A stretch of 36,230 nucleotides of DNA, from IMG/VR virus record IMGVR_UViG_3300017527_000946, positions 1 through 36,230 of that record; one strand, 5' to 3'. Source of the stretch: a virus. Below, in pieces: positions 1-36,230 of this stretch; position 1 is the stretch's first letter; each line of letters begins with the position of its first letter. The notes under the pieces are model-generated. The model did not search any database and had not been told where the DNA came from. It worked only from the letters and a program-made list of their open reading frames with translations. Made by a program: the position numbers and the translations under genes.

Positions 1-2
1 CC

Positions 3-662
3 ATGTTTATGGCCGGACATCCTGGAGCCGGTAAAACATATGTGCTAAGTAAAGTTAAATCTGGTTCTATTGAGCCAAGATGGGTAAACACCGATAAACT
101 TTTCCTTGATATATTTCCAGAATTCAAAGAGAATTGGGAAAAAAATTGGGGCAAAATCAATGTAAAGGTAAAAACAATAAATAAAAACCAATTATCTCTT
201 TACTTAAACTCAATGCTGCCTCTTGCAGTTGATGGTACTTCTAATAGTGTAGCTGTTGTCCTCAGACGTAAAGGATTACTTGAAGGTTTTGGATATGACA
301 CCGGAATGGTTTTTGTCAATACATCATTAGAAACTGCCTTGCAAAGAGCAGCCAAAAGAGAAAGAGTAGTTCAGCCAGAATTTATAGAAAAAACATATAA
401 TCAAATCAACAAAGCTAAAAAGTTTTACAAAAGAACTTTTCAACATTTCATCGAAGTTCCGAATGATGATGGTGAATTGACGGATGAAGTTATCAATAAA
501 ACTTTCAAACACACATCAGGGTTTTATAATTCATCAATTGAAAATCCGGTAGGTAAAGATTATTACAATAAGATGATGGCAAACGGCTGGAAATACTTAT
601 CTCCAAATTTGAGAGATATGGATGAAATCAAAAGAGTAGTTGATGTGTGGTATAAACGATAA
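3..662 (+). CDS. P-loop kinase / zeta-toxin-like ATPase (5' end probably outside window)
   Basis: The visible 219 residues start almost directly with a Walker A loop (GHPGAGKT, residues 5-12) after only four residues. The beta strand that should precede it is therefore truncated, and the true start probably lies left of the window. WVNTDKLF (27-34) resembles the NxD segment that follows the P-loop in zeta-toxin and polynucleotide-kinase-like enzymes. VDGTSNS (76-82) and an Arg-rich segment with RAAKRER near 114-120 fit a substrate or lid region. A phosphotransferase role is inferred from the fold only and the substrate is unknown. It sits 9 nt before a group of genes carrying the putative capsid-targeting tag. 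Whether it carries the tag itself cannot be seen because its N terminus is missing. Confidence 0.7.
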   Translation: MFMAGHPGAGKTYVLSKVKSGSIEPRWVNTDKLFLDIFPEFKENWEKNWGKINVKVKTINKNQLSLYLNSMLPLAVDGTSNSVAVVLRRKGLLEGFGYDTGMVFVNTSLETALQRAAKRERVVQPEFIEKTYNQINKAKKFYKRTFQHFIEVPNDDGELTDEVINKTFKHTSGFYNSSIENPVGKDYYNKMMANGWKYLSPNLRDMDEIKRVVDVWYKR

Positions 663-671
663 GGAGATAAT

Positions 672-938
672 ATGAAATTTGCAAAATACTTAGAGGAAGA
701 AAGAACGTCCGGTAAGGTAAAACGTGCCATACTTGGATCAATAAAGGACCCTAAGAAAGATGTAATCAAATTTGATAGCGGTGAGATTTTAGTTGTCCCA
801 CGGCCACCGGCCGGCGTGACATTTACATTCAATCCAGATGAACATGAATTGGCAATGACAATAACCGATTTAGTTGATAATCTGGGTGGGTATAAAATAA
901 AACCATCTAAGAAAGGATTAACAATTACACCGGAATAA
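672..938 (+). CDS. Small putative capsid-targeted protein, 88 aa
   Basis: The product starts with MKFAKYLEE|E, matching the short form of the N-terminal tag shared by many small genes here; the L-E-E would be the prohead-protease site. A good ribosome binding site (aaggag) lies upstream. The rest is a small, probably beta-rich domain with KFDSGEILVVPRPPAGVTF in the middle and a Lys-rich C terminus. I do not recognise a family. It sits between the kinase-like gene and the two ADP-ribosyltransferase-like genes, which suggests joint expression and perhaps joint packaging with them. The packaging role is inferred from the tag alone. Confidence 0.75.
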   Translation: MKFAKYLEEERTSGKVKRAILGSIKDPKKDVIKFDSGEILVVPRPPAGVTFTFNPDEHELAMTITDLVDNLGGYKIKPSKKGLTITPE

Positions 939-940
939 CA

Positions 941-1891
941 ATGAGATTAGAAAAATTCATAAATGAAGGCCATAAGGCAATAAGAATATCAGGAACACTT
1001 GAGGAAAGAGTTTTTGAAATCTCAGTATTACTTTTCAAAAACTGTAAACAATATCTCAAGGACTTGAAAGGCACAAGTGATGTTTTATACCGTGGGGCCA
1101 GGGGTGGAGAAATAACACTGATCACACCAAGATTGGATAGAGAACCTAAAGATATGTCATATGAGCTTCAAGAACTACTTGATGATGCATTTTATGATAA
1201 ATTCAAATGGAGACCAAGAACTGAAGGTGTATTCTGTAGTGGAAGATATGACCAAGCAGCAGCATATGGAAGTTCTGTATATACAGTTTGGCCAATAGGT
1301 AAATATGATTTTGTTTATTCGGATCGTATTCATGATCTATACACATCAACGGAAAATTTGAATACCAAAGTTGCATACGGAGAAGATGAATGGTATGATG
1401 AATTTGAAGAAGAATATAATGATGATTATGGTGAAGATGGAGATTATGGTACATGGTACTGGAATGACACAGACACCGGAGAAAATGTAAAAAGTCATGC
1501 TATTGATGTGGTTGCCGACTGGGAAAGAGAAGCCCAAGAATTTGAAACTGAAGAAGAAGAAGAAAACTTTGACCCGTTTGATTATTTAGATGAAGATGAT
1601 TTGGAGTGGGTTCCAGAAGAAGAAAAAGAAGATTGGATAAATAACAAAATAGAAGATAGAAAGTATGAAATAGAAGATGAAGTCAGAGATGTAGTTAGTG
1701 ATTTCTCAGATGATAATATCCAAAAAGCAATCAGAAGCCGCAATGAGGTCATGCTTTCGTGTAAATCATATTATCTTATAAGTGATAATCTTACTAATGA
1801 TATCATGGAACGAATACAAATGGGGCCACCAAGTTCAACGCAAAAACAATTGAAGTTCCAATTTGCTTACAAGAAAAGGCGGAGAAAATGA
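941..1891 (+). CDS. ADP-ribosyltransferase-like protein with capsid-targeting tag, paralogue 1
   Basis: The 316-aa product starts with MRLEKFINE|G, a strong match to the T4 capsid-targeting sequence with its I-x-E cleavage site. Behind it are the three landmarks of R-S-E ADP-ribosyltransferases: VLYRG (48-52) for the first-strand Arg, GVFCSG (96-101) in place of the S-T-S motif, followed by A..YG and VWPI, and NEVML (268-272) for the catalytic Glu strand. In T4 Alt the matching places read ITLYRS, FVSTS and NEMEVIL. The residue two before the Glu is Arg here, not Glu or Gln, so activity or specificity may differ. Residues 150-245 form a very acidic insertion and the C terminus is basic (KKRRRK). 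It overlaps the next gene by ATGA. Function as an injected ART is inferred from tag plus motifs; confidence in the fold is moderate. Confidence 0.65.
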   Translation: MRLEKFINEGHKAIRISGTLEERVFEISVLLFKNCKQYLKDLKGTSDVLYRGARGGEITLITPRLDREPKDMSYELQELLDDAFYDKFKWRPRTEGVFCSGRYDQAAAYGSSVYTVWPIGKYDFVYSDRIHDLYTSTENLNTKVAYGEDEWYDEFEEEYNDDYGEDGDYGTWYWNDTDTGENVKSHAIDVVADWEREAQEFETEEEEENFDPFDYLDEDDLEWVPEEEKEDWINNKIEDRKYEIEDEVRDVVSDFSDDNIQKAIRSRNEVMLSCKSYYLISDNLTNDIMERIQMGPPSSTQKQLKFQFAYKKRRRK

Positions 1892-2826
1892 GATTAGAAA
1901 AATTCATAAATGAGGGAAGACATACACCAATAAGTTTATTTGGCCTCGAAAGAGAAGATAAGATTAAAAAAATGGCTAATATTCTTTTTCATGATTGTAA
2001 ACCTTATCTCAAAGATTTGAGAAAATCAGGTAAGGTTATGTACCGTGGGGCTTACGGCGGAGATATGACTAAAATCATTCCACGTAAAAACAGACAACCC
2101 AAAGATATGGATCAAGCCCTTTCAGATGAACTTGATGATGCTTTCATGTCTCATGTTGGTTGGAAACCAAGAAGCGAAGGTGTTTTTTGTTCCGGTGATT
2201 ATGAACAAGCTAAGGGATATGGTGACGCTGTTTTTACCGTTTGGCCAATAGATAAATATAAATTTGTATGGAGCTGGTCAATTTGGGATTTATATACAAA
2301 AATGGATAGCTATGGTGATGATGATTACATCGAAACTGATTGGATGTACGAAGACTGGGAAGAAAATTATGGTGAAAACTCAGATGGTGGTTCATGGTAC
2401 TATGAAGGTGATGACACTGAAGAATCCGATAAGGATGATGCTGAAGCCAAAGTTGCAGGTTGGATAATAGACGACCAGGATTTTGAAAGTGATGAAGAAA
2501 AAGAAGATTTCGACCCTTATGATGAAATGGTAGACCTTGACTGGGAACCAAATGTATCAGAGGAAGATTATATAGAAGATGCCATTGCAGACGAAAAAGA
2601 ACGCCAGTTGGAAAACCGATATGAAGTTGTCTTTGACTATGAATCAACAAACATAATCAAAGCAATTGATAGCAATAATGAAATAATGGTTGGATGTAAA
2701 GCATATTACATAATTGATAATGAATACACTAAAGAATTGGTAGAACTGTTGAAAATAGGAAAGATAAAACCAGCACACAAACAATTGAAATTTCAATTTG
2801 CCTACAAAAAGAGAAGAAAAAGCTAA
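1888..2826 (+). CDS. ADP-ribosyltransferase-like protein with capsid-targeting tag, paralogue 2
   Basis: A 312-aa paralogue of the preceding gene with the same tag (MRLEKFINE|G); the first 26 bases of the two genes are identical. It keeps MYRG (51-54), GVFCSG (98-103) followed by A..YG and VWPI, and NEIMV (264-268), so all three ART landmarks are present. The residue two before the putative catalytic Glu is Asn. The acidic central insertion (about 140-240) has diverged strongly while the C-terminal KQLKFQFAYKKRRK is nearly unchanged. Two tandem copies recall the Alt/ModA/ModB set of T4, which modifies host RNA polymerase and ribosomal proteins, but the target here is unknown. Its stop codon overlaps the stop of the convergent uvsW gene. 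Confidence 0.65.
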   Translation: MRLEKFINEGRHTPISLFGLEREDKIKKMANILFHDCKPYLKDLRKSGKVMYRGAYGGDMTKIIPRKNRQPKDMDQALSDELDDAFMSHVGWKPRSEGVFCSGDYEQAKGYGDAVFTVWPIDKYKFVWSWSIWDLYTKMDSYGDDDYIETDWMYEDWEENYGENSDGGSWYYEGDDTEESDKDDAEAKVAGWIIDDQDFESDEEKEDFDPYDEMVDLDWEPNVSEEDYIEDAIADEKERQLENRYEVVFDYESTNIIKAIDSNNEIMVGCKAYYIIDNEYTKELVELLKIGKIKPAHKQLKFQFAYKKRRKS

Positions 2827-4244
2827 TCAAATGAAATCTCAGTACCTTCATGGTACACATGCTCATTGATTTCAAAACCCTCCGAATCATAGTGACGCAA
2901 TCTAATGTCACCATATTTTTCAAAGAATTTTATGTGATCGTGGATGTCAAATATTTGTGCCCCGCTGGCCTTGTCGGCGTGTTTACGCAATGCCCTTCCA
3001 ATCGACTGTAAAATCCGTATTTTCGCTTTGAACGGCGAGGCCAAAATTATATTCTTTAGGTTAGGAATATTCACACCCATCTGAAAAATACCATATGTTG
3101 CGATTAGAGCAATATCCTTTCTATTCATACACTCTTTTCTCCACCTTTCACGAACATCAACTTTATCCTTACCGGATAGAAACACAACCTCTTTATTGAT
3201 ACCTTTCAAGTAATCCTTTAAGAAATCACCCTCTTTCTCAACTTTATCAACCAATATCAATACATTGTGGTCAAGGTCTTCAATTAATGTTTTTATCAAC
3301 TTCAACCGGAAAGAATTCTGAAATATACTATCTCTCAACTCATGGTAATCACCTTTCCATTTGTCTCTGTACTCAATGTTCATCATATGGATAACTGCCT
3401 TACTTATGAAGCCTTGCTCTGCAAGTAAGCCGGATGAATATTCTCTAATGATGGGACCAAGGTACGCTTTGGTATTCCAGTTGTTTAGTTCATCGGAATG
3501 CATTGTGCCGGTGAAACCTAATCTGTACTTAGCTTTCTTGGCTTTCTGTAAAATCTTCTTTATTTCTACGGACTTAGATTGATGTGTTTCATCCACAATT
3601 ATACAATCATGTACCAGTTTTTTGTGGTTCCGTGAGAGCGATTGCCATGTAGAAATCGTAATCGGGCGATCCCACTGTTTGCGCTCTGCAAAAACCATGC
3701 CAATATTATCAGGTTCAAAACCATAATCAATCAAATCCTGCATAAATTGAGCGATCAATGCTGTGGTCGGTACTATAATTATACATTTTTGTATAATACC
3801 GGCATCAAGTAGGTTTTTGATTATGTAAGCAATAACAAGTGACTTACCTGATGCTGTAGCTGACCTGATTATACCCTTAGAGTGCTGCAACGCTGCCTCT
3901 ATACAATCCTTTTGATAATCCCGTGGCTTGAGCTTCAAATCGTACTTGATGTCAAATTTTTCACCTTTAAATAGGGCTTTGACTTCCGGTGTCACGGTAA
4001 GTGGTTCTCGTGGGAACATTTTCTTGTGCATCCTGATATAATCCATGAGGATACCATAAGGAAATGTACCTCTGAATTTATCAATCATACTAACCTTACC
4101 GTTCCATACGCCTGATTTATATTGAGGCATGAACATGAACCCTGGAACAGGCCGGGTAAATTCGGTTATCATCATTTCAAGGTAGTCTACATCATCAGTA
4201 TCAATTTGTAGTGTTATGTTGTCAAATAGTTTTATTGTTGTCAA
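2823..4244 (-). CDS. uvsW: UvsW-like recombination helicase
   Basis: This 473-aa superfamily 2 helicase matches T4 UvsW in length (503 aa) and layout. The N-terminal domain (1-90) has the GFMFMPQYKSGVWNGK pattern of UvsW before the motor. Walker A is SATASGKS (128-135), the DExH box is DETH (218-221), motif III is GFTGT (243-247) and motif VI is QSIGRALRK (413-421). In T4 UvsW unwinds branched DNA and R-loops and shifts replication from origins to recombination. The start is TTG at 4244, overlapping the uvsY stop as TTGA. This start is chosen because alignment to UvsW begins there and the next Met lies inside the first domain. Translation is probably coupled to uvsY. Confidence 0.93.
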   Translation of the reverse strand: MTTIKLFDNITLQIDTDDVDYLEMMITEFTRPVPGFMFMPQYKSGVWNGKVSMIDKFRGTFPYGILMDYIRMHKKMFPREPLTVTPEVKALFKGEKFDIKYDLKLKPRDYQKDCIEAALQHSKGIIRSATASGKSLVIAYIIKNLLDAGIIQKCIIIVPTTALIAQFMQDLIDYGFEPDNIGMVFAERKQWDRPITISTWQSLSRNHKKLVHDCIIVDETHQSKSVEIKKILQKAKKAKYRLGFTGTMHSDELNNWNTKAYLGPIIREYSSGLLAEQGFISKAVIHMMNIEYRDKWKGDYHELRDSIFQNSFRLKLIKTLIEDLDHNVLILVDKVEKEGDFLKDYLKGINKEVVFLSGKDKVDVRERWRKECMNRKDIALIATYGIFQMGVNIPNLKNIILASPFKAKIRILQSIGRALRKHADKASGAQIFDIHDHIKFFEKYGDIRLRHYDSEGFEINEHVYHEGTEISFD

Positions 4245-4651
4245 TATCCTTGTTTAAGCGTATCCATGAACACTTTCATACTCCAATTTTGCTTCTCGAA
4301 GCCTCTCCAACATGTTTCAAAAAAACGAACTCTTATCTCCTGCCTGTGTAATATTTTTTTCATTCTCAAAATCCGGCGATCACCAGGGATACAAAACTTT
4401 TCTATCTCTGGTTTCGTCCATTCATTAGTGTCCTCAAATCTGTAAAATTTATATCTGATACCTATGAGTTTATCCATGAGGTCGGTGAGATGTTCAAATC
4501 TGGATAGTTCTTTGTGGTAAAAATCCTTGTATTTCATTATTTGGGAAGGGTTTTCTTTTAGCTTCTCTTGAAAATTCAATTCATTGAATTTAACCATTTC
4601 CTCTATCGGATGTTCTTCATTTAGCTTTTCAAACAGTTCTTCATTTGTCAT
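4241..4651 (-). CDS. uvsY: UvsY-like recombination mediator
   Basis: The 136-aa product has the length of T4 UvsY (137 aa) and lies next to uvsW, as in T4. The central pattern of a Lys/Tyr-rich helix (IGIRYKFYRF), then IPGDRRILRMKK and a C-terminal amphipathic helix with RVRFFETCWRGFEKQNW matches the UvsY order Y..K..Y, I..D..I, FF...L..I...GF..K. UvsY loads UvsX recombinase on gp32-covered ssDNA. The product is rich in charged residues and helical. A TGGTATAAT extended -10 element lies only about 9 nt before the ATG (4660-4668) and there is no clear Shine-Dalgarno, so the transcript may be nearly leaderless. No uvsX is present in the window. Confidence 0.8.
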   Translation of the reverse strand: MTNEELFEKLNEEHPIEEMVKFNELNFQEKLKENPSQIMKYKDFYHKELSRFEHLTDLMDKLIGIRYKFYRFEDTNEWTKPEIEKFCIPGDRRILRMKKILHRQEIRVRFFETCWRGFEKQNWSMKVFMDTLKQGY

Positions 4652-4687
4652 AGAGTACCATTATACCATATTTTTAGAGATTTGTTG

Positions 4688-4716
4688 TTTACATTTTTCC
4701 TGTTATGCTGTATAAT
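4688..4716 (+). promoter_or_regulatory. Sigma70-type promoter upstream of the replication block
   Basis: TTTACA (4688-4693) and TATAAT (4711-4716) are separated by exactly 17 nt, close to the bacterial sigma70 consensus. It reads rightward from the divergent gap between uvsY and the 111-aa gene and would allow transcription of the helicase, glycosylase and polymerase genes by unmodified host polymerase. Confidence 0.75.
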
Positions 4717-4723
4717 ATTTATA

Positions 4724-4731
4724 TATAAATA
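4724..4731 (+). promoter_or_regulatory. T4-type late promoter (TATAAATA)
   Basis: An exact TATAAATA octamer, the -10 element of T4 gp55-dependent late promoters, lies 22 nt before the GTG start of the next gene and directly downstream of a sigma70 promoter. Early and late transcription could thus start within about 15 nt of each other. Confidence 0.6.
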
Positions 4732-4752
4732 GACTATGAAAGGAGCAATTCG

Positions 4753-5088
4753 GTGAAATTGTTTGTTATTATTAAAGAAAAAGGCAAGCTGTGTAATTTT
4801 TACACTGGTCTGATTACTTGTGAACTCAAGTGGCACACTGGAGGAATTGAAACTTGTTCTGTTCTCCAATATTCACAATATGAAAGAATTGGGAGATATA
4901 CTGCCAAAGAACCAAATAAATTCAAAACAATCAAAGATAGTGTTTATGAATTCTTTCCCGGAATAGATATCAAAGAAAGAAATATTTTTATCACAAGAAT
5001 GTTAAAACTTACATGTTCGAGCCAAATGTGGGTGCATGAAAAAAGTACATTCTTCAATGGAGAAAAAGTTGACAGAAAGGTTAAATGA
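4753..5088 (+). CDS. Hypothetical protein, 111 aa, first gene of the replication operon
   Basis: It starts with GTG at 4753, chosen because an AGGAG ribosome binding site lies at 4741-4745. The sequence opens with a beta-strand-like KLFVIIKEKGKLCNFYTG, then a Cys- and aromatic-containing middle with ELKWHTGGIE and ETCSVLQYSQYERIGRY. No known motif is recognised. It is directly behind a sigma70 and a late promoter, and its 3' end overlaps the start of the helicase gene by about 50 nt. Position suggests a role around replication or its timing, but nothing in the sequence proves this. Confidence 0.75.
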   Translation: MKLFVIIKEKGKLCNFYTGLITCELKWHTGGIETCSVLQYSQYERIGRYTAKEPNKFKTIKDSVYEFFPGIDIKERNIFITRMLKLTCSSQMWVHEKSTFFNGEKVDRKVK

Positions 5089-6424
5089 TGATTTTTTAGA
5101 GAAGATAATAATCAAAGGTGCCATGACAGACAAAATGTTTTTGATACTCATATCAAACGCATTTATTTCTGACTATTTTCAGAACGAACAAGCAGGAAAA
5201 ATCTATGAAGTTCTAAAAAACCATGTAGAAGAATTCAAGACAATACCATCCAGAGATATTATTGTGAATCTCGCTGATGATCCTGCTATAAACGAATATA
5301 TTAGTGAAGCTCTTGAAACTAATCTCAATGTTCAATCAGATTATGATTTCTTAGTTGAGCAAACCAATACATATTTGAAGGATCAAGCTATCAAAAAAGC
5401 CATGCTTGAATCAGTCGGTGTTATTGATTCGCATGGCAATTTAGATATTATACGCCAGAGTGTTGAAGATGCTCTGTGTAAAGATTTGAAAGTCGACCTT
5501 GGACTTAGTTACTTTGAGCAATTAGGTGAAAGGCTTCGCAGAATATTCACCGCAACAGATATTAGAATACCAACCTATTATCCAAAATTTGATGAATTCA
5601 TCAATGGTGGATTTCCTGCCCTAACTCTTTCAGTAATTCTCGCACAAATACATGGGTTCAAATCAAACACTATGATAAATTTTGCTTCACGGCAGGTTTT
5701 ACATGGTCATAATGTTGTGCTGTTGACACTTGAGATGTCAGAGGATATGACAGCCCAACGATTTGATTCAATTTATTCACTGCTTGATATCAATAGAATG
5801 TATCACGGTGATATGAAAACACAACTTGCAGCATCATTACGTGATATAAAAGCAACCGAAAATCGTGGCGAACTTTTCATAAAGCAATACCCAACAGGTG
5901 CGGCCAGTGTTAGAGATTTTCGAGTTTATCTTAGAGAATTGTTGATAAGAGATATCAAACCTTCAATTGCATATGTTGATTATATCAATTTGATGAAATC
6001 GGCTTTCAAGAAAACGGATGATTTATATATGTCCGGTAAGACAGTGGCCGAAGAATTGAGAGCGTTATCATTTGAATTTGCTATTCCTGTTGTTTCGGTT
6101 AGTCAATTAAATAGAGAAGGTTCATTTGTTGGATTTGAAGAATTAGGTTTCAACTATATTGCAGAGAGCCACGGCATACCAGCGGTTGCAGATTTTATGG
6201 GCATATTTGGTATCAATCAGGATGAACGTATCTATAAATGTGAACTACACAATAAAATAGTCAAGAACAGATTAGGCGGTCGGATTGATGAAATATGGAA
6301 ATGTTTCTATGATGACCGTAATTTGAAAATGTATGATGAAACAGAACTTGATGAATGGGTTGCAGAAGTAGAAAGAGAACTGGCACCGCCACCAAGAGAA
6401 GCAACTACAAGGAGAGGAAGATAA
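5036..6424 (+). CDS. 41: Replicative DNA helicase, DnaB/T4 gp41 type, variant Walker A
   Basis: The 462-aa length fits T4 gp41 (475 aa). The N-terminal half (to about 165) is helical, as in DnaB-type helicases, and the RecA-like C-terminal domain follows. The Walker A position reads AQIHGFKSN (203-211), in which Phe replaces the Gly before the Lys. NVVLLTLEMSEDMTAQR (226-242) is the DnaB H1a-like segment, IAYVDYINL (311-319) is Walker B, SVSQLNR (354-360) is motif H3, and VKNRLGG (409-415) holds the likely Arg finger. It would form the hexamer that unwinds the fork for the gp43 polymerase encoded downstream. A start at 5057 is possible; neither start has a strong ribosome binding site. The gene overlaps its neighbours on both sides. 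Confidence 0.88.
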   Translation: MKKVHSSMEKKLTERLNDDFLEKIIIKGAMTDKMFLILISNAFISDYFQNEQAGKIYEVLKNHVEEFKTIPSRDIIVNLADDPAINEYISEALETNLNVQSDYDFLVEQTNTYLKDQAIKKAMLESVGVIDSHGNLDIIRQSVEDALCKDLKVDLGLSYFEQLGERLRRIFTATDIRIPTYYPKFDEFINGGFPALTLSVILAQIHGFKSNTMINFASRQVLHGHNVVLLTLEMSEDMTAQRFDSIYSLLDINRMYHGDMKTQLAASLRDIKATENRGELFIKQYPTGAASVRDFRVYLRELLIRDIKPSIAYVDYINLMKSAFKKTDDLYMSGKTVAEELRALSFEFAIPVVSVSQLNREGSFVGFEELGFNYIAESHGIPAVADFMGIFGINQDERIYKCELHNKIVKNRLGGRIDEIWKCFYDDRNLKMYDETELDEWVAEVERELAPPPREATTRRGR

Positions 6425-6552
6425 TGGAATTGATATTGAATCTATTTCTATTATGTTTGTTTGTAGAAACTACATATTGCATAGCAGGAGTTTTTCTGTT
6501 ACTTTTTGGCGTGATAAATTATCATTTCTGTGAAAAATGGAGTAAAAAATAA
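6424..6552 (+). CDS. 42-aa hydrophobic small membrane protein
   Basis: The ATG at 6424 overlaps the helicase stop as TAATG, and its own stop overlaps the next ATG in the same way, so the gene is fully coupled inside the operon. The product is 42 aa. Residues 1-33 are almost all hydrophobic, with Cys at 11, 19 and 36, and the end is basic (KWSKK), predicting one membrane span with the C terminus inside. No family is recognised. Coupling to both neighbours is the main evidence that it is real. Confidence 0.65.
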   Translation: MELILNLFLLCLFVETTYCIAGVFLLLFGVINYHFCEKWSKK

Positions 6553-7139
6553 TGTTAGATGACCGTCAAATAAGATTACTCGAATTACTTGAGGATCAAA
6601 TAAGTCAATGTGATAAGTGTCCATTACTTTACACCAGAAAATGTTTACCTTATTGGACACCGCTTTCAAAATATCTCATAGTAGGCGAAGCCCCTGGTGG
6701 AAATGAAGTTGGCAATGAACCTTTCATTGGAACAGCCGGTAGTAAACTGTGGGCAATCATGGATAAATATTCTTTTCGTAAAGAAGAATTTGCGATAATA
6801 AACAGCATTCAATGTCGACCCGTGACGGAAACCGGAGCTAATGGCAAACCAACACTGACTAACATGACAGAATGTAGGCCGTGGATCAGAAAATTTATCA
6901 GAATATTAGAGCCTCATAAAATTCTCTTGCTTGGAAATTATGCAAAGGCAGTTAGTGAGGATTCAAAGTATGCTGATATTAGCGGAATAATGAAAATGAA
7001 TGCAACTTATCGCCTCAATAATATATATGTTCAAGGAACACCAGTTGTATATAGTGTTCACCCAAGCATGTGTATTTACAGAGGTACGGAAGGGGCACAA
7101 ATGTTAGAAAATAGCATCAGAGTATTTAAGGAGTTATGA
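6552..7139 (+). CDS. Uracil-DNA glycosylase, family 4 type with Fe-S cysteines
   Basis: The 195-aa product shows the family 4 signature: QCDKCPL (19-25), GEAPGGNE (45-52) with PFIGTAG (57-63), SIQCRP (85-90), an additional Cys at 108, and the VHPS motif (169-172) near the C terminus. Cys 20, 23, 88 and 108 match the four 4Fe-4S ligands of this family. It removes uracil from DNA. Sitting between the helicase and polymerase genes, it probably acts at the phage fork, as repair of deaminated cytosine or as a fork component. ATG overlaps the upstream stop. T4 has no such gene at this place. Confidence 0.88.
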   Translation: MLDDRQIRLLELLEDQISQCDKCPLLYTRKCLPYWTPLSKYLIVGEAPGGNEVGNEPFIGTAGSKLWAIMDKYSFRKEEFAIINSIQCRPVTETGANGKPTLTNMTECRPWIRKFIRILEPHKILLLGNYAKAVSEDSKYADISGIMKMNATYRLNNIYVQGTPVVYSVHPSMCIYRGTEGAQMLENSIRVFKEL

Positions 7140-7145
7140 ATATAA

Positions 7146-9785
7146 ATGTTTATAAATTGCTTTTACGATTACAGAAATAGCCAGATGCACCTCTGGGAAG
7201 AAATAAAAGGTGAGAGATTTTATAGTAAAGAAAGATGGGCACCATATGTGTATCTCCCATCGGATAGCTCAAGAACTTATACAATTGATGGTACTCCTGT
7301 TAGAAGAAGATCATTCAACGCATACCATGAATATTATGCTTTTTGTAAAAAAGAACCAGAGATGTTTGAAAACAAAGTCAAACCCGATATTCAATTTTTA
7401 GCGGAGAAGTATCATAGGATACCTGATGATGATATTGAAACACCAAGTTTGCTTACATACTCTCTTGATATCGAAGTGGCAGGTGGTGAAGGTTTTCCAA
7501 GTGCTGATGACGCAAATCAACCGGTTGTTTTGATTTCACTCAAAAACAGTAAAACTAAAGATGTCATATCTTTCGGTGAGAAAAATTACATAGGTGACAA
7601 TACAGATTACAAACACCATGAGAATGAAGAAAGATTGTTAGTAGAGTTTTTCAATTGGATGCATGATAATCCACCTGATATTATAACAGGTTGGCATTCA
7701 AACGGATTTGATTTACCATACTTGATAAATCGGACCAAGAGATTGTTCGGTAGAGATACAAATTTATATCATAAACTTTCACCAATAAACATTGTCAATA
7801 CCTGGACAAGCAAAGGTTTCAATACAATGAATATTGAAATCGCCGGTGTCTACACTCTTGATTATATGGACTTATACAAGTGGTATTCACCAACTAAACT
7901 TGAAAGTTATAAATTGGATTTTGTTGCAAACTTTGAGTTAGGTACTGGTAAATTAGATTATTCTGATTATGAAGATTTATCCGAGCTATATGAAAAGGAC
8001 TGGAACAAGTATGTTGAATATAATATTGTTGATGTTGATTTGGTTGATAGACTTGAAGATAAATTAGGTTATATCAAATTGGTTCAACAATTATCGTTGT
8101 TTACAAAATGTCTCATGAGATATTACCAAGCCATGACACATTTGATTGAAGGTGCTTTCATTGTTTACTACAGAAGAAACAATCTTTGCGCTCCGTTCTT
8201 TTCAGGTGGAACACAAGAAACATTTGAAGCGGCCCATGTGAAGGAACCACAAAAAGGAATGAAGCATTGGGTTATTGATATTGATATTACATCATCTTAC
8301 CCCTCTGCTATTATAACATTGAATATGTCAAACGAAACATTCTTTGGCAGAATTCAGAACTTACAAGAATCCAGAATAACCAAAGGTGTAAGTGAACGGA
8401 ACTTACCGCCGTTCCATTTGTTGAAACCAAATGGAGAAGTGATTGACTTTGATAATTCTAAATTAGAAAAATTCAACCTGGCGTTGAATAAAGGACTATT
8501 CGCTGTAGCCCCATGTGGGTCTGTGTTTTCTACCTCAAAACCTGGTGTATTTTCTACAGTTGAAAGACAAATGTTTTTCAAACGTATTGCTGTTAAAGGT
8601 GAAATGAAACGTCTTAGAAAGATGGCTTCAAAAATGCCAGAAAGTCAGGAGAGAAATAAAATAGAAGACCAAGCGCAAGAAAAGTTTGCGTTTCAATGGG
8701 CTTTGAAGATTGTTCTAAATGCTGCTTTTGGTATAACGTCCGTGCCATATTCACGGTATGCTAATCTCAATATAGCGGAGGCGATTACATCTTGTGGTAG
8801 GCATACAATAAAACAAGGTGAAAAGTTTGTCAATGAATTATTCAACAATCCTAACGATGAACTGAAAGAAATATTTGAAACGATTGGCTTCTATAATCCA
8901 ACCAGCGAAGAAAATGATTTAGTAAATTACATTGATACAGATTCTTTGTTTATGTCAATTGAAACATTGATGAATGATTATGGTTTATATGATATATGGA
9001 AACCCCTCGAAGATGAAACCAAAATATTTTGGGTCAAGAAAATAGCCAAAGTCATTGAAGATTATGTCAATGAACGAGTGTATAAAGAGACACAATTAGG
9101 AGATTATAATTCTCAGGTTACAGATTTTGAAACCAAATTCAAACAAGAAATTATTGCTAAAACTGCATTGTTTGTGAAGAAGAAAAAATATGCATACTGG
9201 TGCGTGGACCAGGAAGGCATACCGGAAGACAAATTATCCGTTACTGGACTTGAGATTGTGAGGTCTGATAGTGCGGAGGCCATCCGGGCAAGATTGAAAC
9301 ATGTGTATGAAATGATCATGAAGAATGAAGATGAAAACGAACTACTAAAAACTATCCAGCAATACAAAAAGGAACTCAAGACAGTTCCGATTGAAGAAAT
9401 TGCGAATAACTTAGGTGTGAATAACATAGGTAAATATATTGGCAAAGGTGTTATCGAACCAAGTACACCGTATCATGTAAAAGGTGTTTTTTATTATCGC
9501 ATGATATTGAAACAGCTTGGATTGGTAAATCAATATGAGGATATCTTTGAAGGTGTAAAGGCAAAAGTTGTGTATGTAAAACCTAATCCTTTCAAAGCAG
9601 ATGTTATAACATTCAACCGGTGGCCAGTTGAGTTCAATCAGTTTATGAATGTTGACTATGACACCATGATAGAGAAATTCTTTTTGAAGAAAATAGGTTT
9701 CCTTTTAAATCCTATGGGCAAAGAGAATTTACTTTTGGTAAATGGAGCAACACAAAAAACCTTAGATGTTATTTTTGGAGGATAA
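7146..9785 (+). CDS. 43: Family B DNA polymerase, T4 gp43 type
   Basis: At 879 aa it is close to T4 gp43 (898 aa). The exonuclease domain has SLDIEVAG (about 106-113, Exo I D-x-E), ITGWHSNGFDLPYLINR (Exo II) and VEYNIVDVDLVDRL (Exo III). The polymerase domain has DITSSYPS (about 379-386, motif A), KIVLNAAFGITSVPYSRYAN (motif B) and YIDTDS (about 595-600, motif C). All catalytic carboxylates are present, so proofreading and synthesis should both work. An AAGGAG lies about 13 nt upstream of the chosen ATG. The gene is intact with no intein or homing-endonuclease insertion. Confidence 0.97.
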   Translation: MFINCFYDYRNSQMHLWEEIKGERFYSKERWAPYVYLPSDSSRTYTIDGTPVRRRSFNAYHEYYAFCKKEPEMFENKVKPDIQFLAEKYHRIPDDDIETPSLLTYSLDIEVAGGEGFPSADDANQPVVLISLKNSKTKDVISFGEKNYIGDNTDYKHHENEERLLVEFFNWMHDNPPDIITGWHSNGFDLPYLINRTKRLFGRDTNLYHKLSPINIVNTWTSKGFNTMNIEIAGVYTLDYMDLYKWYSPTKLESYKLDFVANFELGTGKLDYSDYEDLSELYEKDWNKYVEYNIVDVDLVDRLEDKLGYIKLVQQLSLFTKCLMRYYQAMTHLIEGAFIVYYRRNNLCAPFFSGGTQETFEAAHVKEPQKGMKHWVIDIDITSSYPSAIITLNMSNETFFGRIQNLQESRITKGVSERNLPPFHLLKPNGEVIDFDNSKLEKFNLALNKGLFAVAPCGSVFSTSKPGVFSTVERQMFFKRIAVKGEMKRLRKMASKMPESQERNKIEDQAQEKFAFQWALKIVLNAAFGITSVPYSRYANLNIAEAITSCGRHTIKQGEKFVNELFNNPNDELKEIFETIGFYNPTSEENDLVNYIDTDSLFMSIETLMNDYGLYDIWKPLEDETKIFWVKKIAKVIEDYVNERVYKETQLGDYNSQVTDFETKFKQEIIAKTALFVKKKKYAYWCVDQEGIPEDKLSVTGLEIVRSDSAEAIRARLKHVYEMIMKNEDENELLKTIQQYKKELKTVPIEEIANNLGVNNIGKYIGKGVIEPSTPYHVKGVFYYRMILKQLGLVNQYEDIFEGVKAKVVYVKPNPFKADVITFNRWPVEFNQFMNVDYDTMIEKFFLKKIGFLLNPMGKENLLLVNGATQKTLDVIFGG

Positions 9786-9787
9786 AA

Positions 9788-10279
9788 ATGGAAAGTCAAT
9801 ACAGATTTGAGTTTGAAGATTGGCAGGAAGTCGAAAACATTATCAATAAAAAATTGACTGGTATCAAAAAATATGGAAAAGATATCATGACAGATTTTCT
9901 CAAAGCTGTCTATGAAGCAGGAGTTGATGCTGGAGAAATTACCGGATACAAATCCGCTTTGAATGAAAACGGACTTGAAGACACTGGTGAAGTCAGAGAT
10001 GAAGGTTATCAAGCCGGTTTTGATGATGGTTATGATGAAGGCAAAGAAAATGGTTATGAATCAGGTTTTGAAGAAGGCGAAGAAAGAGGATATGATAACG
10101 GAAAAAATGACGGTTGGAATGAAGGCCATGAACAAGGTGTAGAAGAAGGCAGAAATGATGGGTATGATGATGGCAGAAATGATGGGTATGATGATGGGTA
10201 TGATGAAGGTTTAGAAGCCGGTCATGATGATGGTTATGGAAAAGGTTTTGAGGATGGTGTTGATTCAGTTGAAAATTAA
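9788..10279 (+). CDS. Acidic protein with 21 consecutive GX3 tetrapeptide repeats
   Basis: The 163-aa product has a helical, mixed-charge N-terminal part (1-70). From Gly73 to Gly157 a Gly occurs at every fourth residue, giving 21 repeats of the form aromatic/charged-x-D/E-Gly (for example GYDDGRNDGYDDGYDEG). The DNA repeats too, including two copies of a 24-nt unit near 10148-10195. GX3 repeats of this kind occur in the Yae1/Lto1 family and in FliH-type proteins, where they pack helices tightly, but the number here is large. A strong GGAGG overlaps the end of gene 43. It is not tagged for the capsid. Function is unknown. Confidence 0.85.
   Translation: MESQYRFEFEDWQEVENIINKKLTGIKKYGKDIMTDFLKAVYEAGVDAGEITGYKSALNENGLEDTGEVRDEGYQAGFDDGYDEGKENGYESGFEEGEERGYDNGKNDGWNEGHEQGVEEGRNDGYDDGRNDGYDDGYDEGLEAGHDDGYGKGFEDGVDSVEN
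10148..10203 (+). repeat. Short tandem repeats inside the GX3-repeat gene
   Basis: The unit GGCAGAAATGATGGGTATGA is present twice in direct order 24 nt apart, followed by a partial copy. It encodes GRNDGYDD and lies in frame, so it marks recent expansion of the GX3 array by slippage or recombination. Confidence 0.7.
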
Positions 10280-10281
10280 CC

Positions 10282-10310
10282 TTGACAAATGGCTTTTCGT
10301 GTATTATATT
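10282..10310 (+). promoter_or_regulatory. Sigma70-type promoter for the lysozyme gene
   Basis: TTGACA (10282-10287) and TATATT (10305-10310) are 17 nt apart. The promoter starts 3 nt after the upstream stop codon and is followed by AAAGGAG at 10316-10322 and ATG at 10331. It rules out the in-frame ATG at 10289 as the start, because that codon lies inside the promoter. Confidence 0.75.
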
Positions 10311-10330
10311 ACAGGAAAGGAGATAAAATC

Positions 10331-11056
10331 ATGAAAAAACATGTATTGGCTGGTTTCGTAATTCTTGTCTTGGTGCTTGTATTTACACTATCAGGATTAG
10401 TGGGATTGGATTTTCACTATAAAGGCAAAATCAATAGAATGTCAGGTAAAATGGCTGATATTATTTCAGAAAAAAATGAAGCCATAGGTAAAGTTGAACA
10501 TGATTTAGAAACCTGTAAAATTAGAGAAAAAATGTTGGATAACATCATTTTTGAAGCTAAAGCGGAAAATGCCATCTTGAAGAAGAAAATCAAAGAGTTA
10601 TTGACGGTTGAAAATAAATCAGAACTGCATATCACAAACTACATTTTGAAGTTTTACAAGAAAGTACCACCAGTTCTTGCCCGTGAAATAGCTAAAGTAA
10701 CACTTGAGAAATCAGCAGAGCATAACGTGTCGTTTCATATCATTGTAGCCGTAATGGAAGTTGAATCGAATTTTGACCCATTTTCAGTGAGTAAATTGAA
10801 AAAAGACCCTGCTCGTGGACTAATGCAGGTGCGATATAATGTGTGGAAAGATACTCTTGGCATGAAAAGTGCATATGAATTACATAGTGTTACAGGTGGG
10901 ATTGATGCCGGAACAAGGGTTTTGAGAACATATCTTGATCAGACAAAGAATAATCTTGAGAAAACATTGTATAAATATGTTGGAAAGGATAAATCATATG
11001 TTAGATTAGTATATGCTAAGATGGGTAAGTTTACTGCTTTTGTTTCTTCTAACTAA
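10331..11056 (+). CDS. Membrane-anchored SLT-family lysozyme / lytic transglycosylase
   Basis: Starting at 10331, the 241-aa product has a basic start (MKKH) and one hydrophobic segment (residues 5-27), giving a signal anchor. Residues 33-95 are a Lys/Glu-rich coiled coil. The C-terminal domain (about 112-235) is of the SLT/goose-lysozyme type: VMEVESNFDP (141-150) with the catalytic Glu at 145, then ARGLMQV (161-167) and a Tyr-rich end. It should cut peptidoglycan glycan strands from the outer face of the inner membrane, either as lysis enzyme or for local wall opening. It has its own sigma70-like promoter, unlike the late genes around it. No holin is adjacent, though a one-span protein lies at 18721-19026. 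Confidence 0.85.
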   Translation: MKKHVLAGFVILVLVLVFTLSGLVGLDFHYKGKINRMSGKMADIISEKNEAIGKVEHDLETCKIREKMLDNIIFEAKAENAILKKKIKELLTVENKSELHITNYILKFYKKVPPVLAREIAKVTLEKSAEHNVSFHIIVAVMEVESNFDPFSVSKLKKDPARGLMQVRYNVWKDTLGMKSAYELHSVTGGIDAGTRVLRTYLDQTKNNLEKTLYKYVGKDKSYVRLVYAKMGKFTAFVSSN

Positions 11057-11058
11057 TA

Positions 11059-11301
11059 TTACTTCCATTTGATGTTTTTGATACCATGTTCTTCAAACCA
11101 TTTGTCAATTTCTTTTTTTAGCAGTGCAGAGGTTGCTGATTCAACTTCACCATATTCGTCTTTAATTTCACCATAATACAAACCACCTGCTCCCTTATCC
11201 TGACCCATTCTGACTTTTTTCTTACCTGATTTACCTGTCCATTCTGATTTACCCTTTATAATCTCAATCAAATAATTATCTAATTTTTCTAAAATATTCA
11301 T
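11059..11301 (-). CDS. Small putative capsid-targeted protein, 80 aa
   Basis: The N terminus MNILEKLDNYLIE|I is the long form of the shared tag, with L-I-E as the candidate cleavage site. It is nearly the same as the tag of the 79-aa gene at 22238 on the other strand, whose bodies otherwise differ. The remaining 65 residues include a basic KSGKKKVRMGQDKGAGG stretch and end in a Trp- and Lys-rich FEEHGIKNIKWK. No family is recognised. It is the last gene of the leftward late block and converges with the lysozyme gene, leaving only two bases between their stops. Confidence 0.75.
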   Translation of the reverse strand: MNILEKLDNYLIEIIKGKSEWTGKSGKKKVRMGQDKGAGGLYYGEIKDEYGEVESATSALLKKEIDKWFEEHGIKNIKWK

Positions 11302-11312
11302 TTTATCTCCAT

Positions 11313-11792
11313 TTAACTTACACTATCAGCAAAACGTGCTGCTACTTCTTTTGCCTGTGCATCAGTTTTTATTGTAAAATCAGGTTCATATTTACCATTG
11401 TCCCAATCGGTTTCTCCGTTTGAGAACTTAGGATAATCAACTTTCTTACCACCACTATCACCGGTCACTTTATCACCGGCTTTGAAACCATAAACTGCCC
11501 TGTGAGACCAGCCGTACCATTTCCCATCAGCACCTTTGCCAAGATTATTTTTACCGGCATCTGTTTCTATTTCTAACCAATCTTTAAATTTAACTTGAGG
11601 TTTACCATCGGCATATTTTGGTTGATTATCAAATGTTCGGTCCTTTGGTGCAATGTCAGTTGACATGAACCTTTGCCGTTTAAAATTCTTCTCACGGTTG
11701 GTTTTAGGATTTACCTTTCTATATTTCTCAGGCTTTGCCATACGAACTTGATAACCTTTACCATCACCTTCAACAAATTTCTTTAACCTCAT
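11313..11792 (-). CDS. Putative capsid-targeted protein, 159 aa
   Basis: It starts with MRLKKFVE|G, a weaker version of the short tag (F-V-E instead of I-x-E). AAGGAG lies 9 nt before the ATG. The body is basic and rich in Gly, Asp, Trp and Lys. WYGWSHRAVYGFKAGD in the centre and AQAKEVAARFADSVS at the end look like a compact alpha/beta domain of the kind seen in small phage proteins, but I cannot assign a family. It lies between two other tagged genes in the leftward block, which supports a role as head cargo. Confidence 0.7.
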   Translation of the reverse strand: MRLKKFVEGDGKGYQVRMAKPEKYRKVNPKTNREKNFKRQRFMSTDIAPKDRTFDNQPKYADGKPQVKFKDWLEIETDAGKNNLGKGADGKWYGWSHRAVYGFKAGDKVTGDSGGKKVDYPKFSNGETDWDNGKYEPDFTIKTDAQAKEVAARFADSVS

Positions 11793-11798
11793 AGATGT

Positions 11799-12059
11799 TT
11801 ACTCCTTCATTCTGTCTTTGATAGCTGTTTGAACTGGTTTAGGTAAAGATGTAACTTTTACTGTTTTACCCAAATGTGGTCCAATTCTGATATCTTTTCC
11901 AACATTACCGGCCCATTGATTGAAGCCTTGAGCTGATGTTGGATTTTCTGACATACCGAAAACATCATCTCCAATAATCACGGTGTATCTATCCATCGTT
12001 TCACCACCATTATCATAAACAGTGACTTTCGCTTCTGTTATATAGTCTCTGAAACTCAT
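11799..12059 (-). CDS. Putative capsid-targeted protein with widespread small phage domain, 86 aa
   Basis: MSFRDYITE|A is one of the clearest copies of the short tag (I-T-E, then Ala, as in T4 internal proteins). The rest, TVYDNGGETMDRYTVII with GFNQWAG and a terminal helix KPVQTAIKDRM, resembles from memory a small domain found in many phages and bacteria, usually without such a leader. Its function is unknown. Here the tag seems to have been added to a stand-alone domain. The ATG overlaps the upstream stop as TAATG, so translation is coupled. Confidence 0.78.
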   Translation of the reverse strand: MSFRDYITEAKVTVYDNGGETMDRYTVIIGDDVFGMSENPTSAQGFNQWAGNVGKDIRIGPHLGKTVKVTSLPKPVQTAIKDRMKE

Positions 12060-12511
12060 TACTTTTTCTCCTCAAAAATTTTTGACATCTTTGTTCTTCC
12101 GGCCGGTTTCTTTTTTTCTACTTTCTTGACAACCTTTTCAGAAATATCATCTTCTAAATTCAATTTGATTATCGTTTCAGCCTTTACATTTTCTTCCTCT
12201 GAAATAACCGCTTCAACGGTAATAGGCATAATCAGTTTTACAGTGTCGGCCCATGGAGTTAGGGCAGTATCACCCACAACAATGTCTAATTTAGCTTGTA
12301 ATGCCCTGCCTTCTTTCAATCCTGCTTTGACAACATCATTCAAAGGTGGAATCTCCACAAGAATTTTATCATCTAAAACTGATGTTGGAAAACCATACTC
12401 AACACCATCAATAAGAATTCTCATTGTTCCTGCCAAGTCACGGGTCTGAACACCTGACACGGCAATACCAAATTTTAGTTTTTTTATTTCGTTAATGTTC
12501 ATGTTTATCAT
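12059..12511 (-). CDS. Hypothetical protein, 150 aa, untagged
   Basis: The product has a beta-rich middle (FGIAVSGVQTRDLAGTMRI, then VLDDKILVEIPPL) and an acidic stretch near 105-125, followed by a Lys-rich tail (KKVEKKKPAGRTKMSKIFEE). It does not carry the capsid-targeting tag, unlike the genes downstream. The start at 12511 is preceded by GGGAAGG at a suitable distance and overlaps the upstream gene by 20 nt. An exact late-promoter octamer in antisense orientation to the top strand (12580-12587) lies about 70 nt upstream, inside the previous gene. The layout would suit a virion or scaffold component but no family is recognised. Confidence 0.75.
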   Translation of the reverse strand: MINMNINEIKKLKFGIAVSGVQTRDLAGTMRILIDGVEYGFPTSVLDDKILVEIPPLNDVVKAGLKEGRALQAKLDIVVGDTALTPWADTVKLIMPITVEAVISEEENVKAETIIKLNLEDDISEKVVKKVEKKKPAGRTKMSKIFEEKK

Positions 12512-12743
12512 TATCTACCTTCCCGGTTTCATCACTTATATTTGTTACTTTTAAAATTTCCACTATTGGTTTCTTATCATATTTATATTTATCATCTTCA
12601 TCAGTAATACTTCTAACAACTACCACTGGTTTTGGTCTCAACCACCAACCATCAGAACTGCCTCTATCAACTTCTATATACTCTATTCGTGTCCCACCAC
12701 CTGCTGGTGTGAACATACCCATCGTTGCTATTGCTACACTCAT
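12492..12743 (-). CDS. Hypothetical protein, 83 aa as read; probably the 3' part of a frameshifted 115-aa tagged gene
   Basis: As read from the ATG at 12743 the product is 83 aa: a hydrophobic start, a Gly-rich turn (FTPAGGGTRIEY), WWLRPKPVVVVRS and an acidic end. The reading frame stays open upstream to 12809, adding 22 sensible codons (including APGNGPGKF and TTWKQENNK). A separate ATG at 12838 encodes MLRDFIVDK in the neighbouring frame. Joined by a one-base shift near 12809-12815, the gene would encode about 115 aa beginning with the shared tag. Either the gene is broken here, the sequence has a homopolymer error, or a programmed shift occurs. Function unknown. Confidence 0.6.
   Translation of the reverse strand: MSVAIATMGMFTPAGGGTRIEYIEVDRGSSDGWWLRPKPVVVVRSITDEDDKYKYDKKPIVEILKVTNISDETGKVDNDKHEH
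12580..12587 (-). promoter_or_regulatory. Possible late promoter (TATAAATA) inside a coding region
   Basis: An exact late octamer reads leftward within codons for KYKYD and is about 70 nt before the 150-aa gene. Because the codons themselves (AAA TAT) produce the match, it may be chance. Confidence 0.25.
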
Positions 12744-12838
12744 TTTATTGTTTTCCTGTTTCCATGTAGTAAATTTTCCAGGCCCGTTACCTGGTGCTGT
12801 TATTTCATATGTTTATCAACAATGAAATCTCTTAACAT
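12744..12838 (-). pseudogene. Frameshifted 5' part of a tagged gene (orphan leader MLRDFIVDK)
   Basis: This 95-nt gap is unusual in an operon where genes otherwise touch. An ATG at 12838, one base after the upstream stop, opens MLRDFIVDKHMK and then TAA (12800-12802). MLRDFIVD matches the short tag (compare MSFRDYITE and MKFREYIIE). The frame one base away continues without a stop to the annotated ATG at 12743. One extra A in the AAA at 12812-12814 would restore a continuous gene reading DKTYEITAPGNGPG. Confidence 0.55.
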
Positions 12839-12839
12839 A

Positions 12840-13757
12840 TTATGAACTCACTATTTGAGACCAGGTTTGAAATTGTCCGGCTACAATAGACGGTGCTGAT
12901 ATTGCATATGTTCCAATTACATCATTACCTGTACCCACTGATCCTGGAACTGAATAAATTCTTACCCGTGCTGATTTTAAATTACTATTGTCATAAACTG
13001 GATGATCAATAAAAATATTTGAGTGTACCAATCCAAGTATCTGCTTCAAATCAGTATTTATTGATGATAATCTAACATCATACTCACCTGAAGGTGCTAA
13101 CCCTGAAACGTCTGCCTTGTATTGATCAGGTGTATCCAAATCTAATTGAATAGCTTGCATTCTTACATCATACTCACCTGACGGTGCTAACCCTGAAACG
13201 TCTGCCTTGTATTGATCTGAATTGTCTAAATCTAATTGTATAGAAACAGATTGTGCGCTCGTTGCAAGTCCAGAAACATCTGCTTTGTACTGGTCGGGAT
13301 TATCCAAATCCAATTGAATTTCAGCTAATCTTGCATTATACTCACCTGACGGAGCAAGTGCTGATACATCTGCTTTATATTGATCAGGATTATCCAAGTC
13401 TGTTTGAACTGCAACTACTTGAGCAGAAGTCGCTAAATTTGAAACATCAGCTTTATAATCATCAGGATCAACCAATTGAAACACATCAATGTCTCGTAAA
13501 TAAATAGTTGATTCAATAGTATGCATCGAATCGGAAAAAACAACATAAGTTGTTTTGATAAAATCTTCACTTGGCATTAAATATGAAGCACTTGGAGTAT
13601 AAAGACCATCAGAAACATGACTTAAATTCAAAGCGGTTAAAACATTATCATCATTATCTCTTACCGTAGCCCGTGGATATTGCCCACTTGCACCGTCTGA
13701 TAGTAATAAACAAATTGGTACTTCATTATTTAAGTGTATTCTTGATGTTCCTGCCAT
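12840..13757 (-). CDS. Repeat-containing fibre/baseplate structural protein, 305 aa
   Basis: Residues 1-95 form a beta-sandwich-like domain (VPICLLLSDGASG, YPRATVRDND, GLYTPSASYLMPSEDF). Residues 97-236 hold five repeats beginning DNPDQYKADVS, alternately 26 or 30 residues long (26, 30, 26, 30, 30), ending in IQLDLD. The KADVS-x-LATSAQ / LAPSGEY units are typical of helical or coiled-coil linkers in phage fibres. A C-terminal domain of about 70 residues follows (HPVYDNSNLKSARVRIYS). The order of head domain, repeats and tip suggests a trimeric short fibre or baseplate upper protein. It stands at the end of the leftward structural block and is not tagged. Confidence 0.75.
   Translation of the reverse strand: MAGTSRIHLNNEVPICLLLSDGASGQYPRATVRDNDDNVLTALNLSHVSDGLYTPSASYLMPSEDFIKTTYVVFSDSMHTIESTIYLRDIDVFQLVDPDDYKADVSNLATSAQVVAVQTDLDNPDQYKADVSALAPSGEYNARLAEIQLDLDNPDQYKADVSGLATSAQSVSIQLDLDNSDQYKADVSGLAPSGEYDVRMQAIQLDLDTPDQYKADVSGLAPSGEYDVRLSSINTDLKQILGLVHSNIFIDHPVYDNSNLKSARVRIYSVPGSVGTGNDVIGTYAISAPSIVAGQFQTWSQIVSS
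13081..13460 (-). repeat. Coding tandem repeats, 78- and 90-nt units
   Basis: Five in-frame repeats encode the DQYKADVS units. The copies beginning at 13081 and 13171 are almost identical over about 45 nt and exactly 90 nt apart, which indicates recent duplication. The other copies have diverged more at DNA level. Confidence 0.8.
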
Positions 13758-13759
13758 TT

Positions 13760-13996
13760 TTAATGTCCTAAAGGAATTGTTGCACCAACTTTCAATTCTT
13801 TACATTCACCAATTAATTGATCAATGGTTGCTAATACATTCTTAGCTTTTATAATATCGGCCTTCAATTTTGCCTTTTCAGCAGTCGCTACATGAATCAA
13901 TCCACTATTTGTTTTTTCTTGTGTTTCATAGTCGGCAATATCTGCAACAATTTTATCACGTTTAGCTTGAAGGTCCTTTTTTTCTAATCCTTCCAT
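13760..13996 (-). CDS. Small coiled-coil protein, 78 aa
   Basis: Almost the whole product (residues 3-65) is a Lys/Glu-rich amphipathic helix pattern (KKDLQAKRDKIVADIADYE, KAKLKADIIKAKNVLATIDQL), followed by a short Gly-containing tail. This looks like an assembly helper or a trimerisation element for a fibre. It lies between a putative fibre-assembly gene and the repeat-containing structural gene, with the 2-base spacing seen throughout this operon. No family can be named. It lacks the capsid-targeting tag. Confidence 0.7.
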   Translation of the reverse strand: MEGLEKKDLQAKRDKIVADIADYETQEKTNSGLIHVATAEKAKLKADIIKAKNVLATIDQLIGECKELKVGATIPLGH

Positions 13997-14009
13997 TTTT
14001 TACCCCTAT

Positions 14010-14017
14010 TATTTATA
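14010..14017 (-). promoter_or_regulatory. Possible late promoter (TATAAATA) before the coiled-coil gene
   Basis: An exact octamer overlaps the stop codon of the upstream gene and is 13 nt from the next ATG. Transcription starting about 6 nt downstream would remove most of the ribosome binding site (GGGG), so use of this site is doubtful. Confidence 0.3.
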
Positions 14018-14354
14018 ATAAATCTCTTGCATCCGCACGAGCATTCTCAATATCTTGTGGTATTGTTACTCCACTGTTCGGATCACAAAGCCGGATAACA
14101 TACCAATCCGTATCATCTAAAAAGATTTGTGCTTGTTCTTGTAATTCTTCTATTGTTGGTGGATGTGCTTCATCATAAGCATCTTTTTCAACTTGTGTTT
14201 TTTCTACTATTTGACTACCTACTACTTTGAGATAGTAATAAGGAATATGGTAAATATCATCCCAATTAAAAACAGGTTCAATTGCGCCCTCTGGCAAAGG
14301 CGTACTTCCAGAATGTAATTCGACACCGTCAACAACTGGTAATGCATATCTCAT
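14013..14354 (-). CDS. Putative tail-fibre assembly/accessory protein, 113 aa
   Basis: The first half describes a value-like beta domain (YALPVVDGVELHSGS, FNWDDIYHIPYYYLKVVG). The second half, EELQEQAQIFLDDTDWYVIR then GVTIPQDIENARADARDLL, follows the pattern of phage tail-fibre assembly chaperones and related C-terminal modules, in which a D-T-D-W-Y-V-x-R helix precedes IPxxIxxxRxxxR. It lies amid fibre-like genes, which supports this. Whether it acts as chaperone or stays in the virion is not clear. The ATG overlaps the upstream stop as TAATG. Confidence 0.65.
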   Translation of the reverse strand: MRYALPVVDGVELHSGSTPLPEGAIEPVFNWDDIYHIPYYYLKVVGSQIVEKTQVEKDAYDEAHPPTIEELQEQAQIFLDDTDWYVIRLCDPNSGVTIPQDIENARADARDLL

Positions 14355-14995
14355 TATACTGTCTCCAATATTTGCTCAGTTATTCCTTCTTTTGGTGGAG
14401 TAGGTGTTATCCTTATTCTATCCTCTAATAAATTTCTTTGTCCATTGACTGTCCTAACATCTCTATCATAAAATTGAACATTAGTATCTGTTCCTAATTC
14501 AGTAGAGTTATATGCTTTAATTTCTTGGCCATGTGAAGCGTCCCAATCACGGATTCTACAGTTGAAAACATCATGTTCATTACTGACATCCAGACCAAAT
14601 GGAACAATTGTAATAGCTAACCATGATCTTAGATGAGGACCCGTGCCTCTATAATCACCAATTACTTCAAATTTATCAAATTCATATAATTCAATCGGGG
14701 CCGTTGTTTGCTTTCGCAATTGATAAGTTCCAGTATTCCCTTCTACAATAAATTCATTCGCTCCGAAACCTTCTAAAAACTTGGCATTTCCTTGGTCTCC
14801 GTATTGTCCAAATAGAATAATCCGGTTATATCGTTGGTAATCATCTCCAGCAGAATGTATTCTACTCAAACGATAAGTAGATTGTAATACTGGTAAAGAA
14901 ATACCACCACTTACTGGAATTTCCACAAGATCAAAATGATTTGGAGATAATGTAAAAGCTAATAATATTATTGAAAGTAATATCCAAATTTCCAT
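14354..14995 (-). CDS. Hypothetical structural protein with hydrophobic N terminus, 213 aa
   Basis: The first 17 residues (MEIWILLSIILLAFTLS) are strongly hydrophobic, like a signal peptide or membrane anchor. This is unusual inside a block of fibre proteins. The rest is beta-rich and aromatic (YNRIILFGQYGDQGN, FDKFEVIGDYRGTGPHLRSW, FNCRIRDWDASHGQEI) and looks like a soluble virion-type domain. No family is recognised. The ATG comes one base after the upstream stop, and no other in-frame Met exists near the N terminus. The hydrophobic leader could therefore be real, or a non-ATG start further in could be used. Confidence 0.65.
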   Translation of the reverse strand: MEIWILLSIILLAFTLSPNHFDLVEIPVSGGISLPVLQSTYRLSRIHSAGDDYQRYNRIILFGQYGDQGNAKFLEGFGANEFIVEGNTGTYQLRKQTTAPIELYEFDKFEVIGDYRGTGPHLRSWLAITIVPFGLDVSNEHDVFNCRIRDWDASHGQEIKAYNSTELGTDTNVQFYDRDVRTVNGQRNLLEDRIRITPTPPKEGITEQILETV

Positions 14996-14996
14996 A

Positions 14997-16622
14997 TCAA
15001 AATAGTTTTTTCAAACCCCTCGGCCAAAGTATCAATGTTCCATTTCCCGGATTAACAACCAATTCCGTTGCGGCTCCAGCAGTATACGCAAAATAAAAAT
15101 TAACAGACCCGCGGAAAATATGTATACCATCTCCAAATAAAATATTAAATATTGCACTTGGAAATGCATTATTATCAATACTAAAAGTGCTGTGAACGTA
15201 TATTTCTGATGTTTCTGTATTAAAATCAAGCCACGCTTCATCAACATCTGATTCATCACAATGAATAGTGAGTTTATTCATAAAATAGTGCCGATCAGTT
15301 CCAAGAAATTGAAATGTTTGCTTATCATCAGTGTATTCAATTTCCACATCGGATGGTGATAACCAGATTCTTGGATTGAGTGTAAATATCGGATTTCTAT
15401 CATATGTTCCTTCTACTTCAACCCATGCTTGTGTAATGTTTAGTCCACCTTTATCTACACCGGCATCAACTATAAAAGCAACTTCAAGTTTCAATCTCAT
15501 ATTATCAAGCTGGCCTGCTGATGTGAACACAGAATGGAGACTTGTAGAACAATCATCTTCTGTATAGGATGTTGAATTGAAAAATGCAGCACCAGCACTT
15601 TGCCAGGTTGAACCATCCCAAAGATAACCATTGATAGCAATTAAAGATGCATGACCACCAACACCATCATATAATCTACCTTTCAAATGAACTTTTAGTT
15701 TAGTTAGACTATAAGATTTCCAGTCAGTGCCTTCTATGTTTTCGATTGTATAGTATTCATCATAAGGACCGCCACTTACCGCTGGTATGGAGATATAATT
15801 ACCATCGGCATCATCATCATGAATCCACGGTTCATTTCCTTGATGTGTCCAATCTTGATTGACATTATTCCATCCATCAACATATAAATCTTGATCTATA
15901 TCTTCACTAACTGATCCAGTTTCAAGATTGAATCTAAAATATGATATTTCAATTGTCCCCGCACTTGGTACGCTGTCGCCATCTTTATAGACATAGAAAA
16001 ATCTGCCATTTCCGGCTATTGTACCTGTAAATGTGCCAAATGTTGCATTAGGTCCGTTTAAATCTACACGGCAAGTAGTGGTTATATCATACTTATTAAT
16101 CTCCATTATACCGGTGATACTAAGTTCTTGATATATCAACATCTGAGATAGTCTTGTACCAACTATCGTAATTTCACCTGATATTAGAACATTTTGGAAA
16201 GATGCTGCACCAGTATGATTATTAACATATGTCTTTGTTGCTCCTGAAAATTCACATATTGGATCTACACCGGTCCCTGTTCCAACTGAAAATGACCCTC
16301 CGTCAAACAACCAATTACCTTGAAAATCTAAAGTATAACCGCCACCTCCTGTCGGTCCAAAGTATCCCTCATGCTGAGTAAAATCACTTGCAATAACTCC
16401 ACCCTGAAATATCATCAAAAAGATATGTGAACAGTTGGCATCCATCGTAAGGTTATTACAAGCAATTGGAGAATTTGCCTGGCACAATGCTTGCCCGGCC
16501 GCATCGAAATAAACATCATCAGATATAGTTGGAACTCCTGCTCCACCTCCGCCTGAACTCGTTGCTGACCAATTTCCCGCTGTATGCCAATCTGCACTTG
16601 TGCCTACCCAGTAACGTGCCAT
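14997..16622 (-). CDS. Large beta-rich adhesin-like structural protein, 541 aa
   Basis: It begins MARYWVGTSADWHTAGNWS and continues with a Gly-rich stretch, VPTISDDVYFDAAG and CNNLTMDAN. This YWVG-x-W-x-x-NWS...D-x-V-x-FD opening is common in phage and bacterial adhesin-like beta-solenoid proteins. The middle (about 90-220) has the short G/T-rich strands expected of a beta helix. Residues 270-400 look like a jelly-roll or carbohydrate-binding-type domain (WKSYSLTKLKVHLKGRLYD, NMRLKLEVAF, NITQAWVEVEGTYD). The C terminus has FNIL, FGDGIHIFRGS and NPGNGTLILW, as in filamentous adhesins. It is probably a host-recognition fibre or tail decoration. It shares the MARY/MARF start with the fibres at 24694 and 31801. 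Confidence 0.7.
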   Translation of the reverse strand: MARYWVGTSADWHTAGNWSATSSGGGGAGVPTISDDVYFDAAGQALCQANSPIACNNLTMDANCSHIFLMIFQGGVIASDFTQHEGYFGPTGGGGYTLDFQGNWLFDGGSFSVGTGTGVDPICEFSGATKTYVNNHTGAASFQNVLISGEITIVGTRLSQMLIYQELSITGIMEINKYDITTTCRVDLNGPNATFGTFTGTIAGNGRFFYVYKDGDSVPSAGTIEISYFRFNLETGSVSEDIDQDLYVDGWNNVNQDWTHQGNEPWIHDDDADGNYISIPAVSGGPYDEYYTIENIEGTDWKSYSLTKLKVHLKGRLYDGVGGHASLIAINGYLWDGSTWQSAGAAFFNSTSYTEDDCSTSLHSVFTSAGQLDNMRLKLEVAFIVDAGVDKGGLNITQAWVEVEGTYDRNPIFTLNPRIWLSPSDVEIEYTDDKQTFQFLGTDRHYFMNKLTIHCDESDVDEAWLDFNTETSEIYVHSTFSIDNNAFPSAIFNILFGDGIHIFRGSVNFYFAYTAGAATELVVNPGNGTLILWPRGLKKLF

Positions 16623-16623
16623 T

Positions 16624-17190
16624 TTAAGCCCTCAAAACCAATTCCATCTTTAAACTCACTGTTTGTGCTACAGCAAAACCAATCCGTAAATAAACACTCT
16701 TTTCATTTTCATTGTTAAATAAACTGAAACCACTAAACTCTGATATCCGTGATATACCATCATCAATATCATGTAATGTAATAATATCTTCAGCAATCAT
16801 GGTATTAGCAATGGTTTTTAATCTTATAAATTCATCATTACCAGTGTCTAAAATTAAAGCCATATCATTAGGACTGAAATCTGTATGATCATCAGGTGTA
16901 ATATTAACATCAATACCAGTCGTGGCAGCTTCTAATTCAGTATAAACCAGTTTTGCTTCAGTTCTATAAAAAGCATCTTCACCTCTCATAGCTGCTTTAT
17001 TATAAAATGTGTATGTTGCCCATGCTGAGAATGCTGCACCTGGGTCTGCATCAATATATAAACGACCTCTGATAACTTCCCGTAATGAAAAACCGAGAGC
17101 GATTTCTACATCTTCTGAACTGCTTGCAGAAAAATCTATATCAGTTGTTATTGTTTCAAATCCATAATTACTTAATTGAGAAACACCCAT
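16624..17190 (-). CDS. Hypothetical virion protein, 188 aa
   Basis: A mostly beta protein with an early Ser-rich stretch (DFSASSSEDVEIALGFSL), a strand-turn pattern (GRLYIDADPGAAFSAWATYTFY) and a C terminus ending VSLKMELVLRA. The final part (GFSLFNNENEKSVYLRIGFAVAQTVSLKMEL) resembles the end of a jelly-roll domain. No specific family is recognised. It is the first structural gene of the leftward fibre block, directly downstream of tagged small genes and not itself tagged. The start follows the upstream stop closely, within the general TAATG-like packing. Confidence 0.65.
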   Translation of the reverse strand: MGVSQLSNYGFETITTDIDFSASSSEDVEIALGFSLREVIRGRLYIDADPGAAFSAWATYTFYNKAAMRGEDAFYRTEAKLVYTELEAATTGIDVNITPDDHTDFSPNDMALILDTGNDEFIRLKTIANTMIAEDIITLHDIDDGISRISEFSGFSLFNNENEKSVYLRIGFAVAQTVSLKMELVLRA

Positions 17191-17203
17191 TATTTTAGCT
17201 CAC

Positions 17204-17536
17204 TTATTTTTTCGGTAACTTTTCTTTGAATTTTTTCTTCTTTACATCTGTCTTTACTTCTTTCTTTGTTTTGCCTTTGCCACGCCACATCGGACTGCCA
17301 TGAGCAGCATCTTTGATTGATGCACAAAAGCCGGAGGCTTTTTCTTTATCGAAGCCTTCTTTGCCTTCCATTCTGGCTACACAAGCATCAAAGAAACCTT
17401 TCTCTTTTGGGCCCTTACCAACGGTCTTGCCAAATTTTGAGATAGATTTTTGCGTCCAGCCCTTTGCTCCGATAGGAGCCTCAGATAAATATTCTTCTAT
17501 CAATTCATCTTCTATTAGGTGTCTTTCAAATCTCAT
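17204..17536 (-). CDS. Basic putative capsid-targeted protein with extended leader, 110 aa
   Basis: The leader MRFERHLIEDELIEEYLSE|A is longer than most and contains two possible sites (L-I-E at 7-9 and L-S-E at 17-19), the second followed by Ala as in T4 cargo. The body has a Cys pair in GFFDACVARMEG and GFCASIKDAAHGSP, from memory a small domain seen in many phage genomes, and a very Lys-rich tail (KGKTKKEVKTDVKKKKFKEK) suited to binding DNA. It overlaps the zinc-ribbon gene upstream by ATGA. A role as packaged DNA-bound protein is inferred. Confidence 0.75.
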   Translation of the reverse strand: MRFERHLIEDELIEEYLSEAPIGAKGWTQKSISKFGKTVGKGPKEKGFFDACVARMEGKEGFDKEKASGFCASIKDAAHGSPMWRGKGKTKKEVKTDVKKKKFKEKLPKK

Positions 17537-17700
17537 TTTTTGTCTCTCATTTTAATCAATTCTTTGTGTTTTGTTTTATCAAAACAATCGCTACATAACC
17601 ATGAGCGGTATCCCTCATAGTATTTGGTATCACTCTTGCCACATACTTCACATTTCTCTTTTTTTGCTTCACCTAAATATTTTTCAATCAATTTTTTCAT
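17533..17700 (-). CDS. Mini zinc-ribbon protein with capsid-targeting tag, 55 aa
   Basis: This short gene reads MKKLIEKYLGE|A followed directly by a zinc-ribbon: CEVC (residues 17-20) and CSDC (37-40), 16 residues apart, then a basic end (KHKELIKMRDKK). The L-G-E/Ala junction fits the prohead-protease signature. A GGTGGG ribosome binding site precedes the ATG. A late promoter (17775-17782) lies about 75 nt upstream. Its stop overlaps the start of the next gene as ATGA. After leader removal a zinc-binding peptide of about 44 aa would remain in the head. It could bind DNA or a host protein. Confidence 0.8.
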   Translation of the reverse strand: MKKLIEKYLGEAKKEKCEVCGKSDTKYYEGYRSWLCSDCFDKTKHKELIKMRDKK

Positions 17701-17774
17701 TTTATCCCACCATAAATTCTTTCAAATTATTTATTTGTAGTTTATATCCTGTGTTCTCAATCTGAGTTTTTATA

Positions 17775-17782
17775 TATTTATA
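17775..17782 (-). promoter_or_regulatory. T4-type late promoter (TATAAATA)
   Basis: An exact late octamer read leftward in the 90-nt gap between two tagged genes. It would start transcription about 70 nt before the zinc-ribbon gene and feed the leftward fibre block. Confidence 0.55.
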
Positions 17783-17790
17783 AGTATGCA

Positions 17791-18102
17791 TTATCCAACT
17801 ATTTGGTCAACGGTATTTACAAGCTGTTCAACAAACACGCCTTTGACTGTTTGCTTTACAGTATATTCCATTTTTCTAACTGTTCCAAATTCGATATCGT
17901 ATGTATCCCTTTTATTTAGTTTTATTATTACCTTACCACGGAACTTTGAACCTCTAACATCAAATGTTAGGCTATTCTTAGATGAAACATAGTTCTTTGC
18001 ACCCCATGATGCTAACGCCCATTTATCCAAAGCATTTATCTGGCTCATTATAATTTTGCTCACTCGTTCATTTGCTTCTGTTATGTAATTTTTAAAACCC
18101 AT
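17791..18102 (-). CDS. Putative capsid-targeted protein, 103 aa
   Basis: Two adjacent ATGs are possible. The second (18102) is preferred because the GAGG is better placed and the leader then reads MGFKNYITE|A, the same length as MSFRDYITE|A. The body has WALASWGAKNYVSS, then a beta series RGSKFRGKVIIKLNKRDTYD and VKGVFVEQLV, which looks like a compact alpha/beta domain that I have seen in other phages but cannot name. It lies in the leftward late unit starting at 19066. The tag and late expression suggest a head-internal protein. Confidence 0.75.
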   Translation of the reverse strand: MGFKNYITEANERVSKIIMSQINALDKWALASWGAKNYVSSKNSLTFDVRGSKFRGKVIIKLNKRDTYDIEFGTVRKMEYTVKQTVKGVFVEQLVNTVDQIVG

Positions 18103-18140
18103 CATATCCTCATTTTGTATTTTTACTCTCTGTCTGTTAG

Positions 18141-18389
18141 TTACATACCCTTTCCATAATGTATTGTGTTCAATGTTTTTCTTAATTTCTCAAGTTCCGA
18201 GATAGTTTTCTGTGCTAATTTTACTCTTTTTTTTGCTTGCCTTAAAAATGGACTTGCAGGATTGACTTTTATTCCTTTTAGTTTTTCAATCATTTCATCT
18301 ATATATTTTCCATGATTGCTAATAGGGCCGGCTCCGGTTATGAACTTTGGTAAACCAATTGCTTCTTTCATATATTCTCTTAATGCCAT
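18141..18389 (-). CDS. Small putative capsid-targeted protein, 82 aa
   Basis: It starts MALREYMKE|A, a slightly divergent short tag (M-K-E instead of I/L-x-E). The remainder is helical and strongly basic (MIEKLKGIKVNP, FLRQAKKRVKLAQKTISELEKL), consistent with a DNA-binding helix bundle packed with the genome. The ATG overlaps the upstream stop as TAATG. No family recognised; the cleavage site is less certain than for its neighbours. Confidence 0.7.
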   Translation of the reverse strand: MALREYMKEAIGLPKFITGAGPISNHGKYIDEMIEKLKGIKVNPASPFLRQAKKRVKLAQKTISELEKLRKTLNTIHYGKGM

Positions 18390-18721
18390 TATTCATCATC
18401 TCCTTCTTCATTCTCAAAACCATCCGGTAAGTATGCACCTAATAAGCTATTGAAATGAAGCGGTCTTGGTTTTCTTGTTAGAACTTCAATTTCTCCATCT
18501 CTCCTGCCGATAACTCTTGTCTGACCACTTCCAACAATAGTTGGGACAGCAGAAGTACCACCAGCATATGATGTTTCATGAACAACAGTTTCGGTCCCTA
18601 ATCTGTTTTTCTTTTTCTTCTTTCTGTATGTCATACCGATTACTTCACCGGGCGGTAACGCAATATCACTGGTAGTTGTTTCATCGGATATCATCAAGTT
18701 TAACCTATCAACTATATCCAT
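18389..18721 (-). CDS. Putative capsid-targeted or structural protein, 110 aa
   Basis: The N terminus MDIVDRLNLMISDE|T resembles the long tag (hydrophobic-amphipathic helix ending in Glu) but has D-E in place of the usual L/I-x-E. The middle contains KKKKKNRLG, the end is acidic (FENEEGDDE), and RPRPLHF-like residues precede GAYLPDGF. Not recognised as a family. It is coupled to both neighbours by TAATG overlaps. Membership in the tagged set is tentative. Confidence 0.65.
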   Translation of the reverse strand: MDIVDRLNLMISDETTTSDIALPPGEVIGMTYRKKKKKNRLGTETVVHETSYAGGTSAVPTIVGSGQTRVIGRRDGEIEVLTRKPRPLHFNSLLGAYLPDGFENEEGDDE

Positions 18722-19026
18722 TATTCATCTCCACCAAAGTCAGTTATCATTTCCACTTTCGTTTCTAAATTACTGATTTTTCCATTATTATCTGCCGTTA
18801 CTCCACCTATTCCAATTAGACCAATAATAATAAAACCGAGTAACCAATAAAATAGCTTAGATGAAACAAATTTATGTGATTGATCCAACAAACATTTCTG
18901 TTGCCCCTCTATTTTTTCTAAAATGGCATCATGAGCTTTTATATTAGCAGCAGCAGCATTTTCCTGATTTTTACACATGTCGGTCATTTTCTGGTCGAGT
19001 TTTGTCAAAAGGTCGTGATCATTCAT
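18721..19026 (-). CDS. Single-span membrane protein with coiled coils, 101 aa
   Basis: The start at 19026 is chosen because the alternative in-frame GTG at 19062 coincides with the expected late transcription start, and GAGAGGG lies upstream of 19026. Residues 1-50 form a coiled coil (LLTKLDQKMTDM, AHDAILEKIEGQQ). Residues 57-77 are a membrane span (KLFYWLLGFIIIGLIGIGG) and 82-101 a second short helix. Topology of this type occurs in holins and spanin-like or injection proteins. As the first gene of the leftward late unit it could be a lysis or tail-related membrane protein. I cannot choose between these. No capsid tag. Confidence 0.7.
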   Translation of the reverse strand: MNDHDLLTKLDQKMTDMCKNQENAAAANIKAHDAILEKIEGQQKCLLDQSHKFVSSKLFYWLLGFIIIGLIGIGGVTADNNGKISNLETKVEMITDFGGDE

Positions 19027-19065
19027 TTTAGTAAACCCTCTCTTTTTTATATTGTTTATCACCTA

Positions 19066-19073
19066 TATTTATA
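19066..19073 (-). promoter_or_regulatory. T4-type late promoter (TATAAATA), leftward
   Basis: Exact octamer 40 nt before the ATG of the membrane-protein gene. Together with the rightward copy at 19091 it forms a divergent late promoter pair whose elements are only 17 nt apart. Confidence 0.75.
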
Positions 19074-19090
19074 TTATTTGCGTGAGAAAA

Positions 19091-19098
19091 TATAAATA
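19091..19098 (+). promoter_or_regulatory. T4-type late promoter (TATAAATA), rightward
   Basis: Exact octamer, followed by AAGGAG and the ATG at 19128. It excludes the in-frame ATG at 19098, which lies in the promoter itself. It is the only exact rightward late octamer I found for the 17-kb block to its right. Confidence 0.75.
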
Positions 19099-19127
19099 TG
19101 ATTGAAGGTTTCTATAAGGAGAATTAT

Positions 19128-19508
19128 ATGTCAGGCATAAAATATGAAAATCGGTCTGTTTTTGAAAAATATCAGAATTTAATTCTAAACGAATCGAAAA
19201 AAGGTATGAGAAGAAAAGCTCAGATAATTGAGGATAAAATAGATGATTTTGTAGATGAAATAGAAAAAAAGATTGATAAAATAGAGGACAATCCTACATT
19301 TCAAACACAAATGTATCAGATGCTTGCCGATATGAATAAGGAACATGCCGAGTTCATAATGGCCATGAAAACGATTTGTGCTACCCTTGACAGTGGCGCA
19401 AAAGTAATACCAAAAACAAAGCCAGTTGCTAAGGGAAACAAAGTTGGTGAGCAAGAACCTGGAATAGAAGAAGAACCAGCAACAGAAGAACCAGCAGAGG
19501 AAGAATAA
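19128..19508 (+). CDS. Coiled-coil protein with acidic Pro/Glu tail, 126 aa
   Basis: The start at 19128 follows AAGGAG and a late promoter. The first 22 residues end in YQNLILNE|S, which may be a variant tag with L-N-E at 20-22. Residues 30-85 are a Lys/Glu/Asp-rich coiled coil (IEDKIDDFVDEIEKKIDKIE). The last 18 residues are a run of Glu, Pro and Ala (PGIEEEPATEEPAEEE). Such an architecture recalls small scaffold or prohead-core proteins of T4-like phages, but it could also be cargo. It is the first gene of the rightward late unit, so it is expected to be highly expressed. Confidence 0.7.
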   Translation: MSGIKYENRSVFEKYQNLILNESKKGMRRKAQIIEDKIDDFVDEIEKKIDKIEDNPTFQTQMYQMLADMNKEHAEFIMAMKTICATLDSGAKVIPKTKPVAKGNKVGEQEPGIEEEPATEEPAEEE

Positions 19509-19709
19509 ATGACAAGTTTAGATAAAATCAATCGGTATCTATACGAACTCTCATATAAGGATAGGTTGAATGTTTACGGTCTTACGTTTGAGGAATTGGT
19601 TGAAAAGCTGGTCCCGATGAACGAACAGGAACGCAATGGAATAATTAATCTTTTAGACCCTGACACTAAAGATAAGATAGAGGAAATGAGGAAAGGTGGG
19701 TTATTATGA
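19509..19709 (+). CDS. Small putative capsid-targeted protein, 66 aa
   Basis: MTSLDKINRYLYE|L is a long-form tag with L-Y-E. The ATG directly follows the upstream stop. The rest is an acidic-helical peptide (LTFEELVEKLVPMNEQERNGIINLLDPDTKDKIEEM) without a known domain. Its 3' end overlaps the next ATG as ATGA. At 66 aa it is among the shortest of the set, and removal of the leader would leave only about 53 residues. Confidence 0.7.
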   Translation: MTSLDKINRYLYELSYKDRLNVYGLTFEELVEKLVPMNEQERNGIINLLDPDTKDKIEEMRKGGLL

Positions 19710-19972
19710 ATATAGTTGAAAAGATTGATATATATTTGTTGGGTGAAAAGAAATCACCGGAAGAACACGCATCAGATAGATTTTGGTCATTTCAAGTGAA
19801 GGCGAAAGATGCTGACGCATTGGTAAGAATGTTAAGATTGAGAACTAAAAAAATGAACAATGTTGACAAACTGAAAGCATGGTTCAAGACACTTGAAAAT
19901 GAAAACTTTCATAGTGAAGCAGCCGAAGCATTAGATAAACTAAGAAAACTTGGATATACAGGAGCAGTATAA
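19706..19972 (+). CDS. Small putative capsid-targeted protein, 88 aa
   Basis: The leader MNIVEKIDIYLLGE|K is a typical long tag ending in L-G-E. The body is a predicted three-helix unit: an opening FWSFQVKAKDADALVRMLRL, a basic KKMNNVDKLKAWFK and a final EAAEALDKLRKLGY. No known family. It is coupled to both neighbours (ATGA before, TAATG after). The tag is nearly the same as in the next gene while the bodies differ completely. Confidence 0.75.
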   Translation: MNIVEKIDIYLLGEKKSPEEHASDRFWSFQVKAKDADALVRMLRLRTKKMNNVDKLKAWFKTLENENFHSEAAEALDKLRKLGYTGAV

Positions 19973-20304
19973 TGAAGATTTTAGATAAACTTGATATATA
20001 TTTGGATGAAGCGTGTCCGGGAGATAAAATCAAATCAAAGGGAAAAGGTAAAGGATTAGGTAAAGGCAAAGGAAAAGGCCCAATTGGTAGAATGAAAGAT
20101 GAAAATGAAGATTTGGCAGAAGCCAAAATGTCAAAAGAAGAAGCTATTGCTAAGTTCAAAAAAACAAAACAACTTTCAACTGATATTTTAGAACCATTAG
20201 GGATTTCATTTGATAGTTTTTTGCAATTTGCTCAATTATCATATAACAATCCAAAAAAGGCTGATTCTATCTTGAAACAATTGGCTAAGAAATTAGGGAT
20301 ATAG
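19972..20304 (+). CDS. Putative capsid-targeted protein with Gly-Lys-rich segment, 110 aa
   Basis: MKILDKLDIYLDE|A is a strong long tag (L-D-E then Ala). Behind it residues 20-38 are built almost only from Gly and Lys (KSKGKGKGLGKGKGKG), an unstructured polycation that should bind DNA. The C-terminal part (about 50-110) contains a helical domain (EEAIAKFKKTKQLSTDILEPL and KKADSILKQLAKKLG). The layout recalls the Lys-rich internal proteins of T4 that are packed with the genome. TAATG coupling to the upstream gene. Confidence 0.78.
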   Translation: MKILDKLDIYLDEACPGDKIKSKGKGKGLGKGKGKGPIGRMKDENEDLAEAKMSKEEAIAKFKKTKQLSTDILEPLGISFDSFLQFAQLSYNNPKKADSILKQLAKKLGI

Positions 20305-20306
20305 GA

Positions 20307-20696
20307 ATGAATGATATTTTAGAACAAATAGACGTACTCGTAATGCAACCGGATATCAAAATTCTATCCACTGACGAACTGTTTGATAAAATGGCAAATT
20401 TGATTGTAACTCTGGAAGCAGACAACCTAACAGACAGACAGCTTGCTAAAGTCCTTGAAATAATTGAGGATTTTGAAGATGCTGATGAACTCGGAGAAGA
20501 AGTCAAAGCAAAGAAAACAACCATCAATAAAAAGGCATACGCTGGAAAGTATTATAAACAAAACAAAGTCAAGATGAAGAAGAAAAAAATTGACTTAGAA
20601 AAAAGCATTGAAGGTAAAACCAGAAAGAGGATGAAACCTATTATGGCAAAAGGTAGAAAGACAGCTACCGGAAGACATAAAGTTACATATCATTAG
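20307..20696 (+). CDS. Acidic-to-basic bipartite protein, 129 aa, paralogue of 21824
   Basis: The first half is acidic and helical (LSTDELFDKMANLIVTLEAD, ATLE..., VLEIIEDFEDADELGEE). The second half is highly basic (KVKMKKKKIDLEKS, GKTRKRMKPIMAKGRKTATG). The N terminus MNDILEQIDVLV resembles the long tag but lacks a clear L/I-x-E end. It matches the 134-aa gene at 21824 in order (FDKMANLIVTLEADNLTDRQ against MDKMFDLIVSLSDENLSDEQ), so the two are paralogues. An acidic half with a polybasic tail could bridge capsid and DNA, or act in the prohead core. No family named. Confidence 0.72.
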   Translation: MNDILEQIDVLVMQPDIKILSTDELFDKMANLIVTLEADNLTDRQLAKVLEIIEDFEDADELGEEVKAKKTTINKKAYAGKYYKQNKVKMKKKKIDLEKSIEGKTRKRMKPIMAKGRKTATGRHKVTYH

Positions 20697-20704
20697 GAGA
20701 CAAA

Positions 20705-21190
20705 ATGAAACTGAAAGATTTTTTAAATGAAGAAGAAACTAAAAAACTGGGAAAAATTCACAATAAGATAAAAAAGTTCTTCCAAGAAAATCCTAATCCT
20801 TCTGATAAACAAGTTCATGAATATGCTGAATCAATTGGAATTGATGAACATAAATTTGAAGAGCATATCTATATGCTTCTTTCGGCTTATGTTAAAAAAG
20901 ATAAAGTATCAGAACAGACACAACTAAACGAAATATTTATAGAAGATGCAACAAATGATTTAGAAATACTTAGAATTTCTATGATAGCAGAACTTGATGC
21001 ATCAAATCTTTATGAAAGAATGGCAGTAACAGCAAAGAATGCAGATGTAAAAAAGGTTCTATTAGATATTTCAAATGAAGAAAAAATTCATGCTGCTGAG
21101 TTTGAAACCCTCTTAGAGGAACTTGATACGGATTATGAAGAAGCAGGAAAGGAAGGAGAAAAAGAGGTAGAGGATTTAACAGGAGAGTAA
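20705..21190 (+). CDS. Encapsulated-ferritin-like protein with capsid-targeting tag, 161 aa
   Basis: MKLKDFLNE|E is a clear short tag (L-N-E). Residues 11-66 form a small helical domain (FFQENPNPSDKQVHEYAESI, HKFEEHIYMLLSAYV). Residues 85-142 look like a two-helix ferritin-like unit of the encapsulated-ferritin type: Glu96 and Tyr103 in AELDASNLYERM, and Glu125, Glu126 and His129 in EEKIHAAEFE, matching the E-x6-Y and E-x-x-H metal ligands of EncFtn; spacing to the second helix is also right. EncFtn stores iron inside encapsulins, whose shell shares the HK97 fold with phage heads. The C terminus (EAGKEGEKEVEDLTGE) is acidic. A metal-binding or ferroxidase protein packed in a phage head is the best reading. 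The fold call rests on motif and spacing, not on a search. Confidence 0.72.
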   Translation: MKLKDFLNEEETKKLGKIHNKIKKFFQENPNPSDKQVHEYAESIGIDEHKFEEHIYMLLSAYVKKDKVSEQTQLNEIFIEDATNDLEILRISMIAELDASNLYERMAVTAKNADVKKVLLDISNEEKIHAAEFETLLEELDTDYEEAGKEGEKEVEDLTGE

Positions 21191-21191
21191 T

Positions 21192-21392
21192 ATGAAATTA
21201 GTAGATAAATATTTAGGTGAAGGATTGGACCCGGCATATTACGCAAAACAAATTCAAGCAGCTAAAGGTGATTCAAATAGATTGAGTAATTTGAAAAGTA
21301 CCATCAAAGGAATGGGCGAAGGCAGGATGCTTTCATCCGGTGATGTTAGACGTTTATGTGATATGATTGACAGGATAAGGGGTAAAAAATGA
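21192..21392 (+). CDS. Small putative capsid-targeted protein, 66 aa
   Basis: MKLVDKYLGE|G is a short-type tag with L-G-E. The remaining 56 residues are basic and helical (YYAKQIQAAKGDSNRLSNLK, MLSSGDVRRLCDMIDRIRGK), with SSGDVRRLCDMIDRIR ending the protein. No family. Its stop overlaps the start of the zinc-ribbon gene as ATGA. Confidence 0.75.
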   Translation: MKLVDKYLGEGLDPAYYAKQIQAAKGDSNRLSNLKSTIKGMGEGRMLSSGDVRRLCDMIDRIRGKK

Positions 21393-21538
21393 AATTCAGA
21401 GAATATATAATTGAAAAAACCGAATCAACACCGATGGTGTGTATTGAGTGTGGTAAGAAATTCAAGAAGAAATTAGGGCCGAAAACATTTGAGGTAAAAT
21501 GTCCCAAATGTGGAAGCTATGATACAGAGCCAGCATAA
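21389..21538 (+). CDS. Mini zinc-ribbon protein with capsid-targeting tag, 49 aa
   Basis: ATG at 21389 overlaps the upstream stop (ATGA). The product is MKFREYIIE|K, a short linker, then CIEC (residues 18-21) and CPKC (38-41), 16 residues apart, with GKKFKKKLGPKTFEVK between them. This is a zinc ribbon of the same size and spacing as the one at 17533 on the opposite strand. The I-I-E leader fits the protease signature. The mature peptide would be about 40 aa. Its coding quality is supported by exact coupling to the upstream gene and by both CxxC pairs. Confidence 0.8.
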   Translation: MKFREYIIEKTESTPMVCIECGKKFKKKLGPKTFEVKCPKCGSYDTEPA

Positions 21539-21548
21539 GGAGATGAAA

Positions 21549-21821
21549 ATGAAACTTTTAGAAAAAATAGATAAATTATTGGTGGATGTCAACCAACAGG
21601 TTACACCGGAAATAGCAGCATCTTATTCTGTTCAAGACCTATTGAATAAGTTTAGGCGTATACCAACCGATGAAATTCTCTACCGTGAAATTGAAACAAG
21701 AGGGCTACAGGATGATCCAGTAGTTAGAGCGTTGAAACTTGGTGGAAAATCTGGTGATGTTTCTTGGGACACCGGAGAAATTGATGATTTTGATAATCCA
21801 GAAGATAGCATGGGAGTGTAA
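21549..21821 (+). CDS. Small putative capsid-targeted protein, 90 aa
   Basis: The start at 21549 is chosen over in-frame ATGs at 21510 and 21543, because AAGGAG (21537-21542) is 6 nt from it and the product then begins MKLLEKIDKLLVD|V, a long-form tag with L-V-D instead of L-x-E. The body includes SVQDLLNKFRRIPTDEILYR and an acidic, Gly-rich C terminus (DTGEIDDFDNPEDSMGV). No family recognised. Asp at the cleavage position would be a conservative variant. Confidence 0.7.
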   Translation: MKLLEKIDKLLVDVNQQVTPEIAASYSVQDLLNKFRRIPTDEILYREIETRGLQDDPVVRALKLGGKSGDVSWDTGEIDDFDNPEDSMGV

Positions 21822-21823
21822 TA

Positions 21824-22228
21824 ATGGATTTAACTAAAATTGACAGGCTTCTAATTGAAGATGATATTGATATTGATGAAGAAGTCATGGATAAAATGTT
21901 TGATTTGATAGTAAGTCTTAGTGATGAAAACCTATCAGACGAACAGGCCGAGAAGATAAGTGAAATTATTGACATGGTTGATCCTGATGAAGAAGTATCA
22001 GAAGTTTTCAAGAAAAGAGTAAAAAGAGATTTACAAGCAGCCAGGAAGCGAAGACGTGAATATCGTTCAAAGCGATCCAAAATGAGACTGAAAGCGAAAA
22101 GATATAGAAGGTCAGCATCCGGTAAAATGACTTTACGGAAAGCCAAGAGATTCAAAAAGTTTGGGAAAACATCTACAATGAAAAGACAGAGGAAGTTTGT
22201 TGGGCCTAAATTATCAAAGTTGAAATAG
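21824..22228 (+). CDS. Acidic-to-basic bipartite capsid-targeted protein, 134 aa
   Basis: The leader MDLTKIDRLLIE|D fits the long tag (L-I-E). Residues 13-60 are acidic and helical (DIDIDEEVMDKMFDLIVSLS, SEIIDMVDPDEEVSEVF). From residue 63 the protein is dominated by Arg and Lys (KRDLQAARKRRREYRSKRSK, MRLKAKRYRRSASGKM). It is a paralogue of the gene at 20307. The basic half should bind DNA or RNA; the acidic half may face the scaffold or other proteins. This suits a genome-condensing internal protein or prohead-core component, as in T4 gp67/gp68-type cores. The latter link is speculative. Confidence 0.75.
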   Translation: MDLTKIDRLLIEDDIDIDEEVMDKMFDLIVSLSDENLSDEQAEKISEIIDMVDPDEEVSEVFKKRVKRDLQAARKRRREYRSKRSKMRLKAKRYRRSASGKMTLRKAKRFKKFGKTSTMKRQRKFVGPKLSKLK

Positions 22229-22237
22229 GAAAAGGAA

Positions 22238-22477
22238 ATGAACATCTTAGAGAAGATTGACAATTACTTAGAAGAAAAATGGGCTAAGAAAGTCGAAATT
22301 CATAGTACAGGTGAACACGCCGGTAAATCAAAGGTCAAGCTCAAAAAGGAAATAGCAGCCTTACGTGGTAAATCAGGTAATAAAGAAAAAATGGGTGAAC
22401 TCCTTTTTGCATTGAGAGCTAAACAAGGTTGGAAAAAAGGCAAAGGTGCAACAGGACTAAGTAAAACCAAAAAATAA
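22238..22477 (+). CDS. Small Lys-rich putative capsid-targeted protein, 79 aa
   Basis: MNILEKIDNYLEE|K is the type copy of the long tag and differs by two or three residues from that of the leftward gene at 11059. The body is basic with VEIHSTGEHAGKSKVKLKKE, ALRGKSGNKEKMGELLFALR and GWKKGKGATGLSKTKK. It should bind DNA. It overlaps the start of the gp4-like gene as TAATG, so cargo and head-completion genes are translated together. Confidence 0.75.
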   Translation: MNILEKIDNYLEEKWAKKVEIHSTGEHAGKSKVKLKKEIAALRGKSGNKEKMGELLFALRAKQGWKKGKGATGLSKTKK

Positions 22478-22941
22478 TGACAATAAAAAGTGGGTGGAAA
22501 CATAAAAAAAATGTGAGTCAGTTCATACCACGGAACTCAAAAAAATATTGTGGTAGTTATCCTATTATTATTAGAAGTTCTTGGGAACGGATGTTTTGTC
22601 AATGGTTGGATATGACACCTTCTATTATTGAGTGGTCAAGTGAAAATATACATATAAATTATTACGATCCAATTCAAGGAAGAACAAGAAGATATTATCC
22701 AGATTTCTACATGTTGGTTTTGGAACCAGATGGAAAGTATGGAAAATATATTGTAGAAATAAAACCTGCCAAAGAGACAAAACCTCCAAGAAAGACCGGT
22801 AAGAAATCCAATAAAACATTACGGCATCAGCAAGCCACCTATATAACAAATCAGGCGAAGTTTGAGGCTGCCGAAGGATATTGTAAAAAAATAGGAATGG
22901 AATTTAAAATTATCACAGAAAAAGAGCTGTTCAACAAATAG
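22477..22941 (+). CDS. 4: Head completion protein, T4 gp4 type (nuclease fold)
   Basis: At 154 aa it matches T4 gp4 (150 aa). Signature pieces in order are the IIRSSWERMF segment (31-40), IIEWSSENIHINYYDP (50-65), RRYYPDFYM (71-79) and VEIKPAKE (93-100), with Asp76 and Glu94/Lys96 forming a PD-(D/E)xK-type site. Gp4 acts at the end of DNA packaging, with gp50/65, and its loss gives heads that cannot join tails. It lies inside the cluster of putative head-cargo genes, which strengthens the idea that these are head proteins. No tag. Confidence 0.88.
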   Translation: MTIKSGWKHKKNVSQFIPRNSKKYCGSYPIIIRSSWERMFCQWLDMTPSIIEWSSENIHINYYDPIQGRTRRYYPDFYMLVLEPDGKYGKYIVEIKPAKETKPPRKTGKKSNKTLRHQQATYITNQAKFEAAEGYCKKIGMEFKIITEKELFNK

Positions 22942-22952
22942 GAGATAGTACC

Positions 22953-23258
22953 ATGAACATAACAGAGAAAATTGATAAAGCATTAAACGAAGATGATATT
23001 TTTTGGGATATGGTTGATAAAGATGAATTTAGAAGTCTCCAGAAAGCCCTTAAAAATGATGATCAATCAAATAAACTTTTCAATGATGTTTGTAAATATT
23101 TTTTCAGGAAGTTTCAATTAAAAGGCGGAGATGAAAGAGCGTTCAATAGATTAATGAACCTTCTTCATTCAAAATCAAGAGATGAAGGTAATCTCAGAAA
23201 TCAGATTTTTAAGATTGCTAATGAATTAGGAATGAAGCTACCTTCAAGTATGTTTTAA
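22953..23258 (+). CDS. Small putative capsid-targeted protein, 101 aa
   Basis: MNITEKIDKALNE|D carries the long tag with L-N-E. The body is all-helical with aromatic residues (DIFWDMVDKDEFRSLQKAL, LFNDVCKYFFRKFQ, RAFNRLMNLLHSK) and a Met/Phe-ending C terminus. No known family. It lies between the gp4-like gene and the ParB-like gene, separated by 11 and 1 nt. Confidence 0.72.
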   Translation: MNITEKIDKALNEDDIFWDMVDKDEFRSLQKALKNDDQSNKLFNDVCKYFFRKFQLKGGDERAFNRLMNLLHSKSRDEGNLRNQIFKIANELGMKLPSSMF

Positions 23259-23259
23259 A

Positions 23260-23739
23260 ATGAGACTAAATCAATATATCACAGAGAAATGGGTATTCCC
23301 TGATAACAAAACTCTCAAAGCAGATTTCAGCGAATACAAACACAAAGAAGATTACAAATGGAAAGGGCGGGCGGAACAAATTGGTGCCCGCTTTCCTATA
23401 TTTGCTGATTTTGATGATTTCAAAAACAGATTGAAAAAAGCCAGAGTTGTCAATCTAACTCCGTCAGTTGATAATCAAATTACAAACAGAAGTCATACGA
23501 GTAGCATTGAAAGTTTGAAGTCACTCGTTGGATCATATTCAAGACCTCGTGACGTGGATAGAATAGTTCAAGGAATAATGGGTGATGAAAAACTACCATT
23601 TCCAATTGTTTTGAAAGGTTCAAGAGGCATGTGGATTATGGCAGGAAATACAAGATTAGATACGGCATTTTTGTTAGGCAACAAACCAAAGGTGTTGATG
23701 GTGGATGTATCAAATGAGTATGGAAATGGATTCAATTAA
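23260..23739 (+). CDS. ParB/Srx-fold protein with capsid-targeting tag, 159 aa
   Basis: The tag is MRLNQYITE|K (I-T-E). The C-terminal half has the ParB/sulfiredoxin-fold core: PFPIVLKGSRGMWIMAGNTR (113-132) and LLGNKPKVLMVDV, with AGNTRL in the place of the nucleotide-binding GxxR motif of ParB-type proteins. These bind CTP or act as nucleases or phosphohydrolases. The N-terminal half (10-70) has a basic helix region. If packaged, it may be injected with DNA or act during packaging. Activity is unproven. It overlaps the next gene as TAATG. Confidence 0.7.
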   Translation: MRLNQYITEKWVFPDNKTLKADFSEYKHKEDYKWKGRAEQIGARFPIFADFDDFKNRLKKARVVNLTPSVDNQITNRSHTSSIESLKSLVGSYSRPRDVDRIVQGIMGDEKLPFPIVLKGSRGMWIMAGNTRLDTAFLLGNKPKVLMVDVSNEYGNGFN

Positions 23740-24254
23740 TGGCAGTAAGAAGGAAATATAAAAAGAAATTCAAAGGTGTGAATGTTCAAAGTGGTAAAAT
23801 TTATTCCTTCAAATATCAGGCATGGGAAAACGATCCAAGGCCAACAGTTATTATGATGTATGCCCTTGATGGTATAAATCAAAATACAGGGCATCAGTGG
23901 CGTATATTTCAGGCTATTAATTTCACTTACATCCCACGTAATGATAGAAAGAGATTTGCTAAGGATTGGATAAGAATAATGGGCAACACAAGGAACCCAC
24001 GGTTTACATGGAACACTGTAAAAAGAAAATATCCTTACATCCAAAATGCAGTTAGAAGATATTTCTATAAACCAAGTTATTACATTCAAGATTTGGTTGA
24101 AATTCCATGGGATGATGCAGAGAAGGCAATCGTTTCTACATTTGCAAAAGATTTTAGTAAGAAAGTCAAAACATCATTACTCAATAAGTTTAGGAGGGTT
24201 TTGAGAGGTAGAAAGAAATTCAAGAAAACGGGTAAGTATCCAAAGAGAAGGTAA
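23739..24254 (+). CDS. Very basic hypothetical protein, 171 aa
   Basis: Both ends are rich in Lys and Arg (MAVRRKYKKKFKG, VLRGRKKFKKTGKYPKRR). The core has many aromatics: SFKYQAWENDPRPTVIMMY, NTGHQWRIFQAINFTYIP and YIQNAVRRYFYKPSYYIQD. The pattern of ordered strands and basic ends suggests a structured nucleic-acid-binding virion protein. No tag. From memory it resembles hypothetical proteins of other T4-like phages near head genes, but I cannot name a function. It is the last gene before the fibre locus. Confidence 0.72.
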   Translation: MAVRRKYKKKFKGVNVQSGKIYSFKYQAWENDPRPTVIMMYALDGINQNTGHQWRIFQAINFTYIPRNDRKRFAKDWIRIMGNTRNPRFTWNTVKRKYPYIQNAVRRYFYKPSYYIQDLVEIPWDDAEKAIVSTFAKDFSKKVKTSLLNKFRRVLRGRKKFKKTGKYPKRR

Positions 24255-24257
24255 ATA

Positions 24258-24548
24258 ATGAACACATATCAGAGTTTTTATCAAAACGAAGTTAGAGCAT
24301 TAGAGCTTACTATAAATGATCAGGACGGTAATGATTTTATCCCAAGTGCTGCTTATGCACAAGTAAAAACTGACAAAGGCGTTCAAGTAGTTGCAGAACA
24401 GTCAGCACAAGTTGATAGTAATCAAGTTAGAACAATAATTGGAACAACAGTTACAGCTACCGCCGGAGAGTACAAAGTTATCTGGAGAATTCTCTATTCT
24501 CAGTACATATATTATCACACTACAATACTTGAGGTTCAAGAATTATAA
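24258..24548 (+). CDS. Small Ig-like or fibre-accessory protein, 96 aa
   Basis: Beta-rich small protein: ALELTINDQDGNDFIPSAAY, VQVVAEQSAQVDSNQV and GEYKVIWRIL, ending ILEVQEL. The order of strands with a DQDGNDF turn is like single Ig-like or baseplate upper-protein domains found next to fibres. Its end overlaps the 47-aa gene, which itself precedes the giant fibre. MNTYQSFYQNE at the N terminus is similar to T4 internal-protein leaders only in the first letters and lacks L/I-x-E, so I do not count it as tagged. Confidence 0.65.
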   Translation: MNTYQSFYQNEVRALELTINDQDGNDFIPSAAYAQVKTDKGVQVVAEQSAQVDSNQVRTIIGTTVTATAGEYKVIWRILYSQYIYYHTTILEVQEL

Positions 24549-24691
24549 TGGTAAATATAGATAACGAAAAGTTTTTAGAAATAACAAATAATAGTCTTGG
24601 TCTTGTTTTTGAATTGAAAACATATCATTTGTATGTACCACCTACTGATGGTGTAGTTTTGGATTTCATATTTGAGACAGGTGGTGTTTAA
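24548..24691 (+). CDS. 47-aa accessory protein preceding giant fibre 1
   Basis: Its ATG overlaps the upstream stop and its own stop ends 2 nt before the fibre ATG. The product is 47 aa and ends FIFETGGV. The middle has LGLVFELKTY and VPPTDGVVLDF. An equal-length paralogue precedes the second fibre at 31655 (LGFSLKTYDEYMP and VLNFMFETGGVF). Conservation of both the sequence and the position supports a real gene, perhaps a fibre chaperone or a minor tail tip component. Confidence 0.75.
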   Translation: MVNIDNEKFLEITNNSLGLVFELKTYHLYVPPTDGVVLDFIFETGGV

Positions 24692-24693
24692 TA

Positions 24694-27600
24694 ATGGCAC
24701 GATACAGTTTTCTTGGCAGAGCAGTTGATACATATGGTAATGTTCATCCGAATGTAGGTATAACAATATATTTGAATGGTACTTCTACTGGTGCCATTGT
24801 TTACACTCAAAGAACTGGTGGAACAGGTGTTTCTATTCCACCACAAATAACAACTGACGCTTACGGTGCCTTCAGATTTTACGTTGATGATGGTGATTAT
24901 CCACTTTCAGGAAATCAGAAATTTGATATCGTTGCAGCAGGTCTTACATATGAAGATATTGAAATTATGCGTGGCGTTAAAACACACCATGCCCTTGAAG
25001 AATTATCAGATGATGACCACCCACAATATGCAGCCCTTTCACAAAATGAAACCGTAACCGGTAAATGGACTTTCTCATTTCCTATCAGTGGACAAAACCC
25101 CACAAAAGATATACATCTTGCCAGAAAAGGTTATGTTGATTCGTTGACATCTAATGTTAGTGCTGCGATAACTGACCTATCAACAGAAAATATCTATTCA
25201 GTAAGTGCTGCCTCAAAAGAGCGTGATAATCGTGAACGTGAAGCAACTAATATTCAAATCCTTTCAGTTAGTGCTGCATCAATAGAAGCAGATAACAGGC
25301 TTCAAGCAAACATTGATTCACTGTCAGCAGACAAAATCATTGAAGGTGATACTTCTGTAGAATGTATAGACATACCTTCTGGTTACATTTTGCTTCAAGG
25401 AAATGATGCTGATAAAGAGCAATGTACTGCATCCTCAGTATATAGTGTTTCGTATAAGGCTGAAGAAGCGTGGAATGGTATTGCAAGTTCGAGTACGGCT
25501 GATTCTTGGATGTCAGCAAATTCATGTACCAATCCTGATGGAAGTTGTTGGTTAAAATGGGACTTTGGACAAAACAGAGATATTCAACAAATGAGGTTTC
25601 ATACAAGAGGTAATGGTGGATATAATTGTTGGCCGAGTAACATCAAAATTTTAGGATCAGCTACAGGAGCTTACGCCGGAGAAGAAATTACTCTTTATGA
25701 TGATGATGTTCCTAATGCAGCAAGTCTAACTCCAGATGAATGGACAGATTGGATGGTGTTTGATACTCATGATAACTTACGATACTTGAAAATGGAAATT
25801 CATGAAGAGTATCATTATAGTGGTTCTGGTTATGATTGGGTTGCGGTTTCGGAAGTTGAATTTAGACGTGGCTACAGCGCAGGATACATTGATTTTAATG
25901 TAGACGGTTTTAACAAAGCTATGATCAACTCTTCTGGTTTACAATTAGGAGGAAGAGGTCCAAGAATTTATAGATTTATTGATGAAGATAATATGACGAG
26001 TGACGCAGCAACGGCTGCACCGACTCAACAATCAGTGAAAGCATATGTTGATAGTGAGATAGATACCGCCAATACATATGCTGATAATATTAGTGCTGCC
26101 TCAGTCGAGCAAGACAAACGTGAGCGGGAATATACAAATACAAGTATTTTAGCTATTAGTGGTGCAATTTACAACAACAATTATATAATGGCTGATGGTA
26201 CTGTTCCATTGACAGCGAATTGGGATGTTGGAAATAAAGAACTTGAAAACCTAAGACTTCATAATGTAGCTGATCCAACGGAAAGATTAGCATTAAATAT
26301 TTCAGAAGGAACCATTGTATTTCAGCAGGACTTTAAGAAAGTATATGTTGCAACAGACCCTGATGTTGCAACCCAATGTGTTTTACTAATCCATAGTGAC
26401 ACCACAGATGAAAGTACAGTATTTACTGATAGCAGTAATTTCGGCCGGGTAGTATATCATAATGGCACAACAATAGAGCACACTGTGGATCAACAAGTTT
26501 TTGGGGCAACTTCCATACGGATTATGATTAATGGTAATTATCTTTATGTGAATAACTCTGATGAATTAGATCTCGCTGGGAAAGATTTTACTATGGAAGC
26601 CTGGGTTCGAGCTGATTCCACCAATGATATTGATTTATTTCGCCAGTGTACCGGAACCGGAGCAACCCTTGGAAATGGCTGGCGTATGAGATGTAGACCT
26701 CAAACATATGATACAATAGTGTTTACTTATACTGTAGCTGGTCAGGAATACTCTAATACCTTTAGTCCTTGTTTACCAGATACTAATGTTTGGTATCATG
26801 TGGCATTAACAAGACAAGGTGCCAACTTGAGATGTTTTGTAGATGGAACACAAATAGGATCAACATATGATATAGGTAGTCATGTCATAGATCATGAAAA
26901 TCAGCCTTTATATATAAATTGGAATGGTCAATATAGTGGACGGGGTTATCTTGATGAAATTAGATTTTTAATTGATTATGCTGCTTATACAACTGGTTTT
27001 TCCCTACCAACAGAACCTTATAGTGCAGAAGAAACACCTTCCTGGGGAAAAGTTGTATATGAAACCGATATGCAAGATTATGTTGCTACTCAAATAAAAT
27101 CAGTAAGTGCAGCTTCGAGCAACTATGATGATGAACATAAAATTTGGGCCGACACAATGTTTGCATCAACAAGTGCTGCATCAGTTGAGCAAGACAAAAG
27201 GCTTCAAAGAAATCTTACAACTCAAATTACCTCAGTCAGTGCGTCAAGCCTTGCTGCTGATAGAACACATAGAACATGGGCTGATTCAATGTTTGCCTCC
27301 ACAAGTGCAGCAAGTGTAGAACAAGACAAAAGACTTCAAAGAAATATTGATACACAAATTACTGCCCTTAGTGGTTCATATGTAAAGAGAGATGGAACAG
27401 TCCCATTGGTTGCCAATTGGGATGTTGGAAATTATCAGTTGAAAAATTTTGCTATTCATAATGTTGATGATAGCACAGAAAGAGGCTCATTAAGTCCAAC
27501 AACTGGAGGCCTTGTTTTTCAAGCAGATGAAACGGATGTATATGTTGCAAAAGGTGTAGACAATAGCGAAGAGCCAAATCTTCTGATACATAGTAATACT

Positions 27601-29802
27601 ACTGACGGGGACACAGATTTTACAGATAGTAGTAGTTATGGTCATACGGTTACTCCCGGTAATAATGCTCAACATGATACAGCACAATATTACTTTTCTC
27701 CAACTTCTATGTTGTTTGTTAGAACAACACCAGATTATTTAAGCATACCACATGCCGCAAGTTTAAATGTAAAAGACTCGGATTTTTGTATAGAAGCGTT
27801 TGTAAGATTTGATACAACACCAAATGGACGCAGTTATATGTTCTCTAAAGGAGAATATAACATAGGAACCAGTTATAGTAGAGAATGGGGTATCAACTAT
27901 TATGATTGGTCATCCGATAATTTACAGTTCATTTATTCAACAGATGGGGCTTCATATAATTATAACAATTTTGGGCCGCAGCATTTAGCAGATGATACTT
28001 GGTATCATATTTGTTTTACTCGTAGTAGCGGTATGTTACGTTGCTATGTGGACGGAACACAAGTAGGAGCCACATTAGATTTGACCGGTATTTCATTCTA
28101 TGAAGGAACTGGTCCACTATATATATCTGCTCTGGATGATGCAGGTGTAATTGGCAATGGTATAGATGGTTGGATAGACGAGTTTAGAATGATTATTGGT
28201 TCTGATGCAGGTAGAAATGGGTCAAGTTTTGTTGTCCCAGATAGTATTTATTCAGCCGGAGTAAATGTGTGGGGTCAGCTTGCATATAAAACTTTAGTTG
28301 ATTCAAATACCGCCGCAATACTTTCAACATCTGCATCATTGTATGAAAATCTCAATACTCAAATTGCGTCAGTTAGTGCTGCAAGCGTTGAAGCTGATAG
28401 AACACATAAAATCTGGGCTGACACAATGTTTGCATCAACAAGTGCAGCAAGTGTTGAACAAGACAAAAGACTTCAAGCTCAGATAAATGTAAACGAAACC
28501 CAAATTGCCTCAATTAGTGCTGCATCAAAGGAACAAGACAAAAGATTACAAAATGAGATTACAACTCAAATACTTTCAGTGAGTGCTTCAAGTGTTGAAC
28601 AAGACAAAAGACTTCAAGCAAACATTGATGCCATTGAAATTTCAAATATATCAGGTAACAAAATTGTTAAAGGTAATTCTGGTGTTCTTGTAACTGATAC
28701 TGGTTCAACAGGAACAGTAACAATTTCAGCAGATGGATCAACTGTTGCAACCTTCAAAAGAGATAAATTTGGTTTAGGAATAACTGAACCAACATCACCA
28801 CTTCATTTGAAATTCTCTCCTGGTGAGCCTGACGGTGTTGCCGAAAAAGCGGTTTATTTTGATTATAACCCATCGGGGTCTCATACAGGGCCACACCAAC
28901 TATATGGCCTTTCAGTTGATGTGGATTCAAAAGCAGTTGAAAATGAACACAATTCTACATTGAGAGGATTGGATGTAAACATTTATTCTCTTGGTGATAT
29001 AGGAAGTCTGTATGCTACACAATCACAGGCTATTCATAATAGTGCAACTTCCGCTTCTGTTGGTAATATTTATGCTAATTACAACCAGGGGTCAGTTTAT
29101 CAAGGGTCAGCAACATGGATATATGGTGCAAGAAACACTTCATATATAACATCAAGAGGATATGCTACAAATGCATATGGTAGTTTCAATCAAGTTCAAA
29201 TGGGTGCCCAAGAAGGAAAAACACTTGGAACCGCTTATGGTGTTTATTCTAATGTAAATAGATCAGGAGATGGAACTATTACCACTGGTTATCTTTTTTA
29301 TGGTCAATATAATGGTACAGTTGGAACACCGTGGGGTGTTTATGTTACAGGTGAAGATAAAAACTATTTTAGTGGAAATGTTGGAATAGGTGAACAATCT
29401 CCAGGGGCAAAACTTGATGTTGATGGTGATTTGATAATACAAAACGGTGTAGCAATTGATGAATTTTCAACTGATGGTACTTTAGGTGGAAACAGTGACG
29501 CAGCAGTTCCAACTGAAAAAGCAGTCAAGACATATGTTGACAACAACCTTGGAAGTGGAATATTTGAAAGTGGTATAACATCAGCCGGTAATGGTGTATC
29601 ATCCATGACAGTGAATTTTGCAACATCAGCAAGTAGTGACAGATACACCGTAAATGTTTCTCTATCTAATGTAGTTGATGTAAATCCTTCTGTTTATAGT
29701 TATATAATAAGCAATAAAAATCCAGGTCATTTCACGGTTGATTTTTCAGGCGAAATGACATCACAATATTATGTTTTAGAGTGGATGGTTATAGAAGAAT
29801 AA
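24694..29802 (+). CDS. Giant multidomain tail fibre 1, 1702 aa
   Basis: The N-terminal domain (1-90) is a beta sandwich with GITIYLNGTST and AGLTYEDIEIMRG. DDDHPQYAALSQNETVTG (about 107-124) is the common phage-fibre linker. A discoidin/F5-8C-like domain lies at about 224-395 (EEAWNGIASSSTADSWMSAN, WLKWDFGQNRDIQQMRFH, LRYLKMEI). Two LamG/concanavalin-like domains follow (about 560-784 and 959-1192; MEAWVRAD, WYHVALTRQGANLRCFVDGT, GYLDEIRF; and IEAFVRFD, WYHICFTRSSGMLRCYVDGT). Stalk repeats of SVSAASVEQDKRLQ type separate the domains. A GNVGIGEQSPGAKLDVDGD unit lies at about 1560 and the end is a beta domain. Such fibres bind surface sugars. It is probably trimeric. Confidence 0.88.
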   Translation: MARYSFLGRAVDTYGNVHPNVGITIYLNGTSTGAIVYTQRTGGTGVSIPPQITTDAYGAFRFYVDDGDYPLSGNQKFDIVAAGLTYEDIEIMRGVKTHHALEELSDDDHPQYAALSQNETVTGKWTFSFPISGQNPTKDIHLARKGYVDSLTSNVSAAITDLSTENIYSVSAASKERDNREREATNIQILSVSAASIEADNRLQANIDSLSADKIIEGDTSVECIDIPSGYILLQGNDADKEQCTASSVYSVSYKAEEAWNGIASSSTADSWMSANSCTNPDGSCWLKWDFGQNRDIQQMRFHTRGNGGYNCWPSNIKILGSATGAYAGEEITLYDDDVPNAASLTPDEWTDWMVFDTHDNLRYLKMEIHEEYHYSGSGYDWVAVSEVEFRRGYSAGYIDFNVDGFNKAMINSSGLQLGGRGPRIYRFIDEDNMTSDAATAAPTQQSVKAYVDSEIDTANTYADNISAASVEQDKREREYTNTSILAISGAIYNNNYIMADGTVPLTANWDVGNKELENLRLHNVADPTERLALNISEGTIVFQQDFKKVYVATDPDVATQCVLLIHSDTTDESTVFTDSSNFGRVVYHNGTTIEHTVDQQVFGATSIRIMINGNYLYVNNSDELDLAGKDFTMEAWVRADSTNDIDLFRQCTGTGATLGNGWRMRCRPQTYDTIVFTYTVAGQEYSNTFSPCLPDTNVWYHVALTRQGANLRCFVDGTQIGSTYDIGSHVIDHENQPLYINWNGQYSGRGYLDEIRFLIDYAAYTTGFSLPTEPYSAEETPSWGKVVYETDMQDYVATQIKSVSAASSNYDDEHKIWADTMFASTSAASVEQDKRLQRNLTTQITSVSASSLAADRTHRTWADSMFASTSAASVEQDKRLQRNIDTQITALSGSYVKRDGTVPLVANWDVGNYQLKNFAIHNVDDSTERGSLSPTTGGLVFQADETDVYVAKGVDNSEEPNLLIHSNTTDGDTDFTDSSSYGHTVTPGNNAQHDTAQYYFSPTSMLFVRTTPDYLSIPHAASLNVKDSDFCIEAFVRFDTTPNGRSYMFSKGEYNIGTSYSREWGINYYDWSSDNLQFIYSTDGASYNYNNFGPQHLADDTWYHICFTRSSGMLRCYVDGTQVGATLDLTGISFYEGTGPLYISALDDAGVIGNGIDGWIDEFRMIIGSDAGRNGSSFVVPDSIYSAGVNVWGQLAYKTLVDSNTAAILSTSASLYENLNTQIASVSAASVEADRTHKIWADTMFASTSAASVEQDKRLQAQINVNETQIASISAASKEQDKRLQNEITTQILSVSASSVEQDKRLQANIDAIEISNISGNKIVKGNSGVLVTDTGSTGTVTISADGSTVATFKRDKFGLGITEPTSPLHLKFSPGEPDGVAEKAVYFDYNPSGSHTGPHQLYGLSVDVDSKAVENEHNSTLRGLDVNIYSLGDIGSLYATQSQAIHNSATSASVGNIYANYNQGSVYQGSATWIYGARNTSYITSRGYATNAYGSFNQVQMGAQEGKTLGTAYGVYSNVNRSGDGTITTGYLFYGQYNGTVGTPWGVYVTGEDKNYFSGNVGIGEQSPGAKLDVDGDLIIQNGVAIDEFSTDGTLGGNSDAAVPTEKAVKTYVDNNLGSGIFESGITSAGNGVSSMTVNFATSASSDRYTVNVSLSNVVDVNPSVYSYIISNKNPGHFTVDFSGEMTSQYYVLEWMVIEE

Positions 29803-30428
29803 TGGCAAGATTTCATAAACTAAATCTGGTGATGGATGATGATCAAAAAGTAAAATTTGGTGATAATGATGCTATTTATCATGATGGAAACAGTTTGATT
29901 CTATCTGCTGGTAATGCAATAACCTTCAGCAATGAAATATCAGGTATTGGCCCATCAGGTGATAATCATTTAGCAACCAAAAAATATATTGATGATAGAG
30001 TTTATAGTGGATGTAGAGTTTATAGATCATCTTCAAATCAAACTATTTCAAATGGTAGTTTTACTAAAGTACAATTTAATTCAGAAGAATATGATAACCT
30101 AAATGAATTTGATTCTTCAGCTAATTATAGATTTACTCCAAAAAGATCAGGAATATATTTAGTTACATCAACTATTACATGGGTCAATATTGACAATGAA
30201 AACAGAATTATTGCTTCAATATACAAGGATGATATTGAGACATTCAGAGGAACTGACTTTTGTACTGGTGCATCAGGATGGGCTGGCTCTTATGTATCTG
30301 TTCCAGTTAAGTTATTAGTTGGATCATATATTGAAATATACGCATATCAAGCAAACCCAGGTGTAAACGCAAATAGTCTATTTTATGGTAGTGGATATAC
30401 ATATTTGACTATTAACAGGATTGCATAA
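29802..30428 (+). CDS. C1q-like fibre-tip or adhesin protein 1, 208 aa
   Basis: The ATG overlaps the fibre stop as TAATG; the longer reading from 29781 would start inside the fibre gene and is rejected. Residues 1-65 are a short shaft-type unit (MARFHKLNLVMDDDQKVKFG, IYHDGNSLILSAGNAITF, TKKYIDDRVYSG). The rest (about 70-208) is a C1q/TNF-like jelly roll: FTKVQFNSEEYDNLNEFD, YRFTPKRSGIYLVTSTITW and VGSYIEIYAYQ. Such domains trimerise and bind ligands at the tip. It is the first of three paralogues in a row. It might form heterotrimers with the next two. Confidence 0.82.
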   Translation: MARFHKLNLVMDDDQKVKFGDNDAIYHDGNSLILSAGNAITFSNEISGIGPSGDNHLATKKYIDDRVYSGCRVYRSSSNQTISNGSFTKVQFNSEEYDNLNEFDSSANYRFTPKRSGIYLVTSTITWVNIDNENRIIASIYKDDIETFRGTDFCTGASGWAGSYVSVPVKLLVGSYIEIYAYQANPGVNANSLFYGSGYTYLTINRIA

Positions 30429-31021
30429 TGGCAAGATTTGATAAATTAAATTTGGAGTTAGATAGCCAAAAAGCAAAATTCGGAAATGATAGTGCTCACA
30501 TTTATCATGATGATAATTTAATTATTTCGGGCGGTAATACTACAACTTTTAATAATCAGATATCAGGTATTTCTTCAGGATGTGGATTGATAACTAAAAG
30601 AGATGTTGATTTGAGATTTCTTTCGGGATGTCACGTTTACGCAAGTTCTTCACAAACTCTTAGTAGCTATGAAGTTGTAGATTTTGATACAGTAATTTAT
30701 GATCCTTTGAATGAATATGATGGAACTAATGCTTTTAGACCTAAAGAAAGTGGAGTATATTTAGTTAGTGTCGGTATTCATTGTGTATCTCTTTTGAATG
30801 GAGAGAGTTTTACTTTAAGAATTTTATGTAATTCTTCTGTATATGGTGTTCATATGTTTACTATGGGTGATGCTTCAAATGCGAGTAATCACACTTGCTG
30901 TCCTGTCAAAGTAAATGTTGCTGGCTTTAAAATTCAAGCAGAAACATATGTTTCTGCTGATACATATGGTTCTGATACAATGGGTAGATATGTATATATG
31001 GTTGTTCAAAGGATTTTATAA
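30428..31021 (+). CDS. C1q-like fibre-tip or adhesin protein 2, 197 aa
   Basis: Second paralogue, again coupled by TAATG. Start MARFDKLNLELDSQKAKFG and IYHDDNLIISGGNTTTFNNQ match the first; the C1q-like part has YEVVDFDTVIYDPLNEYDG, FRPKESGVYLVSVGIHC and VNVAGFKIQAETYVSADTYG. It is slightly shorter than its neighbours, with more Cys. Ligand-facing loops differ from the other two copies while the framework is kept, which suggests distinct receptors. Confidence 0.82.
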   Translation: MARFDKLNLELDSQKAKFGNDSAHIYHDDNLIISGGNTTTFNNQISGISSGCGLITKRDVDLRFLSGCHVYASSSQTLSSYEVVDFDTVIYDPLNEYDGTNAFRPKESGVYLVSVGIHCVSLLNGESFTLRILCNSSVYGVHMFTMGDASNASNHTCCPVKVNVAGFKIQAETYVSADTYGSDTMGRYVYMVVQRIL

Positions 31022-31650
31022 TGGCAAGATTTGATAAATTAAATTTGGAAATGGCTGATAATAAAATAAAATTCGGCAATAATGCTGATATTTATTATGA
31101 TAATGGTTTGGTCATATCCGCCGGAAGTGTTTCATTTAGCAGTCCAGTTTCAGGAGTAACAACTTCTGGATCATCGCCATCAGTGTTAGCAACCAGAAAA
31201 TATTTTGGTGATAAATTTGAATCCGGGAGCCGGGCTTATACTGATATAGCAGGAAATCAATTAATTCCACACGCTGATTGGACAAAGGTTGAAAACAATA
31301 AGGATTATTTTTATGGTTATGATAAATTAGATGAATATAGTATATATTCATATAGATTCAAAGCCAAAGAAGCAGGTTTTTATCACGGCTATGGTTCTGT
31401 TCTTTTTATTGAAATGCCGGACGGCGGCCGTAATATTGTTGAAATTCGTAAAAACGATTCAGTAATTTACAGAGGCGAAGATTTGAGAAATGGAAACGCA
31501 GGAGCCACGGCACCCAATATATCAACAATTATTAAAATGGAAAGAGGAGATTATATTGAATTATGGTGTTATCAATGGAATCCGGGTTCATCTGACATCT
31601 ACATTTCATCTCAAGAGATTTATAATTTTATAGTTCAAAGAATAGCATAA
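31021..31650 (+). CDS. C1q-like fibre-tip or adhesin protein 3, 209 aa
   Basis: Third paralogue, coupled by TAATG. Start MARFDKLNLEMADNKIKFG and IYYDNGLVISAGSVSFSSPV match the shaft of the others. The C1q-like part has DYFYGYDKLDEYSIYSYRFK, AKEAGFYHGYGSVLFIE and RGDYIELWCYQWNPGSSDIY. The last gene of the C1q series is followed by the second 47-aa gene and second giant fibre. More aromatic than its siblings, so the binding face probably differs. Confidence 0.8.
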   Translation: MARFDKLNLEMADNKIKFGNNADIYYDNGLVISAGSVSFSSPVSGVTTSGSSPSVLATRKYFGDKFESGSRAYTDIAGNQLIPHADWTKVENNKDYFYGYDKLDEYSIYSYRFKAKEAGFYHGYGSVLFIEMPDGGRNIVEIRKNDSVIYRGEDLRNGNAGATAPNISTIIKMERGDYIELWCYQWNPGSSDIYISSQEIYNFIVQRIA

Positions 31651-31654
31651 AATA

Positions 31655-31798
31655 ATGGATAAAATAATAAATACTACAGAAGGTATCAACTTAGAAATTA
31701 ATGATAATTTAGGATTTAGTTTGAAAACCTATGATGAATATATGCCAATTTACACTATTGTTCTGAACTTCATGTTTGAAACCGGAGGCGTTTTCTAA
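31655..31798 (+). CDS. 47-aa accessory protein preceding giant fibre 2
   Basis: MDKIINTTEGINLEINDNLG and LGFSLKTYDEYMP, ending VLNFMFETGGVF, 47 aa. It is a paralogue of the gene at 24548 (same length, LGxxFxLKTY and VLxFxFETGGV) and again sits 2-3 nt before a giant fibre. The pair of small gene plus fibre therefore behaves as a duplicated module. Confidence 0.75.
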   Translation: MDKIINTTEGINLEINDNLGFSLKTYDEYMPIYTIVLNFMFETGGVF

Positions 31799-31800
31799 AG

Positions 31801-34800
31801 ATGGCAAGATTTAATTTTCTCGGCAGAGCGGTTGATTATTACGGAAATATAAAACCAGGAATCGGGATTACAATCAGATTGACAGGAACATCAACTCCTG
31901 CTACCGTTTACACTGCAAGAACGGGTGGTACAGGTATATCTACAGAACCACAAATAACATCTGATGGATATGGAAGATTCAATTTCTATGTTGATGAACT
32001 TGACTATCCATTTTTGGATAACCAAAAATTTGATATCATAGCTGGTGGTCTTACATATGAAGATATTGAAATAATGAGAGGGTTGAAGGTTCACCATTCT
32101 CTTGAAGAATTATTAGATGATGACCATCCTCAATACGCTTCTCTTGCCCAAAATGAAACCATAACCGGAAATTGGGGATTTACAAAATCTGCTGGGTTTT
32201 CAAGTTTTGTCAGTGGTGGAGAAACACCTTCCAAAGACAATCACCTTACCAGAAAAGATTATGTTGATTTAGAAATACTAAATTCATCTACAACTCTATC
32301 TAACTCATTGAGTGCTGCTTCTGACGAATCTGATAACAGGTTGAATGCCTGGGCAGAAATGAGACTTCAAAATGAACGTACTCTAACTAATAATCAAATC
32401 AATTCTGAACGTGCAACAACTAATGCTCAAATAATTTCAGTTAGTGCTGCATCAGTCGAAGCAGATAGAACACATAAAATCTGGGCAGACACAATGTTTG
32501 CCTCAGTTAGTGCTGCCTCAAGAGAACAAGATAAAAGAGCAAGTAAGGCTGATGAAACACACATTGCATGGGCAGAATCAATGTTCATCTCAGTTAGTGC
32601 TGCCTCAATCGAACAAGATAAACGTGATAGAGCATGGGCCGATACAATGTTCATCTCAGTTAGTGCTGCCTCAATCGAACAAGATAAACGCATAAGGTCA
32701 GATTATGAAACTTTACATGTTGATACAAACGAACCTACTGGATTCGTGAATACTATTGATTCAACTGTTACATTCTCAGATGCCACAAGTGCAATTACAA
32801 TAGATGGGACATATGATTATTACATACATGGTATAAAATATTCAATAAATTCACCAAAAAGTTTAGCTGTTTTAGCTCAAGGTATGAATCATTTTTATCT
32901 CGATTCAAGTGAAAATCTCAATGTAATATCATCATTTTCAGTCTCAACACTTTTAGAAAATAATGCCTATTTTGCTGCAATTTATTGGGATAATGCAAAC
33001 AATGAACATATATATTATGGTGATGAACGCCACGGTATTACAATGGATTCAGCTACACATGGATATCTACATAAAACAGAAGGAACACGATATGAGAGCG
33101 GTCTTGGTTTAGGTGATATTTCTTCAAATGGTGATGGAGATTTGAATACAAGTGCAGTCTTTTCAGTCGCTTCCGGTGTTACACGGGATGAGGATTTAAG
33201 ACAAATAATTTCATCAGTTGCAGTATCCGGTAATGTTCCTATATTCTATAAAGATGGTTCAGATGGTGATTGGAAAAAAGATACATCCTGGGGGTTTCCT
33301 GTAAAACCATATTCAGGTGGTAATGGTTTACTTGCATGGAATGAATATACAGGTGGCACTTGGACACAAACAGAATCAACGAATGCCGATTTTGTCAATG
33401 CACATATTTTTGCAACAAATGATCCAAATCAACCAATTATATCTATTCAAGGTGAAGCCGAATATAATAATTTGAGCCAAGCAAGAACTGGCGCACTTAC
33501 TGAAATTTTATCTCTATCAACAAGTGATATGCCTTTTGAAGAATTTACGCCTATCGCTTCTCTTATATATCAAACAAGAACAAATTATGATAATGCTCCT
33601 AAAGCAAGAATCCGAACTACAGATGAAGGTGGAGATTATGTAGATTTCAGAGGATTCAAAGGTATATCAACAACTGGAACCAATGTGGATGATCATGGAA
33701 ACCTTTCTGGATTAGGTGATGATGACCACTTACAATATGCTATGCTCGATGGTTTACGTGATTTCACCGGAACGGTTGGTGGTATTCCAGCCGTTGCAGA
33801 CACAGACTTTCCACAAAAAACATATGTTGATTCTGTAAGTGCTGCTTCTGTTGAACAAGATAAAAGGCTGCAAGCAAACCTCAATGATGAAGTAGCGGCC
33901 CTTGAAATTTCAATAGACACCCTTTCAGCTAACAAAATTATTGAAGGCAACTCAGGTGTAGTTGTAAATGATGAAGGCACAGGTACAATTACAATCTCCG
34001 CTGATGGTTCAACAGTTGCAACATTCACAAAAAACCAAGTTTCTGTTTCAGGAAGTTTACTGTTTACCGGCGGGGCTAATTCTTATATAAAAGGTGACAC
34101 AAAAGACGCCAATGATCATAGTGCTTTTTACTTACAAGGTGCAGGAACATCCCATAACTATGTTGTTGCCATTGGAACAGGCGGGTCATCACAAGGCCGT
34201 GTAATTGCAATTAATGGTGGTACGTGGGGAAACCAGAATATTCAAATGTATCATGATTCAAGTAATGGTGTTATACAAACCGACAACGGATCAATAGTTT
34301 TAGTCCCAAATTCAAATAGATTATATTCATATGGAAATTGGTTGGCCGGACCGAACACGGCCGGTTCAGAAGCGTATATCACCATCGGCCCGAATGCTAC
34401 AGGAAATAGATTTGCCTATATAGATTTGCTCGGAGATGACCACTATTATGATTATGGATTGAGAGTTATGAGAGGCAATGGTGGTAAAAATACATATTCA
34501 AGTATAATTCATAGAGGTGAAGGTGATTTCAATATCATTACCCAGGACAGAGCAAAAACCGCTTTTATGAATAACAATACTTATAGTATGATTATTCTAT
34601 CAGGTGGCCAAGTAGGAATTGGACTAACTGATCCACAATATGATTTTCATTTTGATAAAAGCAATAGTAGCAAAGCATCTACAAATGGATTGTTTCGTAC
34701 TGAATCAGATTTTATTGGCCCTGGTGGAGTTATAGATTCAAACATACACCAATATGGTAATTTCTTTCTCACTACATCAACGGTGAGCGGCTCACAAAAA

Positions 34801-36230
34801 GATGGATCACGGCACAATTTATATGGTGCTTATTTAGCAAGTACCGTCAACCCATATGGAATTAGTTATACAAATACTGGATTGTATATCACTGCTAAAC
34901 AAGATTCTGATTACAACACAACGTATATGTATGGTATTCAAAATAATGCAAAGAATACAGGATCAGCAATAGTATCCGGTGCATATGGTTTTCATAATGT
35001 TGTTAGTAACACAGGCCCAGGCACAATAAATAATGCCCGTGGAATTACAGGTAATATTGTTCAATCCGGTAGTGGAGAAATACCTTTAGCATATGGTGTT
35101 CATAGTGGAATTACACAAACATCCGGTACAATTGGTCAAGGTATCCTTTTTTATGGTAATTACACTGGAACAGTTACTACTAAGTACGGTATGTATATTT
35201 CTAATGAAACAAAGAATTATTTCAGTGGTGACGTTGGAATAGGCACATATACACCATCAAGCAAATTGGATGTGTATGGTGATATAGAAATCAATGAAGG
35301 TGATTTGTTATTCGGTGCTTACAATGGTATATCCATGCTTGATGCTGAAACAGGTTCAACTTATTGTCTTTTCATTGGTGGTAATTCAGCTCCCTCTACA
35401 AATCGTGGCACAAGAAACACGATGGTTGGTTGGAATAATTTTCAGAATAATGTTACTGGTACATATAATACTGGTTTGGGTTATGGTACTTTGGTTCAGT
35501 GTACTTCTGGTTCACATAATACTGCTCTTGGTGTTAGTGGTTTAGGCAACCTAACAACAGGTAATAATAATTATGCAATCGGTTCTTGGGGATTATATCA
35601 ACTTACAACCGGTAGTGCTAATATAGCTCATGGTGTAAATGCATTAAGAAACGCAATAGGAGATTCAATAGGTAATATAGGAATTGGAACCAGTATTGGA
35701 TATAATTCAGAAGATCACTGGACATCTTCATACAATACTATTGTTGGAAATTATGCTGCTAACCGTATTCAAAGTGACGCTGACGAAAATACTATTGTTG
35801 GATATCAAGCAGGTTATTATCTAACCCGTGGTTCTAATAATGTTTTGATCGGTTCAGGTGCCGGAAAAGTTAATGTAGGAAATGGTAGTGATAACATAAT
35901 AATCGGAACTGGAAGTGAACCACCTACACCTTCTGGTAGCAATGAACTTAACATTGGTGATTTGATTTATGGTGATTTGAGTTCTGGACAAATAGGTATA
36001 GGAACAGATTATCCAATTTCTGCTTTGCATGTTACATATGCAAATATTACATATTGGGACCCCACAAATGGAAATTGGGGTGGAACAACTGAACCTCCTC
36101 AAGCATTGACAATCACTAATGCTACAAATGCTGGTTATGATCCAATACTTATTTTCAGACAAACAACAAGTACCGGTGTTCAAAAAACCGCTGGTGCAAT
36201 TGGTTTAGTGGGTCAATCAAGTTGGACAGA
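31801..36230 (+). CDS. Giant tail fibre 2, runs off the right edge (at least 1476 aa)
   Basis: The frame is open from 31801 to the last base. The first 130 residues closely match fibre 1 (GITIRLTGTST, QKFDIIAGGLTYEDIEIMRG, DDDHPQYASLAQNETITG). Residues 150-310 are a coiled-coil stalk of 22-residue units (WADTMFISVSAASIEQDKR). A different receptor-type middle follows (310-640), with a second DDDHLQYAML linker at about 640 and a YIKGDTKDANDHSAFYLQG region. GDVGIGTYTPSSKLDVYGD lies near 1145-1165. Residues 1201-1360 are YadA-head-like repeats (NTMVGWNNFQ, NTALGVSGLG, NTIVGYQAGY). The end, perhaps an S74-type chaperone domain, lies outside the window. Confidence 0.85.
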   Translation, partial: MARFNFLGRAVDYYGNIKPGIGITIRLTGTSTPATVYTARTGGTGISTEPQITSDGYGRFNFYVDELDYPFLDNQKFDIIAGGLTYEDIEIMRGLKVHHSLEELLDDDHPQYASLAQNETITGNWGFTKSAGFSSFVSGGETPSKDNHLTRKDYVDLEILNSSTTLSNSLSAASDESDNRLNAWAEMRLQNERTLTNNQINSERATTNAQIISVSAASVEADRTHKIWADTMFASVSAASREQDKRASKADETHIAWAESMFISVSAASIEQDKRDRAWADTMFISVSAASIEQDKRIRSDYETLHVDTNEPTGFVNTIDSTVTFSDATSAITIDGTYDYYIHGIKYSINSPKSLAVLAQGMNHFYLDSSENLNVISSFSVSTLLENNAYFAAIYWDNANNEHIYYGDERHGITMDSATHGYLHKTEGTRYESGLGLGDISSNGDGDLNTSAVFSVASGVTRDEDLRQIISSVAVSGNVPIFYKDGSDGDWKKDTSWGFPVKPYSGGNGLLAWNEYTGGTWTQTESTNADFVNAHIFATNDPNQPIISIQGEAEYNNLSQARTGALTEILSLSTSDMPFEEFTPIASLIYQTRTNYDNAPKARIRTTDEGGDYVDFRGFKGISTTGTNVDDHGNLSGLGDDDHLQYAMLDGLRDFTGTVGGIPAVADTDFPQKTYVDSVSAASVEQDKRLQANLNDEVAALEISIDTLSANKIIEGNSGVVVNDEGTGTITISADGSTVATFTKNQVSVSGSLLFTGGANSYIKGDTKDANDHSAFYLQGAGTSHNYVVAIGTGGSSQGRVIAINGGTWGNQNIQMYHDSSNGVIQTDNGSIVLVPNSNRLYSYGNWLAGPNTAGSEAYITIGPNATGNRFAYIDLLGDDHYYDYGLRVMRGNGGKNTYSSIIHRGEGDFNIITQDRAKTAFMNNNTYSMIILSGGQVGIGLTDPQYDFHFDKSNSSKASTNGLFRTESDFIGPGGVIDSNIHQYGNFFLTTSTVSGSQKDGSRHNLYGAYLASTVNPYGISYTNTGLYITAKQDSDYNTTYMYGIQNNAKNTGSAIVSGAYGFHNVVSNTGPGTINNARGITGNIVQSGSGEIPLAYGVHSGITQTSGTIGQGILFYGNYTGTVTTKYGMYISNETKNYFSGDVGIGTYTPSSKLDVYGDIEINEGDLLFGAYNGISMLDAETGSTYCLFIGGNSAPSTNRGTRNTMVGWNNFQNNVTGTYNTGLGYGTLVQCTSGSHNTALGVSGLGNLTTGNNNYAIGSWGLYQLTTGSANIAHGVNALRNAIGDSIGNIGIGTSIGYNSEDHWTSSYNTIVGNYAANRIQSDADENTIVGYQAGYYLTRGSNNVLIGSGAGKVNVGNGSDNIIIGTGSEPPTPSGSNELNIGDLIYGDLSSGQIGIGTDYPISALHVTYANITYWDPTNGNWGGTTEPPQALTITNATNAGYDPILIFRQTTSTGVQKTAGAIGLVGQSSWT
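32579..32690 (+). repeat. 66-nt tandem repeat in the fibre 2 stalk
   Basis: A 46-nt perfect repeat occupies 32579-32624 and 32645-32690, i.e. with a 66-nt (22-codon) period; more diverged copies extend to both sides (32431-32700). It encodes the SVSAASIEQDKR stalk unit, and the length fits two hendecads of a coiled coil. Confidence 0.8.

Follow-up and report, generated by a model that had tools for sequence, protein, structure and literature searches.

In phage T4, the internal proteins IPI-IPIII and the protein Alt bear a capsid-targeting sequence, with gp21 as the protease involved (Mullaney and Black; PMC9026906). The genetics of IPIII has assigned targeting to residues 4 and 7 of this sequence, and processing to residues 8 and 10 (PMC9026906). 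Repoila et al. (1994, as cited in PMC9026906) described the IP locus as polymorphic among the T-even phages, and Ip1-3 are reported to inhibit distinct GmrSD enzymes (PMC12373910).

The DNA analysed here (36,230 nt, referred to as the window) is a fragment of an uncultivated T4-like phage, in which many ORFs open with short leaders that we regard, with high confidence, as T4-type capsid-targeting propeptides serving as a general loading address across a phage clade. When the ORFs of the window were checked, every leader listed by the original prediction stood at an ORF start; the leaders occupy both strands and fall into three blocks: 3-2826 (plus strand), 11059-12059 and 17204-18389 (minus strand) and 19128-23739 (plus strand). 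The tagged ORFs mostly have good Shine-Dalgarno sites, and the tagged blocks are headed by T4-type late-promoter motifs (Table 1).

Table 1. Features of the tagged blocks; a slash marks the predicted cut, PWM is the position weight matrix, ART is ADP-ribosyltransferase, and labels beginning with G or L are other contigs.
Position	Strand	Feature	Leader or motif	Basis or remark
3..662	+	Zeta-toxin-like P-loop kinase		PF06414 E 2.5e-8; 5' end lost at contig edge
672..938	+	tagged small protein	MKFAKYLEE/E	motif, PWM; tagged orthologue L007 MKLSKYLKEE
941..1891	+	tagged, probable ART-fold protein	MRLEKFINE/G	motif, PWM; phrog_11975 E 3.7e-32
1888..2826	+	tagged paralogue of 941, probable ART fold	MRLEKFINE/G	paralogy, motif, AF2 model of family
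11059..11301	-	tagged small protein	long, MNILEKLDNYLIE/I	motif, PWM
11313..11792	-	Tad6 (type I Thoeris inhibitor) homologue	leader-like MRLKKFVE/G, degenerate cleavage site	PF25188 E 8e-17
11799..12059	-	tagged small protein	MSFRDYITE/A	motif, PWM
17204..17536	-	probable tagged protein	weak, MRFERHLIE/DELIEEYLSE/A	PWM p 0.011; homologues in L005, G3
17533..17700	-	tagged zinc-ribbon-like protein (CxxC pairs)	MKKLIEKYLGE/A	motif, PWM
17791..18102	-	tagged protein	MGFKNYITE/A	top PWM score; tagged orthologues in L005, G1, G2
18141..18389	-	tagged protein	MALREYMKE/A	motif, PWM
19073..19098	19073 -, 19091 +	divergent pair of T4-type late-promoter motifs	TATAAATA	between two tagged blocks
19509..19709	+	tagged protein	long, MTSLDKINRYLYE/L	motif, PWM; G1 orthologue 112855
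19706..19972	+	probable tagged protein	long, MNIVEKIDIYLLGE/K, register off by one	PWM p 0.05; orthologues L002, G1
19972..20304	+	tagged protein	long, MKILDKLDIYLDE/A	motif, PWM
20307..20696	+	body with degenerate leader	long, MNDILEQIDVLVMQ	G1 orthologue
20705..21190	+	tagged encapsulin-type ferritin-like protein	MKLKDFLNE/E	PDB and Pfam matches, ExxH motif
21192..21392	+	tagged protein	MKLVDKYLGE/G	motif, PWM
21389..21538	+	tagged zinc-ribbon-like protein	MKFREYIIE/K	PWM; orthologue in L012
21549..21821	+	probable tagged protein	long, MKLLEKIDKLLVD, Asp at P1	PWM p 0.09
21824..22228	+	tagged protein	long, MDLTKIDRLLIE/D	register match; PWM p 0.009
22238..22477	+	tagged protein	long, MNILEKIDNYLEE/K	motif, PWM
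22477..22941	+	head closure (gp4-like) protein, untagged, within tagged block		phrog_218 E 2.4e-47; PF08722 E 6e-22
22953..23258	+	tagged protein	long, MNITEKIDKALNE/D	PWM p 0.005
23260..23739	+	tagged protein	MRLNQYITE/K	PWM; comparison with relatives

The motif used for counting was fixed from the genetics of T4 IPIII and not from the window: a hydrophobic residue at E-6, an aromatic or aliphatic one at E-3, Leu or Ile at E-2 and Glu at P1, the window leaders having the same spacing as the IPIII targeting and processing positions. It is present in 17 of the 53 window proteins, against a mean of 1.18 for shuffled N-termini (maximum 6 in 1000) and 0.68 predicted from internal segments; the looser motif [LI]xE alone was too permissive. 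The same motif run on T4 finds ipII, ipIII, Alt and gp24, and in three relatives it matches 33 of 247 (G1), 27 of 311 (G2) and 10 of 141 proteins (G3), the expected matches being 0.7-1.2 for the window, 3.2-3.3 for G1, 4.2-4.5 for G2 and 2.0-2.2 for G3. The excess of tags per contig or genome is 16-30 in the clade of the window and 0-6 in eight isolated phages. The original prediction had itself named similarity no greater than chance for this composition as a refutation, and in a lysine/glutamate-rich, AT-rich genome a short motif could match by chance or composition, with 2-7 chance matches per phage genome; this explanation is effectively excluded, given the far fewer matches in the shuffles, in internal segments, with other P1 residues and in the eight other phage genomes.

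A position weight matrix trained solely on G1 and G2, with the window held out, recovered 16 window leaders at p_shuffle < 0.005, and the same tags were found in many relatives. The rank directly below these 16 is occupied by 4241-4651, a conserved replication-region gene and probable false positive, and is followed by the two weaker leaders of 21824 and 17204; a motif match at 4753 (MKLFVIIKEKG) is probably due to chance. The original count of about 25 proteins is fair if the approximately 7 degenerate leaders (11313, 17204, 19706, 20307, 21549, 22953 and possibly 19128) and ORF 3-662, whose leader is lost at the contig end, are added to a strict set that comprises only about 16. For this last ORF, an overlapping contig (L001:188-904, 98% identical) has the intact leader MRLNKYLTE/G, and the homologue in pelagiphage HTVC008M begins MIPFILKE/GLYDPGIFKA.

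When the P1 residue was scanned over four contigs, Glu gave 88 matches against 10.2 expected and Asp 17 against 12.2, other residues reaching at most about 2.6-fold. Moreover, columns that had played no part in the selection are also biased, with a basic residue at position 2 in 49/55 leaders (165/665 controls), Asn or Thr at P2 in 30/55 (74/665) and Ala, Gly or Ser at P1' in 21/55 (103/665). In nine orthologue pairs, the key leader columns are 97% conservative, whereas the other leader columns are 49% and the bodies 54% identical. Every leader lies at a start codon, as would also be the case if the shared N-terminus were a translation-start element acting at the level of the mRNA, and leader nucleotide identity slightly exceeds that of random synonymous codons (0.63 against 0.57; over the comparisons, 0.60-0.63 against 0.55-0.58). 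Such an element can hardly be credited, however, because the codons of the conserved residues vary freely (GAA or GAG for Glu; TTA, TTG, CTA or CTT for Leu), the upstream sequences differ and conservation tracks residue chemistry: the leaders are conserved as peptide, not as DNA.

Further evidence comes from G1, a 161 kb relative whose polymerase is 56% identical to that of the window. In G1, the tagged block of the window is found in synteny, adjoining the portal and gp21 genes of a head module that also includes gp22 and gp23. The G1 gp21 (Peptidase_S77, E 9e-29) keeps the active-site motifs GELxHP and SSRGxGS; the original prediction had proposed to look for a gp21-type protease gene elsewhere in the genome. 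Read by eye, the propeptide of the G1 major capsid protein appears to end in WLQE/ATTYAYPND, with VLNE/G as a further candidate site, gp22 contains LDE/A and LEE/A, and gp21 begins with MKLITE. No head protease or capsid gene was found in the 36 kb window contig, and a profile search for Peptidase_S77 gave nothing in the window, G2, G3 or the shorter contigs; since G2 and G3 gave no tblastn hit at all to the G1 head genes, both contigs are silent on this protease.

It could be argued that the leader is an uncut peptide address for some other destination or step, such as the membrane, the tail or neck, a compartment for replication or assembly, or a complex of late infection. Packaging of the tagged proteins is itself something we infer, some tagged genes adjoin replication and tail-fibre genes, and in the Tad6 homologues the hydrophobic half is preserved but not the Glu. 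We consider this improbable, since the preference for Glu over Asp at P1, followed by enrichment of Ala, Ser or Gly, is expected of a cleavage site and not of a docking helix alone, the register is identical to that of a proven capsid-targeting sequence, and the G1 block lies beside portal, gp21, gp22 and gp23. The T4-type reading proposed originally is supported by each of the computational consequences examined, including the register, the Glu selectivity and the synteny with the gp21 module.

The proteins had also been called unrelated, which is true for most, the exceptions being the 941/1888 paralogues and the related pair 20307/21824. These exceptions, together with the many short bodies to which no fold is assigned, could suggest a single old paralogous family diverged beyond recognition, with an N-terminus reflecting ancestry and not a transferable tag. 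Remote common ancestry is possible for some of the short bodies; as a general explanation it is very improbable, because the assigned bodies have clearly different folds and the same body may bear a short leader, a long leader or none, as in the ferritin, the zinc ribbon, 20307 and the 23260 homologues. Thus, G1_112092, orthologous to the C-terminal half of 20307 (66% identity, 68 aa), has the short-form leader MKFRDWLIDEE, and the body of 21389-21538 recurs in L012 under MDLVEKYLEE/A. With recognisable domains tagged (in the relatives also RimK, NUDIX and C39) and two leader forms interchanging on one body, the idea that tags were added to ready-made domains has held up.

Regarding the individual proteins, the AF2 model of a short member of the 941/1888 family has ART folds as nearly all of its 31 listed structural matches, with Z < 8 (Arr 5.3, DarT 3.8, diphtheria toxin 3.2, PARP-1 3.1, KptA 2.9) and no Foldseek match at E <= 0.001, and the family alignment has conserved R, Y-G and E columns; the model of a long member, with an acidic insert, was less well resolved, Foldseek giving nothing usable and the VIA rows being weak. 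The ferritin-like protein matches PFC_05175 (E 7.6e-16, residues 86-160), 2e0z (E 2.4e-14) and PF02915 (E 1.3e-8) and has the diiron ExxH motif (EEKIH). It is a phage gene near a head-closure gene, outside any shell operon and not fused to a shell protein, and the window showed no encapsulin gene; among isolated phages it gave just a weak match in Motura, outside the ferritin domain. The Tad6 homologue exceeds the Pfam gathering cut-off of 27 with 62.1 bits over profile positions 74-145 only (the C-terminal half) and had no tblastn match among isolated phages. Most of its homologues retain M..FK.[FY] without the Glu, so that this protein may escape cleavage, or else what it has at its N-terminus may not be a tag. 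The 23260-23739 protein, fused in G2 to an ART-family domain and untagged in some homologues, matched nothing among solved structures or in Pfam, and a ParB-like identity was dropped for this reason. PADLOC matches on the cargo were weak and scattered, and were set aside.

On these grounds, the cargo would be made late in infection with an amphipathic N-terminal helix of 9-13 residues, whose hydrophobic face (E-6, E-3) would dock it into the prohead core; a gp21-type prohead protease would then cut after the P1 Glu (Leu or Ile at P3), freeing the mature cargo inside the head ahead of DNA packaging, and the cargo would enter the next host together with the DNA. In the clade, some two to three dozen ready-made domains have probably acquired the tag, those of the window including putative ADP-ribosyltransferases, an encapsulin-type ferritin, a Zeta-like kinase, a Tad6-like protein and zinc ribbons. 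Since the leader is the same as the head-loading tag of T4, it is very probable, as judged from sequence, that enzymes and counter-defence proteins in unusually large number are packed by the phage and injected with its DNA. These are probably factors of host takeover, counter-defence and head chemistry; some may act in head assembly, and injection need not hold for all.

In a separate observation, about 14 proteins of phage Motura were seen to carry another kind of leader, with no notable excess of it in PaBG, T4, a cyanophage, RaK2, KVP40, Cr30, HTVC008M or the clade of the window. We lean towards a broader proposal, in which the capsid-targeting propeptide became, within one clade of uncultivated T4-like phages, a general tag that can be exchanged between proteins. 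Each head would be loaded with 20-30 or more folded enzymes of different kinds, among them anti-defence proteins and an encapsulin-type ferritin, as a modular injected arsenal, and phages outside this lineage, Motura for instance, would have arrived at a comparable system whose tag differs and fits the protease of the phage concerned. No report of so large a tagged set was found in the open-licence literature. The leader would serve as a label by which proteins packaged in the head, and probably injected, can be searched for, although annotation otherwise misses them. In each genome, dozens of genes now called "hypothetical" would become effectors of early infection open to testing, and ready-made cargo and tag variants would be on offer for the protein loading of phage heads. 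Furthermore, an encapsulin-type ferritin predicted within a phage head bears on the relationship between encapsulins and phage capsids.

Compared with known systems, the set shares with T4 IPI-IPIII and Alt the N-terminal leader of 9-13 residues, the spacing of targeting and cleavage residues, the site LxE/(A, G or S), small bodies that are mostly basic, a cargo that includes an ART (here a putative one) and gp21 (here in a relative). It differs in the number of tagged proteins (16-30 in excess per contig, about 5-6 in T4), in a second, longer leader form and in a cargo that goes beyond that reported for T4 in the limited literature covered (ferritin, Tad6 homologue, kinase, RimK-protease and C39). 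The T-even IP loci likewise place such tags on variable small proteins with a counter-defence role, which is presumed here, but they involve few genes at few loci, whereas the clade has dozens, with enzyme domains that can be recognised, across the genome. Virion-borne effectors with ART, peptidase and similar domains are also known as polyvalent proteins (PMC5512222), as DarA and DdrB of P1 and as the virion RNA polymerase of N4; these join many domains in one giant chain, while the window encodes separate, mostly single-domain proteins under a common tag. The ejection proteins of the giant Salmonella phage SPN3US and of phiKZ (PMC5694885) are likewise numerous in the head, and a prohead protease cuts several of them, as would be the case here, although their propeptides mostly exceed 100 residues and have other cleavage motifs. 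Finally, the ferritin is homologous to the cargo ferritin of encapsulins (P. furiosus PFC_05175, PDB 5n5e, 2e0z) and is likewise predicted to reside inside an HK97-type shell, but this would be a phage head, to which a leader at the N-terminus, probably one that is cleaved off, would direct it.

The leader motif was fixed first, from T4 genetics alone. Mutants of the T4 internal protein IPIII (MKTYQEFIAE) assign capsid targeting to residues 4 and 7, and processing to residues 8 and 10 (PMC9026906). Counting back from P1, the Glu before the predicted cut (|), the register comprises a hydrophobic residue at E-6, an aromatic or aliphatic one at E-3, L/I/M/F/V at E-2 and, anywhere from residue 8 to residue 14, Glu at P1. 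This motif fits 17 of the 53 window proteins, far above the mean of 1.2 from shuffled N-termini (maximum 6 in 1000 rounds) and the 0.7 from internal segments, which argues against chance similarity and bears out the shared leader family of the original prediction. The short and long forms, proposed there as related, do share the T4 register: L3, F6, I7 and E9 in MRLEKFINE; I7, Y10, L11 and E13 in MNILEKIDNYLEE. Moreover, a position weight matrix trained on two contigs other than the window recovered 16 window leaders (p<0.005), followed by a probable false positive and then a tail of degenerate leaders. The anticipated count of about 25 is approached (~24) when degenerate leaders are added, together with a protein that the contig edge cuts short and whose leader is present in the overlapping contig L001; the matrix at its threshold upholds 16.

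Judged from sequence comparison, the leader is selected as a cleavable peptide. With the rest of the motif held and only P1 varied, in the window and three relatives, Glu occurred 88 times against 10.2 expected and Asp 17 against 12.2, other residues reaching at most ~2.6-fold; Asp at P1 of a T4 leader blocks cutting and leaves targeting intact (PMC9026906). Non-selected columns are also biased (basic residue 2, N/T at P2, A/G/S at P1'), and the consensus of 106 leaders is [RK][LF][KE][KN][YF][LI][NT]E|[AKGS]. Leader codons vary freely, so the signal lies in the peptide. Comparison of nine pairs of orthologues shows the four key leader columns to be 97% conservative and the other leader columns and the bodies about half identical.

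The window is a complete viral contig (36,230 bases, 35% GC) and a piece of a larger phage, with many small genes interspersed among those for UvsW-type and DnaB-type helicases, a family-B DNA polymerase (~31% identical to cyanophage gp43), a gp4-like head-closure nuclease and tail fibres; uracil-DNA glycosylase is also encoded. A gp21-type protease, which was to be sought elsewhere in the genome, was found in a relative, the 161.6 kb contig G1 (polymerase 56% identical to the window's), which encodes gp20, gp21, gp22, gp23 and gp17. Its gp21 matches Peptidase_S77 at 9e-29, keeps the GELxHP and SSRGxGS motifs and adjoins a block syntenic with the window's. By eye, with T4 SFLTE|A for comparison, VLNE|G and WLQE|A can be read in the propeptide of the G1 capsid protein; three further small genes, one with a strict leader and two with degenerate ones, lie between gp21 and gp22, and T4-type late-promoter motifs TATAAATA precede head and tail genes. 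This head module is consistent with the cleavable-leader reading.

Features of the window and of two isolated phages
Position	Feature	Remarks
3-662	Zeta-like kinase	Pelagiphage homologue begins MIPFILKE|GLYDPGIFKA
4241-4651	Probable false positive of the matrix	
9788-10279	Protein rich in G-x3-type repeats (GYDDGYDEG...)	Yae1_N match in Pfam; between DNA polymerase and transglycosylase genes; orthologues in locus L002 and G1
10331-11056	Membrane-anchored SLT transglycosylase	Adjoins polymerase gene; kept in relatives
11313-11792	Tad6 homologue	
19,073/19,091	Divergent late-promoter motif pair	Heads two tagged blocks
19-24 kb	Block syntenic with G1 113.9-109.7 kb	In G1, directly upstream of portal and gp21
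20705-21190	Ferritin-like domain	Closest to P. furiosus encapsulin-associated ferritin (7.6e-16); ExxH motif present
24694-29802; 31801-36228	Pair of related, very large tail-fibre-like genes	Products of 1702 aa and at least 1476 aa; the pair flanks a set of three 200-aa paralogues
T4 18966-19130	gp61.1, annotated hypothetical protein	Begins MKTFKEFIKE, a CTS-like (capsid-targeting) leader
Motura 112-145 kb	Leader-bearing proteins	L066, NC_049849.1

As regards the cargo, an AlphaFold2 model of the short member of the family to which proteins 941 and 1888 (named by ORF start) belong matches ART folds, these being nearly all of the matches listed, with modest Z up to 5.9. Alt, which T4 packages, is an ART. 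Ferritin-like proteins of encapsulin type turn up repeatedly in viral contigs, both of this group and of others (L101-L128), often directly behind a capsid-targeting leader. The Tad6 leader keeps its targeting half and lacks Glu in most close homologues; in Tad6 homologues of ~30 contigs (L129-L160), which may be packaged uncut, the hydrophobic half M..FK.[FY] is kept and the cleavable Glu usually absent. Relatives carry tagged RimK-plus-zinc-protease, NUDIX and C39 peptidase domains; the weaker leader on one tRNA nucleotidyltransferase, in the related contig G2, may be a chance match.

Furthermore, comparison of homologues argues that tags are exchangeable between bodies. The zinc ribbon 21389 bears MKFREYIIE in the window and MDLVEKYLEE in contig L012; body 20307 has a degenerate long leader in the window and the short MKFRDWLIDEE in G1. 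Ferritin domains of other contigs carry MKLKNYLNE, MGKFKNYLVE, MSKFKDYITE, MVNFKDYLTE, MGILDRIEKYMVE or none, and body 23260 exists tagged, untagged and, in G2, as a fusion with the ART family. For NUDIX, C39 and the kinase, the leader is followed directly by the start of the known domain, in keeping with the proposed addition of tags to ready-made domains.

For comparison, the same motif was applied to isolated phages.

Motif matches in isolated phages
Phage	Matches	Expected	Remarks
T4	9	3.3-3.9	Includes ipII, ipIII, Alt, gp24
Cyanophage KJ019059	6	2.0-2.7	
RaK2	9	6.5-6.9	
KVP40	5	4.5-4.8	
Cr30	6	3.5-3.8	
HTVC008M	4	2.0-2.4	
PaBG	4	3.0-3.1	
Motura	3	2.3-3.5	

The excess over expectation is ~16 in the window, ~30 in G1 and ~23 in G2, counts outside the window being approximate, as genes there were called with a simple purpose-made caller. 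Retrieval of the surroundings of ferritin or Tad6 homologues gave 63 short loci, some of which overlap, with 82 matches among their 564 genes; tag expansion thus characterises a broad clade of uncultivated phages.

A different leader, M.IQA.[AV]RLxA, unrelated to those of the window, is borne by ~14 proteins of Achromobacter phage Motura (by motif, of the type M.IQA..RLxA, 13 of 326 against 0.5-0.9 expected), their genes mostly clustered around portal and head genes. Peptidase_S77 was undetectable in this phage; its capsid protein and the neighbouring structural protein gp187 contain ARMVG|A and VRMLG|A (R[LM]xG|A). The arrangement resembles that of the window in principle, with a protease of different specificity, and may be an independent tag for head loading.

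Finally, tagged proteins would be packaged, cut and injected. The T4 capsid-targeting propeptide is already known, and variable small proteins with CTS-like tags have long been recorded, as related in PMC9026906, citing Repoila et al. 1994; what sets this clade apart is the scale, the range of ready-made domains that are tagged, a second form of leader and the exchange of tags.
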